From contig VRMN01000004.1 of the NCBI GenBank assembly GCA_008690995.1, forward strand, positions 248,001 through 312,000: a DNA stretch of 64,000 nucleotides, in the 5' to 3' direction. The stretch's first letter is position 1, and each line of letters begins with the position of its first letter. Below are positions 1 to 64,000 of this stretch, piece after piece. Source of the DNA: Porphyridium purpureum (lineage: Eukaryota; Rhodophyta; Bangiophyceae; Porphyridiales; Porphyridiaceae). Under the pieces are notes generated by a model. It worked only from the letters and a program-made list of their open reading frames with translations. It made no database searches and was not told where the DNA came from. Both the position numbers and the translations under genes were made by a program.

Positions 1-201
1 ATGACCGCGCTGAGTGGGAAGAACATCGAGGAAGTCATGGCGGAGGGCAAGTCAAAATTTGGCTCCGTGCCTATGGGCGCTGGTGCGGCGCCCGCGGCTG
101 CTGGAGGAGCCGCGGCCGCTGCGGCCCCGGCTGCGGCTGCCGCGCCGGAACCGGAACCGGAAGAGGAAGAAGAGGAGGCCGACTTTGATCTGTTTGACTA
201 G
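1..201 (+). CDS. RPLP2: 60S acidic ribosomal protein P2, C-terminal part (5' end outside window)
   Basis: This is the end of the acidic stalk protein P2, which binds translation factors at the GTPase centre of the large ribosomal subunit. The visible 66 residues hold the end of the helical dimerisation region (GKNIEEVMAEGKSKFGSVP, close to the P2 consensus GKDIEELIAEG), then an Ala/Pro/Gly hinge, an acidic tract of Glu residues, and the terminal DFDLFD that matches the conserved P-protein tail ending in GLFD. Full P2 proteins are about 110 residues, so about 45 N-terminal residues lie before the window. P2 is preferred to P1 because of the SGK(N/D)IEE segment. The first ATG in the window is unlikely to be the true start. 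Confidence 0.9.
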   Translation: MTALSGKNIEEVMAEGKSKFGSVPMGAGAAPAAAGGAAAAAAPAAAAAPEPEPEEEEEEADFDLFD

Positions 202-795
202 ATTAAATCGCTGGAACCTCGGAGAATAATCGTCGTCTCGCTTTGATTACCTATGACGTACGTCTAGCTGCTGTCCTTTATCCACGGCACGGCAATGCGT
301 CGAAGCCACATCCATGAAACCGGTTGAACCCGGATCAAATGGGACTGGCAGACTCGTTATTCGTCTCCATGCTGCCACTCTCGTTCACCCCAATCCACAC
401 TCAAACGCACACACACACACACACCGGCGCACGCCAGCCCGAAGAGACGCACAGACACAAACGTAGCTCTGTCTCTCTTGAACCACGAGTATGGAACGCC
501 ACGCACAGATCGCGACTCGGCGACGGACGGACGGACAGACAGACAGACAGACTCGACCGAGCGCTGGCTGAGCCGGTCCGCAGCTTACACCACAGTACAC
601 TACCTCTTGAAGAGCACTGTACTTCCTCGAAGATTTTGGAGCGAGGTCGAGGCTGTGCGCGAGGAAGAGGAAGAGACGACGGGGCAGGAGACGGCTGGCA
701 GTCGGTCTGCGACGCGTTGCACGGACCCATCTGCACGTCCCGCGTGAGAGAATTTGCGTGGCAAGGACACAGCGCCGCGAGAGGGCTTCTTGGCG
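202..795. other. Intergenic / 5' leader region with microsatellites
   Basis: About 590 bases between the P2 stop and the first ATG of acetyl-CoA synthetase. It contains a CA run near 408-424 and a GACGGACGGACAGACAGACAG-like tetranucleotide run near 522-550. Antisense frames here are low-complexity shadows of these repeats. It presumably holds the P2 3' end and the acetyl-CoA synthetase promoter. Confidence 0.6.
592..622. promoter_or_regulatory. ACAGTAC / ACTGTAC motif pair upstream of acetyl-CoA synthetase
   Basis: ACAGTAC at 592-598 and ACTGTAC at 616-622 lie about 170-200 bases before the first ATG. ACTGTAC is the reverse complement of GTACAGT, which recurs upstream of several host genes in this window. 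Its function is inferred from recurrence only. Confidence 0.35.
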
Positions 796-3006
796 ATGTT
801 GGCGTGGGTCGTTGTTGCGGCGGGCGCATGCGCGGGTGGGGCAGCAGAAAAGCCAGCCACAAGCGGCAAAAGGGGATTTGGGCACGGCTGGACAGGATTG
901 GCTAGAGGGAGAAGAGTTTTGGGCGTGTCGGGTTCGAAGAGAATGGTAGAGCGCGGCGCATCGGAGCCGTTCAAGTTGAAGTCGGCAGAGGCTGATCATC
1001 TGGTCGAGCATCGGCATGACGATGACATCGTGACCATGCCACTTGAGGGCCTGCACCCGGCGCCGCATCTCCGCGACATGGAACATTACCAGCAGATGTA
1101 CAAGCGGTCGATTGCAGAGCCCGAGCAGTTTTGGGATGACATTGCCCGTACCGGCTTTTACTGGAAGCAAAAATGGGACGCGGTACGAAGCGTCAATTTT
1201 TCGCGCAAGCAAGGTAGAATCGAGAGCAGCTGGTTCATCGGGAGCAAAACAAATATTTGCTTCAATGCATTGGATCGCTGGGTCGAGACTGGCATAGAAG
1301 ATCATGTGGCCTTCCTCTTCGAACCCAACGATCTGAGCGACGACAAGTCACGCAGGGAGTGGACGTACGGGCAAACGTTGGCCGAGGTGAAACGCGTCGC
1401 CAATGTACTCAAGGCAATGGGCGTGAAGAAGGGCGACTGCGTGACTCTGTATATGCCAATGGTCGTCGAATTGCCAGTCTGCATGCTGGCATGCGCACGC
1501 ATTGGCGCCGTCCACTCGGTCGTGTTTGGTGGCTTTTCAGCCGAAGCACTCGCAGGGCGTATTCTAGACGCGGAGAGCAAGGTCGTCATTACCTGCGATG
1601 GTGTGATGCGCGGCAAGAAGCCCATTTTACTGAAGCAGATTGCGGACAAGGCTTGCGAGATTGCACAGAAACGCGGGTTTGCGGTCGCGTCGCAGCTCGT
1701 CCTGCACCGATTGGAGGAGGACAAGTCAACATGCGAAATGCGCGGCGGACGCGACGTTTGGTACGACGAGGCAGTAGCACGTGCAGACACAGAGTGCGAG
1801 GTCGAATGGATGGACGCCGAGGATCCGTTGTTTATTCTCTATACATCTGGCTCGACGGGCTCACCCAAGGGCGTGCTACACACCACCGCCGGCTACATGG
1901 TGTACACGGCAACCACATTCAAGTACTCTTTCGATTACCAACCGCGCGACGTATTCTTTTGTACGGCAGACTGCGGCTGGATTACGGGTCATTCGTATGT
2001 GACGTACGGTCCACTGCTTAATGCGGCTACGCAGGTGGTGTTTGAAGGCGTGCCGACCTACCCAGACGCCGGTCGGCTGTGGGACATTGTGCAGCGGTAC
2101 CGCGTGAACCAGATTTATACAGCGCCGACGGCGATTCGCGCGCTCAAGGCGTACGGTGACAGCTACGTGCAAGCGTATGATCGCAGTTCGCTACGTGTGT
2201 TGGGAACCGTCGGCGAGCCGATCAATCCAGAGGCGTGGCGATGGTACTTTGAGGTGGTGGGCAGCTCGAAATGCGCGGTCGTGGACACCTGGTGGCAGAC
2301 CGAAACGGGCGGACACATGATTGTGTCGTTTGGTGTAAAGGGCATGAAGTTCAAGCCAGGCTCCGCATCGCTGCCTTCGTTTGGCGTGGACCCTGTACTA
2401 CTTGATGAGCAGGGCCAAGAAATTGAAGGCCCTGGTGATGGGTTTCTCATGATCAGGCAAGGCTGGCCTTCGACGATTCGCACGGTGCGCGGCGATCACG
2501 AGCGCATGGAGCAAGTGTACTTTGATCGCTTTGATGGGTATTATCTCACGGGTGACGGCTGTCGCCGTGATGCCGACGGATACTACTGGCTGACGGGCAG
2601 AATAGACGACATTCTGAACGTCAGTGGCCACCGCATCGGTACAGCAGAGGTCGAGTCGGCTCTTGTGCTGCACGAACTGGTCAATGAAGCTGCGGTTGTC
2701 GGCTTTGGACATGATATCAAAGGCGAGGGTATCTACGCGTTTGTGACTTTGAACCAGGGCGCAAAAGCGTCCGAATCGTTGCAGAAGGAGCTTATTGCTT
2801 TGTGTCGCTCGGAAATTGGACCGATTGCCACGCCGGATCGAATCCAGTGGGTGCCGGGTCTTCCAAAAACGAGATCAGGCAAAATTATGCGCCGAATCCT
2901 GCGAAAGATTGCAGAACAAGGCGGAAGCGTCAAAATGGAAGACCTAGGCGACATCACAACTCTTGCAGATCCTTCCGTGGTCGCGCAACTTATCGCATCC
3001 GTCTGA
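796..3006 (+). CDS. ACS: Acetyl-CoA synthetase (AMP-forming)
   Basis: Activates acetate with ATP and CoA to acetyl-CoA through acetyl-AMP, feeding acetate into lipid and central metabolism. The protein shows the ANL-superfamily P-loop motif YTSGSTGSPKG (about residue 300 counted from the Met at 943), WWQTETGG, the hinge region TGDGCRRDADGYYWLTGR, NVSGHRIGTAEVESAL and the C-terminal SGKIMRRILRKIA. The Lys of that last motif is the catalytic Lys that is acetylated in the family. Two starts are possible: ATG 796 gives 736 residues with a hydrophobic, Ala-rich leader that could be an organelle signal, and ATG 943 gives 687 residues, the usual length of a cytosolic enzyme. I keep 796 as the outer limit. 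The frame is uninterrupted, with no intron seen. Family assignment is very secure; location in the cell is not. Confidence 0.95.
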   Translation: MLAWVVVAAGACAGGAAEKPATSGKRGFGHGWTGLARGRRVLGVSGSKRMVERGASEPFKLKSAEADHLVEHRHDDDIVTMPLEGLHPAPHLRDMEHYQQMYKRSIAEPEQFWDDIARTGFYWKQKWDAVRSVNFSRKQGRIESSWFIGSKTNICFNALDRWVETGIEDHVAFLFEPNDLSDDKSRREWTYGQTLAEVKRVANVLKAMGVKKGDCVTLYMPMVVELPVCMLACARIGAVHSVVFGGFSAEALAGRILDAESKVVITCDGVMRGKKPILLKQIADKACEIAQKRGFAVASQLVLHRLEEDKSTCEMRGGRDVWYDEAVARADTECEVEWMDAEDPLFILYTSGSTGSPKGVLHTTAGYMVYTATTFKYSFDYQPRDVFFCTADCGWITGHSYVTYGPLLNAATQVVFEGVPTYPDAGRLWDIVQRYRVNQIYTAPTAIRALKAYGDSYVQAYDRSSLRVLGTVGEPINPEAWRWYFEVVGSSKCAVVDTWWQTETGGHMIVSFGVKGMKFKPGSASLPSFGVDPVLLDEQGQEIEGPGDGFLMIRQGWPSTIRTVRGDHERMEQVYFDRFDGYYLTGDGCRRDADGYYWLTGRIDDILNVSGHRIGTAEVESALVLHELVNEAAVVGFGHDIKGEGIYAFVTLNQGAKASESLQKELIALCRSEIGPIATPDRIQWVPGLPKTRSGKIMRRILRKIAEQGGSVKMEDLGDITTLADPSVVAQLIASV

Positions 3007-3148
3007 AGGAAGAAAACGGCGCCAGCATGGCCTTGAGTGACGGAATAATCTAGCGAATCTAGTCACGTATTCAGCCACAGATAGAGATTTCGTCTTTGAT
3101 TCTTTTATCTTAAGTTTTTTCTTTCTTCATGTCGTCGTTGCTGGTTGT

Positions 3149-4342
3149 TCAGAGGCGCCAATTATTGGATACTTGCTTGTCCCAATCTTCCTCCCACCAT
3201 GTCGTCGACTTGTAGCCCTTGCGCAAGAGGCCCATAAGGGGTGATGAGGTGACGCCAAACTGACCCATATCAACGCCCTCGACTTTCACATTCTTGGTCA
3301 TGATATCGCGCACTTCACCCAAAGGCGGTCGCTCCTGTTGCGTTGCGACTCTTACATAACCTGCTTCCCCTGACGCATTTCCAGCGGCATACGTGTCCAG
3401 CAAGACCTGCCACGGTCCAGGATACACTCGATACAGCGCGCCCGAGTAATTCACCAGGAACGGAGGTTGCGGAATGCTCTTGGAGTATGCGCGCGTCCGC
3501 AGGTAAAACGCCGGCCTGACCTTGCTCAGGAAGCGGAAATGAAGGTCCTTGGACGGAAAGGCCGGCAACCCAAGATCACCACGCGCCACGTCAAGTTTCA
3601 AGTTGAACAAGATGACTGGCATGTCGCGCTCACTGGCTGCCTTGGCCAGCATCTCCACCTCGGGGAGCTCCTGCGCGGACGCTGCAAGCACCACGAACAT
3701 CTTATCGTTGCTGCACACGGCCGGCTCGACCTCCTGCTGCAGCCATATTCTCTCAAAGAAGTTTTGCTTCGAAGCGTTGCTGATTGTGCCCAGCCGCATA
3801 CCTCGCGCCGGGCGGTCAGTCTCCCCAAGCATTTCAACGAATCGGTCCTTTTCGATGGCGTCCGGGAAGGCGATTACCACGTCCTCGTACCCTTCCTCCA
3901 CGAACCGCTTACAAAAGTCGAGCGCAAGCCTAAAGTTAGCATCGGCCACCTCGTACGAGCCCGTGGACGAGGACTCCAACTGATCAGACGGCAGCGGCGG
4001 GAACTCGACCTCCAGCAGGCGCTCACCATCGCTGATGGCCTTGAGCACGGCGTTCTGCGCCATATTGATTGCCTGAAAGAAGGTTGCCGGCGCTGGTGCA
4101 AGCTCCTGTGCGCTACCTGCCGCCTTCTTCTCCGGCACCGACTTGCCAGCCATCATATGAACGCCGCGAGCAGGCGCGACCGATCGAGCCGCCGCGACGG
4201 CTGGCGCGCGCACTCCGCTGCATTTCCCGCGCACATCGCTGCTCCGCCCATTTCCACTGTGCGCAATCAATACCTGCGCCGCTGTCTGGAACCCGAGGCC
4301 GACTGGTGTGACCATCTTCTCATCCATCTGCTCGCCTCTCAT
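3149..4342 (-). CDS. DUF1995 / LPA3-type protein, probably plastid-targeted
   Basis: Convergent with acetyl-CoA synthetase; the two stops are about 140 bases apart. The N-terminal 80 or so residues are rich in Ala, Val, Arg and Ser without acidic clusters, as expected for a plastid transit peptide. The body begins at TFFQAINMAQNAVLKAISDGERLLEVEFPPLP, the typical opening of the DUF1995 family found in cyanobacteria and plastids, and continues with FPDAIEKDRF and the C-terminal GPWQVLLDTY-like block. The plant member LPA3 assists photosystem II assembly; other members are uncharacterised, so the exact role is inferred. In-frame ATGs lie at 4342, 4327 and 4315; any could start a transit peptide, and GTG at 4426 is an unlikely start. 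The Trp-rich end (TTWWEEDWDKQ) is unusual but intact. Confidence 0.75.
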   Translation of the reverse strand: MRGEQMDEKMVTPVGLGFQTAAQVLIAHSGNGRSSDVRGKCSGVRAPAVAAARSVAPARGVHMMAGKSVPEKKAAGSAQELAPAPATFFQAINMAQNAVLKAISDGERLLEVEFPPLPSDQLESSSTGSYEVADANFRLALDFCKRFVEEGYEDVVIAFPDAIEKDRFVEMLGETDRPARGMRLGTISNASKQNFFERIWLQQEVEPAVCSNDKMFVVLAASAQELPEVEMLAKAASERDMPVILFNLKLDVARGDLGLPAFPSKDLHFRFLSKVRPAFYLRTRAYSKSIPQPPFLVNYSGALYRVYPGPWQVLLDTYAAGNASGEAGYVRVATQQERPPLGEVRDIMTKNVKVEGVDMGQFGVTSSPLMGLLRKGYKSTTWWEEDWDKQVSNNWRL

Positions 4343-4432
4343 CTCTCTTCCACCACGCCTGTCCTTCTCTCTCCATCCCCGCGCGTGAAAGGGATCTGCA
4401 CCGCACACGCGCGCGAGATCGAGCACGCGGGT

Positions 4433-4468
4433 GTACAGTGATGTTCAGCTGCACGGCGTAGGTACAGT
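4433..4468. promoter_or_regulatory. Two GTACAGT motifs upstream of the DUF1995 gene
   Basis: GTACAGT occurs at 4433-4439 and 4462-4468, about 90-125 bases before the ATG at 4342. It is the same word found upstream of BZW, ARP4, WDR26 and others. Promoter role is inferred. Confidence 0.35.
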
Positions 4469-4582
4469 TCTAGCCGTTTCGAGCCGTTTCAAACGTTCGA
4501 AAAATTCCGCGCAGCGGATCCGTTACGGAATCCGATCGCCGTGCGAAGCAAGCAGACCGACGTTGGCTGAGTGACTGCAGCG

Positions 4583-4596
4583 CAACAACAACAACA

Positions 4597-4628
<32 letters not shown>

Positions 4629-4636
4629 CAGCAGCA
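4583..4636. repeat. CAA/CAG/TAG trinucleotide microsatellite
   Basis: Runs of CAA, then about nine CAG, then TAG/CAG units. Located between divergent genes, outside any supported coding frame. Confidence 0.9.
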
Positions 4637-5098
4637 CTTCTACGCACAACAAAGGGCAAGAATGACATGGAATGGTAGCGTGGAAAGGCGTAGGTGGTGC
4701 CTTGGATGTGCAGCAAATTGGGTCGTGCCACTTTAAAAACCTGGCTTGCAAGGGCACAACGGATCACATGTGGGAGCCGTGGTAGGTGGTGCGTATGCAG
4801 CAGTCTTTTTTGTCCAGATTGTCTGTCCACAGTGAGCGTGGCGGTTGGTGTTGACCTAGACGGATGTGTTGTGGGTGGATTGCGGCAGATAAGAGCGCAC
4901 TGACGGAGAGCCGGACAAGTCGCGCTGCGTGGTGTGGTGGAGAGTGAGAAGGTTGTTTTGTTGGTTAGAGATAGAGAAAGCATAAGCTTCTGCACACACA
5001 GAGAGGGGAAGGAGCAGCGCTGCACTGCTTCCGTGAACAAAACAGAGAGCCAACCTTGTTCGAATCACGCGTAAGTGGTGGTCCAGTCGCGTCCTATC

Positions 5099-7525
5099 AT
5101 GGCGAGTGGTCAAGGCGCGCCATCGCGCGCGAGAGTGCGGGGCTCGTTGGCTGGAAAGATTGACGAGCTTCAAGGATTGAGCTCTGTTGCGTCGACAAAA
5201 CGCGTGTCGGTACGTGCCGCCGCAGCGTCGGCGGCACTTTCGGCAGGCCATGGTAGCGACTCTGTCGTGGTTTTCATGTGGAAGGGAGAGAAGAAGGCGC
5301 GCGAGGTGTTTTTGGCTGGAAGCTTCAACCAGTGGAAAGACGAGATCCCCATGGTGCAGACGCGCAGCGGTTTGCAGACTGTCTTTGCTGCAGTCCTTGA
5401 GCTTTCAGCCGGCATGTATACTTACCGCTTCAAAGTGGACGGTGAGTGGCGCGTGTCGGAGGACGACGAAGATATTGTGGAAGACACCGACGGGCTTGAC
5501 TCGCATTACCTCGCTGTTGGCGTCTCCGAACAGGAAGTCTACGAACAAGAGCAGGCCATTTTCCGCAACGCAGTCATTGATGCCATACAAGTGCACGCCG
5601 AACAGAACAGAAACGGCGCGCAGGACATGCACCGGTACAAGCAACAGAAGGAGCAGGAGGTCAAAGATATGGAGCGCACGGTCGCTACGTCACGTCACGC
5701 AGCCGTGGCGCAGACCAGTGCAGCGGCCATGGCACCTAAGAAGGGTCTGGTCAGTAAGGTGCTCGATAATTTGCTCTTTGTCGGTGCGCGTCCCACGCCT
5801 GCGGCTGCGGCCTCTCACAAGTCTGGCGTCACCGCATCGGGCCGGGCGGCAGACAGCGAGGACGATGTTTACTGGTCTGGATCCGACGATGGCGATCAAT
5901 ACGACGATTCTGATGACCACGCGGCGGAGAATGTGGCCCCATTGCAGGTTTTTTTCCCCAATGCGGAAGATGGGAAGGTGGACCCAAGTACAATCAAGCC
6001 ACAAACGGGCGCACCACCAACTGCTGCCGGGGCTACGGTAGCAGGGACCGGGCCGTACGAAAAGAGCTCCATGGATATTCCGTACAGCAAGTCCGGCACC
6101 GCGCTGGTGACCAAGACTCCCGCCAAGCAGTTTCTGGTGGCTGAATCGAACGCCATGGACCGGCAAGCCGTCGCGGGTGCCATGTTCAAGCAGGGTAATT
6201 ATGAAGCTGCGCTTGCCATGTACAGCGTAGCTATTCGCATTCGCGAAACAAATGGGCTGCGCATGACGCCCAACAATGCGCTGTGTCACATGGAATTGGG
6301 TGCGACGCTGATTCATTTGGAAGACTATAGCACAGCAGAAAAGCACCTCAAGATTGCGCGCAGCATGTGGAGCAACGGCGGCGTGCGATTTGGAAACGGG
6401 AATATGGAGCAGTATGCGGACATTGTCAGCTTCTTGGCCTGCGCACTGGACCGTCAGAAAAAGCGTTCCGAGGCGGAGTACTACTATCGCAAGGCTTTGC
6501 ATGCGTACGAAAAGGTGCCTGCATCCAAGCGCGAAGAGCGATGCGTCAATCATGAGCTCACCAAGACTAATTTGGAGCAAAACGTGAAAAAGCAGATCCG
6601 CGACGGACAAGAGCCTGGCACCTTCGAGCCCAAAAAGAACCGCGTGGAGCGTACATCGGACATTGTCGAGGCCGTCACGCGACATGCTGATCGTGAGCGC
6701 GCACAACCTTCATCTGCGTCAGCGTCTGCTGTTGCAGCGCTCGGAAAGACCAAACCGCAAGCGGGCTCGGGCACTGGCGCGCTCACGCGCATGAATTCAT
6801 CTGGCAGTGCTGCGCAGGTGCCCAATATGCAGATCCAGTCCGACGAAATGGGCATGTCGGGTCGTTCCAATTTGATGAAAAGTGAGCGCTCGTTTGGTCC
6901 AAACAACTGGAAAGAACTGGCGACAGCTGCGCGCGCTTCGATGCCGCGCAGTCCACCGGCACTCGAGCCGGAAGAAGTTCGCGCGAGTCGTGCCCTGGAC
7001 ACTAAGCATGTGGCGGAGTCTCGCCGATTCGACCAAATGGCACAGGAATGGCACCGTGACGCCAACACCATGGCTCAGAAGAAAGCATTTGACGAGGCCA
7101 ACGACCTCTACACGCTGGCCGTGTATGCGCGCAAGAAGAAGGCCGAGTTCTGGTACACACAGGAAAGCGCTGCCTTGCTGCTCGACTATGCAAACTGCCT
7201 GGTGGGCATGCAGCGCTATGCGGATGCCGAGAGGACCGTCGTGATGGCGATTGCTGTGGTAGAGAAAACCAAGCTCGAGCCAGTAAAGTATGGCATGGTT
7301 TGGCTCACCATGGCGCGCATATCCGGCGCCAAACGTGACTGCGAGAAGGCGCAGAAGCAGTACATGAAAGCCATCGAGGTGTACAAGAAAGAGCAGTACA
7401 AAGGCCCAGAGCTTGCGCAGGCGCTGAGTGGGTACATTTCTGTGAAAAAGATGATTGAGCAAGACGCGTCCGCTGCCAACGCCTCCAACAGTGCCGGATC
7501 CCCTGCCGCACTCACGAGCCGTTAG
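5099..7525 (+). CDS. CBM48 (AMPK-type glycogen-binding) plus TPR-repeat protein
   Basis: An 808-residue protein. ATG 5099 is chosen over an upstream in-frame GTG. Residues about 55-145 form a CBM48/AMPK-beta-like carbohydrate-binding module: VFMWKG, VFLAGSFNQWKDEIPM, then YTYRFKVDGEWRVSEDDE, with the conserved Trp and the Lys-Val-Asp-Gly strand. A linker rich in Ala, Ser and Asp follows. Helical repeats of TPR type start near residue 365 (AGAMFKQGNYEAALAMYSVAI) and again near 655 (FDEANDLYTLAVYARKK). Red algae store floridean starch outside the plastid, so a role as an adaptor that brings enzymes to starch is a reasonable inference. The domain combination rather than any catalytic residue is the evidence; no enzyme domain is visible. 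Confidence 0.75.
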   Translation: MASGQGAPSRARVRGSLAGKIDELQGLSSVASTKRVSVRAAAASAALSAGHGSDSVVVFMWKGEKKAREVFLAGSFNQWKDEIPMVQTRSGLQTVFAAVLELSAGMYTYRFKVDGEWRVSEDDEDIVEDTDGLDSHYLAVGVSEQEVYEQEQAIFRNAVIDAIQVHAEQNRNGAQDMHRYKQQKEQEVKDMERTVATSRHAAVAQTSAAAMAPKKGLVSKVLDNLLFVGARPTPAAAASHKSGVTASGRAADSEDDVYWSGSDDGDQYDDSDDHAAENVAPLQVFFPNAEDGKVDPSTIKPQTGAPPTAAGATVAGTGPYEKSSMDIPYSKSGTALVTKTPAKQFLVAESNAMDRQAVAGAMFKQGNYEAALAMYSVAIRIRETNGLRMTPNNALCHMELGATLIHLEDYSTAEKHLKIARSMWSNGGVRFGNGNMEQYADIVSFLACALDRQKKRSEAEYYYRKALHAYEKVPASKREERCVNHELTKTNLEQNVKKQIRDGQEPGTFEPKKNRVERTSDIVEAVTRHADRERAQPSSASASAVAALGKTKPQAGSGTGALTRMNSSGSAAQVPNMQIQSDEMGMSGRSNLMKSERSFGPNNWKELATAARASMPRSPPALEPEEVRASRALDTKHVAESRRFDQMAQEWHRDANTMAQKKAFDEANDLYTLAVYARKKKAEFWYTQESAALLLDYANCLVGMQRYADAERTVVMAIAVVEKTKLEPVKYGMVWLTMARISGAKRDCEKAQKQYMKAIEVYKKEQYKGPELAQALSGYISVKKMIEQDASAANASNSAGSPAALTSR

Positions 7526-7808
7526 GGCGAGTCGGTGATCTTTTCGTTAATTTATAGTGACAAAGGACCAACACGCAAGGAGCCGGTTTCGAGACCTTGC
7601 TGTGTGGCGCGTGTGAGTGGCCCTGAATCAAAGCAGGCTTCAAATAGAGAGAAAAGTTTGTGGAAAGTAGACATCGACAGAGGGAAAGTCCATCTTTCCT
7701 GTTCCCCTCGCAAAAAAAGGCAACTATGCAAGATGACTCTGTGTACTGTCCAGCAACCGCGTTCTGCGCTACCACTTTCTCTTATTTATCTAAAAGGGTC
7801 CCACGAGC

Positions 7809-9305
7809 CTACGCCGTTGCTTCAGCGGCTGCCGCTGCAGACGATGAGCTCGCAGCCGCCGAGTCCGAAGCCGGTGCCGCGGATGCCGACATCACAAGCG
7901 CGGCCTCTTCGGCGGTCATTTCTTCTGCGGTTTCGAGCCACTCGATGAATGGCTGCATTTGCTCGCGGATGATATTACTGCTCGCGGCGGAACCCTTGAC
8001 GAGCGTTGTGCCTCGTCGGTGCCAACGCAGTATAGTGTCCTCGCTGAAGACGTCCTTCATGTACAGTACGTATGCAATGTCACGGAATACTCCGGCTTTT
8101 AGCAGCTCCATATCGTTAGACACAAAGTGCTGGATCTGGACCATGAGAACCATCTCGTCCTTGCCATTCTTGCATGCCGTGTACAGCGTACGGTGGTGCT
8201 GCGTAAGCGCAGCAAGCAGTGCGACCCGGTTCTGCTGTACCTTGCGGTCCATGTCGACCGTATCGAGCAGGCCGTTCCACACGGCCACCACGCGATCGAC
8301 CTGCGACACCTTGCTCTCCTCGCACTTGGCGTCCACAAACGCCACAATCTCAGCCGGCGAAAGGCCCTCATTAATGCGCTCCGTGACACCGTTACGCACT
8401 TCGGTCACCTTCAGCTGGTGCAGCCGCTTCTCATTCTCCTGCACGAGTTGATCGAGGCCCAGCCGGTGAAAGTACGCGGACAGTTCTTCTGGCGAGCGGA
8501 TCTTAGACGGTAGTAACCCGACCATAAACTCCATGTCGAGCCCCGCAACGCGCAGCAAGTTATTCAGCTTCTCGACGTTCCCGTCATTCTCGCTCATGTA
8601 CGTCTTGATCACGGCGCTGACGTGGTCGAGCGCAAAGTGTCCCTCGACGTTTGCATCCGACTGGATTTCACGGAGAACCGAGGGCGTAAGCATGCTCTTC
8701 GCCATCATAAGTCCCACGACGCTGCCAAAGTTCAAGCGGTTTCGCTCCGAGTAGGAGGAGAGAAACAGCTGCAGTTTCTGGACGACCGCATCGTAGCGCG
8801 CGCGCAGAAACGGCTTCCTGCGCATCATCTGCGCGAGCAGCTCGACGACTTGTGCGACCTGTTCACTGGAAGCGGCCTCAAAGACGCACATTTGGAATGG
8901 CACGCCGCGCAACGAGCCGCCGGGCTCCACGATATTGCCCGCGAGCATGCACTCGGCAAAAACCTCTCCGTAGCGGCTGTAATCAAAAGTCTCCTTATCG
9001 AGCATTGTGACGGCGCGCTTAATGTCTGAGAGCTGCTCGATCTCATCCAGCACCTCGCCAAGCGCGTCCCGAAACGCCTCCGGGTCATGCTTGGTTGTGA
9101 TATTCCGCTTGCGCGTCTTAATGTTCGGCGCGCCACCCAACGTCGGCTTCTGCTCCTTCGCCGCCGACGGCGCCGCCTTTGCCACAACTCCCACCACGCC
9201 TACCCCTCCAGGCCCTGGCGCTCCCGGCACTCCTGGCGCTCCCGGCGCTCCCGGCACGCCCGGCGCCCCCGGCGCTCCAGGCACTCCCGCATACCCGCTC
9301 GACAT
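7809..9305 (-). CDS. BZW: BZW / eIF5-mimic protein (W2 domain)
   Basis: 498 residues, start ATG 9305. After a Gly-Ala-Pro leader the sequence QKPTLGGAPNIKTRKRN matches the characteristic opening of BZW1/BZW2 (5MP) proteins. Next come helical MIF4G-like repeats (FDYSRYGEVFAECMLAGNIVEPGGS) and a C-terminal W2 domain with acidic and aromatic boxes near residues 330-480. Family members compete with eIF5 for eIF2 and eIF3 and tune start-codon choice. The leader is odd: about 28 residues of GVPGAPGAP repeats, encoded by a nearly perfect 9-base tandem tract at about 9205-9290, not present in animal homologues I know. It converges with the CBM48-TPR gene and was divergent from ARP4 before the 19.6-kb insertion. 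Confidence 0.88.
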   Translation of the reverse strand: MSSGYAGVPGAPGAPGVPGAPGAPGVPGAPGPGGVGVVGVVAKAAPSAAKEQKPTLGGAPNIKTRKRNITTKHDPEAFRDALGEVLDEIEQLSDIKRAVTMLDKETFDYSRYGEVFAECMLAGNIVEPGGSLRGVPFQMCVFEAASSEQVAQVVELLAQMMRRKPFLRARYDAVVQKLQLFLSSYSERNRLNFGSVVGLMMAKSMLTPSVLREIQSDANVEGHFALDHVSAVIKTYMSENDGNVEKLNNLLRVAGLDMEFMVGLLPSKIRSPEELSAYFHRLGLDQLVQENEKRLHQLKVTEVRNGVTERINEGLSPAEIVAFVDAKCEESKVSQVDRVVAVWNGLLDTVDMDRKVQQNRVALLAALTQHHRTLYTACKNGKDEMVLMVQIQHFVSNDMELLKAGVFRDIAYVLYMKDVFSEDTILRWHRRGTTLVKGSAASSNIIREQMQPFIEWLETAEEMTAEEAALVMSASAAPASDSAAASSSSAAAAAEATA

Positions 9306-9461
9306 CCTTTCCCTTCACCCACCTACCCACCCTCTCACCCTCCCTCCCTCCCCTCTCCCTCTCTCGCTCTCCCCCTCTCACCCTTCGCGCCGTCCACTTG
9401 TTTGGCCGCCACGCCCAGAAATGCGGCATTACTATGTAATGAGAAAGTCGCCACAGTAGAG

Positions 9462-9476
9462 GTACAGTGCTGTACT
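9462..9476. promoter_or_regulatory. GTACAGT near-palindrome upstream of BZW
   Basis: GTACAGTGCTGTACT lies about 157 bases before the BZW start. It remains between the gene and the left end of the Tc1 insertion, so the insertion left it in place. Confidence 0.4.
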
Positions 9477-9536
9477 CCTTCGCACATGACAGATGACAGT
9501 GTGATGCATTACATCATAAACTGTACATTTAGTGTA

Positions 9537-9690
9537 AAGTGCGACCAGAATGGATAGGACCCCCCACAATTTAATACTCAATTTCAGAGTTTTATATTAA
9601 AAATAAAGTGTTTTAGTATGAAAAGGAAAAGAAACGGAAGAAGGGCACGGAAAAAGGACAAAAAAGTGGGTCAAATAGGATAGGACCCCC
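9537..9690 (+). repeat. Left Tc1 terminal repeat with inner direct repeat
   Basis: The outer repeat is at 9537-9565. A second copy of the core (TCAAATAGGATAGGACCCCC) lies about 130 bases further in, at about 9666-9690. The right end has the same outer plus inner arrangement, so this is an IR/DR layout as known from Sleeping Beauty-like Tc1 elements. Confidence 0.75.
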
Positions 9691-9980
9691 AACTTTGTGC
9701 GTGCAATTGCGCAGCAAGGCGCAGGCGAAATCGACTCGGATTGCCTCCCACCTATGCACGCTGACGTTGCGCACATCTCCAAATTCGATTTTCCACTGAC
9801 AAATGCAGTATGTTGAAGCTAGCCAGCTCAACAGCGCCTTGCGCAGCAAAAACAGCACTCTTTAGCCGATCCACGGTCGCGTACTGCCTTTGGTCCCCAA
9901 TAATCTTGCGGTCTGTATTCCTCAGACGTTGGAAACCATGCTGAAGTCTGAAAAGTACTCAAACCACTCCATAATATGGA
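9600..9980 (-). pseudogene. Tc1 transposase, C-terminal remnant
   Basis: Reading the minus strand inward from the junction with element A gives HIMEWFEYFSDFSMVSN, similar to the Tc1 segment after the second Asp. Further along, VDRLKSAVFAAQ ... LSVENRIWRCAQ resembles the C-terminal helix block of Tc1 transposases (AWxxIxxxxLxxLxxSMxxRxxxVI). The pieces are in different frames and have stops, so this is a decayed remnant. Its position is what is expected if element A split one Tc1 copy. Confidence 0.5.
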
Positions 9981-10150
9981 CATCAGTCTGTGTCGTTGAA
10001 ACGTTATATACTGTACCTATGTAAGGTGAAAAGTGTACTTACACAAGGCGACTATGTACGGATATAAGTTGTGTAGACATTATATTTATACCATATACAT
10101 GTTCCAGTCTGACTCATAAACGTACATTTACGCCTCTTATACGTACAGTA
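9981..10150. repeat. Left inverted repeat and subterminal repeats of element A
   Basis: TIR at 9981-9994, followed by CTATGTAAGGTGAAAAGTGTAC and ACACAAGGCGACTATGTAC, which correspond to reverse-strand words at 28010-28090. AT-rich, GTAC-rich, no coding sequence. Confidence 0.65.
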
Positions 10151-10155
10151 TATCC

Positions 10156-10503
10156 CAAGATTGGGTCATAGGAATGAACGTGGGGGACGAGGTCCAACAC
10201 TGATAAGGGGAGACAGCAAACCGAAATCCACTGCTGAGAAGACAAGACCAAAAGGGTATCCACGAGAAACCTCCTTTAATCCGCGCCCTGATCTCCTCTG
10301 ACTAAAAGCTAACAAAACACGTCTACGGCGAAGCGAAAGGGTGCTGGTTATATACCCGTGCGGCGCCATGGACGGCCGCCGTCGCCGCCCATATTGGTGC
10401 AGTGTGGGCACAGATTGAGGCTGCCGGCTGCTCACTCATCTGCAGCAGTACGACGGAACTGAACGCCCGCTCGATACTGGAGTACAGCTTGACCCCATTC
10501 ACG
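10156..10503 (-). repeat. 3' LTR of copia element 1
   Basis: 348 bases, identical as far as I can see to 15521-15868. On the element strand it runs from CGTGAATGGG to CCCAATCTTG, so it does not show the usual TG...CA ends. The boundaries are fixed by the flanking TATCC duplication and by the primer-binding site. Confidence 0.85.
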
Positions 10504-10678
10504 CGCCCTCTCAAGCTTAATCCATATCGAGCGCAGGCTAAAAGAGATTCATATCAAAAGCCCCCAACAAGGGGGTGTATAGCTAGGACTAGCCATACCA
10601 TCATCATATCCATAACGGGTTGGTTTCACCATACCCGAACATTCATAAGAGGGCGAATTGGTGCTCTGCCCTCACAAC

Positions 10679-13600
10679 CTAACACGACTCCGTGGCCGAA
10701 GGGGAAAGAAGGGATGACGAGAGGCCCCACGCGCGCGCATGGCCGCGGAATACATCGGCGCTCACCGGCTTCGTGAGCGGGTCAGCCATATTGCCCCGTG
10801 TGGGCACGTGGTCAAAGGTCACGAGTGCTTCACGGTAAAGCTCGTGAAGCCAAGCCAGACAAATTTTCTGGGTCTTGCTCGCATGGAGCAGTCCTGGACT
10901 GAATCCCTTCATCACCGCGCCAAGCGCGGTCTCATTATCGCAGCGGATGGTGGCGCGCGGCCATCCCCGGCCCACATCCTCCAGGAAAAGCGCGATGGGA
11001 AACAGCGCGTTCTGCACTGCGCCATGGAGCGCCACCAGCTCTGCTTCGGCTGTCGAGGTCGCAACGCGCCTCTGACGTCTACTGGACCACTCGACAAGGT
11101 GACGGGTATCACCGGACACCAAGAATAAAGCAGTACCACTGGTTGAGCGACCGGGATCCAAATCGGAATCCACATAAGAATGGATCATTATCTGAGCATT
11201 CTCCGCTTGCGGCACCGGATAGCGCAAGCGCACATCTGCGTGCTTGTACAAGTACGCGAGGACCTCGCTGAGTGCGCGTTCTGCATCAGCCGACCAGCGA
11301 TCTGTGTGACGCGCAATCATTGCCACTGCGTGTGCGACATCGGGGCGTGTGGTCCTGGCGAGCCACATGAGCTTGCCCAGGCATGAGCGCACCTCAGACG
11401 AGCAAGAATTTGCTTCTTCGCTCGTCTTGACTCGGGATGAAAGTGGTGTTGCCCTTGCGCGCCCACCTTTGTGGGCCGCAGTGATGTACCTGGCAAATTC
11501 GCAGCTATCAAAAATCCACGCGCCCTCCTCGCGGTACACATTCACGCCGAGGTAGCGGATTGGTTTTGCGCGCGTGCTTTCCGAGATGAGCTGCGCACTC
11601 TTAGTGATGTTGAACATTCTTACTAGCTCACGCATTGCCTCGCTCACCGAGTGTGTAGTGCCAAGGATGGCACCATCGTCCACGTAAAGGACGAGCAAAG
11701 TAAGCGCGCCATTTCGTCTGCGCCAGTAAATGTTCTTGTCCGAAGCCGACTCTTTCCAGTGTGCGGCACATAACTTTTCGCGAGCATAAGCCGAATAATC
11801 GAATCCCGCTCTGGGCAATCCGTAAAGTGCCATCGGTATTGGCACGACGGGGTTTGGAATCGAAGAAATTTTCCGCATATCAGCTCGCGGCAACACAGAA
11901 TCCAAGAACGGCATCAAGGATTTGAAGTACGCAAAGGTCGGACTTCCGAGTAATGGTGCGTGTACATAGGCAGCATCGATGTCAAAGAACATCGCATCTG
12001 CGGCCTCACCATGAGTATGAAGCGCAACCGACACCGCAGCACGAATGCTCGAAAGGCCCGGAGGCCGGTCAAACTGCGGCACTTCGGGCGGGGCGCGCCG
12101 GCCTGTTGCATCAGTGATGTGGCACCCTTGTGCCACAACGCGGCACTTCAGCACGCGATGCTCGGGAGGCATCTCACTGTTCTTAATAGCCATGATTGGC
12201 TTCATGTTCACAAAGCGTGCTTGCTTTGCGCGCGCAGCCTCGTGCTTGCTGACCACCTTATGAAACGGCAGAGCGCCGCTTCCTATAAGTGTTTGCATCT
12301 CCTTCTGAAACGCAATGCGGCCTGGCTTTGTGTGCGCGTGATCGGCAAATGGCACTATCTCGGCTACACCAAGTTCTACAACTTCACCGCTGCAGCTTGC
12401 GGTGCGCCCATGTTGAGCGCCAAGCCCTTCCTCCGTTGTCTCCTGCTGCGCCAGCTGCGCCACGCCTAACACCATCTGCATAGCGCGCGTGTTCCCGGTC
12501 TTGATGCCGCGCCGATGCTCTTTGAGACCCATGGCGCGCTCGCCGAGTAGGCCCATGGCTGCCGCATGAGATCGCAAACCCTTGCTTCCAATGCCGCGCA
12601 GTGACTCACCTCCGCTTTCACCAATCAAGGACCAATTAGGCCCGTGCTTTTCGTATCCTGCGCTGAGCGCGTTGTTCATATCTGCGCTCCAGACGCGGCG
12701 TTCCTTCTTCCTCTGCGGCGGCGAAACAAGAACAACCTCATTGTCTTCTTGCTGGGCTTCAGCACTTTTATCACCGGGCAGACTTGACTGAGTATGCCCC
12801 GATGATCGATTGCCCTCGGATTCGTGCATGCTATCCCGCTCCGGCATTACCCGAGCCATTACACCCTCTTCAGATGGGCGCTCTTTCTTGGGAAATTCGT
12901 TTGCTGATAAAGACCACTCTCCTACCCACCTCGCCGTTGTGGACCGGAGGTCGGCGTAGGGTGCGACAAGAAGGTTAAGGGGTGTTCGCGTTGTTGTTGG
13001 GGTTGGCATGCGTATGCCGATGACGAGCGCCAATGTGCCTGGCGGATCGTACTTTGTACGCTCGGGCGCCAAGACGTACACGCCGCGGCCGAACGGCGGA
13101 AGCTCACGGTTCCAAGCGAACCCGTAGCGAGCCTCATACGGCGTCTTGCCGTCAGCGCCCTCCCACTTGACGTTTCGGGCAGCTGCCCAGTACTGAGCCG
13201 CAAATGCGAACCACGGCGAATCGAGTCCAGCGGCGGCGAGTAATGCGCGAACGCCCGCGTTCAAGTCACGATGCATTCTTTCGTGGATGGCATGCGTATT
13301 GGGACGGTGTGGGAGCCCGACCTCGTGGGCTACCAGGTTACCTTTCAGGGCTGTCTCGAAAGCGCCTTGAAACTCTCCTCCATCATCGGTCTTGACAAGA
13401 CGCGGCCAGCCGCGTCCGCGCTGTATCTCAATCAGCGCCATCAACGTGCTCTCAGATGTTTTGTTCGCAAGCGGCGCGACTACCAACCAAGCGGTTGCCG
13501 CATCACGGTGGGTCATAAGCCAACGTGTTCCACATATGCCCGTCTCGGTTGGATCAACTAAGTCGACCGATACAACATCGTTAAATCCCTCGAATTGGGA

Positions 13601-15244
13601 ATTTTCCTTCTTACGCGGCGCGCGAAGTACTTTCAACTTCGCCGCCTGACAGGCATCACAACTTGCTTTGGCGGGCATGTGCAGCACTCCGTGCTCATCT
13701 TCTGGCACCTCTTCGTTAGCGCGTGGTGCGTGCGCCTTATGCCCGCTTGCGACGGCACACTCAAATGGTTTCTCCGGCTCATCTGCCGGTGCTTCAATTG
13801 CGGCAGCTGGCCCAGGAATGCTTTTCCCAGCAACTTGAATTTTCAATTCATGTGCATGTAGCCAGTCCAAGCCGAGAATTAACTCATGATGCCCTTGATG
13901 CACCCACGCATTTGTGCTCTCATCAGTCGCGCCGGGCGCGACGAGCAGGAATGAGGCTTTGCCATGAATTGGCTCACTGCGCCCATCGGCCAGTCGAATG
14001 CGTGGCCCGTTCGCTCCGCACTTCGTGTACGGCACTCGCAAGCGGCGACACAGAGCTTGCGAAATGAAGGTTGCGGTGGCGCCAGTATCAACAATGGCCT
14101 GAGCCTTGTGCCCGTTGACGAATACTGGCAGTCGAATTAGATCCGAAGCGCCGCTGACGGCGCTGGTTCCAATCTCGTACTCGGCCACACCCAGCTCTTG
14201 CGTGCAATCTGCGGCCCAGTGGCCGCGTCTTCCGCAATTGCGACAAGTATCAGCACCGAGATGATTGCCTATTAGCGGCCTACGGTTTCCCTTTGATTGT
14301 GCCTTCGGCACGTTCTTGCCTTTGTTGTTTCGTCGGCCATACCTCCGACGCGGCCCTTCAGCCGTCCCAAGATCCATCGGCGCGACGCCATCGTTGGAGA
14401 AGGCGGACGCGTGGACGCTCTGCCGATACACGGCATCAATTGCCAGTGCCGCTCGGAGTGCCTCATGGTAGTCGGCGGGCTGCTTCAACAGCACTTGCAC
14501 TTAGATCTTTGCCTGCAAACCGCGCACGAAGCGATCGAGACGTTCCGAATCGCTGACGGACGGAAGGCGAAGTAGGCAATTACCGAAATCGTTTGCGTAC
14601 TCATGCACGCTTCGATTGCGCTGCACGCAGGCAGCGAGTCGGTCACGAGCGATCTGACTTGAAGCAATGGGTTCAAATTCCCTCTTAAAGACGCCAATGA
14701 AGCGGTCGAACCTGATCGGTTTCGGTTCCAGCACGGACCACCATAGCCTCGCGGCTCCGTGAAAGAAAGATGCGGCTACACGCACACATTTCAGCTCCGC
14801 GTCGTCATCCCATGTACGACCGGCAAGCTGGTATTCCTCTCTCAACTGTGAGAGGATGCGATCGTTCGCGGCGTCGCACCACGACGCGACCACAAGCGCG
14901 TCGCGTTCTCCGAGGAAAGCGGGCATGGGAGCGTGCTTGACTTGAGACGTCGCGTCAACGCGCGAGTATGCGTCATTGCGCACGCGGTGCAATTCAGCGG
15001 CGAGCGCTGCGCGCTCTTCCTGCACCTGTCCAATGAGTTCCTCGCGCATGCGCGAAAACTCTTGAGACATGGCCTGTCGCATGAGCTCAATATCGCTCTG
15101 CGCGGCGGCCATCGTCGGCTGATGATGCTGCTGTGCAGCTGCCTGCGCAGCCAGCTCGGCCTGCATGGCCTGCTGCTGCTGGCGAGCTAGCGCCGCGTTG
15201 CGCTCTTGCTCCAGCCGGGTGGGGGTCCTATGACCTGACTCCAT
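10679..15244 (-). other. gag-pol coding region of copia element 1
   Basis: Parts seen in order from the 5' side: a gag region with a Gln/Ala-rich start, a CCHC zinc knuckle (CRNCGRRGHWAADC), an aspartic protease (IVDTGATATFIS), the GAG-pre/HHCC zinc region (CDACQAAKLK), the integrase core (VSVDLVDP and VKTDDGGEF), a SANT/Myb-like segment (VWSADMNNALSAGYEKHGPNW), reverse transcriptase (ALYGLPRAGFDYSAYA and YVDDGAILG) and RNase H (YVDSDLDPGRSTSG, EWSSRRQR, STAEAE). Overall about one break. The SANT-like segment between integrase and reverse transcriptase is not a standard copia part. Confidence 0.88.
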
Positions 15245-15520
15245 ATGGGAGTAACTTCTGCTCCGTGCCTACTACACGGGCCTACGTGCGATCGTTCCTT
15301 TGCAACGAGCCTCTCGTTCTAGTTGCACGCTACAAGCCTCTTGCTCGTACGTCTGTTTGTGCGCGCCGTGCCTTCTTGCACGCGTCACTCAACGATCACC
15401 GGTGCGGCGAGCTCCTCGCTCGAGCCGTCTTTGCGCAACTGTCGCGTTCGCGCTTCACGCCGTGCCCTTGCACGCGTTACTTTGTTGCAGCTGTGTTGTT
15501 AGCGACCTAGGCTCATAACC

Positions 15521-15868
15521 CAAGATTGGGTCATAGGAATGAACGTGGGGGACGAGGTCCAACACTGATAAGGGGAGACAGCAAACCGAAATCCACTGCT
15601 GAGAAGACAAGACCAAAAGGGTATCCACGAGAAACCTCCTTTAATCCGCGCCCTGATCTCCTCTGACTAAAAGCTAACAAAACACGTCTACGGCGAAGCG
15701 AAAGGGTGCTGGTTATATACCCGTGCGGCGCCATGGACGGCCGCCGTCGCCGCCCATATTGGTGCAGTGTGGGCACAGATTGAGGCTGCCGGCTGCTCAC
15801 TCATCTGCAGCAGTACGACGGAACTGAACGCCCGCTCGATACTGGAGTACAGCTTGACCCCATTCACG
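15521..15868 (-). repeat. 5' LTR of copia element 1
   Basis: Identical partner of 10156-10503. It lies directly next to the primer-binding site at 15510-15520 and is followed by the target duplication TATCC at 15869-15873. Confidence 0.85.
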
Positions 15869-15873
15869 TATCC

Positions 15874-16140
15874 TGCCCTCAAGACATTATATCTGTATAT
15901 TCTACGCCCTACATACGTATTGTATAAATGTGTATTGTTTAGTCATATGTGTACCTTTTTATCATTGGTTCACGGTTTATATTTGTCAAGTATAAGCGTA
16001 CATACATGACTTCTGTATTTACATAAAGGGATATATATGCGTATGGTATATAGTACATGAAAACGTCTAGTATATTTATAGTATATTGATGAAATATATA
16101 CGGACCAACACGGCTTTTAGTGGATTGCTATACTATGACG
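15874..16140. other. Left subterminal AT-rich region of element A (continues after the copia insertion)
   Basis: AT-rich sequence with CCCTACATACGTA near 15908, a word that recurs at the right end (about 27556 and 27720). No gene seen. Confidence 0.5.
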
Positions 16141-16168
16141 TATGCACAGAGACTGCAATCGTGCGACA

Positions 16169-16717
16169 AGCACCGAAGAAAACAGACAGGAAGCAGGACA
16201 AACACAGCGAGCGAGAACACAGGCATACGACAAGCACCGAAGAAAACAGACAATACGCAGGACAAACACAGCGAGCGAGAACACAGGCATACGACAAGCA
16301 CCGAAGAAAACAGACAATACGCACGACAAACACAGCGAGCAATAACGCAGTCGTACAACAAGCACCGAAGAAAACAGACAATACGCACGACAAACACAGC
16401 GAGCGAGAACACAGGCATACACAAGCACCGAAGAAAACAGACAATACGCACGACAAACACAGCGAGCAATAACGCAGTCGTACAACAAGCACCGAAGAAA
16501 ACAGACAATACGCACGACAAACACAGCGAGCGAGAACACAGGCATACGACAAGCACCGAAGAAAACAGACAGGAAGCAGGACAAACACAGCGAGCAATAA
16601 CGCAGTCGTACAACAAGCACCGAAGAAAACAGACAATACGCACGACAAACACAGCGAGCGAGAACACAGGCATACGACAAGCACCGAAAGAAACAGACAA
16701 GAAGCACGACAAACATG
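16169..16717. repeat. 64-base minisatellite, about 8.6 copies
   Basis: Unit beginning AGCACCGAAGAAAACAGACA. Copies start at 16169, 16233, 16297, 16361, 16424, 16488, 16552, 16616 and 16680 (one copy is 63 bases). Two unit variants alternate irregularly (GCGAGAACACAGGCATACGAC and GCAATAACGCAGTCGTACAAC types). The unit has no stop in several frames, so long spurious frames arise on both strands. Lies inside element A. Confidence 0.95.
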
Positions 16718-16868
16718 GTACGTGAATAAAAAAATCAAAAGTCAGAGGGTTGTCCGTACGGAAATGCTCGAGCCAAGAGGACTGGTATGGCGTTCCGAAA
16801 CTGATGTGTACCAACGTACCAAACGCGTGACATGCACATTCAGAGATACTTCGAGGTACCTCTGTTCA

Positions 16869-18746
16869 TCAGTCGTCCAAAAGCCGCGCGTCGACAACAG
16901 TCGCAAGACCACTCTTGATGGTGGTTTCATTGTCGGGATCGAGCGAAAGTCGCGTACGCGAAGATAGGGATGAGTCGCTCATTTGTCCGTTCATCTCCTC
17001 CAGCGTTTTCATCAGGTCCATGTTCTTCTGTGCGGTACCGCGATCAAGCACCTGCAGCTTCATGCGAATTTGTTCAAGCTGCATGACGACTTTCTCGTGC
17101 CCGATCGGGATTTCGCACGTCGTATTTGCGAACGCAGACCATTCAATTGGGGTATCCCAAGGCCATTCAATGGTTCTCTGTGCGGGCATCGGTGTATCGT
17201 GTACACGAATGTATTCCTCTCCGTCGCATTCTACCTCTGCGCTTCGAGACCCGGTATCGGACTGCAACGCGCACGCTACAGTTCTTAGGATCTCCATGCA
17301 GATGATCTCGTAGCGCATCAAGCAACGGATTGCCTCACGTGACAAGCCGTACGGTGATGCCTCAGTGGCTGTGGTCGCGGCATATGCCTGCAATGGCGTT
17401 GGCGCGTGCGCTTGCAATCGTCCGTGGGTCGTACGGCTACGAGGCCAAAAAGGATTGCTTGGTTTCGAAACGCACAAAGCAAGAATTCCGTGTACAATGA
17501 CTTTTACAAGCTTCTTCCTCCACTTCATCACAATTTGGTCGTGTGACGAGAACAGGCTTCGCACCTTGTGGAGTTCGAATGCCTTCGCGATTGCCGGGTA
17601 CCCGAACACCTGCTTCACCATGTCCACGGCTCCACTCCTTCCGGTACCGGGATCAATCTGAAATGTGTGATGAAACATTTCATGCATTGCGCTCCTTGCG
17701 CGGCGTACCATGATCTGCAGAACAGCGCGCAAGGTGAACCGCAATTCCCGGAGTACTCCTTTCGCCTTGTCCAAATCGCTGTGCATGTCCATGAAGTTCT
17801 CTGAACTTGAGCACAACGAGGTACCTCCAGCTTTGAGCGCACACAGCAACTCGAACGTTTCGAGCGGAGGGACCACAGAGCTGCCGCTCTCGGAACCCGC
17901 GTCCCAAGTCTTGCGTGCATTCTCGAAGTAGTATGGACTGGTACCAGAGCAGAGGGGCAAGAGTCCGGTACGGAACAAATTGCGCGTTGACATGTCGCAC
18001 ACCGAACCACGTGACCGACGCAGTTGGCTCGGCCTTGGTTCCATCGCATCAACATTGCCGTGCGGCTCTGTTTCTGTTCGTGTGATATCCGCGTGTGCGC
18101 CTGATGTGTCGTGCGACGAGCCATCTTGCACATTCCTTGCACCACTCACAGCACTACGCCCAGCATTCGACAGCTCACCGTCAATATGCGGGGTACCCCT
18201 CCGCATTAGAGCGGATTGTAAGGTCTCCGACGCAAGCGGATCACCCGGTGCGTTACGAGCGCTTTGCGGTTCCTCTGTTGCGCGTGCGCGTTCATCCTGC
18301 GCTGCTGTATTTGTCCTCGCTGCGGTGTCCGCACTCTCGCAGCTGTCCAGCCTTGATACCAAACCCGTATTACTTTGCGGTACTGCTACTACGTCAACTG
18401 TCTGTCGACCACCCGCAAGTCGGTTTGATCGCGACGAGCTACTTGTATTCGAGTGCGCATCATCCACCTGTGCAAGTCCGGTACCAGGATGATCTTTCGC
18501 AGTCTGTGATCCCGTTCGCTGGGCAGTACTGCATGCCAGGGCAAGCATACGCTGCCGCGTGGCCTCATACGGCTCGCTCCTCTTCTCGATCGAGACAGAG
18601 GTACTCAAAGACCCGCCGACCTCGCCTCCGGACGTGCGTGCCCTTTTTTTCCGGCCCACCGTACCCGCATCAGCCTCCGCTGCCTTCGTGGAAGGTTTGC
18701 GCGTACGCGTTTTGGAGCCGGGCGTACCCGCGTGTTCCTGTTCCAT
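16869..18746 (-). CDS. Element A accessory protein of unknown function (625 residues)
   Basis: ATG 18746 is the first good start; the frame upstream begins at a non-ATG codon. The N-terminal half is low-complexity, rich in Ser, Thr, Ala and Arg with a possible nuclear signal (GRKKRART). The C-terminal half is helical: NLFRTGLLPLCSG, a segment FMDMHSDLDKAKGVLRELRFTLRAVLQIMV, AIAKAFELHKVRSLF, KWRKKLVKVIVHGILALCV, and YEIICMEILRTVACAL. These blocks occur in the same order in the protein starting at 62412 in element B (for example VRFFRQGTAPLMPL and WVFVELIATGLRIYAVLYA), so I regard the two as homologues. It is divergent from the PWWP-like gene, 471 bases away. No known domain was recognised. A DNA- or chromatin-bound transposition factor is only a guess. 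Confidence 0.6.
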   Translation of the reverse strand: MEQEHAGTPGSKTRTRKPSTKAAEADAGTVGRKKRARTSGGEVGGSLSTSVSIEKRSEPYEATRQRMLALACSTAQRTGSQTAKDHPGTGLAQVDDAHSNTSSSSRSNRLAGGRQTVDVVAVPQSNTGLVSRLDSCESADTAARTNTAAQDERARATEEPQSARNAPGDPLASETLQSALMRRGTPHIDGELSNAGRSAVSGARNVQDGSSHDTSGAHADITRTETEPHGNVDAMEPRPSQLRRSRGSVCDMSTRNLFRTGLLPLCSGTSPYYFENARKTWDAGSESGSSVVPPLETFELLCALKAGGTSLCSSSENFMDMHSDLDKAKGVLRELRFTLRAVLQIMVRRARSAMHEMFHHTFQIDPGTGRSGAVDMVKQVFGYPAIAKAFELHKVRSLFSSHDQIVMKWRKKLVKVIVHGILALCVSKPSNPFWPRSRTTHGRLQAHAPTPLQAYAATTATEASPYGLSREAIRCLMRYEIICMEILRTVACALQSDTGSRSAEVECDGEEYIRVHDTPMPAQRTIEWPWDTPIEWSAFANTTCEIPIGHEKVVMQLEQIRMKLQVLDRGTAQKNMDLMKTLEEMNGQMSDSSLSSRTRLSLDPDNETTIKSGLATVVDARLLDD

Positions 18747-19217
18747 CTGCCCGGACACCGACGCCTGCCTCCTACACCGCCCCTTTCGTCGACCAACGCG
18801 CAACACTTGTCGCTCGACTCTGCGTCGATCCTGGCCTTCGAGCCATGCGCGGCAGAGGCGTATGCCCGTCCAGGTCCCTAGATATGTAGGAAAACATTCC
18901 CTTTTGATACGAAAACATATACAATACACTCGGTTTCTTCTGTACAGCATGTATCAAAACGCACTATGTTTCATATAAAGTACGCACAAAACCACACGTG
19001 AAACCAAAAAAGAGACTACGTTCCTGGGAAAAAAAGGCGCGCTCAAAGCAGAAACAGGAGTGTACCCTAGGGCCCCGGTGTCCAGTGCTTCAAAATATGT
19101 AAGCTTTACACGCACAACTTCGCGTGCGCGCGCGGAGTTGCCTGACTTTGTGTGTGCGCAGAGGTGACAGAGCTCTCGTGCGAGTCGATTGGGGAGCTGG
19201 AGTTGTTGGGTGCAAGA
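18747..19217. promoter_or_regulatory. Divergent promoter region between the two element A accessory genes
   Basis: About 470 bases between head-to-head genes. The same head-to-head arrangement occurs in element B (61703-62411). No defined motif can be assigned; TGTACAGCATG occurs near 18942. Confidence 0.35.
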
Positions 19218-20261
19218 ATGGGCAGCGTTGAAGGAGCGAGAGGCGTGATCCATTCATTGCTGTACAGCGTCGTAGAGCGTCTGGATGACTGTGCCGCACG
19301 GCTCGACAGGATGCGTGCTACGGTTGGCCGGCATTTAGAGATGCTGGGCGACTCGGACGAGACAGATCACGTACGTGCAGATGAGGAAGCACTCGCTCAA
19401 CGTGAAGCACACTCACAGGTACCTGCAGAAGAAGAGTCTGAGAGAACGAGGAGCAACAGCCCTATGCGCAGGCGCAAGTTGCGAAAGGTCGGGGAAGCAG
19501 GTCGCATACGTGTCGATGACGGCGAGCGCATGAATCGCGTACGCGTTGAAGAAAGCGAACGTGCGAAGCGTGCAGAAAAGCGCACACGCGTCAAAGATGG
19601 AAACAGTACGAAGCGCGTACGCGATGATGGCAAAGACCAGTCTGTGAGGCGCGCACGCGATGAAGGAGATGCCCGTCGGCTCGATGCGCTTAGGAGTGCA
19701 ATCGAGGCTATAACCAGCGGTGACGCGAAGCACCTAAAGATGTACATCCCTTGCAGGACTCTGGACGTCGTGTGCAAAGCTGAACAGCAGATTTGGTGGC
19801 CTGCAAATGTGGTCGTGGACGAGCGTCAGATTCCTGCGTCTGTTAAACGATTGCGAGAGCAAATTCGCGCACGCGTAGGTGAAGAGGTTGCATTGGCTGC
19901 CGTACGGTACTATCCTGTCACCCGCAGAGAATGGGGCATTGTACGCGTCGTCCCGGAGAAGTTCATTCCTATTGAAGTTTTTAAGCAGAATGCCTTTGCT
20001 GTACAGCGATACCACATTTGGGACAGTATTCCTGCTGCGATGAGCGAAGCCTTCAGTGAAGCATTCCTGAGCACGTGCGAGGAAAGGGACGATGGATATG
20101 CTCTCGCACGAGACGTCATAAGCAGTGCGCGACTACCAGGGGCGTCTGAGGTGCGCCGCAACATTTCTGACCATGCGCATAGCCACGTGGATTTGGAACA
20201 TCGTGTACACGATCTTAATGCATATCATAGCCAGTTTTCTTCATCATCAAGTGAGCATTAA
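19218..20261 (+). CDS. Element A PWWP/Tudor-like protein
   Basis: 347 residues from ATG 19218. An N-terminal helical stretch (VVERLDDCAARLDRMRATVGRHLEML) is followed by a strongly charged Arg/Glu/Lys region with irregular 13-residue repeats of the type RVRVEESERAKRA. From about residue 180 comes a compact module: LDVVCKAEQQIWWPANVVV, then VALAAVRYYPVTRREWGIVRV and FIPIEVF. The IWWPA block followed by V-R-Y-Y...W...I-P-I fits the PWWP/Tudor (Royal family) fold, which binds methylated histones together with DNA. This match is by eye. A protein with a coiled N-terminus and a similar GWPARV...VYVRFEG module lies at the corresponding place in element B (60749-61702). The gene is intact and may guide the transposon to chromatin; that role is inferred. 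Confidence 0.6.
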   Translation: MGSVEGARGVIHSLLYSVVERLDDCAARLDRMRATVGRHLEMLGDSDETDHVRADEEALAQREAHSQVPAEEESERTRSNSPMRRRKLRKVGEAGRIRVDDGERMNRVRVEESERAKRAEKRTRVKDGNSTKRVRDDGKDQSVRRARDEGDARRLDALRSAIEAITSGDAKHLKMYIPCRTLDVVCKAEQQIWWPANVVVDERQIPASVKRLREQIRARVGEEVALAAVRYYPVTRREWGIVRVVPEKFIPIEVFKQNAFAVQRYHIWDSIPAAMSEAFSEAFLSTCEERDDGYALARDVISSARLPGASEVRRNISDHAHSHVDLEHRVHDLNAYHSQFSSSSSEH

Positions 20262-20365
20262 ACGGGTACCCGCGTGGGCACGTTATTGAGCCAAACATTT
20301 CATATCGCTCGGAAGTTTCAGTCATGCGCGCCGGATCTGTTGCGTCTGTGATCAGCGCGTGCGCG

Positions 20366-21262
20366 TCATTCGTCGTCTGCTGTGGAAGAGATGACAGCTT
20401 GTATAAGATCTTCTGGTTCCGAGAGAATACTTGCACTTGCTTGCGTACGCAGAGATGCTCGCAGATGTCGATGCTCAGGTGTCTGTGGGCTTGACTGTGG
20501 CGGTGTCGCAACGAAAATGGTGGGCCCTCTGTCACGGCTATCTCCACCCGGCAACCGGTCAGCTGGTACCAGACGTTGTTGGACAACTTCGGATTGAACC
20601 AGGTGGTCAACACCGCCGTACTCTTGTAGGCATGTGTGAACAGCATACGCGTCCAACGCGAACACCGGCGGTTCTGCCCAGCGATACTTTCTGCGGCCGT
20701 ACGGCAAGGCTTGTCCACCAGTATCTTTCTTGAACAGCTTGCTGGCCGTCCACTGATGTTGAAGCTGACACCACGCCAGCCACATGCGCTCGTCCAATTC
20801 GGGTACCCGTAACGGTCCATCCTCAGGGTACAACGCGGTCTCGAAGACTGTCACCGAAAGCGCGGCACATTCTAGTGCGAGTTCCCAGAATTCAAACGCG
20901 TATACCAAACGCCTGTACTCAATGTCATCTACCGACGCGATGCTGCCTTCCCCGAATGGCTTATCATTGAGGATTCTTCCATGATACTGGGGGTACCCCT
21001 GGTAACTGCGATTCGGAGCCTGCAAGCGCGCAATGTCGTACCCTGGTACTTTGTCCAGGATATCCTTGAAGCGCATACGCCACATCTGTCGCGCGACCGC
21101 TCTTGTACAGTCCGAGAATATCGTCCAGTCTCTCTCCGTTAAGCGATAGAAGTCACGCACCGCTGGTATGGAATAAGCGCGTACGCGAGGCAGAAACGAC
21201 CCGACCAAGCCGCGGTCCCATGCCCAATAGTGCGTGGACAACAGAGCCGGATCAACATCCAT
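20366..21262 (-). CDS. Element A accessory protein, copy 1 of a paralogous pair
   Basis: 298 residues from ATG 21262; the open frame continues upstream without a further ATG, so a spliced upstream exon is possible. Helical, rich in Trp and Tyr: HYWAWDRGLVGSFLPR, DFYRLTERDWTIFSDC, FKDILDKVPGYDIARLQ, then MWLAWCQLQHQWTASKLFKK. That last block aligns with WYAWCMFNHAYASSHAFEK in the neighbouring plus-strand gene at about 22117-22175, giving roughly ten identities in 22 positions. The C-terminus is Ser/Pro-rich. No known domain recognised. It shares a short gap with the convergent PWWP-like gene (stops about 100 bases apart). Confidence 0.5.
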   Translation of the reverse strand: MDVDPALLSTHYWAWDRGLVGSFLPRVRAYSIPAVRDFYRLTERDWTIFSDCTRAVARQMWRMRFKDILDKVPGYDIARLQAPNRSYQGYPQYHGRILNDKPFGEGSIASVDDIEYRRLVYAFEFWELALECAALSVTVFETALYPEDGPLRVPELDERMWLAWCQLQHQWTASKLFKKDTGGQALPYGRRKYRWAEPPVFALDAYAVHTCLQEYGGVDHLVQSEVVQQRLVPADRLPGGDSRDRGPTIFVATPPQSSPQTPEHRHLRASLRTQASASILSEPEDLIQAVISSTADDE

Positions 21263-21785
21263 TTCGTGCTCCGTCCAATTGGCGTGCGCCCTTTTCCCCG
21301 AAACCCCAATATCCTGCTTCCTGCCCTCTTCCCCGAAACTCCAACAACATGCTTCCCACCCTCCCGTTTCCAAAGCCTCGTCACATGCGCACGTACGTGT
21401 CTGCGCTTTCTGTCGCACCCTCGACGGCCGCACCGATTGCTCGCAAGCATTTGAACATCGGCGACACAGACATTGGAGTTCATGCGCAGAGTATTTACAT
21501 GTTCAAGCAGAGGCGAGTGCGTGAGTGAAGCATTTCGTGTACGCGAAAGGAATGGCGGTGCACAGGCTGGTACGCGTACGCGACACTTGACAATCTGACA
21601 GGATGGCAGAGCGTGCGCTGGACAGCCCTAGGCGGCGGGATGTATCGGTTGGAGTCGCGCGCCGAGAGCTCATCGACCTGCAGAGCAAGCAGCGCGGTGT
21701 CGGATACGACCGGGAGCTCCAGCGGCTCGTAATGGGTGAGCCGCTCTCGTACGAGGAATAGACGGTTTTGCACCGGGTAACAGCC
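21263..21785. other. Region between the divergent paralogous genes of element A
   Basis: About 520 bases. A short plus-strand frame from 21602 (RRELIDLQSKQ...GYDRELQRL) resembles FKDILDKVPGYDIARLQ of copy 1, so the 5' part of copy 2 may extend into this region in another frame or exon. Confidence 0.4.
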
Positions 21786-23972
21786 ATGCACTTCATCTTC
21801 AGTAGGTACAACACGATGCATGGCTCGGATCTTGCATACGCCCAAAAGCTGCAAGTTCAGTACGCTGGTTCCGGGCACCTGCGTACTCCTGAATTGGGCT
21901 GCGGCTGGCCGCACGGCAGACGAGCACGAGGCGCAGTACGCCATTATCCCGAGAAGACCTCGGCGTACTGGATTTGGTCGCTCGCACGAGTCTGTGCACG
22001 GCGTGCCGTACGGCGAGATTTGCGTTTGCGTGGCGTCGACGTCGACGACGCAGATGCTGCGTCGAATTTCTCGAACGAGTACGACCTGGAACCAGTCGAA
22101 AAGGAGAATATCCTTTGGTACGCGTGGTGCATGTTCAATCACGCGTACGCGTCAAGTCACGCCTTTGAGAAGGTCGATCCAGGTACCAGGGAGCAGCCAT
22201 TCTGTGACACACCGTTAGGCTCTCCGTTGCAATTGAGTGCGGTACCGCTTTCGTATTCAACTATGTGGATGCCGCGACTTATTGCAGACTATGCCGTACG
22301 GCCCACAGATCCCGAATGGATTGTGCTGGTCCTCAACCGGTTCGTCGCACAGGCCGACATCACGAACGTGGTCGAGCCGCAATTGGGCGACCTGGCCAAC
22401 CCAACGTACGTCCGTGAACTCCAGAGACAGCCTCTGGACCCAGGCGAAGGATCGTTGAGGCTCGTACGTGCATAGCTGCGCATGGAGCGTAGCCTGCAGG
22501 CGTTTCAAACGCGGGAGGCTGAGGTACCTCTGCATGGGAGCACACACGTGGTGGATCTCTTCGAGCCTCAGGGCCATGAGACGGCGATCGGCGAGCAACA
22601 GCCAACGGAAGGATGGCCGTCTTTTCAGACGTTCCTGCCGCACGGCTACTTTGATGCTCTGGGCTTGTACAAGGGACCAGAAGACATGCGCAACGTGCGC
22701 GGCTTCAGCGATACCGCTAATCATCCAAGTGCTCTCTTTCGGACGCGCGACAGATTCGCAGAAGAAGGCAGGATGGCGGCGACAGGTGCGTACCAGCCGA
22801 GCCTCCGCCTCGCGCACGCGCTTTCAGAGTCAGGAGCACAGGAACGCGTACGCGACAATACACAAGATGTCCCAGACATCGATTACGGGACTGAGTGGGG
22901 CGAGATCCCTTGAAAGCGAGCCGCGGCGACTGCGGGGCCTGTCGATGCAGCACGTCGTACGACAGATGGCGAAGGGAGTCCACGCATTCCACGATTCCGA
23001 AGAGCTTCTGAGTTTGGTCACGATGACCAACGGGACCCGAAGATTCGCCGTACGGTAACTACGGGAGTTCCTGTGCAGGCACGCGCACAGCATATGCATG
23101 CTTTTCCTCCGCGGACGCCTGGATCCGTGCGGCGCCCAGAAAATGAGGGCGTAGTTGAGGTACCTTCCTGGGGTTACCAGGCATCCGCGCGTAGGCCGAG
23201 GCCCATGTATGATGAACGCGTGCGCGTTTCGCAGGGCACCGAACCGTTTTATCGTCATGTTTTGAGACCCGTACTATCGCCTGGGGTACCCCCTCTGTAT
23301 GGACAGGGCTCAAGGCCGTACGATGAGCCCGTCGAGTGGCCATACGAAAGATGGCCTGCACCAGTGCAGGCCCAAGACTATGCGGTGCCCTTTGCAAGCA
23401 CGCGTGCACCGATGTATGCACCTGTTCGTGCACGCGCATTGCATGAAGTACCAGATGAGACTGCGCTTTGGGAAGCATTGCAGCGGCAAGAGTATGATCC
23501 GCATGCACGGACGTACGTCAGATCTCCAGGCACCTGGCATGAAGCAGGTGCTTCTTCGCACATGCCTCCTGGAGGATGGCCCCAACCCGCACGGGCGCCT
23601 GCCGCGTACGAAAGGTCTTTCGGGTACGACAGGCCTCCTCGCTACGAGAGACCTTGGCCAGCGCAACGTGTACACGAGAATCCGGTTGGGTACGACAGTT
23701 CATCCTTTCCATTGCGCTTTCGTGTACACGATGTTCCCACCGGGTATGAAAGGCAGCATCTGCCCCCCCTGCATACGGACGTGAACCAGCCGGATAAACG
23801 CACGTGCATGACGCTTCGGGTCATTCGTTTCACGGTAGCGTCTCTGATTTACCATCGGGTCAGCCGACAGACGAACAGATGTACATCAATCCAGAGCATG
23901 AGCCGGAAGCGTATGACCCTGCGAGCTGGAGCTTGCACTAGTTGTGAGCTGTACAGCATGTGCTTGCTGTAG
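21786..23972 (+). pseudogene. Element A accessory protein, copy 2 (interrupted) with Pro/Tyr/Arg-rich tail
   Basis: Three consecutive open stretches in the same frame (to 22475, 22482-22913 and 23073-23972) are separated by stop codons. The first contains WYAWCMFNHAYASSHAFEKVDPG and a following LIADYAVRP block, homologous to copy 1 at 20366-21262. The last is low-complexity, with repeated PRYERP, GYDRPP and YEP-like words. Because the frame stays open for long stretches between the stops, this is either a recently damaged gene or a gene with introns I cannot define. No known domain recognised. Copies 1 and 2 are head to head. Confidence 0.4.
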
Positions 23973-24029
23973 ACGCTGCCCAGAGATGTTTGTTGTCGAA
24001 TAAACGACGTACGTCCTTGTTTCCACACT

Positions 24030-27000
24030 TTACGCCCACAACTCTATACCATCGAATATATCGGGTCGTAGAATGAACCACCACCTAGCAGGTACCTGTT
24101 CATCAACACCTGCACGCCCAATACCACAGCGCGAAGCGCATTGAGATGAAGAAGCATACGCTTCACCTGGATCAAGAGCGGTACCGCTATTGTAAGTATC
24201 CAGAAAGGCTGTAATCTTGCAACGGAGCTGCGACGCAAGCACAATTTTGACTTCATCGTCTTCACGTACGTGATCAAAAATGCCTCGTAAGTGTGTACAT
24301 GCTGTCGCGCCACCACGGCTCCGAGGCACACGCTCTACTTTCAAGTGTCGTACGATGGCGATATCCTGTACAGACGGCATACCCTGCACAGGGTCCCGTG
24401 GTAATACTCCTTTCGTCTGGATTGGATGTACATCAACGTCGATTGTCCCAATCAAGACGAGACGGGCATATCGAAGACGCTGACGTACGTCATCCCAATA
24501 CTGAATAAAGTCATACCTTTCCTTGCCGTAGTAGTCCCAGTACGCAACAAAGCGCTCACTCTGCATGTTCGCATGGTTGTGCCGCACGGCGATACGAGGC
24601 GTATAGCACACCTTATACTCTTGCTCGTACGAGTTTTGCATTTCATCCGACATCCATGTGCGCCGACCCTTCTGAACGTGATGCGTAAGTGAGTCCCACA
24701 CCGTGACTGCTTCTTTCATGGTCGATCTACATCCAACTGACGCTGAGACCGTGTGTGTAGTGCTTGGAAACGAAGGCATCGCCGTCACTTGAAAAGACCA
24801 TTCATCTGTCGATCGCGCACGGACACAGGTCCAGGAGTAGACAATCCCTTCCGGCCACGACCCCGTGCATACCACATCTTCCGGTACTGGAGCTGCTCTA
24901 AACTCTAAAGGATGTGTCGGTTCACCGATTCCATGGTCGTGCGACATTGACGGGATGCGCTCTGCCGGATCTAAAAGTAAGCTACTGATGTCTGCAAGAT
25001 CGAATCGCTCATGCTGTTCAAGCATGTATCTATGCGGTACCGCCAGATTTACGCCAGCCACTTTTCTGTGCACCCTTTTGCATATGCGCATGAGAGACTC
25101 GCTTGTACAAGTGTCGTGTAATCGCTTGCGCCCGAACTCCTCCAGATCTTTGCACAGATGCAAGAGCGCATGAAGTTTTGGCGCATCCCAAACAATTCCC
25201 GTCAAGTACTTGAGCTGCTGTATCTTATCCATGAGACTCGATACTAGATCTCTTCCTTCACGTACGTGTGCATCTGTTGGTCGAGCAAGACACATCTTCG
25301 CGTACACGGATAAGGCTTGACAACACGTGATAAGATACACTGCTTTCCAGGCAGGGCCCATGGTCTTGTAATATCCATCGCAGGCGACAGCCACAATGAC
25401 TTGTACAAGTAGTCCTGGCGAGTACTTATTCTCCACCATCTTGGACAACTGCTCGAACGGATTTGGCGTACGTCGGATCGGAATGTATACTCCGGAAGAA
25501 CGTGATAGACGCTCACGATCTTGTACCGTGCTGATTACAACCAAGTACTTGCCCAATGCAGAGTTACGAATGCGTGTAATGTTGTCAGCCGTTCGGCGTC
25601 CACCACTTATCTTTCGGCGTTTCTTTTGTCGTGTGGTACCACCATCATCACCGTCACTCGTTTCCGAGGAGGTGATCTCGTCACTGTCAATTTCCATATC
25701 TTGCCCGAACCCAGACGCGTCGAGTTGCGCCACGGAAGCTGTTCCGCGTATGCGTCTTTCTTGTGCGTACCGGTCCAGAATGTACAAGGCTATGTTTGCC
25801 AGTTGACGGAGTATTCCAAGCTTGAAGCCATGCATCCAGTCCACACCAACGAGTGCAAAGAGACCGCGTTTATCCCAACGATTGAGGTACCTCGCTTTTG
25901 CACCTGGAATATGGCGTATATTATATTTTGCACGCTGCCTGGCAGCACCTCCGCCCGACTGCTCAGCTATCGCAAACATGGGCTCTTCTTCGCGGTACTC
26001 AAAGCTCGTGTACGCGTTGAATGCCTCAGATCCAGGAACAAGACATACTTGACAGGGCCGCTCCTGAGTCATACGCGAGTTCAACGTAACACTGATGGTC
26101 GCAACCATGGGCATATCGCACGCGAATCTGAACAGAACTGGGAGCCATTTGATCATGGACCCATTGCACCGTACGGCCAAAGCGTGACGCTGCAAAGCGG
26201 TCGGCTCCGACAATGTCATAAATGGATCAAGCAAGAACTGTAGCACACTGTGCATGACACAAGGAGTATCATCCGTCGCTTTGCCCGCATCCGGTAGAAC
26301 TGGCGCGTACGCGATCACACGCGGCTCAAGAGGTCCATCGTGCATGTACCTATGCACGAGGTACAACGAGATGGGAGTGAGCGAATGAATTCCGTTTGCT
26401 CGCATCTGAGCACCATCAATGCAAACCATGACAGGCACCAGCATGATATCGGGCGGTACCGCTTCACGTATACGGCGCAAGTGCGCAGCATTCTGCGCAT
26501 GCGTTAATACAGTCTCGCCGCGCTCATTTGTTATGTGTGCAACCTCAAATGCTTGGTCGCCATAGCGATGCAATGCAACAACAAGCTCTCGCGCAATCAA
26601 AACCATGGGGTCGCGGTACCGCAAATCCACGCACAGTGTCTTTCCTGCACATGCAACGGAAAGTTGTTTGATGTGCACCGGCATCTTCGCGAGTCCAACG
26701 CGCTGCAAAATATTTCCGCTCAAAAATCCTTTCCTGTGTAGTGGCCGGTCACGTACATGAGTCTGACTGCGAGTGAACCAGGTCTTCAAGGCCGCTCTAC
26801 AGCGGGCACTCAGCACGTACTTGCACATGATATGCTCGAACTCCAACTCAATAAGAGGTATCCCACTGATTTCTTTTTCCGCGTACGCGGACAACAGTGC
26901 CTGTATACTCTCCGTTGTCTGCTGTGCCGAGTACCCCACGGCATCCGCGGCTAACATGGGCATCGCTTCACGCACATGAGGTGCCTCTTCTTGCGTGCCA

Positions 27001-27317
27001 GCAGCGATTTCCTGTACACATTCCGAGTCCTGATCAGCCCAATATTCCACCGCGTGCGCGAAGCCTGCGTCCGTGTCTTGGCTCGCTCCACTCAGAGTCG
27101 ATTGTCCGTCCGACTCAGTGCACTCCGCGACCGCGTTTGCGGAAGCAACGACGGGGTGCCCCATGTCAATAGCGCTCTGACCATCAGGGCATGCCACGAT
27201 TCGTACCGGAACCCTGCAATGGCCCACGTGCGCTGCAAGACTCTGACGGATGGTAAATCCGAGCTGCAGCATGGACTTCCCACAAATTGGGCAGTGCTCC
27301 TGCATTTCTCCAGTCAT
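24030..27317 (-). CDS. Element A transposase (CACTA/Plavaka-like DDE)
   Basis: 1095 residues, ATG 27317, uninterrupted. The N-terminus has a zinc-finger-like Cys/His set (C9, C12, H30, H33 or C34). The catalytic core shows VPVMVCIDGAQM (Asp about 301), ACDMPMVATISV (Asp about 401) followed by PCQVC (422-425), and ALVGVDWMHGF (Asp about 493). This arrangement, with an Asp-x-Pro block then a CxxC pair and a later D-x-x-H block, is that of CACTA/Plavaka (CMC) transposases. An acidic Ser/Asp stretch (MEIDSDEITSSETSDGDD) with a basic KKRRK stretch follows. The C-terminal domain has RYDFIQYWDD and WWFILRPDIFDG, also seen in the element B enzyme. It sits about 800 bases from the right end of element A. 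The third acidic catalytic residue was not assigned. Confidence 0.75.
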   Translation of the reverse strand: MTGEMQEHCPICGKSMLQLGFTIRQSLAAHVGHCRVPVRIVACPDGQSAIDMGHPVVASANAVAECTESDGQSTLSGASQDTDAGFAHAVEYWADQDSECVQEIAAGTQEEAPHVREAMPMLAADAVGYSAQQTTESIQALLSAYAEKEISGIPLIELEFEHIMCKYVLSARCRAALKTWFTRSQTHVRDRPLHRKGFLSGNILQRVGLAKMPVHIKQLSVACAGKTLCVDLRYRDPMVLIARELVVALHRYGDQAFEVAHITNERGETVLTHAQNAAHLRRIREAVPPDIMLVPVMVCIDGAQMRANGIHSLTPISLYLVHRYMHDGPLEPRVIAYAPVLPDAGKATDDTPCVMHSVLQFLLDPFMTLSEPTALQRHALAVRCNGSMIKWLPVLFRFACDMPMVATISVTLNSRMTQERPCQVCLVPGSEAFNAYTSFEYREEEPMFAIAEQSGGGAARQRAKYNIRHIPGAKARYLNRWDKRGLFALVGVDWMHGFKLGILRQLANIALYILDRYAQERRIRGTASVAQLDASGFGQDMEIDSDEITSSETSDGDDGGTTRQKKRRKISGGRRTADNITRIRNSALGKYLVVISTVQDRERLSRSSGVYIPIRRTPNPFEQLSKMVENKYSPGLLVQVIVAVACDGYYKTMGPAWKAVYLITCCQALSVYAKMCLARPTDAHVREGRDLVSSLMDKIQQLKYLTGIVWDAPKLHALLHLCKDLEEFGRKRLHDTCTSESLMRICKRVHRKVAGVNLAVPHRYMLEQHERFDLADISSLLLDPAERIPSMSHDHGIGEPTHPLEFRAAPVPEDVVCTGSWPEGIVYSWTCVRARSTDEWSFQVTAMPSFPSTTHTVSASVGCRSTMKEAVTVWDSLTHHVQKGRRTWMSDEMQNSYEQEYKVCYTPRIAVRHNHANMQSERFVAYWDYYGKERYDFIQYWDDVRQRLRYARLVLIGTIDVDVHPIQTKGVLPRDPVQGMPSVQDIAIVRHLKVERVPRSRGGATACTHLRGIFDHVREDDEVKIVLASQLRCKITAFLDTYNSGTALDPGEAYASSSQCASRCGIGRAGVDEQVPARWWFILRPDIFDGIELWA

Positions 27318-28125
27318 TGCAGTGCTGCTTCACTTGGATGTTGCGTCTGTGTCTGGATGCTCTTACGCAATTAGAACGTGAACACGTGATCCACAGAATC
27401 GGTACCGGAACGAGTTGACGAATGCCGACAGATTCTTTAACCACACCAAATGCCACGGCGCCAACTTTGTTTCGCACGTCAAACCTTCCTAGACCTTTCC
27501 CGGAAACCATCTATAAGCGTTCGTCCTTTCAAATTTCAAGTTTAAGTGCATCACCCTACATACGTACACCGCAGTTTATATACTTACATTGCACGGGTGC
27601 ATTATGTGTCGCGCATTTTATACGTATATGATGGTATATCTGTGTACATTATATCAGTACATTCTATCTGCACCACCTTCTTTGTGTTCATCGCGATGTA
27701 AATTTTGTAGCGTACTACCCTACATACGTACACCGAAGTGTATATATGTACAATACATGGGTTCATTTTGTAGTATGCATTATATGTTTGTATAAGGAGT
27801 TACATATGTACATTGTATGAGTACATTGTACGTGCTGCCTTAAATGGGTACGTAGTGGTTTACATCTTGCAAGTCGTCGCATTGTACATGTCCATAAAGA
27901 AGTATATGTGTACTATAAGCCGTGTATATGTGAGACTCGCCTTATATCGGTACATGGACATACTGTACGGAAACAAGGTATGGATATACGGCGACCATGT
28001 ACGAATATAATATTCTTCGCCTTACATCGGTACATGTTCGCCGTATAGTGGTACATTTCGCCTTATATAGGTGAAAATGTGCCTTATATACTGCAAATCC
28101 TCAAAATAAAAGACACAGACTGATG
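27318..28125. repeat. Right subterminal repeats and inverted repeat of element A
   Basis: Highly AT-rich. ACCCTACATACGTACACCG occurs at about 27553 and again about 164 bases later near 27717. Closer to the end are several words of the type CGCCTTATATCGGTACATG and CGCCTTATATAGGTGAAAATG, whose reverse complements match the left end. Ends with the 14-base TIR at 28112-28125. No gene seen. Confidence 0.65.
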
Positions 28126-28890
28126 GCTGCTTCGAAAGTGCTGCCTTCTTGGTCAGTAGTTTGCCGCTTCGTATTTTCTTTCACCCATATGAAGCCATGG
28201 TTCTCTAAATCGCGGCGTTTCTGAAGCTTCTCTTTGCCCTGCAACATGCGCACGTACCTATCTGCACTCACTCTGCGTTCACCAATGTGCAAACACAAAC
28301 GTTTACAGCTCAAAATTTTGCCCCAGATCATGATGCTTCCCCAGCAGTATAATTAGACCAGCACGAATGAGTATCGTCCACCTCATTTGACCATGCGGCG
28401 TGAAAGACATCTGAGCACATCGAAATCGAACCTTTTCTTGTCAGAAGAAAGAATCTTCTTTCACTTTTCACGAAACGACGTTTGAGCTCTGGCACAATCA
28501 AGTCTTGCTAGCTTTCGGTCGAGTGTCAAAAGACAGATTATTCACCACACGATGGAAGGTATATTGCTGGTGCATTGCGCTCCGGACTGTGGTCCATGAT
28601 GCAATTTTTGTTCCTCCGCAGGAGCAGATTCTCGGCTGGTAGTCACGCTTTTCGAAAAGCTCGCTCAAACTTTCACTATTCATGATCCTTTCGACAACGG
28701 CCGGCGTGAGCTTCGACGGGTTGGTGGAAGTGTACTTGAGACTGTATGCATCAGTACCTGCTGAGAAGCGGCGAATTGCGCTACCGGAGCGGTTTATCTT
28801 ACGCGATATTCCCTGCAGAGCGTCGCATGCTGCCTTGAAGGCCAAAATGGCTCTTTTTCCGCGCTCTGAGAGTCCGCATTTGCGTCGCAT
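28126..28890 (-). pseudogene. Tc1 transposase, N-terminal and central part
   Basis: ATG at 28890 opens a 130-residue frame (to 28498) with a paired-type helix-turn-helix: KCGLSERGKRAILAF, then GISRKINRSGSAIRRF, comparable to the Tc1 opening GLSxxERGxILAL. A second helix-turn-helix (LTPAVVERIM ... SWTTVRSAM) follows. Further down, at 28331-28126, the piece MIWGKILSCKRL ... SADRYVRMLQ matches the part of the Tc1 DDE domain before the second Asp (MVWGxIS ... YxxxL). The frame is not continuous between the two pieces and ends where element A is inserted. Start and domain order agree with the element's right end about 230 bases upstream. Decayed DNA transposon gene. Confidence 0.65.
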
Positions 28891-28988
28891 GGTACCTGGG
28901 CGATGGTGTCACACATGAGCGCACACGAAGATCAAAATTCGTGCCGCCTGTTCACGCGCAGCCTTGGATTGTCGCTGATATTGTTCCC

Positions 28989-29119
28989 GGTCCTATCCTT
29001 TTTGTGCTCGCTTTTCACTGTACCTGCAGTGGAGAACACCGCCTTACATAGTAAAACGATCGAATTTATTATAAAGTCCAGAAAAACTTGGGGGGGTCCT
29101 ATCCTATTTGTCCGCACTT
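28989..29119 (-). repeat. Right Tc1 terminal repeat with inner direct repeat
   Basis: Outer repeat at 29090-29119 and a diverged inner copy (GGTCCTATCC core) at about 28989-29010, about 100 bases further in. Mirrors the left end. Confidence 0.72.
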
Positions 29120-29134
29120 TACATGAACAATTGG

Positions 29135-29151
29135 GTACAGTGTAGTACAGT
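29135..29151. promoter_or_regulatory. Tandem GTACAGT motifs upstream of ARP4
   Basis: GTACAGT at 29135-29141 and 29145-29151, about 100 bases before the ARP4 ATG and only 14 bases outside the Tc1 end. Counterpart of the motif upstream of BZW. Confidence 0.4.
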
Positions 29152-29247
29152 GGGAGACAACCGCAGGCGGTGAGCGCGCCAAGAGCGAGGAGAACAGAGT
29201 TTGTGCAAAAGGTAGGTAGGTAGAGAGACAGTAAGAGAGAGAGAGAG

Positions 29248-30681
29248 ATGTATACCACGGGGAATGCGGTGCCGGCGGTGGTGCTGGATCTAGGCACCCA
29301 CACGTCGAAATGCGGTTTTGCAGGAGAGGACCTGCCGTCGCGCGTGTTTGCGTCTGCGATGGGAGTGCGCGAGCCGCGAGCCACGACAGAGCAAGGCGCC
29401 GCCGCGTCGCCGCAAAGGGCGCACACGCACAAGGTCGAGTATGTGGTCGGTGATGAGATGCTGACAAAAATGCATGCGGGACTGGAAATGGCGTCCGCGT
29501 TCGGGAACGACGGCGTCGTGTCTCATTGGCACGCGTTTGAAAACTTGCTGGATTATTGCTTCACCGCAGGCTTGCGCATCGACGCGCAGGATTACGCGCT
29601 CATGTTTGCGGAGCCCGTGTACAATTCGCGCGCAGCGAGGGAAAAGCTGTGCCAGTTGGTGCTTGAAAAGTATAATGCTCCGGCGATATTTACCTGTAAG
29701 GCGCCCGTCCTCTCGGCGTTTGCCAACGGAAAGACTGCGGCGCTGGTGCTCGACCTCGGCGCCAGCGGGACCACTGCCGTGCCCGTGTTTGACGGCGCTG
29801 TGGTCAAGAACAAGGTGCTCTTCTCCCCGATTGGAGGACAAGCCATAGGTGACGCGCTCCTCGACATCTGCAACGAGCGCAAGGTGGACATCCGGCCCAG
29901 CTACAAGTTTCGGCGGACCACCGTGTCTGGCGGAGGCGTACCCGACAGCGTGGTTCCGCAGCGCCTGTCAAGCCCGGCAGCGTCTGACGGCGCTCCAAAT
30001 GCGAGCGAGGCAGAAGACCCGGAAGAAGAGCGTGCATTTGACGTGCAGGAGCTCGAGGACCGCATGCTTACGACGCCTTCTTACGACCAGTGGCGCCGCT
30101 CACAGATCATTGACGATATCAAAGAATCTGGTATCATGCAAGTCAGTGACAGTTCCGCGGCCGACGCAGCAGTCGCACAAGGTGATCTAGGCTTTCAATT
30201 GCCCGGTATGAACTACTACCTGCCGGACGGAAACAAGCTCGTATTCGGGCAGGAGCGATACAAGCCCGCGGGCCTGCTATTCAGTAAGCTACCCGTTGTG
30301 TCGTTTCTGCCACAATATGATGCTACTGTGAACGGTACTCGCGCGCCGCACAATATGGGCACACGCAATGGCCTGTCTGACCTCGTCAAGGCCGCGATCG
30401 AGCGGTGCGACGCAAGCATGCACCGCGACCTCTATTCGAGCGTATGCCTGACAGGTGGCTGCTCAAACTTTCCAGGCCTGTTTGAGCGACTTGGCAACGA
30501 GCTCATGTACATCACGAATCGCGTTCGCGTGATTGCCGCTCAAGGCAAACAGGAGCGTCGATACTGCGCGTGGACGGGCGGTTCCATTCTCGCCACGTTC
30601 AGCGAGTTCCAGCGCCTCTGGTTCAGCCGCACCGAATACGAGGAGCACGGTGCTCCGTTTATTCACAAAAAGTGCTCCTGA
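29248..30681 (+). CDS. ARP4: Actin-related protein 4 (ARP4/ACTL6 type)
   Basis: 477 residues, ATG 29248. Nuclear actin-related subunit of INO80, SWR1 and NuA4/SWI-SNF-type chromatin complexes. It shows the actin phosphate-1 loop variant VVLDLGTHTSKCGFAGED, the phosphate-2 loop VLDLGASGTTAVPVFDG, and the C-terminal VCLTGGCSNFPGLFERLGNEL and WTGGSILATFSEFQRLWFSRTEYEEHG. ARP4-specific features are the DIRPSYKF segment after the second phosphate loop, and the insertion with YDQWRRSQIIDDIKESGIMQVSDSS, corresponding to the FQASVLQVSDSTYDE region of ACTL6. The length is above actin (375) as usual for ARP4. It is transcribed away from BZW; a 19.6-kb nested transposon now separates their promoters. 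Confidence 0.88.
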   Translation: MYTTGNAVPAVVLDLGTHTSKCGFAGEDLPSRVFASAMGVREPRATTEQGAAASPQRAHTHKVEYVVGDEMLTKMHAGLEMASAFGNDGVVSHWHAFENLLDYCFTAGLRIDAQDYALMFAEPVYNSRAAREKLCQLVLEKYNAPAIFTCKAPVLSAFANGKTAALVLDLGASGTTAVPVFDGAVVKNKVLFSPIGGQAIGDALLDICNERKVDIRPSYKFRRTTVSGGGVPDSVVPQRLSSPAASDGAPNASEAEDPEEERAFDVQELEDRMLTTPSYDQWRRSQIIDDIKESGIMQVSDSSAADAAVAQGDLGFQLPGMNYYLPDGNKLVFGQERYKPAGLLFSKLPVVSFLPQYDATVNGTRAPHNMGTRNGLSDLVKAAIERCDASMHRDLYSSVCLTGGCSNFPGLFERLGNELMYITNRVRVIAAQGKQERRYCAWTGGSILATFSEFQRLWFSRTEYEEHGAPFIHKKCS

Positions 30682-30767
30682 AGAGACTTCAAATAGAACG
30701 CGTTCTGTAAATAGCTTTCTCATGCTATCGTGCGTTTCTGGCATGACTCGACTCTTCGCCGTTGCGA

Positions 30768-32972
30768 TCATTCATTTGGAGACACGGACGACAGATGTAT
30801 TTGCTGTTCGCTCGTGGCGAGTGCCATCGCCTTTTCGTACTCGCCCTCATCACCCGCGATGCGGCAAAGCACTCTGAATCGCGCGCTCGTCTCCCAGACT
30901 GCTGGCGCTCTCCGTGTCTTCGTCATGCACTCGTTGTCCTCTTCCGTGATGCGAATCTTGGGCAGCTCATGAATCCCCAGCGCAGAACACACGCCACGAA
31001 CCCTGATGCATCGCGTTCCCGTGCGCGCCGCAAGCGTCTCGGTCCGAAAGTCCAGCGTGTCTACCCTGAGAGCTGCATATTCGCGCCCCATGTTGTTCAT
31101 CAGGCCGCCGCCGCCGCCGCCTGCATCGTCCATAAAGGATATTCGAGGCGACCGAATCTCTCGCGCGGAGTAATTTCGAATCTCAATGTCGAGCGTGAAG
31201 ACTTCTGCAAAGTACACGATCTGCGGATGACGAATGACCAACTGTAGCTCAAAGTCCGAAGCGCTCGGAGGACTCCAGCGGCCAAATACCACCAAGTCTG
31301 AGTCTTGCGCCCACAAGCTTCGCGGAAATTGCGTTTCGGGGAACGGCAGCGACACGCAGAATGGTGTGTCGAGCGTGGCACAATCCGGCAGAGCCTGCCA
31401 CATCCTCGTGTCAGCATTCGCGTGCTGCACACGGAACGAGTACATGAGCTCCTCGTCAAATCGCAGGGTCTCCCGTGCGTCGCTACGACCCTTAAATAGT
31501 GGCTGTGCGCAGATAACTTCAGCAACCTGGGAGAGCGTGCTCCCTCTGAGATGTTGCCAAGACGCAAAAGTTGGCGTCGAAGCGTCTACAAGAATGGTAC
31601 GCGCAAGATCAATTCGAGGCTGTGACAGGACCACGTCTTTCTTGTCCGCCCGGCAATTCTGCACCTTCACCGCTATGATCGCGCACGGCCGTGAGATCCA
31701 ATGCGCTTGACGAAGAACCGTAGACAGCTGGACAGGTGAGCGCATGGTGATTTGCGAGGCGTGCACGAAGCTTGCCGGCAGCTGAGCATTGCTTATACTT
31801 ACAGACTTCATACCACGACCCACAAGCGCCAGCACATTAGACGTATCTAGGTCGCGGTAAAGCTCGTCGCACAAAACAGATACGTGCAGCGTCTTTTCCA
31901 AAATAATGCGTGACTCGAGGCAGCCACTAGCGTGAATCCACATGAGCCGAATCGGTGCCAATCGCACCAGGCGCTCGTGACCGTCAGCCGCGGTCATATC
32001 AAACTGAAGCATCTGCGCCGTCCTCGCAGGGTTGGACTTACCACCGAGAGCACGATCATCGAGCTTCGGCAGCAGGAACTGTTTTGGCTGATCTGGGCTC
32101 GGCAGCTGTACCGTTAGCCAGCCCGTGTCATGCAGAACATTGCGCATCGCCACGTGCTTGTGCAGGGGTGCGGACAGAAGCGCGCTTTGCGTCAAAGGCA
32201 GCCCGTTTCGATACTGCTGCTGCTTGAAAGGCCCGCCTACACTGGAGGAGGGCAGCACGTCATGTAGTGACAGATTGTCTGTTAGTGACAGCTCCACACA
32301 CGAGAAGCTCTGAGCGGTTTCATTCAAGCTCGTCAGAATCGCTTGCGGAGTGCCTGCGAAATGCACTGTTTCCTTAGGCTCAAGCGATAGCGCTACGCAG
32401 ACAACATCATTAAAGTATACGGTGTTGAGTTCTGGTGCATCATGCACTTTGGCAGCCATCTGCTCGTGACTGGGTGTTGGCGCGTTGGTGACTTGACTCC
32501 TGTCCACGTGCAAAGGTAGATCGATGGCGTGCAAGGAGACCGCGAGCCTACATTCGTGTGGAGAAAAAGGAATGCGCTTGGCTTGCACCGAAGCGGCCGC
32601 TGCAGCGCCTGCAGCGGCCACTGCCGCAGCCGCCGATGCGTTGCCCGATCGGTCTGTCGCAGCCTTTGTCTCGCCTTGTTTGCTGGGCACCCGTCTATGA
32701 TGATGTTGCCTTTCGGACGCAGAGCCCGCAGCGGTCCTGCTATTCTTCTGAGCGGCTGCGTCTGGCGAGGCGCCACGCGCCGCGTCCACCATCACATCCG
32801 GGCTGGCATTCCCACTGCCAGTGCGACTGCCAGACGGCGGCGGCGCACCTATAGCACCGTTTGAACTGGCGCGCCGGCCATGTGCGCGGCTCATACCCGC
32901 CGCTGTTATCTGCGGCGCCTCATCTGACGCAAGATCATCTCGACTCGAAAACACCTCGCGCGGCGTATCCAT
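30768..32972 (-). CDS. Protein of unknown function with C-terminal beta-sandwich-like region (possibly TRAPP-II related)
   Basis: 734 residues from ATG 32972; the frame upstream opens at a non-ATG codon. The N-terminal 180 residues are disordered, with Ala, Ser and His runs. The remaining part is predicted by eye to be mostly beta strands with spaced hydrophobic residues. The C-terminal stretch EVFTLDIEIRNYSAREIRSPRISF, and later TRCIRVRGVCSALGIHELPKIRI, resembles the Ig-like/beta-sandwich repeats in TRAPPC13 or Trs65-type trafficking proteins, in which a bounded set of strands ends in a GxHxL motif. That link is weak. It converges with ARP4, stops about 87 bases apart. No catalytic motif was seen. 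Confidence 0.5.
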   Translation of the reverse strand: MDTPREVFSSRDDLASDEAPQITAAGMSRAHGRRASSNGAIGAPPPSGSRTGSGNASPDVMVDAARGASPDAAAQKNSRTAAGSASERQHHHRRVPSKQGETKAATDRSGNASAAAAVAAAGAAAAASVQAKRIPFSPHECRLAVSLHAIDLPLHVDRSQVTNAPTPSHEQMAAKVHDAPELNTVYFNDVVCVALSLEPKETVHFAGTPQAILTSLNETAQSFSCVELSLTDNLSLHDVLPSSSVGGPFKQQQYRNGLPLTQSALLSAPLHKHVAMRNVLHDTGWLTVQLPSPDQPKQFLLPKLDDRALGGKSNPARTAQMLQFDMTAADGHERLVRLAPIRLMWIHASGCLESRIILEKTLHVSVLCDELYRDLDTSNVLALVGRGMKSVSISNAQLPASFVHASQITMRSPVQLSTVLRQAHWISRPCAIIAVKVQNCRADKKDVVLSQPRIDLARTILVDASTPTFASWQHLRGSTLSQVAEVICAQPLFKGRSDARETLRFDEELMYSFRVQHANADTRMWQALPDCATLDTPFCVSLPFPETQFPRSLWAQDSDLVVFGRWSPPSASDFELQLVIRHPQIVYFAEVFTLDIEIRNYSAREIRSPRISFMDDAGGGGGGLMNNMGREYAALRVDTLDFRTETLAARTGTRCIRVRGVCSALGIHELPKIRITEEDNECMTKTRRAPAVWETSARFRVLCRIAGDEGEYEKAMALATSEQQIHLSSVSPNE

Positions 32973-33404
32973 TTGCTCTTGCCACACATCCTCTTGTTCA
33001 TTCGCCTCTCCGCATCTTCTCGCCTTCTTCACACCACTTTTATTTCCCGCGAGTTTCGAACTTTGCGTTCCAAAATCCAAATCCAGCACGAAAAAAAACA
33101 CGAACGCAAAACTGAACAAGTGTCAAAAATCGCATCGAGTTTTATGGTGAAAATGGAGCGAACAGCCACAAACACACAAAGAACGACAGCAGTAGTGTGC
33201 CTAGTAGAACGAGCTGGTTTGTCCATGAAACATTGAACTTGGATGCGAGCAAAAGTGGGTGACATGCGGCTGGAAAAGGGGGCGGAAAAGTGGCGTGTCT
33301 GAACTGGAAACCGCGTGGGTTGAACAGGTTTTTGGGCAGAATTGTGGGAAAAAACAGAGAGAGAACGAGAGAAAGAGGGAAAGGGCGAGAGACGAGGAGA
33401 AGCC

Positions 33405-34535
33405 ATGGCGGAACATGGAACGTGCCAGAGCCACAGTGAGAATGAGAGCCAGAACCAGAACCTGAATCTCATGGGTTTGGAAGGCGAGGCGCTGTTCCAT
33501 TTCAAACAGGCGATCACGCACTTGGACATGGTGAGAGGCGCAGTGGGTTCGACGCCAGAGGGCCTGTTGACGCTGAGTTGGACGCCCAACCTTGGGTTTA
33601 CAAAGTTGGTGTATCAGGCGAGGCTGTGCGCTCAAACGGCGCGAAACTCCGCGCGCCGCAACAGCGCGCAGCCCGTGTCGGCGCCACATGGTGATGTGTC
33701 GTGGCTGGCGGACGTGGTGATACCAGTCGACCCACTAGACGCGGAGCTCTCTGTGCTGCCTCGAGAACAGCTGCCGCTTTTCACCGAGTGCCAGGATACA
33801 AGGCAGAGCTTGAAGAATGCAGATGTTTCGCGATTGGTCAACATGACCCCCGTTTTCATCGCTGACGAAACTGTTCGTGAGCTGTCATCGCGACTGCTTC
33901 GCAGGTCAAATGTGAAGTATGCCATGGACTACAAAGCCCGGAACAACCGGTACAATGGTATTCACGGTATCGGGCAGCCAATGGAAGAGCGGCTGCGCCG
34001 GGCCCTTTTCTACACGGCGCTTTCTGCGCTTGGTGTGCGGTCGTCGAAGCGAACGGCGTTGTCCAACATGTTTCCACATGCAATGAAGAACAAATATGCC
34101 TTGTTTGCAGGCGAGGCCGACCCGGTGGAGGAGCGGGCGCCCAAAGTGCTCATGTTTGCTCCACGAATGTTTCGCGGAGCCATGACCCGGATGTTTTGCT
34201 ACGGACTGCAACATCCGGAAACGCGCCCACTCTTCCGGATGGCGCTGCGTGCGGTCGAGAAGGAATTGCAGGACTTGAAAGCGGGGCCAGGGGCGAAAGA
34301 TGCCAAGGAAGAAAGTGAAGGCAAGGAGAGCGTGCTTGACTTGGAAGAAGACGACGAAGACGTGCATGCGGAAAAAGATCCAACCATCACTGCAAATGCA
34401 TCGAATGGTGGTGCCGCCGCGACAGTTCCTCCACAAACTTATGTGGATGTGCGAGAGCAGGACCCGCTACCTGTCAGCAAGAAGCGGAACCATGCATCCA
34501 ACTCTTTCGAGCCCGTGAAGAAAGCCCGAGACTAA
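33405..34535 (+). CDS. Protein of unknown function with acidic C-terminus
   Basis: 376 residues from ATG 33405 in a good context (AGCCATGG). Divergent from the gene at 30768-32972. The N-terminal two thirds are mixed helix, with VSRLVNMTPVFIADETVRELSSRLL and ERLRRALFYTALSALGVRSSKRTALSNMF. Then come an acidic block LDLEEDDEDVHAEKD and a basic end (SKKRNHASN, VKKARD) that could be a nuclear signal. I do not recognise the family. Frame, composition and codon use agree with neighbouring host genes, so a real gene is likely. Confidence 0.6.
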   Translation: MAEHGTCQSHSENESQNQNLNLMGLEGEALFHFKQAITHLDMVRGAVGSTPEGLLTLSWTPNLGFTKLVYQARLCAQTARNSARRNSAQPVSAPHGDVSWLADVVIPVDPLDAELSVLPREQLPLFTECQDTRQSLKNADVSRLVNMTPVFIADETVRELSSRLLRRSNVKYAMDYKARNNRYNGIHGIGQPMEERLRRALFYTALSALGVRSSKRTALSNMFPHAMKNKYALFAGEADPVEERAPKVLMFAPRMFRGAMTRMFCYGLQHPETRPLFRMALRAVEKELQDLKAGPGAKDAKEESEGKESVLDLEEDDEDVHAEKDPTITANASNGGAAATVPPQTYVDVREQDPLPVSKKRNHASNSFEPVKKARD

Positions 34536-34913
34536 GAGTCGATGTTCAGAGGACGCTCCGCTCAATAGGCGCGCTGGTGTTTACGCTGCCCAGCTTTGCA
34601 TGGCGTCTGCTCGAAGAAACGCTGTGAGCCATTTCGGCGATATTCTAACTTGTAGATCTTTGAGATTAACACTTCGATCCTGTGTCGCGTCGGCCACAAT
34701 GCGCACATACCCCGTTTGCCCTGCTGCTTGCGGTTGGACATTTTTTTTGTAAACTCATGCGCAGTCGACGCTTCCGCTGCGCCGCAACACCGTTGACCTT
34801 GCTTCATTGACGTTGCGAATCGAAATCAAGCACGCGCACCTTGTTGCCGTGATCTGGGCCTGCTGGACTGCACGTGGCATCGGAGAGACGAAGTGCGAGA
34901 CGAGACTCTACAG
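34536..34913. other. Intergenic region
   Basis: 378 bases between two genes on the same strand. No gene or repeat recognised. Confidence 0.5.
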
Positions 34914-36842
34914 ATGGCATTTCTTGTGGCTGTGCCGCACGCCCGGGTGCCCGGTGCTAATGCGCCGCTCCCTCAGTGTGCGCAGAATAGGCCCGCGCAT
35001 TCGCGTCCTGTTGTGCCAATGGCGGAGCGGCGGCGGAGTCGTCACAGTCCATGCGTGGCAATGAGTAGCGTAGGTTTGGAGCACAGCGTGGTCAACACGG
35101 GAATGCCCTTACATGAGCGTATGGCAAATATGCCCCGGTTTGCCGCCGCCGAGCGTCGCGTCGATCCGTTTGCGGGCAGCCAGCGTGCAGACATGCGAGA
35201 GGGTGACAGTGACGCCGAGGCGGTCAACATGTTGAACGTGGTGTACGCGTATCCCAGTACTTACGCGGTGGGGATTTGCAGTTTGGGATATCAGCTCGTG
35301 CACGAAGCACTGAGAAAAATGCGACACGTTTCGACCGCACGCCTCTTCACCGACGCGTGCGAGCGCTTGCCTGCCCAAATTGATGTGCTGGGCATTTCCT
35401 TGTCGTGGGAGCTGGACTACGTGAATATAATGCAGCATTTCACGCTCCTGGGCATTCCCATGATGAGCATAGAGCGGAACGCTCCTCGTGAAGACGCGAG
35501 CGCTCCGTATCCGCTCGTGTTTGGTGGCGGGCCTGTTCTGTCTGCCAATCCAGAGCCTTTTGCCGAGTTCTTTGATGTCGTGCTTCTCGGAGACGGTGAG
35601 GAGCTTCTACCAGAATTTATTGAAGCTTTGCAGCGACTCCGGTCGAGCACGAAGTCACGGCGAGAGTTGCTTATCGAGCTTGCAAAGGGCGTGCCGGGAG
35701 TGTACGTTCCGCAGCTCTTTGAGATTGAGTACGAATCGTCTGTGGGCCCGATTGCTGCGATTCGTCTTGCGGAAGACGCCAGGCAAGCTGGAGTGCCGGA
35801 AACAGTGCAGAAAAGAACGTTTCGGGGAAGACAGTTGGCAACGAGCACCATTGTTACGGAATATTCAGCATGGGAAAACATTTTCATGGTCGAAGCGGTA
35901 CGTTCGTGCCCAGAAATGTGCCGTTTCTGTCTAGCAAGTTATGTCACGCTTCCATTTCGGGCAACAGACGTGGATAATTTTCTCATCCCCAGCATAGAGT
36001 CTGCTATGCGTGTCACAGACCGGATCGGTATTCTAGGCGCATCGGTGACCCAGCATCCGCAGTGGGATGCAGTGGTGGATGCTTTGTTGGAACCACGCTT
36101 TGACGGTTTGCGCATCTCGCTCTCTTCGGTTCGCACTAACACGGTCACACAGCGCCTCGCCGAGATGCTGGTCAAGCACGGCTCAAAGTCGATCACAATT
36201 GCGGTGGAAAGTGGGAGCAAGCGTGTTCGCGAGATTGTGAACAAGAAATTGGCGCAGGAGGACATTGAGAAGGCCGTCCTTAGTGCGTGCCGAGGCGGCC
36301 TGTCGAGTCTAAAACTTTACGGTATGACCGGGATACCGGGCGAGAGCGATGAGGATGTGCGCCTTACCATCGAAATGTTTGCGCGTTTGAAAGAACTGGT
36401 CAAGAAGGAAAAGTCATCGCTAAAGCTCACATTTGGCTGCTCTACGTTTGTGCCCAAGGCGCACACACCGTTTCAGTGGTTCGGTGTGCGGCCCGAAGCG
36501 CAGAAGCGGCTAAAGACGATCGAAAAGAACTTGAAAAAGATAGGTGTTGACTTTCGGCCCGAGTCGTATAAGTGGTCAGTCATTCAGGCCCTTCTTGCGC
36601 GTGGCGACCGTCGCATCATGAAGGTTCTGATCATGGCCGTAGCGTATGGAGACTCATTTGGCGCATTCAACCGCGTCTTCAAGGCGCTCAAGGGTCAAGT
36701 TCCACCGCTGGAAATGTACGCCTTCGAGGATTACCCTCTCGACCGCCAGCTGCCGTGGTCGCATCTACGGACCGCCATTGCGCCTGAACTTATCGAAGAC
36801 CATTTCCGTTCTTCCGAGCAAGTGATGTCCGTGGAAGTGTGA
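34914..36842 (+). CDS. B12-binding-like radical SAM protein, probably plastid-targeted
   Basis: 642 residues from ATG 34914. The first about 50 residues (MAFLVAVPHARVP..., many Arg, Ser and Pro, no acidic residues, Phe near the start) fit a red-algal plastid transit peptide. The next part, VVYAYPSTYAVGICSLGYQLVHEAL with LGISLSWELDYVNIM and VLLGDGEELL, resembles the cobalamin-binding-like domain of radical SAM enzymes. The [4Fe-4S] motif is CPEMCRFC (C-x3-C-x2-C), followed by the GxxxG-type strand ILGASVTQHP, the SAM-binding VESGSKRVREIVNK and LYGMTGIPGE. A related family is widespread in cyanobacteria and bacteria with unassigned reaction, so the substrate is unknown. The MTxGLPGE-like block is normally seen in methylthiotransferase and B12-radical SAM families. 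Confidence 0.75.
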   Translation: MAFLVAVPHARVPGANAPLPQCAQNRPAHSRPVVPMAERRRSRHSPCVAMSSVGLEHSVVNTGMPLHERMANMPRFAAAERRVDPFAGSQRADMREGDSDAEAVNMLNVVYAYPSTYAVGICSLGYQLVHEALRKMRHVSTARLFTDACERLPAQIDVLGISLSWELDYVNIMQHFTLLGIPMMSIERNAPREDASAPYPLVFGGGPVLSANPEPFAEFFDVVLLGDGEELLPEFIEALQRLRSSTKSRRELLIELAKGVPGVYVPQLFEIEYESSVGPIAAIRLAEDARQAGVPETVQKRTFRGRQLATSTIVTEYSAWENIFMVEAVRSCPEMCRFCLASYVTLPFRATDVDNFLIPSIESAMRVTDRIGILGASVTQHPQWDAVVDALLEPRFDGLRISLSSVRTNTVTQRLAEMLVKHGSKSITIAVESGSKRVREIVNKKLAQEDIEKAVLSACRGGLSSLKLYGMTGIPGESDEDVRLTIEMFARLKELVKKEKSSLKLTFGCSTFVPKAHTPFQWFGVRPEAQKRLKTIEKNLKKIGVDFRPESYKWSVIQALLARGDRRIMKVLIMAVAYGDSFGAFNRVFKALKGQVPPLEMYAFEDYPLDRQLPWSHLRTAIAPELIEDHFRSSEQVMSVEV

Positions 36843-36908
36843 AGATGATCCTCAAGTTGGAAAGGCAGAAAGCAGCGGCTTGTCCAGTATCATAATGATG
36901 GCAATTTT

Positions 36909-36910
<2 letters not shown>

Positions 36911-36942
<32 letters not shown>

Positions 36943-36944
36943 AA
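36911..36944. terminator. Poly(T) run followed by AATAAA
   Basis: 28 T residues at 36911-36938 directly followed by AATAAA at 36939-36944, 70-100 bases after the radical SAM stop. AATAAA is on the sense strand of that gene and could be its polyadenylation signal. Confidence 0.4.
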
Positions 36945-36994
36945 AGAAAATTTTGTATTGCGGCACCGCCGGAGCTAGCGACAACCACGGCGGA

Positions 36995-39079
36995 CTACTT
37001 TTTCTCAGCAAGCTTCTTCTCCAGCGCCTCAATGCGCTTTTCACTGGCCTCTAATTTCTTCGCAGTGTCGTTACGAGCTCGTTCCGTGTCGGCCAACATC
37101 TTTTGCTGTTCTCTGAGCTGCTTTTGGAAATCGTCCGCACTTTTCCTGAGCTCAGCCTGCTTATCCTTATCTGCTTGTGCAAGCTTGGCCTTGAGTTCTT
37201 GGTCTTTTGCAGCAAGCTGCTTATCAAAACTTTTTTGCGTGCTTGCTAATGCAGACGTGCTGCTCTTCTCAGTTTCCGCAAGCTGCTTCTTCAAGCCTGC
37301 AATGGTCGTCTGGGATTCCTTCTGAGTCTCTGCAAATCTTGCAGCGACTCGCTTCTCGGCAGCCTTCTCGGCCTCTGCTAACTGTTTCTTCAAGTCAGAA
37401 ATCACTGCCTGATCCTGTTTGGACAGATCAGCCAGCTTCGCGGCTGTCTGTTTCTCTCCGTTCTGCTCCGCGGACTTCACAGCCGACTGCATGGCCACAT
37501 CCTTTGCTTTCAACTGGGCCTCCAGTTTCTTCGCCTCCTGCTCGGCCGCCTTTTTCATGCTGTCCAATGCACTCGCAGCCTTCTTCTCCGACTCCGCAAT
37601 CACCTTCTTTAGCCGCTCTTCACTCGCTTTTTTCTCCGCGTCCACCGCGGCCACGCGCCGCTTGTCCAGTTCCGCAATTTGCTGCTCAAACTTACTCGCT
37701 GCCTTCTTAGCCGCATCGGCCATTTCCACCCGCATTTTTTCCGAATCACCAAGCTTCGCGCGAATTTCTGCGAGCGCCGCATCCCCCTCCTTTTTCAGCG
37801 CAAGAAGCTTGACTTCTGTCTCTTTCGCAGCCTCCTTCTGGGTCGCGACCACCTGCGCTTCAAGTTCCTTGATACGCGCAGCGTCGGTGACTCGGTTATC
37901 CGCAATCTGCTTTTCCAATTGTGCTTGTGCCGCAGCTATGCGATCCGCAGCTTCCTTCTCGATCTTCGCGCGCTCCAACCCAAGCGACTTCATCAACTCC
38001 TCAGACTGCTGCGTCTTGATCTTGGCATTTTCGAACGCCTCCATCTGGTCGTCGGTCAGCTCTAGTAATCTACGGTTCTCTGCTTCCTTCGCCCGAAACG
38101 CGCTCTCCAGGGACTTGAGTTCGGGCTGTGCCGTAAGTTTGCTCTCGAGCGCCTTGACAGCTTGTGTGAGCCTAGCGTTCTCGGCGTCGCGTCGCAAAAG
38201 CTCAGCATCCATCTGCACGCGTGAGTCCAACAGTCTTTCACGCGCGAGCGCCACCTCTTCTTGTCCAGCGTCCAGTGCTACCTTGAGCTCGTTGGACTGC
38301 GCTTGCACCTTTTCCAGTTGCTTTTTGAGCGCAGTGATCTGCGCCTGGTCTTTTATCGGCCCATCTGCAAAACTCACTTGAATGCCGGCGCGAGCCAGGA
38401 ACTCGCCCTTCTTTCCGAGCAACACAACACGCTCGAGGTTGAACTTGGCCTGCGCCGACGCGAGTAAGTCGTCCACCAACCCGCGCTGTTCTGAATTCGT
38501 CAGGCGCACAAACTTTGCTGCGTCCACTTGGATGTTCGCGCATCGCTCGTCGAGAGGATCGATCACTGCATTCTCTACAAGCTTAACATTTTTACCGCCG
38601 CTCTGCTTCAGCGCCTTGGACAGCGCGTCCATCGATTCGGCTGAGCTTGAGATCGACGATCCGCCGGGAGCCGTTGACGATGACGACGATGGCGATGTCT
38701 TTTCAGTCTGCGATTTGGAGGAATTCCCACCACCACCACCGAAACCAAACGGATTTGGCAGCGAAATGGCCTCGCTCTCGGAGCTGCCGATCAGCTGCAC
38801 GATCAGGACGACCGCAACCGTCACAATCGCGTGGCGGAGCTTTTCCGGAACGACGTTTGCCGCGAGAGCACGCGATTCTCTCGGCACGGATGACGCTGAT
38901 TCCGACTCGGCACGATGGCGTCGAGCCATGACGAGCGCACCAAAGCGCACCGCAGTACGCCGATGCAGCCTCGAGCTCAACCCTACATCTCGACACGAAC
39001 GCGTCCTTGTGTGCGACAACGGCGCAACGCACGGCGCGCTGCCAGGCAGCACGACAAATCCCGCCGAGCGCGCCAGCAT
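36995..39079 (-). CDS. Long coiled-coil protein with plastid/thylakoid-type leader
   Basis: 694 residues from ATG 39079. The leader (MLARSAGFVVLPGSAPCVAPL..., Arg- and Ser-rich) is followed by a hydrophobic segment HAIVTVAVVLIVQLIG at residues about 83-98 and then SSESEA/ISLPNPFGF. Together they look like a bipartite signal for thylakoid lumen import or a membrane anchor. A Gly/Ser-rich linker and a small conserved-looking region (VKLVENAVIDPLDERCANI to ARAGIQVSFADG) come next. From about residue 240 to the end it is almost continuous coiled coil rich in Lys, Ala, Glu and Gln, with the recurring phrase (L/F)xKQLAEAEKxxxxR. The antisense strand carries open frames only because of this composition. 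The structural role is inferred; no close family recognised. Confidence 0.65.
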   Translation of the reverse strand: MLARSAGFVVLPGSAPCVAPLSHTRTRSCRDVGLSSRLHRRTAVRFGALVMARRHRAESESASSVPRESRALAANVVPEKLRHAIVTVAVVLIVQLIGSSESEAISLPNPFGFGGGGGNSSKSQTEKTSPSSSSSTAPGGSSISSSAESMDALSKALKQSGGKNVKLVENAVIDPLDERCANIQVDAAKFVRLTNSEQRGLVDDLLASAQAKFNLERVVLLGKKGEFLARAGIQVSFADGPIKDQAQITALKKQLEKVQAQSNELKVALDAGQEEVALARERLLDSRVQMDAELLRRDAENARLTQAVKALESKLTAQPELKSLESAFRAKEAENRRLLELTDDQMEAFENAKIKTQQSEELMKSLGLERAKIEKEAADRIAAAQAQLEKQIADNRVTDAARIKELEAQVVATQKEAAKETEVKLLALKKEGDAALAEIRAKLGDSEKMRVEMADAAKKAASKFEQQIAELDKRRVAAVDAEKKASEERLKKVIAESEKKAASALDSMKKAAEQEAKKLEAQLKAKDVAMQSAVKSAEQNGEKQTAAKLADLSKQDQAVISDLKKQLAEAEKAAEKRVAARFAETQKESQTTIAGLKKQLAETEKSSTSALASTQKSFDKQLAAKDQELKAKLAQADKDKQAELRKSADDFQKQLREQQKMLADTERARNDTAKKLEASEKRIEALEKKLAEKK

Positions 39080-39338
39080 TGTACGCAGCGCTCGATGCCG
39101 ATCCACTGCCAGCGGCTACTGTCACTTCCACCACGCAGATAGAGCGACCACACACACCCAAGCACAAACGCATCTCTTCACTCCTCTCGATACGAACCAC
39201 TCTTATCGGTTTCGCTCATCGAGCCAATCGGTTCACCGACTACTTTCATATTAAAACAGACGTATTTTACTATAAAACGGCACGAGATGCACGCACCTTG
39301 CATTTGTATGGCAATCTCGCAAAGCACCTCGGAGCAGA

Positions 39339-39345
39339 GTACAGT
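39339..39345. promoter_or_regulatory. GTACAGT motif upstream of coiled-coil gene
   Basis: About 260 bases before ATG 39079, inside the 297-base gap before the next gene's stop. Same word as upstream of other host genes. Confidence 0.3.
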
Positions 39346-39376
39346 TGGGGTACACGACGGAGTATTTAAGGTACAC

Positions 39377-41026
39377 TTACAGCGGCAATTCAGACTCGAT
39401 GGAAAGCAGCGACGAGGCGAGTTGCATCTCGGCATGTTGCAATGCGTACGCTGCTTCTTGTTTGACGGGCACGGGTAGCGCTCGCGGAAGGCATGGATGG
39501 AAAGCTGACTGGTTGACTCGCACGTTGTTCTCCATAATCTCCGTAGAAATGTCCGACCGGTTTGCGCAGACCGGGGTAGTCGAGCTGAGCTGACGCGAAA
39601 GCAGCGCAACATTGTCTGCAATCAGCGCATCGACGCCCAGTTCCAGCTGCCTTCGCGCGCTTGCCGCGTCAGAGTTTGTTCGGCCGTAAGTAAGCACTGT
39701 GTTGAGACCATGGTCTCGGATGCACGCCGGAAGCTGCGCGTTTTCCAGGACCATGTCTGACAGAACAACCATTCCATCCAGGCGCGACGCCGCTGCATAC
39801 TCGGCGGCGTGCTCAATGGATACAGTGCGCGGGTCCTTCATGTCATTCCCTCGCTCGCGACGCTCGCTATTTAAAAACAACACCGGGAAACGCTCCTGCT
39901 TCATTCGAAGCATCGCACACAGGTCGGCGTCAAAGGACAAGAAGACAATGGAGCGCCTTGGGTGATGGTGCAGACTGGACGCGACGCGATTCAAGACCGC
40001 ATCCACAAAGTGATTTCTGTTAGGGTACGGAATTTCGTGCGTCTGTTCTGGCGTCGGATACTTGAGCTCAATCAGCAGACCGACGCTTTCCGGTAACATA
40101 CAACAAACATCATGCAAGCTCGGAAGGTCATCTGGTATTTCACCCGAGTCCTCATGCGCGTGCACAGCCAAGTCGTCGTCATCTTTTGCAACACACCAGC
40201 TCTGTTGCAGCCCCCGCCACTCCGCAAAAGTCACGCTGTACGGGGCGACTCGAATCTCTTGGCTTGTGCTCCATTGGCTGTCACGCTTGCGGAAGAAGAA
40301 ATCATGGAAAACAATGGGCTCTCCGTCACGCGTCAATTGGACGTCCAGCTCTACGTGGGTGATGTTGGCAGCCATCACCGCAGCCAGGAAGCTTAGAATG
40401 GTGTTTTCCTGCACGTAATGGGTCCTGCGGCCACCAGACCCACGGTGTCCAATCAGTTTGCTGAATTGAGGTATGCGAGATGCCGCGCTCACCGGCTCAC
40501 GCACTAGTAGAACAGAGTCTGGGCACGGCGTGCACATCATAAACTCAAGCGAAAGCTTGCCGACAATCGCCTGCTTGCCCATTTCTCGGCGAAGCACGGG
40601 GCGTGTGAGCACACCATGCATGCCAGCCGCCATTTCCGACGCCAGCACAAAGGAATTTCCAACAATCACAAAATTACCGTGCAACTTGTTGCGGCACAAA
40701 ATTTGCACGCTGACGTCAAAGTCGTCCAGCTTTTCGGCCTGGAAGTCAAGCCACATGGGAGCAAAGCCATCCTGCAGCCGAACGTGAACATTCTCACTCA
40801 TCACGCTGACGTCGAGAGCAAAGTGAAGGTCGTTCGAACCCGAAGTGCCAAACAGGTTAGATATCTGGTCCAGGACGCGGTCATGCAACTGCACAGCCGG
40901 CCTGCTTTCTCGCGGGTGCCCCATGACCATTCGCAAAAGACAGCGTCGCAGTGGGAAGTCTGACGGCAGAACGCCCAAGCCAGTCCGTGGCCATCTCGGC
41001 ACACCTAACTTCTGCTCTGTCTCCAT
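39377..41026 (-). CDS. GDE1: Glycerophosphodiester phosphodiesterase, GDE1/GPCPD1 type
   Basis: 549 residues from ATG 41026. Hydrolyses glycerophosphodiesters such as glycerophosphocholine to glycerol 3-phosphate plus alcohol. The GDPD catalytic set is visible: LIGHRGSGG (His-Arg), ENTILSF, HVELDVQLTRDGEPIVFHD (Glu, Asp and the second His), and LLIELKYP. The region before it, with LHFALDVSVMSENVHVRLQDGF and GKQAIVGKLSLEFMMCTP, corresponds to the C2-like middle domain of yeast GDE1 and animal GPCPD1. The yeast SPX and ankyrin parts are absent, as in the animal enzyme. No signal peptide, so probably cytosolic. Same strand as the SMP-C2 gene upstream. Confidence 0.85.
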   Translation of the reverse strand: METEQKLGVPRWPRTGLGVLPSDFPLRRCLLRMVMGHPRESRPAVQLHDRVLDQISNLFGTSGSNDLHFALDVSVMSENVHVRLQDGFAPMWLDFQAEKLDDFDVSVQILCRNKLHGNFVIVGNSFVLASEMAAGMHGVLTRPVLRREMGKQAIVGKLSLEFMMCTPCPDSVLLVREPVSAASRIPQFSKLIGHRGSGGRRTHYVQENTILSFLAAVMAANITHVELDVQLTRDGEPIVFHDFFFRKRDSQWSTSQEIRVAPYSVTFAEWRGLQQSWCVAKDDDDLAVHAHEDSGEIPDDLPSLHDVCCMLPESVGLLIELKYPTPEQTHEIPYPNRNHFVDAVLNRVASSLHHHPRRSIVFLSFDADLCAMLRMKQERFPVLFLNSERRERGNDMKDPRTVSIEHAAEYAAASRLDGMVVLSDMVLENAQLPACIRDHGLNTVLTYGRTNSDAASARRQLELGVDALIADNVALLSRQLSSTTPVCANRSDISTEIMENNVRVNQSAFHPCLPRALPVPVKQEAAYALQHAEMQLASSLLSIESELPL

Positions 41027-41522
41027 GATGTGTCGCTGTGCAAGCAAGACCCCAAAACCCCACCTCGCAAAATACCCTCAGCTTTGTCTCTTCCAGGCCC
41101 AGACCGCCTCCTCGTATCCACTTACGAGCAACTTGTCAATAGTAGGACCGCTGCTCCGCTGCAGCTGATATACCCCGTGTTGTCTGTGCGATTCTGCGTT
41201 TGCATCGCTGCGTACAGATGAGTCCATGCGTGGCGTGACGCGTATCGCCGTGAGTATCTTGTGCGCGCGGTTCATCGAATCTCGTTCATTCTCTGCGCTG
41301 TCCACATGACAGAATGGCCCAATACACACTCCATCTTCTCATCGCCACATCATACTCACACATAACCATAGAGCACCACCACACCACCACCGCCAACCCA
41401 CGATACGACACACATCCGTCAACGGTTCATAAAAACAAAAACCAAAAAAAATGTGTGTCGCATTTCTGTTGAATCGAATTTCCAGATGCACTGTACCTGG
41501 TGATCATGTTGTCCAAGACCAT
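41027..41522. other. Intergenic region upstream of the GDE1-type gene
   Basis: About 495 bases between two minus-strand genes. Contains a short ACC-rich stretch near 41370-41395. No gene recognised. Confidence 0.5.
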
Positions 41523-44426
41523 TCAGGAATTGGCGGAGGTCACCAGGATTTCTGTGCCAAGGCAGATGGGCGTTCTGGAGCCAATCCAGGAGCCCACGTC
41601 AAAGACCACCGCCTGTTCGTTCGGGTCTGGAGCGCTCAGCGCCTGTACCGGCGTGCCTGTACTCGCGCTCACGTTGAAGGACGCAGTGCCCATGCCCGTG
41701 GCCTGGCGCACGCACATGCGGTTCAGCAGCCAGCTGTTTCCCGTGTGCGACACCTGCAGCGTGCCAATCTGGTCCAACGAAAGCGGTGCTGACACCAGGA
41801 AGAAGTCGACGCCGCCCCGCTGGAAGCCATGCCGCTCGCGAGGCAGCCGGATGCTGTGCAAATTGGTGTTCGTCGGGTCATGCTCGTGCGGCAGCAGCGC
41901 CACGTAAATGTCACCGTCAGCGGCCGCGTGGTTGTCCCGTCCGGTGCTGATTTCAAGGACATACGAGTGCATCTCAACTTTCACGCTTGACTCAGACACC
42001 TCGTAAGCATACACAGCTTCGACACCGTCGTCGTTCTCTTCGGCGTTCTCCGAATCACTCGCCTGGCCCTGATCCTCACTTGCGTGCCCACCGTTGCCTC
42101 CACCCAAAACCTCACTGAATGCGAGCCGCGCGCCCAACGCACCAACTCCAAAAATGGAGTGCGGCAGCCGCCGCGCGACCATCCAAAGCAATGAGCCTGG
42201 TTGTTCAGGGTCACGTCCGTCCATTGCAGCCCAGTCTTCGAGCGGGCCTCCTCCAGCTTCGGCGCGACCCCCGCGCAAGTTGCGCACATGCTGCTGCTGC
42301 TGCTCTTTCCCTTCGCGCTTGATTGACGCATCACGTTCTCGCATCACAATCATGGGAGGGTTAATCAAAATGGTGCACTTGGACCGCACAAAGTCCCCTG
42401 TGTTGTCACCATACCGCTGTGCGTATGCCTTGAACGACACCCACATATGAATCCAGCCACATGTCACAGTCAGCTTGCTGCCCGCTTTTGTTCTGCGTTT
42501 TAACCGCACCCATAGTTCAGTGGGTTGCACGTCCCCGAGTCCTTCGAGAGCCAACAGCGAATCTCCTACGTACGAGCTCGCCGCGAAAGGCGAGTGGTCG
42601 ACGCCCACGATGTGCAAAACGTCCGTCACTTCGTCGTACACAGGAAACTCAAAGTATTGCGTGAAATTGAAATTTTGCGAAGAAGACGTCACGATGCGAC
42701 TCTTCATGTGTGACTTGCCACAGTACAAGTTGCAGCGCGCCTCCATCACAGGCGCATCGTCCTGCCGTTTCCACAGTCCTCCGTCGAGCAAATGCAACTG
42801 CCAAACACCAAGTGGCCCCTCAGGTGTCTTTTGCTGGTCTTCATGCGCTGTGACCGGCAGAGGCACAGCAGCGGGTGTCTGGCCCTTTGCCTGGTTTGAT
42901 TGGGACTTGCTCGCAGCTGGTCGTTTCCCGGAGATACGCTTTTCTTTCAAGTCCAAGACCGACTCGTATAGGAGCTGAATACGCACGTATCCTAGAGGCT
43001 CGTTGAGAGGGGTGGCCTGGCTCATTTTGGTAATGCCTAGCCACAGGTCAATCCACTGTCCTTGCTTGCTCTCTGCTTCTTGTACTCCGAGCCATGCTGA
43101 CCCAATAAGCGTCGGCTCAACAAAAAGCCGGTCCAACTTGTGATGCTGGTAGGACAGCGCCTGTATCAGCAGCACTTCTCGTCGCGGGTCCTTCACGTAA
43201 AGCTCGAAAAGCTGGTCGTCCGTAAAGTACGGCGAGCTTGAGAGCGCCTCGATCTTCGTTGACAAAGAGCGCTCGCCAAGGGTTATCGTAACACTCGAGT
43301 TAAGACTCTTCTCTTCTGATGGTCCCAAATGAAGCAGGCTTGGCTTGCTTTTCCCCCCATGAAGTGAGGCAGCTGATTCTTCGTCAAAACGCAAGCGGCT
43401 CGCCTCAATGACACGCACGTGAAGTACCCCTTTCGTGTCGTGCGGCATGCGCGCGTGCAATCCCGGTACTGCTCGTAGCACGTTGGTGCGTACCCATGCC
43501 GACGGTGCGAGCACCGAACCTTCGACTTTAAAAAGCCATTTCTTCAAGAACTCTTCAAACAAATTGACGCCTTCACCCGCCGCGGCGGTCTGAAGCTTTC
43601 TCACCCGTCGCTTGATCTGATCATGCGTCTCAGAGATGGCATTATCACCAATCGGACCGTGTCCGCTGTCGCTGTCATCATTGCGCAAGTCCACTTTGGC
43701 AAACCTGGGCCACAAAAGTGCCTCAGACATGGTGACCGAAATGAAGTTGAACACCCAGTTTGACAGGGCTGGCAGGGAGCAAATGTCGAAGCTGAGACTG
43801 AGAGGCTCGACCGACATTTCAACGCGCGGGCGCTCAACAAAGGCCACCTTGAGCGCGTGGAACTCGCCCGTGTAGTCATCGAGCTCGAGCACGAGCCGCA
43901 GCTTGCAACGCACGTTGAGCTTCTCGACCGAAATGAGCGGAATGTTGGCGGTCATCCACTTGGTGGCGAGACGGAACTCGAACTTGCTTGTCAGCCAGTC
44001 CACGTCCGCATCGAGGACAAGCCGCTTATCCTCCTGAGACGTGCGAAACGTCTTGAGGTGATCCAACTGCGGCGCGCGGTTCCCCAAGCACAGGTTCTGA
44101 ACGAACAGGTCCGGTACGAATGGTGGCGGGTTTTCTGAGATCTTTGCGCGCAGGGTCTCCAGCAAAATTGCAGCGAAAAACGGAGCCTGCCTGAGCCATA
44201 GTTGGGCGAGGATCCTATTCAACCACGCAGCAGACTCCATCTGCTCATAGAGAGGCAATTGGCGCCTGACCGGCGGCGGCACTGCGTCGTCTGACACCGG
44301 AGGCACGAGCTGCCGGCCAGACAACACGCGCAACACGCGGCTCAGAATCCATGGCGTCAGCAGGCCAGCGACAAACGGAGACAGCTGCTGGACCAGCCCG
44401 CAGATCCGTACGGCCACTGCCTTCAT
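41523..44426 (-). CDS. SMP-domain and C2-domain lipid-transfer/tether protein (synaptotagmin/tricalbin-like)
   Basis: 967 residues from ATG 44426. The N-terminal hydrophobic stretch (CGLVQQLSPFVAGLLTPWILSRVL) is a likely ER membrane hairpin or anchor. Residues about 60-260 form an SMP lipid-binding domain: AAWLNRILAQLWLRQAPFFAAILLE, LCLGNRAPQLDHLKTF, VDWLTSKFEFRLATKW and LPALSNWVFNFISVTMSEALLWP, in the order seen in extended synaptotagmins and tricalbins. At least two C2-like domains follow (VLHVRVIEASRLRFD near residue 335 and GVWQLHLLDGGLWKR near 540). Such proteins bridge the ER and plasma membrane and move glycerolipids. Calcium-binding Asp loops are not obvious in the C2 domains. The C-terminal 250 residues are unassigned. 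Confidence 0.8.
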   Translation of the reverse strand: MKAVAVRICGLVQQLSPFVAGLLTPWILSRVLRVLSGRQLVPPVSDDAVPPPVRRQLPLYEQMESAAWLNRILAQLWLRQAPFFAAILLETLRAKISENPPPFVPDLFVQNLCLGNRAPQLDHLKTFRTSQEDKRLVLDADVDWLTSKFEFRLATKWMTANIPLISVEKLNVRCKLRLVLELDDYTGEFHALKVAFVERPRVEMSVEPLSLSFDICSLPALSNWVFNFISVTMSEALLWPRFAKVDLRNDDSDSGHGPIGDNAISETHDQIKRRVRKLQTAAAGEGVNLFEEFLKKWLFKVEGSVLAPSAWVRTNVLRAVPGLHARMPHDTKGVLHVRVIEASRLRFDEESAASLHGGKSKPSLLHLGPSEEKSLNSSVTITLGERSLSTKIEALSSSPYFTDDQLFELYVKDPRREVLLIQALSYQHHKLDRLFVEPTLIGSAWLGVQEAESKQGQWIDLWLGITKMSQATPLNEPLGYVRIQLLYESVLDLKEKRISGKRPAASKSQSNQAKGQTPAAVPLPVTAHEDQQKTPEGPLGVWQLHLLDGGLWKRQDDAPVMEARCNLYCGKSHMKSRIVTSSSQNFNFTQYFEFPVYDEVTDVLHIVGVDHSPFAASSYVGDSLLALEGLGDVQPTELWVRLKRRTKAGSKLTVTCGWIHMWVSFKAYAQRYGDNTGDFVRSKCTILINPPMIVMRERDASIKREGKEQQQQHVRNLRGGRAEAGGGPLEDWAAMDGRDPEQPGSLLWMVARRLPHSIFGVGALGARLAFSEVLGGGNGGHASEDQGQASDSENAEENDDGVEAVYAYEVSESSVKVEMHSYVLEISTGRDNHAAADGDIYVALLPHEHDPTNTNLHSIRLPRERHGFQRGGVDFFLVSAPLSLDQIGTLQVSHTGNSWLLNRMCVRQATGMGTASFNVSASTGTPVQALSAPDPNEQAVVFDVGSWIGSRTPICLGTEILVTSANS

Positions 44427-44545
44427 CCTTCACCAACCGCACCCACACGATCTTGTTCTCCTCTCTACCACCCCTTTGCACCCACCACCTCATCTCGCTT
44501 CCACCTCAACCCGTTACTTCACCGTTATTCTGAGCCCAACCCTGG

Positions 44546-44638
44546 GTACAGTAGTAATCCTAGTCCGCAACGGTTGGGTACAGTTTGATTTAAACATTGA
44601 ATATTAAATAATGGTTTCTTTTAATATTCTAACTGTAC
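44546..44638. promoter_or_regulatory. Cluster of GTACAGT / ACTGTAC motifs in a divergent promoter
   Basis: GTACAGT at 44546-44552 and 44578-44584, and ACTGTAC at 44632-44638, followed by a GTACAGC. All lie in the 350-base gap between the SMP-C2 gene (minus) and the finger-repeat gene (plus), about 120-160 bases from either ATG. Confidence 0.4.
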
Positions 44639-44777
44639 TGAAAGTACAGCGAATGGACGAGAGCGAAAATTGAAGAAAAATAAATTTGGGGGCGCGAGGC
44701 GGAGACGGGGGGTGGGGATGAGAGGACGGGCCCGGAGAGAAGGCGCGCGCGTGAATGTAGTGGGAGAATGAAGCGTG

Positions 44778-45755
44778 ATGATGCAGATGGTGATAGGGAG
44801 GCGGCACGCGCTGGGCGCTACGGTCCTACAGCCATGTCGAAGATTTTGGCCGGTGATGGGATGTACGGAGAAGAAGCACGACATGTGGCATGGGAGTAAC
44901 GCGCCTGGGCTGATTGCACGATGGAGTAGTCAAGACGCAGACGCCGGGGAGCCAGGAAATGTGGTCTGGCCATTGCTGCCGTTTCCCTTGAGCCGAGCTA
45001 GAGATATGCCGGATGATTATCCTGATGGCGTGTACTTGTGGAAGACCAAGAAAGTCGTCTGGAATGGTAGGAATTGCGTGCGATGTTGCAATTACGCCGG
45101 CTGCGTGAAGAAAGCTGCAACAGCCAGCAAGCTGTGCAAAATGCATGGCGGTGGTCTCCGCTGCGAACGCGATGGCTGCTCGAAAGTTGCACAGGGAAAC
45201 ACCAAGCTATGCGTTGCACACGGCGGCGGTTACCGCTGCCAGCATCCCGGCTGCTCAAAAGCTGCACAGGGAACCACCAAGTTTTGCGTGGCGCACGGCG
45301 GTGGTTGCCGCTGCGAGTATAGCGGCTGCTTGCGAGCTACACAGGGAGCCTCCAAGTTTTGCCTGAGACACGGCGGCGGTCGCCGCTGCGAGCACGTTGG
45401 CTGCTCAAAAGCTGCACGGGGAGCCACCAAGCTGTGCGTAATGCATGGCGGCGGTCTCCGCTGCGAGCGCGATGGCTGCTCGAAAGTTGCACAGGGAACC
45501 ACCAAGCTGTGCGTTGCACACGGCGGCGGTTACCGCTGCGAGCATCCCGGCTGCACAAAAGCTGCACAGGGAGCCACCAAGCTGTGTACTGCACATGGTG
45601 GCGATCGCCGATGCCAGCATCCCGGCTGCTCAAACGCTGCTCGAGCTTCCCCCTTGTTTTGCGCTCGGCACGCGAATAGGACAGACATCGCTGTTGCAGT
45701 TGGTGAAGCAGCCCAGTCAAATCTTTTGAATAACTCAGAAACGTCCACACCTTGA
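44778..45755 (+). CDS. Tandem C-x4-C-x10-C-x2-H finger protein (WRKY19-like zinc finger repeats)
   Basis: 325 residues from ATG 44778. Eight consecutive 25-residue repeats (about residues 105-300) follow the pattern C-x4-C-x10-C-x2-H-G-G-G, for example CERDGCSKVAQG...KLCVAHGGG. This finger type is known from WRKY19-like proteins in plants and oomycetes and is taken to bind zinc; its partner is unknown. Fingers 2 and 6 are nearly identical, four repeats apart, so a four-finger block was probably duplicated. The N-terminal 100 residues lack a known domain (MPDDYPDGVYLWKTKKVVWNGRN precedes finger 1). The repeat makes other frames long and Gly/Cys-rich; those are not genes. Confidence 0.75.
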   Translation: MMQMVIGRRHALGATVLQPCRRFWPVMGCTEKKHDMWHGSNAPGLIARWSSQDADAGEPGNVVWPLLPFPLSRARDMPDDYPDGVYLWKTKKVVWNGRNCVRCCNYAGCVKKAATASKLCKMHGGGLRCERDGCSKVAQGNTKLCVAHGGGYRCQHPGCSKAAQGTTKFCVAHGGGCRCEYSGCLRATQGASKFCLRHGGGRRCEHVGCSKAARGATKLCVMHGGGLRCERDGCSKVAQGTTKLCVAHGGGYRCEHPGCTKAAQGATKLCTAHGGDRRCQHPGCSNAARASPLFCARHANRTDIAVAVGEAAQSNLLNNSETSTP

Positions 45756-46046
45756 TTATTAGCTGGTCCACTCGCTCGCGTCCGGCCTGGGCGATGTGTC
45801 ATGTCAGCCACATATGCAGACACCGTTTCGGTGGTACGACGTCGAATGTGCCAAGTTTGACCGGGAACAGCGCGACCTTCGGTACACAAATTCGACTATA
45901 AGCACATTCTGCCTACCAGCTGTGGCGTCTCTTGCAAATTGACAATGGAGGAAAGAAACAAAAATTCAAAAGGCAGGCCGGCGGCACTTCTTCTGCTCGC
46001 ACGTCAATCACATCAATCATCATTCATTTTTACATCTCCTTTGCTC

Positions 46047-47342
46047 CTACTTGTGCAAGTCACGGCCCTGAACACTGACGTTGTGTGCGCGTGTGAGTCC
46101 TGCCTGCCCGGTAGCTTTGATCTTTTTCGCAGCCTTTTCCAGCGACTTCAACTTGTCGGTCGAAAGCGCATGCTCGCTCTCTGCCACCTTGCTAGATACG
46201 CTCGCGCTGCCCATTCCGGGCTCTGGCCGCTTCGCAAAGTTACCAAGCGACAGGCGCTCTGGCGGGCGCGCGTAGCTCTCGGCGATCCTCTCTGTCTTTT
46301 TCAAGTTGCGCTTTTTCTCGAACTCCTCCGCCGCACGCTGCGTCTCACTGAGGCGCATGATCCTCTCTCTCCGGCGACGCTCCATTTCCTCTCTCTTCCT
46401 CTGCTGTTCCTCAGGATCGTCAACCTGGTTGTCCCCCGTGGCAAGCGTTCGGCTCCACCTGTTCACGATGCTTCGAGCTAGCCTCCCGTTCGGCGGATGC
46501 GGTTCCTTCTTGCTGTACACTGTCAGTAGCTTTGGCAGACCCTGCGACTCTTCCATTCGCGACGGCCACTCTGCATCGACCGGGAGTTGATCCAAAATGG
46601 TCAGGAGGCGTGTGCGTAGAGGCTGCAAGGGAAAGTCCTCATTAGGCAGCAGGTCCATCCATGTCTTCAAGATCTGGAGAGCGTTCATGTCGAGAAACTG
46701 ATCACGACACTCCACTTTTTTGAACGCCTGTTCGACCTTGGGTAGTAGCTTCATCTTATAAATCGCCGGCTTGCCGTTTTCCAACATGATCCTGTCCTTG
46801 TCACACGCCGCCATCATGGCCGTCACCAGATCAGTCAACTCTTCTTCGACCTCCTGCGGAGTCTTGCTCTTTCGCTTTTTCTTCGCGAGCTTGGCGTCTG
46901 CCATTGTCCGCAGAAAGGTTGACTGGAGAGCACTTTGATCGCCTTCTCCCTCACGCTCCTCAATGTCTGAGTCGTTTCCCCAACCGCCCTCAGTCCGGAT
47001 AACATCGTCCGGGTCTTCGCGAAAGCCTTCATCTTGGACAATGAAGCCGTCATCGTCCGCCGCCGCAGACGCATGCTCGTCGCTTTCATTATCCTCAAGC
47101 TCCTTTATCAGCTCATCTTTCTCCTCATTCGCATTTCCCGCTGGTACGCCACGCTCCACCTTGGCACGCTTGGGCCCCTTCCCTTCCTCCTCGTCCTCGT
47201 CGTCGTCATCGTCCGGCGCATCGGCCTCGTCCATCCGCATCAGCCTCTTCCGCGGCTTTCCCCCTGCCGCCTCTTCACCCTCCCTATTCTCTGCGTCGCT
47301 CGCCAGCACATCTTCCAGGTTCGAGTCTTCTTCGTCACTCAT
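46047..47342 (-). CDS. IWS1: IWS1/SPN1 transcription elongation factor
   Basis: 431 residues from ATG 47342. The acidic N-terminal third has a basic KPRKRLMRM stretch and many Glu and Asp. The central TFIIS-N-like (LW) domain reads VTAMMAACDKDRIMLENGKPAIYKMKLLPKV, FLDMNALQILKTWMDLLPNEDFPLQPLRTRLLTIL, and GRLARSIVNRWSR, close to Spn1/Iws1. The protein couples Spt6 to elongating RNA polymerase II and to mRNA processing. The C-terminus includes RPPERLSLGNFAKRPEPGMG. Divergence from typical members is small. Confidence 0.88.
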   Translation of the reverse strand: MSDEEDSNLEDVLASDAENREGEEAAGGKPRKRLMRMDEADAPDDDDDEDEEEGKGPKRAKVERGVPAGNANEEKDELIKELEDNESDEHASAAADDDGFIVQDEGFREDPDDVIRTEGGWGNDSDIEEREGEGDQSALQSTFLRTMADAKLAKKKRKSKTPQEVEEELTDLVTAMMAACDKDRIMLENGKPAIYKMKLLPKVEQAFKKVECRDQFLDMNALQILKTWMDLLPNEDFPLQPLRTRLLTILDQLPVDAEWPSRMEESQGLPKLLTVYSKKEPHPPNGRLARSIVNRWSRTLATGDNQVDDPEEQQRKREEMERRRRERIMRLSETQRAAEEFEKKRNLKKTERIAESYARPPERLSLGNFAKRPEPGMGSASVSSKVAESEHALSTDKLKSLEKAAKKIKATGQAGLTRAHNVSVQGRDLHK

Positions 47343-47655
47343 CGTCTGCACGGTCAACAGTTCCCAGCGAGCGACCTACAAGCCACAACACCGACACGCA
47401 CCAGAACACTTGATCGACACGGTCAATGTCACGCACAACAGCCGCCGGCCGTCCACGTTGTGCGAGCGTACCCGCGCGTTCCCAGCGCCTTCACTAAGCA
47501 AGCTCTCTTCGCGTCGACCACCATCCACTCCGCCTTTCTCAGCTTCAACTGCTCATCTTCCCCACGTGCCACACGCGTCGTGTCTGTCGCGTTCGCAAGC
47601 GCCTTTTATTAGTAAATCAGGTGGATTTACTAGAATGTAATGCGCAGAGAAATGA
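47343..47655. other. Intergenic region
   Basis: 313 bases between the IWS1 start and the stop of the next minus-strand gene. No feature recognised. Confidence 0.5.
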
Positions 47656-48225
47656 CTACTTGGTACGGTTGGTGTTGGGCTTCTTGGTATCCATGGCCGC
47701 GATGCCGTCCGCAGCAGCACGTAACACTGCTGCGGCTCGTTTGGAGGTGGCCGCCAGCGCGGCGCACATGGTGCGGATTTCGTCCAAGGTTATTTTCCTG
47801 GCTGCCGCAATGGACGAAGCGACGGCGGCAACGCCTTCGGGCAGAGATTCCAACAGCGCGACACAAACGGCGGTTTTCGGGATCAGCTCCGCGAGCGCCA
47901 GCATCGCGTCACAGTGACGTGCGCACTCGTTCAGCGCTGCGATATCCTTCGAGTTGTCTCGTCCTAGTGACGCTTGAGTGCCTTCCTGCATCCACCAATT
48001 CACGTCGCGCGGCGGAGTTTTCAGTGCCTGTGCGCAGCTGAGCAGCTGTTTGGTCTGCCTGTGAAGCGCAGCCAAGTGCTCACCGGCAAGCTTCTGGACG
48101 CCATCTGATGACATTGACTTGCCAACATGGTATGACTTGCTTGCCGACTCCAATTTGCTCAGTGTCTTTTGCGCAGGCTCCACAATTGCCCATATCCTGG
48201 CCGCCGAGGCCACTGCAGAATCCAT
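47656..48225 (-). CDS. Small helical protein of unknown function
   Basis: 189 residues from ATG 48225 (MDSAVASAARIWAIVE); a longer form would need a GTG at 48345. Almost all helix by composition: LSKLESASKSY, LAGEHLAALHRQTKQLLSCAQAL, NWWMQEG, LNECARHCDAMLALAEL and IAAARKITLDEIRTMCAALAATSKRAAAVLRAA. The first helices and the TPP-VNWW segment are vaguely like the cyclase-associated protein N-terminal domain, but the length and motifs do not support that name. Clear frame, composition like the neighbours. Confidence 0.55.
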   Translation of the reverse strand: MDSAVASAARIWAIVEPAQKTLSKLESASKSYHVGKSMSSDGVQKLAGEHLAALHRQTKQLLSCAQALKTPPRDVNWWMQEGTQASLGRDNSKDIAALNECARHCDAMLALAELIPKTAVCVALLESLPEGVAAVASSIAAARKITLDEIRTMCAALAATSKRAAAVLRAAADGIAAMDTKKPNTNRTK

Positions 48226-48535
48226 TTCTAGCTCGAGGGCGCACACTCGGAAAGAAAAGTCGTTCCAACTACCACACGCGGGGACCAGGCTGCTCCAGAT
48301 GTCTGCCTTGTACCGTTTGCATGCTCGGCATCTTCTGGTCTCCACCGCTCGCCGTGTTCGCCCGGCTGCTTATATGGCCAGAAGCATGCTACGAGGCGTT
48401 TCACACAGAAAGGGAATCGCAGCGTCGATTCAACTGGAAAGTGTGATTTTCGTCTAGGCTCGCGAGTCGGGACGATGGTTTTTTTTTTACTTAGCGAAGC
48501 AAAGGATACCGCTGGCTTGCCAACTGCATAATCGC
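48226..48535. other. Intergenic region
   Basis: 310 bases between the small helical gene and the WDR26 stop. No gene or repeat recognised, apart from a T run near 48480-48490. Confidence 0.5.
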
Positions 48536-50365
48536 TCACGACTCCTCCATATGTTGCGGCGAGGTCGAGCCGCAAGCAACGTCGAGCGGGTTAGGTTCCG
48601 AACGCGAGGGTTCAGCGGCGGCGGTCGGCGACAGAGACGGCTGCGCGGGCGCGCTTCGCTTGGGACCCCAAATGCGGATAGAGCAATCGTCAGACGCGGA
48701 GCACCACTGGTCGTGTCTTTTCGGGTTCCATGCGACACAGTTCACGGTGCCCGTGTGCCCCTCGAGCGAAAGCAGCAACTCGCCCGACGCGCGATTCCAC
48801 ATGAACACGCGATTGTCCTCGGAGCCACTCAGCACAAACATTTGGTTCGCACCTCCAAAGCAGCTGCGAATGACAAAACGCACTTGCTGCTGTCCACGGT
48901 ACTTTTGCACAATGCGACGCTCTTGCAAGTCCCAGGCGTGGATTTCCGGCTGTGTCTGACTGCTCAGATTCACGAGCAACGTGTTTCCATCATCCGATAA
49001 GCTGATGGATGTTAGATTCTCGCTTTCACTGATCTGGCCGTCCGGCAGGCGCGTCTCAAGATCATGCACAAAGATCCTCTTCTCGCTGGAGATTGTGACC
49101 ATTTTCTTGCCGTCTGCCGAGACGGCCAGGTCGCTCACCCGCACGCCGTGCTCAAAAGTGTATATACACGTCCTAGACTCGACATCGAACAAGTGGCACC
49201 GCCTATCCAGTCCGCCACTGATAAATTGCTTGTCACCGGGCAGCCACGCACACGACGTGACCGACTCGGTATGCTTATTGAACTCGGCTTCACATCCACC
49301 GGATGAGGTGTTCCACAATCGGATGACACGATCATTGCCGCAAGACAGTAGGTACCTGTCGTTATGACTCCACGCCAGAAAGGAAAGGGCGTCCATATGC
49401 CCTTCAAGCTGTAGCACGCGACGCGGCGGGCTTGCTTCCATGTCAAAGATTTTGACCGTCATGTCACGCGATGCGGACGCGAGCCGTGTGCCGTCATGCG
49501 AGAACTGAACAAACCAAACCTCGTCCGTGTGCTCGCGCAGAATATGGTGCGTTACGTGTGGCACCTTTTCCGGGTCGTACGTCAGGTCTTCAAGCAAGCC
49601 CATGCGTTCCTGCCTTGTGTAGGGAAACATGGCAACCTCTGCTTGCTGCGTCAGCGCGCGCTTCAATAGAACTTCTAGTCGCGACTCGGGAATCAAAACA
49701 CTTGCCTTCATGAGCTCGTGCAGACGTGCCATCACTTTGAGCCGACTTTGCGTGCAGGCACCAGGCCACTTTGCGCGCTGATGCAGCTCCTGCCGGGACT
49801 GGCACATCAGTAAAAGAGTCAATTCGTGCAGTCGCTGCCTGTCGTGCTCCATGCCCTGGCCAGCTGGGTCCAGCAGCACTGCCAACTCATGTTGCAGACA
49901 TTCGACCGCGCGGGCGCAGTCCTGCACCTCGAGCATTTCCAGGTACTTTTGCTCGCAGATCACCGCGCGCGCCAGGCGGTTGTGCTCGGTGCTCGCAAAC
50001 GCGTCCAGCCCGGCCAGCACGCCCTCTGCGCGCGCCCATTCTCCGCGCATGACGCAGTCCCTGAACAGCACGACCTCTGGCGCCAATGCCTGCACACCCG
50101 ACTCCTGCTCCAAATGACGCGCCGAGCGCTCCAATCCAAGCTCATCCAAGCTCTGCACCAAGATCCGCAGCAGCTCGTTCTTATCCAGCTCGACGCCGCG
50201 CGCGGCCTCGCAGCCACGTGGCCCTTTCGCCGCGCCACGCGCCGCCACTCCATTCACCCCCGCCATCGCCGCCGCTCCTCCCGACGAGCACACATCCATC
50301 ACCTCTTGCGACCCGGAGCTACCCCCATCCTCACCTTCCTCCTCCAACACCACTCCTTCCCTCAT
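48536..50365 (-). CDS. WDR26: WDR26/GID7 LisH-CTLH-WD40 protein
   Basis: 609 residues from ATG 50365; ATG 50575 is also in frame and would add a basic extension. Near residue 60, DKNELLRILVQSLDELGLERSARHLEQESG is a LisH dimerisation motif, followed by a CTLH-like helical part (VMRGEWARAEGVLAGLDAF). Six or seven WD40 repeats follow, for example HTDEVWFVQFSHDGTRLASASRDMTVKIFD and GHTGTVNCVAWNPKRHDQWCSASDDCSIRIWG. This is the architecture of GID7/WDR26, a scaffold and substrate-receptor subunit of the CTLH (GID) ubiquitin ligase. A Ser/Gly/Ala linker lies before LisH. The copia element at 50.6 kb lies within about 250 bases of the longer start. Confidence 0.88.
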   Translation of the reverse strand: MREGVVLEEEGEDGGSSGSQEVMDVCSSGGAAAMAGVNGVAARGAAKGPRGCEAARGVELDKNELLRILVQSLDELGLERSARHLEQESGVQALAPEVVLFRDCVMRGEWARAEGVLAGLDAFASTEHNRLARAVICEQKYLEMLEVQDCARAVECLQHELAVLLDPAGQGMEHDRQRLHELTLLLMCQSRQELHQRAKWPGACTQSRLKVMARLHELMKASVLIPESRLEVLLKRALTQQAEVAMFPYTRQERMGLLEDLTYDPEKVPHVTHHILREHTDEVWFVQFSHDGTRLASASRDMTVKIFDMEASPPRRVLQLEGHMDALSFLAWSHNDRYLLSCGNDRVIRLWNTSSGGCEAEFNKHTESVTSCAWLPGDKQFISGGLDRRCHLFDVESRTCIYTFEHGVRVSDLAVSADGKKMVTISSEKRIFVHDLETRLPDGQISESENLTSISLSDDGNTLLVNLSSQTQPEIHAWDLQERRIVQKYRGQQQVRFVIRSCFGGANQMFVLSGSEDNRVFMWNRASGELLLSLEGHTGTVNCVAWNPKRHDQWCSASDDCSIRIWGPKRSAPAQPSLSPTAAAEPSRSEPNPLDVACGSTSPQHMEES

Positions 50366-50467
50366 CCTCTCTCTCCTCCCTCTCTCTCTCTCTCTCCCCG
50401 TCCTATCTTTCTCTGCCTTCACGCTCTTTCTCCGTCTTGCTCTTTTTCCTTCCTTTCCTTTGACCGA

Positions 50468-50508
50468 AGGTACAGCGAAAGTACTGTTACGTTCTGTTAA
50501 AGTACAGT
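50468..50508. promoter_or_regulatory. GTACAGC / GTACTGT / GTACAGT motifs upstream of WDR26
   Basis: GTACAGC near 50470, GTACTGT near 50481 and GTACAGT at 50502-50508, about 105-140 bases before ATG 50365. Part of the recurrent upstream word. Confidence 0.35.
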
Positions 50509-50589
50509 CCACAGTCCAGTCCCGTGGAATATTGTCATCCCTCTCTGCCTGCCTGATGACGTGATGAGGAGTCATCAAATGCTTAATGA

Positions 50590-50820
50590 TGACAACTCTC
50601 CGTTGGTTGGTGACCGTAATGGTTAACCACAGTAGTATATCATTAGAGTGTGAGAGACGGCCGACGAGTCGGCGCTCTGTCTTCTTTTGAGGTAAGAGCT
50701 AGGTTGTGTTAAGGAGTAAAGTCGTCTTGTTGTGGACCTCTTGCTTCAGCTAGCCACCAGTAGGTTACTATTGGTACACGTTTGGTATACGCGTGCTTCA
50801 CGAAGACGCTATCATCAAAG
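50590..50820 (+). repeat. Probable 5' LTR of copia element 2
   Basis: Noncoding stretch ending directly before the primer-binding site. Start approximate. Not similar in sequence to the LTRs of copia 1, so the two are different families of the same clade. Confidence 0.55.
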
Positions 50821-51069
50821 GGTTATGAGCCCAGCCTTTGCGCTGTGGTGTTTCCCTCATCTTTCTTCTTCTTGCTTGCTTGACTAACCACCTATTGTGG
50901 TTGCGTTTCTATCATTCGGTCATTCCCCAACTCTACCCTCGATCACGCTTTGGAAAAGCGACTGTGGCAGCGCGACAGCCAAGACGCTGATCGGCGCCGC
51001 GAACATCGAGAAGGAAAAAAGAGGCGCTCGAAGCGCAACTGGTGAGCGCGACGCGCCCAGTGTTTGGTC

Positions 51070-54000
51070 ATGGAATATGACATGGATAGGGCTGCGGGTG
51101 CTAGTACCCCAGCAACACCGTCGCCGGCACGCGGTGGTGCAAACGCCTCGGCAACCCGCCTTGGCGCGGCAGCAAGTGCGCGGCGCGAGTCCGCGCGCGA
51201 GGAAACGAAACGAGAGATGGCGGCGATGCTGAATGCGGCATACGCCCAAATGCATCGCCAACTCTCGGAGGAATTCGGCGCCAAGATGGCGACCGAACTG
51301 AATACCCGGACGGCGATTGTTCAGAGTGAGCTCGCCGAGCTGCGGAGCGAGAACGTTCGTCTGAGGGCGCTTCGCGATGGATCCGGTGGAAGTGGCGCTT
51401 TGCCGAGCTGCATGCGCCCTGCGGCCATGCTGTACTATGGCGGCGAGCGATCCACTGCGGCCATTATGACCTGGACGGCAGCAGCGCGTTCGCGGGTGTA
51501 CAACCCGGCGCGCTCGGATTGGCGGTCGCAGGGCCGTCTATGGACGGAAACCGAGGAAGAGGAAGCAGTGTCGACGCTTTCGACTCACCTCTTCGGATTG
51601 GCGCAACTCTGGTACCAGGCATTACAACCTGATCAGAGACCCACCTCGGTAGAAGAGTTTCTGCTCGCGCTTCAGCGGCGCTTCGAGCCAAAAGAAACAG
51701 AAAATGACGTGCGGGATGAACTGCAAAAGATGAAGCAGGGTGCAATGAGTGTCCAAGATTTTGAATCTGCATTTAGTGAAGTTTGTCTGCGTATACCAAA
51801 TTTGGTAGACAAAGATAAACTTCACTATTTTACAGAATCTCTTGACACTTCTATTGCCACTCACGTAGCGCTTCACTTCCCTCCCACCTATGACGACGCT
51901 TTGCGTTTGGCTCTAGTTGCCGACAAAGTCATATTTAAGCGTGGTCGAGACCAGCAGCCCATCACAGCACGCACGTACCCGTCAGCCATGCAGCCTGCAT
52001 ACCACCCCCAGATGAACTATAACCAGCATGGTCCGGTGCCAATGGACTTGGGCACCGCCAGCGGCAGCCGCGCACGGGTGCACGAACGAGGATACAACGA
52101 CTTCCAGCGGGATCGCTCGAACGAGTATCAACAGCAACAGCATGACCAATGGTCACCAGCTGGACCGCACCGGAACCTGCGTGCGAATCATGCAGAGCAG
52201 TACGCGCAGAGCCGCGCGGACGGACGAGACGGCGGCTGGCGAGAGCCGAGCACGCACGGTTGGAACCGTGGTGGCGGCCAGAACGACGCGCGTGGGCGCG
52301 GACAGAAGCGTGGCGCACCGCAACGAGGCGGTGCCAGTAGACCACGACCGCGACAGACGCCGAAGTCGCAACAAGATGGCAAGAAGAGTAATCAGCGTGG
52401 GCGCTATTACTGCCATCGGTGCTCCGTGTGGGGGCCAGCGACGCACAACTGTGCAGATAGGCGCGATGATCGCGATGCCAATCTCGGCGGAGCCGAGTTG
52501 ATGACCGCCAGTGCGGGCAAAGGGTTGCTCAAGGTGAATGCTTGGGTGAACGGCCGGGCGATGAAAGCAGTCATCGATACCGGCGCAACGCACACCTTTC
52601 TGAGCGAGAGCGCATGCGCGATGGTGCGAGTGCGCACAAATAGCACCGCGAATGCCTTGACCATTCGATTGGCAGACGGCACGCAGTGCATGTCTCGCGG
52701 GCGCGCGACAGTGAATCTGGCGGTGCTGGATTCAGCAGAGAAGCAGCAGGACGTGGTCGTGTACAATGGCCACAATGACCTCGTGATCGGTCTCGATTGG
52801 CTTCGAACCAACCGCTTCGAAATGACCATCGGCGGTCACAGTCTTGGCACAGCCGAGGCTGAGCATGTAGAGCAGGACCATTGCGTTCTGCACATGCCGT
52901 CGCGCGACACGTGCGGAATATGCAGCGCGGCAAAGCTGCGGCGCGCGCGTGCTGTGAGGCGAGACGACTCGGTTGGCAAAGAGCGCGGACGAGCGCGCGA
53001 GTTCAACGACGTGGTGTCGATTGACATTGTGGATCCCGGACTGGCAGCCGTGGAGGGCAGCAGGTGGCTGCTCACTCACCTCGACGAAGCCACTGGGTGG
53101 TTCTCAGCAATTGGGCTGGCGGACAAGTCCGCCGCTGAGTGCATTCGCGGGTTGACGGAGCTGCAGCGCGGACGTGGTGATTGGCCACGAGTGTTGCGGT
53201 GTGACGAGGGCCGCGAGTTCATGGGCGAATTCGACGGATTCATCGCGGAAAAGGGCGTGAAGAAAGTCACTGGTGTACCGTACCGGGCGAACACGCACGC
53301 GACGCATGAACGCAAGCACGCAGACTTGAACGGAGCAGTGCGAGCACTGCTGATGCAGTCTGGTTTGCCGACCGCGTGGTATCCGTTCGCCGCCGCCTAC
53401 TTTTGCCTGGCCAGAAACCTTGCCTGGCGCGGCGCAAAGCAGGAGCAGACCAGCTTCGAGCAACGGCTCGGTCTGACATGGCACAAGCCCATCCCTGGAT
53501 TCGGGAGCGGCATTCTCATATACGATGAGAGCCGCGGCAAATTTGAGCCGAAAGGCTTGCCTGCAATCGTCGTTGGGTTCACGGCACCGAGGCCAAATGA
53601 CCGGCGGCAGCCGATAAACCTGCTCGCCCTGCCCATTGCCGACTTGCGGCCATCTGCGATCAGGAAGGTCGGCGAATGGAAGCCACTTCCCGACAGGTGG
53701 CCATTGCGACGTTTGGCACTGCGGCCTCCGGATGAGGCCATTGCGACGGGTGATCAATGGTCGCGAGCACGCGACAATGCACCGGACCGTGCATTCTGCA
53801 CACAGTGCAAGAAAATAGTCGGTGGGAGCACCGAATGCGAGAAATGCATTTTGGGTCCGGCGCCCAACCGACGTCACACTGGTGACGGCGCATGCAGGCA
53901 AATGCACTGCCAGTGCAACCGAGACGAGCACGGAAAGCTCGCGTCGCGTGCACAGTATCGGCGCATTGAGCTGCCGTGGAGTCCGGCCGAGGACATTGCC

Positions 54001-55530
54001 ATATCCGAAGGCATTGCCCGTTTTGGTGAGGACTGGCTTGCCATCGCGGGTAGGCCAGCATTCTTCATGCGCGGCCGCAAACCAGCCGGCTTGCGCGCGC
54101 GCGCAGCGGAACTGGGTGTGCTTCCAGTGCACGCAGCAGCAGCGAGCGACGCGACGCGGAACGACGCGACGCGAGCAGAGAGTAGCAGCAACGCAACGTA
54201 CACAAGCGCGGCGACAGGAGGACCAGAGGACGAAGCGGCAGGTCTGGGGGTGGCAGAAGTTGTGGCCACAGCGGTGGCGATGGCCACGCCCGCCGGCCGC
54301 CATGCATTAGCATCCGAGCTTCGTGCGCTCACCAGCACCGGCGCTCTGCCTTTCCGCCGCACGATGGACAAGGCAGTGGCGGCGCGCGTTCCGAACGCGC
54401 AATTTGTTAAGTTGAAGCTCCTCTTCAACAAGAAGAATTCAGAAATGCCTCCGTCTTTCCACAAGACGAAGTGCCGCATCGTCGCGCAAGGATGCGTCGT
54501 GCTGGACGCCGATGGGCGTCGCGCGCGCGAAGAACCGTATCCTTTTGATCGCCCACCAGGTTTGCTGGCGATCCGCGCCTCGATGAGCATGGCGCTCATG
54601 CTCCATGGACCATCCGCCGACGGCGCCTTTTTCGATGTAACGTGTGCCTACCCCAGTGCACCATTGGGCGGCCGTCCGACATTCGGATATCTGCGCGACC
54701 TGGTCCCGGTCGTGAAGGGTCTAGTCAGCGAAGCTGACTACAGGAAGATGGCCGCATGCAGCGAGCCTGTCGTCGAGCTACCGCAGGCTCTGTACGGAAT
54801 GAAAAGGAGCGGCAGCGACTTCAGCCACGACGCTCGCGAGCGTGTCCGGCGGCTTGGATGGCAAGAATCCAACGCGGACAAGAACCAGTACTGGCGCCGC
54901 GACGCGAACGGCAGCATGCTCACGCTGAGCATGTACGTCGACGATGGCGCACTCTTCGGCAATGCGGATGCGGTACGAGTGGCGGTCAAACAACTGAAGA
55001 CCGTTTTCAGAATCGACCAGAAGGTCGAATACATTGCAGACTCGGCGCGTACACGCCCTATCAAGTATCTCGGCATGCATATCTATCGCGACGGCGGCCG
55101 ATGGATATTGGATTCGGGGGTGTACGCCACCCATGTGGCGAACGGCCACACCGCGGACAACTTGCGCGTGCGCAGCACGCCACTCAGCGAGCGGGTCGAC
55201 GACAATGGACCCGGCGGGCGCGCGTGCCCGACGAACAAGCGAACAGTCATTGGCCAACTGCTGTGGCTCAGCCGAACCACGCGAGCAGACATCGCTTATG
55301 CCACGGCGCATGTGGCGCGTTATGTCGACCGGTGGGGGCCAAGCGCGGATCGCGCGCTCGACGAGATCGTCGGGTATCTGAAGAAGCATGCGGACGTCTG
55401 TCTGCAATACGACATACCCGCGACAGGCAGTCGCGACGTTCGGTTGCACGCGTGGGCTGATGCCGACTTTTCGGCACCGTCATCCACGAGCGGCGCCGTG
55501 CTCTTCATATCGAATGGCAGACAGTCCGTG
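51070..55530 (+). other. gag-pol coding region of copia element 2
   Basis: Part order: gag capsid-like helical region (LWYQALQPDQRPTSVEEFL), a short Cys/His knuckle (CHRCSVWGPATHNC), aspartic protease (VIDTGATHTFLS), HHCC zinc region (CGICSAAKLRR), integrase core (VSIDIVDP, LRCDEGREFMGEF), a Cys-rich segment (CTQCKKIVGGSTECEKC) and a SANT/Myb-like segment (WSPAEDIAISEGIARFGEDWLA), reverse transcriptase (ALYGMKRSGSDF, YVDDGALFG), and the beginning of RNase H (WADADFSAPSSTSG). The element is broken at its 3' side by the neighbouring transposon. Confidence 0.85.
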
Positions 55531-55790
55531 TGCTAAATGGCAAAAAAACGCCCGGAAAAACTCTTGGAAAAACTCCTTGCAGTGTCAGCACGAAAAGTAC
55601 AGTGCTTTTTCCATTGTCTGTCTTTTTTGAGAAAACTCTAATAATAAATGGCAGAAAAACTCGTGGAAAATCTGTTCAGCCGCTGTCCTTTCAGAATAGG
55701 AGAGTGATCTGAGGTATTTCAAACGCATCTTCGTGAATTTTGGAAAAACGTTTCTTGTACGAATTGAAAAACTCGGAGGAAAACAGCCGG
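55531..55790 (+). repeat. Left subterminal repeats of element B
   Basis: AAATGGCAAAAAAAC at 55535 and AAATGGCAGAAAAAC at 55646, with further GGAAAAACTC words at about 55554 and 55567 and variants to 55790. Subterminal repeats of this kind are typical binding sites of CACTA-like transposases. Confidence 0.6.
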
Positions 55791-55840
55791 AAAAAGCATG
55801 GGACTCGCGTGAAAGGGGAAGTGATTCGTGTACCGCAACT

Positions 55841-58800
55841 TCAATTATATGCTTGTACGCCCTCAAATGTGTTCGGGTTCACGAAGTAATACCATCGGCT
55901 AAGCTTCTGCGATGTATCCTGGAATGCTGTCACCCTCCCTGTTATCATCGTCGCGTCTATCACTTGCACGGAGTCGCTTTGCAATCTCTGGTGGTGGAAC
56001 ACGGGCTCGAGATGCATGCACTTGCTGGCGCACTGCGACTTGGAGGATTCTCCATCATGCCCTTCGAAGTCCTGAATCACTGCGACATCGAAGGTCTCGT
56101 TGTGCTCATCCGTATTTATCGTGATCCGGGCGATTAAGATGCATTTCCCGTACGCGTACTGGTCCGGGTGGGTCGAGTGCTTTGAGTACTCGACGAAGTC
56201 CCATCGCGGATTCTTATAGTGATCCGGATGCGCGACGATGCATTCGACAGTCTGCCTTCGGTGCTTGAGCTGCATTTGTCGAAAAGCCTCGAGTACAACT
56301 GATCCATGCGTCGCTTCAGCGCGGAACTTGTTCATCGCGAAACGTTTCAAAGCGCTATCCATTCTCGCCCATAGAGCTACCCTTTCAGCGTTGCTGTTTG
56401 TGCTGTTGGATGTACGCGAAGCGTATGGGTTCCATATTTGTGGTTGCCATTCCAAAGCACTTCGAAACCCGTTCTCTCTGGTATATGTCCAGACGGTGCA
56501 TGCGTCGCGCCAGACACCGAATAAAGACGATGAGAAATGTATTGACGATCCTCGATGCCGGTACCATGGGTGTCTTTGATTTGCTGTGTTCTCATTTGGT
56601 GCCGTGTTGGTGAACGTCCGCACGTCTGATTGTTGGCCCTCATTCGAATACGCGTCTCGCGTTAGTTGCCAGAGCCAGCGATTCGAAAACGATGCAAGTT
56701 GGTGCTTAGCAGCGCGGCGTAGCATAGATTCATGCGGCTTCCAAGTGTCCGAACCAACCAGCGACTTGAACCAGACCTTGTCAACTTGGAAGGATTTTTC
56801 ACCGTCCGTCGTATCCCAAAATTTCATCGGCCCGAAGTCCGCCAAATTATCGCCAAAGTGAGAAAGCGCATGGATCTTTGGAGCATTCCAAGGTAGATTA
56901 ATGCGCTGTGTGAATATTCGAAGCCGCGATTGCACTTCACGTGTGAGACTTGGGATGCGAATCAGCAGGTCACGGGGAATCACTCGCAGATATAGTACGC
57001 CGTACAACTGAATACATCGAATTGCAAGATTGGTGAAGGCAATGCGTGCATGATCCTCGAGGATGTCTTCCTGTTGTATGAGTACGACCATTTGGAGAAG
57101 GTGACCAAGCGAGTATGATTGTTCAGCGAGTTTTGTCAAGTCGAGTAAGAAGTTAGAGGAGCGAATTCGCGTGTACACAGCGTGTCGTCGGAAGCTGGCT
57201 TCATTCATGATATTCGTGGCTATTCGGCTCCATGCTTTTCCAGCGGCTGAGTCAATGATTCCGCGAAGCTGATCTGTTGCGCTGCCTTTGTGCTTTGGAG
57301 TTGCCGTCTTCAATGGGAGCGCACGGCCATGTGCACTCGAGTGTGAAAATCTCGTCCCGCTGGGCGGAGCGCTTGCTGTCTTTCGTTTCTTTGCGGGTGA
57401 CGCTTGTCCAGATTGTGATGGTCCATCGATGTCAGACGCGCATTCGCTGTTGGATTCGGAACCATGTTCGCTGTTGCTCTCGCCTGCACTGGCACATGTA
57501 TCTTCGCTTCTATCAAGCGATGCCATGGCACCGATTGCGTCTTCTTCCTCCCCATGCTTTGAATATTGCTTCGCGCGCTCTTGCGCTTCCGTGAGTTCAA
57601 AGACAACGTTTGCTACTCGGTGGGTGACATTTGGCTTGCTCAGTAATGCCTTGAGTCCGGCAACGGTTATGCCGCGGAACCAGAAAGCCAAGAAACCGTG
57701 AAGCCCATCGATACCGGTCAGTTGGAACCTTCCACGATTAAGAAGCCTTATGTGTTCCTCGTATCCAGCTGCAAGTTCGTTGAAATCTTTGTCATCATTC
57801 TCGTCGAAGCGATTCCATCCGATCGCTGCATGTTCTCCGATGAACTGCAGAGAATGTGCCTTTCTCATCGAAGCTCCCCATTCGGATAAGTGTTGGGTCA
57901 GAAGGTGTTCAATTTTCTTCTCTGATCGATACTGCAGGGGACGTCGTGTAACCCAGAACTCATCATTTTCTGTTTGATGTGGCGCCGCTGGTGTGCTGAG
58001 CGTGTGTATCGATGATTGTGGAGCTTGTACCATACATTGATGACAGGGCATTTTCTGCGCGCGCCCACCGGATACAAACGATGCCTTGGTGAAAGAGCAC
58101 TTTGACATCATTGGCATGTCCATCGATAATTTGTACACGATGGGAAAGAAAAGCAGTCGACGCTGCTGCCATGTTACTGGGATGCCATGTTTGTTAGCAG
58201 CTAGCGTGTCGTAAAATGTTTTGCTCATGATCGCGTGATACATCGACGATTCGAGCTCACGTCGAGCCAACTTTGCATTGATGTGGAGGTTTTGGCTCGC
58301 TCCGAATGCTCTAGCAACGCATTCAGTGTCCACCGCAGGTAAATACGCGACGACATGTGGCTCACGGTGAGCATCTGAGCAGAACATGCGACGATGGACG
58401 ATACGGATCTTGAGCGGCGTCATTGTATGACGCCCGTTCTGTGTCATGTGCGCTTCGTCAGCGTATATCTGCAGCGGAAGTAGAACTGCCTCAGGTGGGT
58501 CCGGACCATATTTCTGCCTGACTTCGAATGCGATGCGACGAGCTGCGTTGACACACAGGTTACCATCTTGCGGGAAAACGAGGGACTTGCGCTGTTGGTC
58601 TTCGAAGAGATTGATTTTCAAGGCGTCCAAACCGTATTCCCTGATGATGGAAACAACCGAATTTACTGCGAGCTCCATTGGCTCACGGAAGCGAATCTTT
58701 TGGACCACATTGCGAGGTAAAATCTTCCCATGCAGTGTCTTCCCTGCGCCGTATTCAATAACTGCCTCCTGACCATCGATGACTGTGTTTCCGATGATAT

Positions 58801-59755
58801 CCGATATGCATTGCTTAGATCTGTGGGTGAAAAGAAGGGTCGAAGCTCGCTTAACCAGACCCGCAGCTGATTCGTTGATACTTGTTTGCATCACAGAGAA
58901 GGCCTTCTCAAGTAAAGATGCATCGCAGGTCGATAGATTCCTTCTCAAATCCGTAAAGGCACGCCTGATTATTCGAGTAATATACCGAAGAGTCGTGCGA
59001 GTAGTGATGCGTAACAGCTGCATCTCCATCGACTTTAGTTCAAGTGCTTCGCGAGTGGAAATGGCGTGCTTGTGCATAAACATCTCCTGTTCACTTTTAA
59101 ACCTTAGAACTTCGACTGCATCGTCGATGTCAATGTTCTCCGATGAGCCTATGCCAGTCAACGTGCGCACGTACTTCGAGATGCTGTCGTCGCGGTGTTG
59201 TAGGCGCTGGCGTAAAGTCTTCTGGTCGAGTAATCTCTCAAAACGCTTTGCATAACGGGTCACAAGCGTTTCGACGTCAATCTCTCGACTAGGATACGCA
59301 TCGCTCATCTGTGCTGCATCGTGTCCCATACGTTCTGCTTCGTTGGCTTCATCATCGTCTGCCGCGTCATTCTCTAGAGCAAGATCATCATCCGATTCAA
59401 TCTGCTCTTCTGGGTCCACGAAGTCATCACCGCCATCATTGTCGCTGTCCCGTGCGCTGTCGTCATGATTGTCTATGCCGGCACTGACGTCAAAGTCAAT
59501 TCCACTGCGTGTATCGTCATCGCATGAGCCACCGTACACAGCAGTCGACCGTCGAAGATTCGCGTATGGAATGCGCCCTGTGCGTACACGCAGTCTGCAG
59601 CACAGTTTGTGTTCTCGCATGACTTGGACCCGCGCAGTGTAAGATAAACCTTGTCCTTCAGGCGGTGAAAAATCGCAGTTGACACCATCGCATTGTAATC
59701 TTTTCTCTCGACGACGATGCCACGGCTTGTGGGCAAGGCTCTCACGACTATCCAT
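55841..59755 (-). CDS. Element B transposase (CACTA/Plavaka-like DDE)
   Basis: 1304 residues from ATG 59755. A GTG further upstream lies in a low-complexity tandem repeat and is not credible. N-terminal Cys/His set (CDGVNC ... HKLCC), an acidic Asp-rich stretch, then the catalytic core: LPLQIYADEAHM (Asp about 433), SMDMPMMSKCSF (Asp about 546) followed by PCHQC, and LTGIDGLHGF. The same blocks in the same order are in the element A enzyme (VMVCIDGAQM, DMPM, PCQVC, GVDWMHGF). A second low-complexity part contains a likely nuclear signal (PAKKRKT). The C-terminal domain has RWDFVEYS and RWYYFVNPNTFEG, matching RYDFIQYW and WWFILRPDIFDG in A. Uninterrupted; the protein is about 200 residues longer than A's. 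No GenBank match was checked. Confidence 0.75.
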   Translation of the reverse strand: MDSRESLAHKPWHRRREKRLQCDGVNCDFSPPEGQGLSYTARVQVMREHKLCCRLRVRTGRIPYANLRRSTAVYGGSCDDDTRSGIDFDVSAGIDNHDDSARDSDNDGGDDFVDPEEQIESDDDLALENDAADDDEANEAERMGHDAAQMSDAYPSREIDVETLVTRYAKRFERLLDQKTLRQRLQHRDDSISKYVRTLTGIGSSENIDIDDAVEVLRFKSEQEMFMHKHAISTREALELKSMEMQLLRITTRTTLRYITRIIRRAFTDLRRNLSTCDASLLEKAFSVMQTSINESAAGLVKRASTLLFTHRSKQCISDIIGNTVIDGQEAVIEYGAGKTLHGKILPRNVVQKIRFREPMELAVNSVVSIIREYGLDALKINLFEDQQRKSLVFPQDGNLCVNAARRIAFEVRQKYGPDPPEAVLLPLQIYADEAHMTQNGRHTMTPLKIRIVHRRMFCSDAHREPHVVAYLPAVDTECVARAFGASQNLHINAKLARRELESSMYHAIMSKTFYDTLAANKHGIPVTWQQRRLLFFPIVYKLSMDMPMMSKCSFTKASFVSGGRAQKMPCHQCMVQAPQSSIHTLSTPAAPHQTENDEFWVTRRPLQYRSEKKIEHLLTQHLSEWGASMRKAHSLQFIGEHAAIGWNRFDENDDKDFNELAAGYEEHIRLLNRGRFQLTGIDGLHGFLAFWFRGITVAGLKALLSKPNVTHRVANVVFELTEAQERAKQYSKHGEEEDAIGAMASLDRSEDTCASAGESNSEHGSESNSECASDIDGPSQSGQASPAKKRKTASAPPSGTRFSHSSAHGRALPLKTATPKHKGSATDQLRGIIDSAAGKAWSRIATNIMNEASFRRHAVYTRIRSSNFLLDLTKLAEQSYSLGHLLQMVVLIQQEDILEDHARIAFTNLAIRCIQLYGVLYLRVIPRDLLIRIPSLTREVQSRLRIFTQRINLPWNAPKIHALSHFGDNLADFGPMKFWDTTDGEKSFQVDKVWFKSLVGSDTWKPHESMLRRAAKHQLASFSNRWLWQLTRDAYSNEGQQSDVRTFTNTAPNENTANQRHPWYRHRGSSIHFSSSLFGVWRDACTVWTYTRENGFRSALEWQPQIWNPYASRTSNSTNSNAERVALWARMDSALKRFAMNKFRAEATHGSVVLEAFRQMQLKHRRQTVECIVAHPDHYKNPRWDFVEYSKHSTHPDQYAYGKCILIARITINTDEHNETFDVAVIQDFEGHDGESSKSQCASKCMHLEPVFHHQRLQSDSVQVIDATMITGRVTAFQDTSQKLSRWYYFVNPNTFEGVQAYN

Positions 59756-60748
59756 GCCTATGCGCCGAATCTCTTTAACTCCCCTCGCACGGCCCCCTCG
59801 CGCCGTCCAATCGTCTCGTCCTCTCGTCCGGCCCACTCGTCCCGTCCTATCGTCCGGCCCACTCGTCCCGTCCTATCGTCCGGCCCACTCGTCCGACCCA
59901 CTCGTCCGACCCTTTCTTCGCGTGCGTCTAAGTTGACGCTATTTTCTTCAAGTTGTTGGTGTGCATTACATCACCGCACTCTTCAAATATTATTACTAAA
60001 ATGGCGTAGTTTCACAATACGTGCAATATGGGAATGCTTGGCTAGACTTTAAGATTTGGAAAGGGTCAAATTTATAATGGATGCAAAGGATCAGACTGAG
60101 CCTCTTGAGCTGACCAGCACTGATGGTGTAAGTGCATAGCATACGAAGCGGCAGAGTGGGGCTTCGAATACAGGGCCGCGGTGGTAGAGCAGGTTCCGGC
60201 GAGAGAGCCAGTATTTGGGCGCGGCGGCTGGGCATTGGGTTCGAAAGGAAGCCACGCTTAGAAGCAGTCACAATCTGGAAAGTGTCATTATTTCTCGACA
60301 TTTGACCCAGGAATCGAGTGGAGAAGTAGGGCGCTTCCGTCTTTCCGTGTGATCTAGCTTAGAATCATACTTGCAGTTATCGGCGTGTATTTACTGGGAG
60401 AATACTTTTTTCCCGCGCATTTGATTCCTCTTTTCAGTTGTGGGTATTTGGCAGTAGTATTAGTGCACAGTGGTGTATAGCGTCCACACTCTGTGTCGCG
60501 GTGAAAGAGAAAAGAAAATCGCTGAGAGTGAAGCATCAAAATCAGCCCTCGGCACAAGTGCAACACATGAGAAAACGTCGTCGTCTGAGGAGAGCACCTA
60601 GAGTGTGGAGGCCAGCGGTTCTGGAGAGGAGGAAAGTAGCGATGCAGAGGACTGAGCGAATGCCGAGGGATCTGAACCGCGAACTGCTCCGGAGTGCAAA
60701 CATCGCTGGTTTATGTGACGTTGAATGGAATGTAAATGTTCCATATCG
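59756..60748. other. Element B region with no recognised gene
   Basis: About 990 bases between transposase and PWWP-like gene. Apart from the minisatellite at its left side it shows no coding signal I trust; a 104-residue plus-strand frame at 60438-60752 is Arg-rich and has no homologue in element A. Confidence 0.5.
59813..59925. repeat. Short tandem repeat, CGTCCGGCCCACTCGTCC type
   Basis: Four to five imperfect copies of a 15-31-base unit (CGTCCGGCCCACTCGTCC...). Lies just upstream of the transposase start. Confidence 0.85.
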
Positions 60749-61702
60749 TTAAAGGCCATGCGTTGCCTGAAGTAAGTAATCGTGCGCACGTCTGCAATCA
60801 GTGATCAAGTCGGCCGCCACGCGGCCGCGTCTGCGACAGGATCCGCTGACACAGTCACGCGAGCACGCCAGAGGAGCATCCATAGCTGCATCGGCAGAGC
60901 GCTTCGATAATCCAAACCTGATACAAGCAGAACCGTACGTGGCCTCGTAACATTCGAACACTCCGCGAATCTTATCCTGAGCAACCCACGAATAATCAGG
61001 CCAAGGATAACGGCACGAACCTTTGATATTCCAGCGGACCAGTAAGTACGATGACAATTTGCTCCAGATCACGTTGACGTCTGGCAGAGCACGAGCCCCA
61101 ACAAGCTCAACTGTCAAGGGCCGACCTTCGAAGCGCACATACACGCGACTGATCCGATGGTTTTTGGTTTTCAATCGCATATCGAACGCCGGATGTTCCA
61201 ATAGAATTGCCTCGGGGATCGGTGATTGTACATCGTCGATGCGCTCAACCCTCGCTGGCCAACCGTCCGCATTCTTCTCTGGCCATTCCACCATCACCAG
61301 CTCAGGTACACTGTGCTTCTCCTTACATCCCGTGTACGCACAGTCGACTCCAGCCAAGAAGCCAGTCAAACCTTGCTGTGCATTGACCATCGATGCACGT
61401 AGCCAGACCAGTTCTGCGTGAAAGCTTGACTCGGTGGGATACTTTACACGGGGCTCCATCGGAGGCGTCGGAAGCGATACACGCTGCCACTCGCACTGCT
61501 TCAAGATATCGATGAGTTCATTGACATCGTTGCGCAGACTATGCAGTTCTGCCTCAACACGCGCAAGCTTGGAGTCGGTGATCATCGCGTGCAGCGCATA
61601 CTCGCGTGCCTTTAATTCGCTGGTATTTTGCGCAATAATATTGGCGTTCAGCGCCATCGCGAGCTGCATCCGCAATTGCTCCACTTCCTCTCTATCCGAC
61701 AT
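60749..61702 (-). CDS. Element B PWWP/Tudor-like protein with coiled-coil N-terminus
   Basis: 317 residues from ATG 61702. The N-terminal 70 residues form a coiled coil (EEVEQLRMQLAMALNANII, LARVEAELHSLRNDVNELIDIL). Further on is LVMVEWPEKNADGWPARVERID (GWPARV at residues 147-152) and then SRVYVRFEGRPLTVELVGARALPD. Pairing a W-P-A-R-V block with a V-x-V-R-F strand and L-P is the pattern expected of a PWWP/Tudor-like module, and it resembles the IWWPANV...VRYYPV block of the element A protein at 19218-20261. A second helical region and a Cys-rich tail (CSRDCVSGSCRRR) follow. Homology with A rests on architecture and position as well as the short motif; confidence in the fold is moderate. Confidence 0.55.
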   Translation of the reverse strand: MSDREEVEQLRMQLAMALNANIIAQNTSELKAREYALHAMITDSKLARVEAELHSLRNDVNELIDILKQCEWQRVSLPTPPMEPRVKYPTESSFHAELVWLRASMVNAQQGLTGFLAGVDCAYTGCKEKHSVPELVMVEWPEKNADGWPARVERIDDVQSPIPEAILLEHPAFDMRLKTKNHRISRVYVRFEGRPLTVELVGARALPDVNVIWSKLSSYLLVRWNIKGSCRYPWPDYSWVAQDKIRGVFECYEATYGSACIRFGLSKRSADAAMDAPLACSRDCVSGSCRRRGRVAADLITDCRRAHDYLLQATHGL

Positions 61703-62411
61703 GACTGAATGGCGTAAAGGACGGAGCCTTCTCAGCGACTACACCACCGTTGATCTAAACTGCTCGCCTTCGTCCAACTTGGGCACAGACGCCAATACAT
61801 CAGACATGCATACAGTCGTTAGCCGTTCACCCTGAGCGAGCACTTTCTAGTAAAACGAACGTGCTTTGATGTGATGCCCCATAAACCCACACGGCAGACC
61901 TGTTACACTACACGGAAGATGCACATGAAAACTTCGCCGCAGGATCACATTTCCAGCGTAGCGCGCCAAAAATGCTCAAATACAAGAACCGCACGCAAGG
62001 TGGCGCTCACACTTGACATGTCAAGACAAAGTTGAGAAGCGGAAGAGTTGGTGGTGCAGCGTGTTGCCGCTTGCGAAACGGGGTGTGGAGCGGCTTGTCG
62101 AACGGTTTGCGGCGGGCAGTGCTCGGCGGTTTGCGGCGCGCAGCGATCGGCGTTTCATGCTGTGGCTCGGGTGCGGGATGTGTTGCTGAGGAAGGTGCGG
62201 GTTGACGTACAAATACGACGATTCATCACGAGGAGTCATGTGGCGAGCCGCGAAGTCTGGGTGGCCTGCGTGTAGTCGATGACGCGACACTTTGGCGCAT
62301 TGAACGACACACGGATCGGAGACCAGCTTGTGGCATCGACGAAATATCTGCGGTGGTTGCGATTACACGTGCATATCAGCTGCGAAGAGAACTGGAAGAA
62401 CTCGCTCTCAC
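61703..62411. promoter_or_regulatory. Divergent promoter region between PWWP-like gene and unknown gene of element B
   Basis: About 710 bases between head-to-head genes, same arrangement as at 18747-19217 in element A. Contains short repeats of the type CGGTTTGCGGCG near 62098-62155. Small frames here are not supported. Confidence 0.4.
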
Positions 62412-64000
62412 ATGGGACCAAACCCGCGCCCTCCAGGTCTGCGCGGACGCGCCGGAAAACATGTTGCTAGAAAGAAGTGTCGAGCTGGTGAACGCAATTG
62501 CGAAACCCGAATAGCACCGACGTACGCACAAACAGCAGCGATGAATACAACGACGGAAGTCGAGGAACAAGATCCATTCATAAGTCTGAAAACTGGCGCG
62601 GCAGCATCGAACACGTTCCCGGACAGTAATGTGGATGCTTATGTTACATCCATGGAAACCGTTGCGTCGTTTTTGTATGAAAGCGAAACCACCGTGATGC
62701 AGCCAACGACGACTGGCGAAGGCCTCAATGCACAGCTGCCCATTAACCCCGTCGATCGCATATGTTTTACGCCATCGGATGCGACTCAGGACATCAGCTT
62801 CGAAACAGTTTACCCGACGGCAACCACTGCGCGAATAGTATGCCCTGAATCAAAAAGCCCCACCGGGATCCGCGCAAAGACCTACTCGATGAATATTTCG
62901 ATGAATACTTCGATGACCAAGCAGACATCTAAATTGAAGAAGCGCAACGTGACACAGAAGCCGTATACCAAAGGAAGTATATGTGATCTTGACCTCGTGA
63001 GATTTTTTCGACAAGGGACGGCGCCGCTGATGCCTTTGACAATTACGGAAGAGTGTTTGGCAGCGATGGATTCATTTGCAGCGATGCGCGACCCCAAGCG
63101 CGCGGCGCCCAACCATGTCGACAATGATCATCCGATGGGAATCCGAGATACCGCTCTCAATGAGACGCGCGGTACGGACCATGGACGCAACGTTGTGGTA
63201 CCACAGACACAACAGACGAACGCATGGTATACGGATTACTACACGTCTAACACATCCCCGTCCACCAATGGCTTCGCCTTCGCGTACATTTCAAAGTGCA
63301 TGACTAAGCTGAGTTCATCGCACATCCTCGAATTGAAAGCAGCGCGTGAACGAGCTTTGACGTTGACCTACACTACGATCCGGCGATACTTATTCATCGG
63401 CGTCTCGCTTATCGCCCCGCTGGCTGGCAATGATATGCTATCACATGACTTCGCTGGACAATTGAAGGATACAGCATTTCCAGACGACGCAGGTGCTTGC
63501 GCTGACTTGACTTACGATTTCCTGAAGTCCCTCGACGCAATGAATATGTCACCAGAGCTACAAAGAAAAATCCTTGTTCGAAGCATGACACGATGTCTCA
63601 TCGGGCATCAAGCTTGGTCCGTTTTCCTGAACCCAGCGGCGTTTCCCATCAAACATATTCCGAATGCGCTCAAAGACCTGGGCGTCATCGATATCAGCGA
63701 GTTCAAGGACGTGCATTCCTGGGTATTCGTCGAACTGATCGCAACCGGATTGCGCATATACGCAGTGCTATATGCGACGATCTGCTCGCTCCAACCCATA
63801 ACGTCATGCGAAAATGACCAATCAGAGGAACGATGGACACCGGAACATTTCGAAAGCATCTTGATATCCGAATCTGCAGCGAATCGACACTTCGAACAAG
63901 CGACGTCGACTATTCTCTCGTATATGCTGTCCTGCAACCATGCTTCCAACGAACCGGCATGTTTGATTAACGAATCTCAAGTCGAAGACAGTCCGCTGCA
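62412..64000 (+). CDS. Element B accessory protein, homologue of the 16869-18746 protein (3' end outside window)
   Basis: Open from ATG 62412 (alternative ATG 62541) to the last base, at least 529 codons without a stop. The N-terminal part is Thr/Ser-rich with KTGAAASNTF and repeated SMNIS words. From about 62985 the protein is helical: VRFFRQGTAPLMPLTITEECLAAM, FAYISKCMTKLSS, TTIRRYLFIGVSLIAPLAG, DFLKSLDAMNMSPELQRKILVRS, and VHSWVFVELIATGLRIYAVLYATIC. These blocks align in order with NLFRTGLLPLCSG, VLRELRFTLRAVLQIM, MVKQVFGYPAIAKAF, KWRKKLVKVIVHGI and YEIICMEILRTVACAL of the element A protein at 16869-18746. It is divergent from the PWWP-like gene. No known domain recognised. Confidence 0.55.
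   Translation, partial: MGPNPRPPGLRGRAGKHVARKKCRAGERNCETRIAPTYAQTAAMNTTTEVEEQDPFISLKTGAAASNTFPDSNVDAYVTSMETVASFLYESETTVMQPTTTGEGLNAQLPINPVDRICFTPSDATQDISFETVYPTATTARIVCPESKSPTGIRAKTYSMNISMNTSMTKQTSKLKKRNVTQKPYTKGSICDLDLVRFFRQGTAPLMPLTITEECLAAMDSFAAMRDPKRAAPNHVDNDHPMGIRDTALNETRGTDHGRNVVVPQTQQTNAWYTDYYTSNTSPSTNGFAFAYISKCMTKLSSSHILELKAARERALTLTYTTIRRYLFIGVSLIAPLAGNDMLSHDFAGQLKDTAFPDDAGACADLTYDFLKSLDAMNMSPELQRKILVRSMTRCLIGHQAWSVFLNPAAFPIKHIPNALKDLGVIDISEFKDVHSWVFVELIATGLRIYAVLYATICSLQPITSCENDQSEERWTPEHFESILISESAANRHFEQATSTILSYMLSCNHASNEPACLINESQVEDSPL

Follow-up and report, generated by a model that had tools for sequence, protein, structure and literature searches.

Two families of large CMCT-like DNA transposons in Porphyridium purpureum with retained accessory genes, including a PWWP gene

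Two elements, A and B, that lie in a 64,000-nucleotide stretch of the Porphyridium purpureum genome (the window, on contig C11; C numbers denote contigs of this genome, which is also the source of all further copies) are real cut-and-paste DNA transposons. They are separate families of one transposon group, as the earlier note had held, and this group consists of large, probably autonomous elements of ~9-13 kb when nested inserts are subtracted. In our best reading, the group is CMCT-like and carries accessory cofactors, one of them a chromatin reader, which would make it comparable to the RAG1/RAG2 transposons. Of the conserved three-gene core proposed earlier, the transposase is a well-supported member and one accessory gene, g3, a fairly well-supported one. 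Inclusion of the other accessory gene, g2, is supported by a PWWP domain in A and in branches E and F, and in B by position only.

Element A spans positions 9984..28122 of the window (C11:257984-276122; no strand assigned), including a nested LTR retrotransposon. It has terminal inverted repeats (TIRs) at both ends (CAGTCTGTGTC) and the target site duplication (TSD) AT/AT. The left TIR (9984..9996, plus strand) reads CAGTCTGTGTCGT and the right TIR (28110..28122, minus strand) CAGTCTGTGTCTT; the left TIR pattern gave 56 matches in a genome-wide scan, compared with 21 for a reversed control pattern. The nested copia-type retrotransposon (10156..15868, minus strand) has LTRs that are at least 99.7% alike and a 5-bp duplication, TATCC, at 10151-10155 and 15869-15873. 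It is missing at the equivalent point of a second copy of A (C1:108927-128032; 99.3% identity across 11.7 kb), in which the 64-bp tandem repeat array of A (16164..16715, no strand assigned, 8.6 copies) is also shorter. A third, diverged copy is located at C3:189078-201195. Element B (55522..64000 in the window, no strand assigned; C11:303522-312899) has TIRs (left TIR 55522..55534, plus strand, CAGTCCGTGTGCT) and the TSD GA, and its right end corresponds to window position 64899, 899 bp outside the window. Its copies on C25, C8 and C13 are 98-99% alike, and another copy, on C45, was found via its TIR pair and genes.

Seven copies could be read at both ends. All 14 ends start with CA, and 13 of them carry the motif CAGTC(C/T)G(C/T)GT (CAGTCYGYGT), so that the termini have the form CAGTC..GACTG. 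Only the diverged C3 copy deviates: its left end, which was positioned via alignment to A, reads CAATAGGTGT. The TSD is 2 bp long in all seven copies. In two cases an empty site was found in which the 2 bp of the TSD occur just once, one for the C1 copy of A (its counterpart on C8) and one for the C25 copy of B (the adjacent repeat), which confirms insertion. The proposal that A and B differ in their termini was thus not borne out, as the extreme ends match. Their subterminal repeats are indeed unlike each other. Those of A (TATAAGGCGAA, 27936..28088, no strand assigned) account for 6 of 16 matches in 66 kb with up to 2 mismatches. Those of B (TGGAAAAACTC) occur in three copies at 55553..55774 (plus strand), in five more close to the right end of B and in one at 62393, and all nine matches in 66 kb with up to 1 mismatch fall within B. 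Such family-specific repeats are expected if each family's own protein reads its repeats.

Element B in the window interrupts the pol ORF of a copia element (51070-55521), and the C8 copy lies within a copia gag-pol stretch. The copy on C13 interrupts a transposase gene of branch F at its 3' end, and that on C25 sits in a repeat of which an uninterrupted copy is found nearby. LTR elements are given as 8% and all repeats as 14% of the P. purpureum genome in the part of PMC6811547 drawn on here. These four sites are no more than suggestive of a preference of B for inserting into mobile elements; loss of gene-disrupting insertions explains the pattern equally well.

The transposases of A (24030..27317, minus strand, 1095 aa) and B (55841..59755, minus strand, 1304 aa) are clearly related (BLASTP 169 bits, 1e-46, 23% identity; hhalign 2.8e-42), and both have the CMCT (CACTA/Plavaka/Transib) signature of DDE, C(2)C and H(3)H. 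In the numbering of A, D301, D401 and E740, assigned as catalytic residues by motif, as well as C422xxC425 and H716xxxH720, are invariant in 7/7 transposases, three of which are partial; the catalytic role of these proteins is predicted from this pattern. A Pfam scan of the element proteins returned no match to a transposase family. According to the sections of Kojima 2025 (PMC12730594) used here, the CMCT clade is characterized by a D, D, E triad whose second D and E enclose C(2)C and H(3-4)H, by 5'-CA..TG-3' termini and by a TSD of 2-5 bp, and all three features are present in these elements. The transposase tree separates A, E and F from B, B2 and C with a support of 100/100. Within the first group, the proteins are ~26-29% identical to each other over their aligned parts.

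All six ORFs described earlier, i.e. transposase, g2 and g3 of each element, are present at their coordinates. A and B share the gene order transposase - g2 - g3, but the orientation of the transposase relative to the g2/g3 pair is opposite. In both elements g2 and g3 are arranged head-to-head (A: 18746 | 19218; B: 61702 | 62412). A set of just three genes holds for B only: A has five, with X (20366..21262, minus strand, 298 aa, 63% identity to the C3 copy) and Y (21786..23972, plus strand) between g2 and the transposase, and B2, the sister of B, also has five. Gene Y is split into two pieces here (21786-22475 and 23094-23972) and is a single 678-aa frame in the C3 copy; X and Y show weak paralogy. 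The trio recurs, as anticipated, in other copies, namely in A-type copies on C1 and C3, in B-type copies on C25, C8, C13 and C45, and in B2-type copies on C18, C19, C39 and C40, g3 of the latter being truncated at the contig end.

The g2 gene of A (19218..20261, plus strand, 347 aa) matches the PWWP family over residues 184-239 (19767..19934, plus strand). The window copy is under the cut-off of Pfam PF00855 (16.6-18.3 bits, E 0.012), and the assignment to the PWWP family was made because its diverged relative in the C3 copy exceeds this cut-off (32.4 bits, or 34.1 in the genome scan, versus 25.6). PWWP genes also adjoin the transposases of branches E and F. Genome-wide, PWWP matches exceed the cut-off at 20 places, and six of these lie near the transposase of A (C3), F (C8, C13) or E (C11, C12, C40). 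In branch E, the listed transposase and PWWP matches are separated by 2361 bp on each of the three contigs; in branch F on C13, transposase end, PWWP and g3 lie in line.

The PWWP assignment suggested for both elements therefore stands for the family of A but not for B, as PF00855 had no match at E <= 10 in g2 of B (60749..61702, minus strand, 317 aa), B2 or C. Between the g2 proteins of A and B, nothing significant was detected by BLASTP, shuffles or hhalign (E 0.36 and 0.11), so that the expected profile similarity did not materialize, and in a two-block PWWP test 102 of 1000 shuffles for B and 238 of 1000 for B2 did equally well. These results favour a reading in which the two g2 genes are unrelated and were captured separately into one slot, leaving only transposase and g3 as the inherited core. 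It would also account for the invariant C-terminal C280-x3-C284 and C303-x3-H307 of B, B2 and C, which are missing from A, and parallel capture of TET genes at similar positions is allowed for in the consulted sections of Kojima 2025 (PMC12730594). However, g2 of A, B and B2 are alike in neighbour, head-to-head orientation and approximate length, WPA(R/K)(V/I) and V-x-V-(R/H)-F-x-G occur in PWWP order in B and B2, and the top hhalign match, itself insignificant, is the WPA motif. On balance, separate capture is a serious possibility that we rate slightly on the improbable side. In our preferred reading, branch B has the layout seen in A, with a g2 altered or replaced beyond PWWP recognition.

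The g3 genes of A (16869..18746, minus strand, 625 aa, frame open to 18950) and B (62412..64000 within the window, plus strand; 724 aa in total, ending at window-equivalent 64586) have a single block of 20 residues in common. This box, RGSVCDMSTRNLFRTGLLPL in A (17952..18011, minus strand) and KGSICDLDLVRFFRQGTAPL in B (62970..63029, plus strand), is also found in g3 of F and lies downstream of a low-complexity N-terminal part. The similarity between A and B that had been postulated holds for this short block, but pairwise it is only marginal (BLASTP 0.002-0.007, hhalign 0.05; hhalign value of 24.7 versus a best of 25.8 among 60 column shuffles). Between A and F, the box gave an hhalign value of 0.0058, and none of 20 shuffles was as good. 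A position matrix trained on A and F alone finds the same block in g3 of B (0/2000 shuffles) and B2 (2/2000), versus a best of only 25/2000 among 16 other element proteins; the block itself had been picked with the A/B BLASTP match already known. In the shuffle and matrix tests of g3 and g2, the P0005 and P0007 rows contained gap signs (lengths 376 and 893 versus 361 and 883), and the block was unchanged. By these comparisons, the A/B block is significant only with the help of branch F. In addition, g3 of B2 contains a PHD-like Cys/His stretch that is far under the cut-off (PF22908, E 0.38-0.4).

The accessory genes have been retained through deep divergence, as the earlier note had assumed, and all five A genes and g3 of B/B2 are under purifying selection. 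Between the C11 and C3 copies of A, omega is 0.57 for g2 (bootstrap 0.39-0.78; 0.33 in its 75-codon PWWP core), 0.32 for g3, 0.27 for X, 0.17 for Y and 0.19 for the transposase; for g3 of B versus B2 it is 0.28. Between the C11 and C1 copies, A g3 differs by 3 synonymous and 2 non-synonymous changes.

As suggested earlier, these genes may help the element to transpose or to evade its host. The reading we prefer, and hold to be a little more probable than not, is that these are CMCT-type DDE elements which work with partners encoded by the element, including a PWWP protein in A, E and F. The DDE transposase, with its N-terminal Cys/His cluster, would cut at the CAGTC...GACTG ends and join them to the target with a 2-bp stagger, acting together with the partner proteins. 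In A, E and F, the PWWP partner would bind nucleosomes with methylated histones as well as DNA, and could either tether the transposition complex to chosen chromatin or keep the chromatin of the element open. The g3 protein would most likely be a second subunit of the complex and perhaps bind the family-specific subterminal repeats. More tentatively, and with considerable doubt, the element's own PWWP reader may act as a cofactor of transposition and direct insertion towards marked chromatin, possibly the bodies of other mobile elements; this would be a second, independently invented pairing of a transposase with a histone reader after RAG1/RAG2.

Alternatively, the accessory genes may serve escape from silencing, with g2 and g3 binding the element's own subterminal repeats and removing repressive marks in the manner of VANC. 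The short family-specific end repeats and the tandem array within A recall the motif arrays read by VANC (in the part of PMC5735166 cited here), the accessory genes are under purifying selection, and PWWP and, weakly, the PHD-like stretch of B2 g3 are chromatin-reader domains. However, PWWP reads marks and does not erase them, and the accessory proteins scanned, which do not include X and Y of F, contained neither a demethylase nor a methyltransferase domain above the cut-off, nor any further effector domain that is known. We consider such a function rather unlikely. That PWWP and g3 are useless cargo, i.e. passengers or captured host genes, is very improbable: constraint is not clear among recent copies and some contain stops, but selection is purifying at the deeper C11-C3 distance and in B-B2 g3, and a PWWP gene is found close to the transposase in each of the three branches A, E and F, whose transposases have diverged as stated above.

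The preferred reading, cooperation with element-encoded partners, bears on chromatin choice by DDE transposons and on the repeated gain of epigenetic partners by CMCT-type transposases, such as TET/JBP in fungi and the PHD-bearing RAG2 in animals. P. purpureum is a small, haploid red alga, and a transformation system reportedly exists for it. As this alga offers several branches with PWWP beside the transposase across deep divergence and one branch in which the slot gene has changed, a direct swap-and-map experiment is possible. Among the open-access papers that our searches listed, Repbase not included, we recognized none that describes a DNA transposon with a PWWP gene of its own.

Among known systems, EnSpm/CACTA elements have the same catalytic signature and also subterminal repeats, and encode TnpA as a second DNA-binding protein. 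We do not place A and B among them, as they have CAG..CTG ends and a 2-bp TSD, in contrast to CAC..GTG and 3 bp there (PMC12730594, in part). In Plavaka elements, too, C(2)C and H(3-4)H lie between the second D and the E of the DDE, 2-bp TSDs occur, and TET/JBP is present in some families as an epigenetic accessory gene; as far as the sections used of PMC12730594 go, their termini are TGT..ACA or CATCA..TGATG, whereas here we find CAGTC..GACTG, a PWWP accessory domain and 3-5 genes, so that membership was rejected on the termini. The KDZ group (Zisupton/Kyakuja/Dileera) has a TSD of 7-8 bp, versus 2 bp here. LEDGF/p75 links a PWWP domain to retroviral integration as a host tether, but is encoded by the host and not by the element. 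The VANDAL transposase belongs to a different superfamily from these elements. VANDAL (MULE) elements with VANC, an anti-silencing protein in Arabidopsis, are nevertheless similar in combining an accessory protein with family-specific repeat arrays (PMC5735166, in part). With RAG1/RAG2 transposons, A and B share the signature. RAG2 is a Kelch-PHD protein, the TSD there is 5 bp and there are two genes, and membership was rejected, as no Kelch or PHD domain over the cut-off was found in the accessory proteins scanned and the TSD is 2 bp. The PHD of RAG2 reads H3K4me3. What TransibSU offers as a parallel is a CMCT-clade transposase and an accessory PHD domain of the histone-reader type within one element (PMC4411706, in part).

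The window corresponds to C11:248001-312000 in a genome of 46 contigs (22.16 Mb); the element proteins are entered as FVE85_ (Porphyridium purpureum). Comparison of copies bounds element A, one of the two DNA transposons of the window, at 9984-28122. A second copy (C1:108927-128032) is 99.3% identical to it over 11.7 kb, and a third, diverged copy lies at C3:189078-201195. Nested in the left end of A is a retrotransposon of copia type at 10156-15868, with a 5-bp duplication and LTRs that are at least 99.7% alike. The C1 copy lacks this retrotransposon, which belongs to another family than the copia around element B. Elsewhere the C1 copy has two different inserts, one an LTR element and the other 1.5 kb long with inverted ends; its version of the 64-bp tandem array, found in A at 16164-16715, is shorter. 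Element B starts at 55522, ends 899 bp past the window end and has four more copies; the three compared (C25, C8, C13) show 98-99% identity, and the fourth (C45) was placed by its terminal inverted repeat (TIR) pair and genes. B has landed in a copia-type retrotransposon (51070-55536 and past 64899), whose pol ORF it interrupts; the flanks of B, once joined, continue in frame. Several copies of this copia elsewhere are 97-99% identical and have longer open frames. Another B copy sits in the final ~40 codons of a transposase gene of branch F (L030-L031, C13:677675-687064), one group member thus being nested in another. Outside both elements, an ORF of 325 aa (44778-45755) is built of 25-residue Cys/His repeats of the GCSKAAQGTTKLCVAHGGG type.

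The earlier note had taken the termini of A and B to be different. At their very ends they agree: among the seven A and B copies readable at both ends, 13 of 14 termini carry CAGTC(C/T)G(C/T)GT. The exception is the left end of the diverged C3 copy (C3:189078, L016), which reads CAATAGGTGT; its right end is canonical. The flanking 2 bp are identical on both sides in all seven copies (A: AT, AC, AT; B: GA, AT, CG, TC), the C3 left terminus being set by alignment to A, and two insertion sites have uninterrupted relatives carrying those 2 bp once. The TIR pattern has 56 genome matches, 14 of which are the end pairs of the seven copies, versus 21 for the reversed control. In three copies of B2, a further transposase branch, the terminal motif occurs twice in identical form and orientation, at a spacing of 2188 bp (C18:562292/564480, C19:29406/31594, C39:1002/3190), a nested or composite end. 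End repeats are specific to each family: in 66 kb scanned, 6 of the 16 matches to TATAAGGCGAA fall in the last 190 bp of A, and all nine matches to TGGAAAAACTC lie within B, eight of them close to its ends.

The transposases of A and B are 23% identical (1e-46). D301, D401, E740, C422-x2-C425 and H716-x3-H720 (A numbering) are common to seven aligned transposases (A, its C3 copy, B, and branches B2, C, E and F; B2, C and E partial). Such a DDE and C/H signature is given by Kojima for the CMCT (CACTA/Plavaka/Transib) clade, with which ends and target site duplications are also consistent (PMC12730594); they lie outside the definitions of Plavaka and EnSpm in that paper. A Pfam scan of the transposases gave nothing over cut-off. 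The tree sets {B,B2,C} apart from {A,E,F} with all four inner branches supported, E being a long branch.

Both elements had been credited with the same trio of transposase, PWWP-like protein and helical protein. B does have three genes, and the second and third (g2 and g3; 19218-20261 and 16869-18746 in A, 60749-61702 and 62412-64000 in B) are head-to-head in both, but A has five, which in the C3 copy are g3(-), g2(+), X(-), Y(+) and transposase(-); Y is split into two pieces in the window copy. Five are likewise present in B2 on C18, namely g3(-), g2(+), X'(-), Y'(-) and, beyond, transposase(+). Branch F was read on C13, where the transposase gene lacks its front and has the B copy in its end, as transposase(+), PWWP(+), g3(-) and two more ORFs. 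From the gene orders as read in A, B, B2 and F, transposase orientation varies, and g2/g3, head-to-head in the first three, are tail-to-tail in F.

A PWWP-like second gene is confirmed for the A family, in which g2 of C3 scores 32.4 bits against a Pfam cut-off of 25.6, but B, B2 and C g2 gave no PWWP match with Pfam. The window copy of A g2, 41% identical to that of C3 over 224 residues, is by itself below cut-off (E 0.012). Among 22 PWWP places in the whole genome, 20 are over cut-off, and six of these have a transposase of the group nearby (C3 for A, C8 and C13 for F, and C11, C12 and C40 for E); the remaining two, below cut-off, belong to the A elements of C1 and C11. In each of three copies of E the PWWP match is 2361 bp from the transposase match. 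For E, and for the C8 copy of F, we infer from nearness and repetition that PWWP and transposase belong to one element. A further PWWP ORF family of 304 aa (C12:34684-34902, C1:1055667-1055885), one copy of which has a branch-E PWWP gene 3 kb away, is possibly another transposon branch. Homology of g2 between A and B failed the HMM-HMM check (hhalign E 0.36 and 0.11; column shuffles up to 18.69 vs 18.62); BLASTP finds no significant similarity, and residue shuffles of six pairs are at chance (local Z -1.3 to 1.6). A PWWP test on two blocks hits the correct places in B and B2, yet 102/1000 and 238/1000 shuffles equal them, and in C it lands elsewhere. B-type g2 ends in invariant C-x3-C and C-x3-H, a possible zinc site.

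For g3 the proposed homology of A and B holds for one block, RGSVCDMSTRNLFRTGLLPL / KGSICDLDLVRFFRQGTAPL (E 0.002). In hhalign this block reaches E 0.05, with 1/60 column shuffles scoring higher, and pairwise scores fall to chance with C3 g3 in place of C11 g3. The best hhalign match of F g3 to A g3 is the same block (E 0.0058, 0/20 shuffles); F g3 does not match B g3 directly (E 0.47). Of the 32 comparisons in this bridge test, that of F g3 with A Y, expected to be unrelated, also gave 0/20 (E 0.14). A matrix of two A sequences and F detects the block in B (0/2000 shuffles) and B2 (2/2000), the lowest count on 16 other element proteins being 25/2000. We read the block as homology with fast divergence; homology of the whole proteins would go beyond what it proves. 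The N-terminal half of B2 g3 (L033:2-2449) has a PHD-like Cys/His stretch, missing in B g3 and far under the Pfam cut-off (PF22908, E 0.38).

Between the C11 and C3 copies of A, omega (Nei-Gojobori) is 0.19 for transposase, 0.57 for g2 (0.33 for its PWWP core), 0.32 for g3, 0.27 for X and 0.17 for Y, all bootstrap intervals being below 1; for B/B2 it is 0.28 in g3, silent sites being saturated in transposase and g2. Because omega is below 1 between diverged copies, the genes were maintained while the lineage was mobile. Near-identical copies have too few changes to reveal constraint. Non-synonymous changes exceed synonymous ones in 9 of the 10 such comparisons with any change, and three of five B copies have stops in at least one gene; present-day copies may be decaying.

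In the mechanism we consider likeliest, the transposase would bind the CAGTC ends, and g3 and/or g2 could help at the family-specific end repeats. The PWWP protein of A, E and F might tether the complex to methylated nucleosomes or shield the chromatin of the element itself. At each of the four B insertion sites read, B lies in a repeat or transposon, which fits targeting and fits equally well with harmless insertions having survived in a compact genome.

In the available parts of the literature searched, we recognised neither a transposon-borne PWWP partner nor a description of these P. purpureum elements, and transpos-, CACTA, EnSpm and Repbase are absent from the main text of the genome paper (PMC6811547). 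We file A, B and their relatives as a CMCT-like group that has ends and a chromatin-reader accessory of its own. That CMCT transposons have epigenetic partners is already known: fungal Plavaka and EnSpm have TET/JBP (PMC12730594) and TransibSU has a RAG2 partner with Kelch-PHD (PMC4411706); the candidate partner in branches A, E and F of P. purpureum is PWWP.
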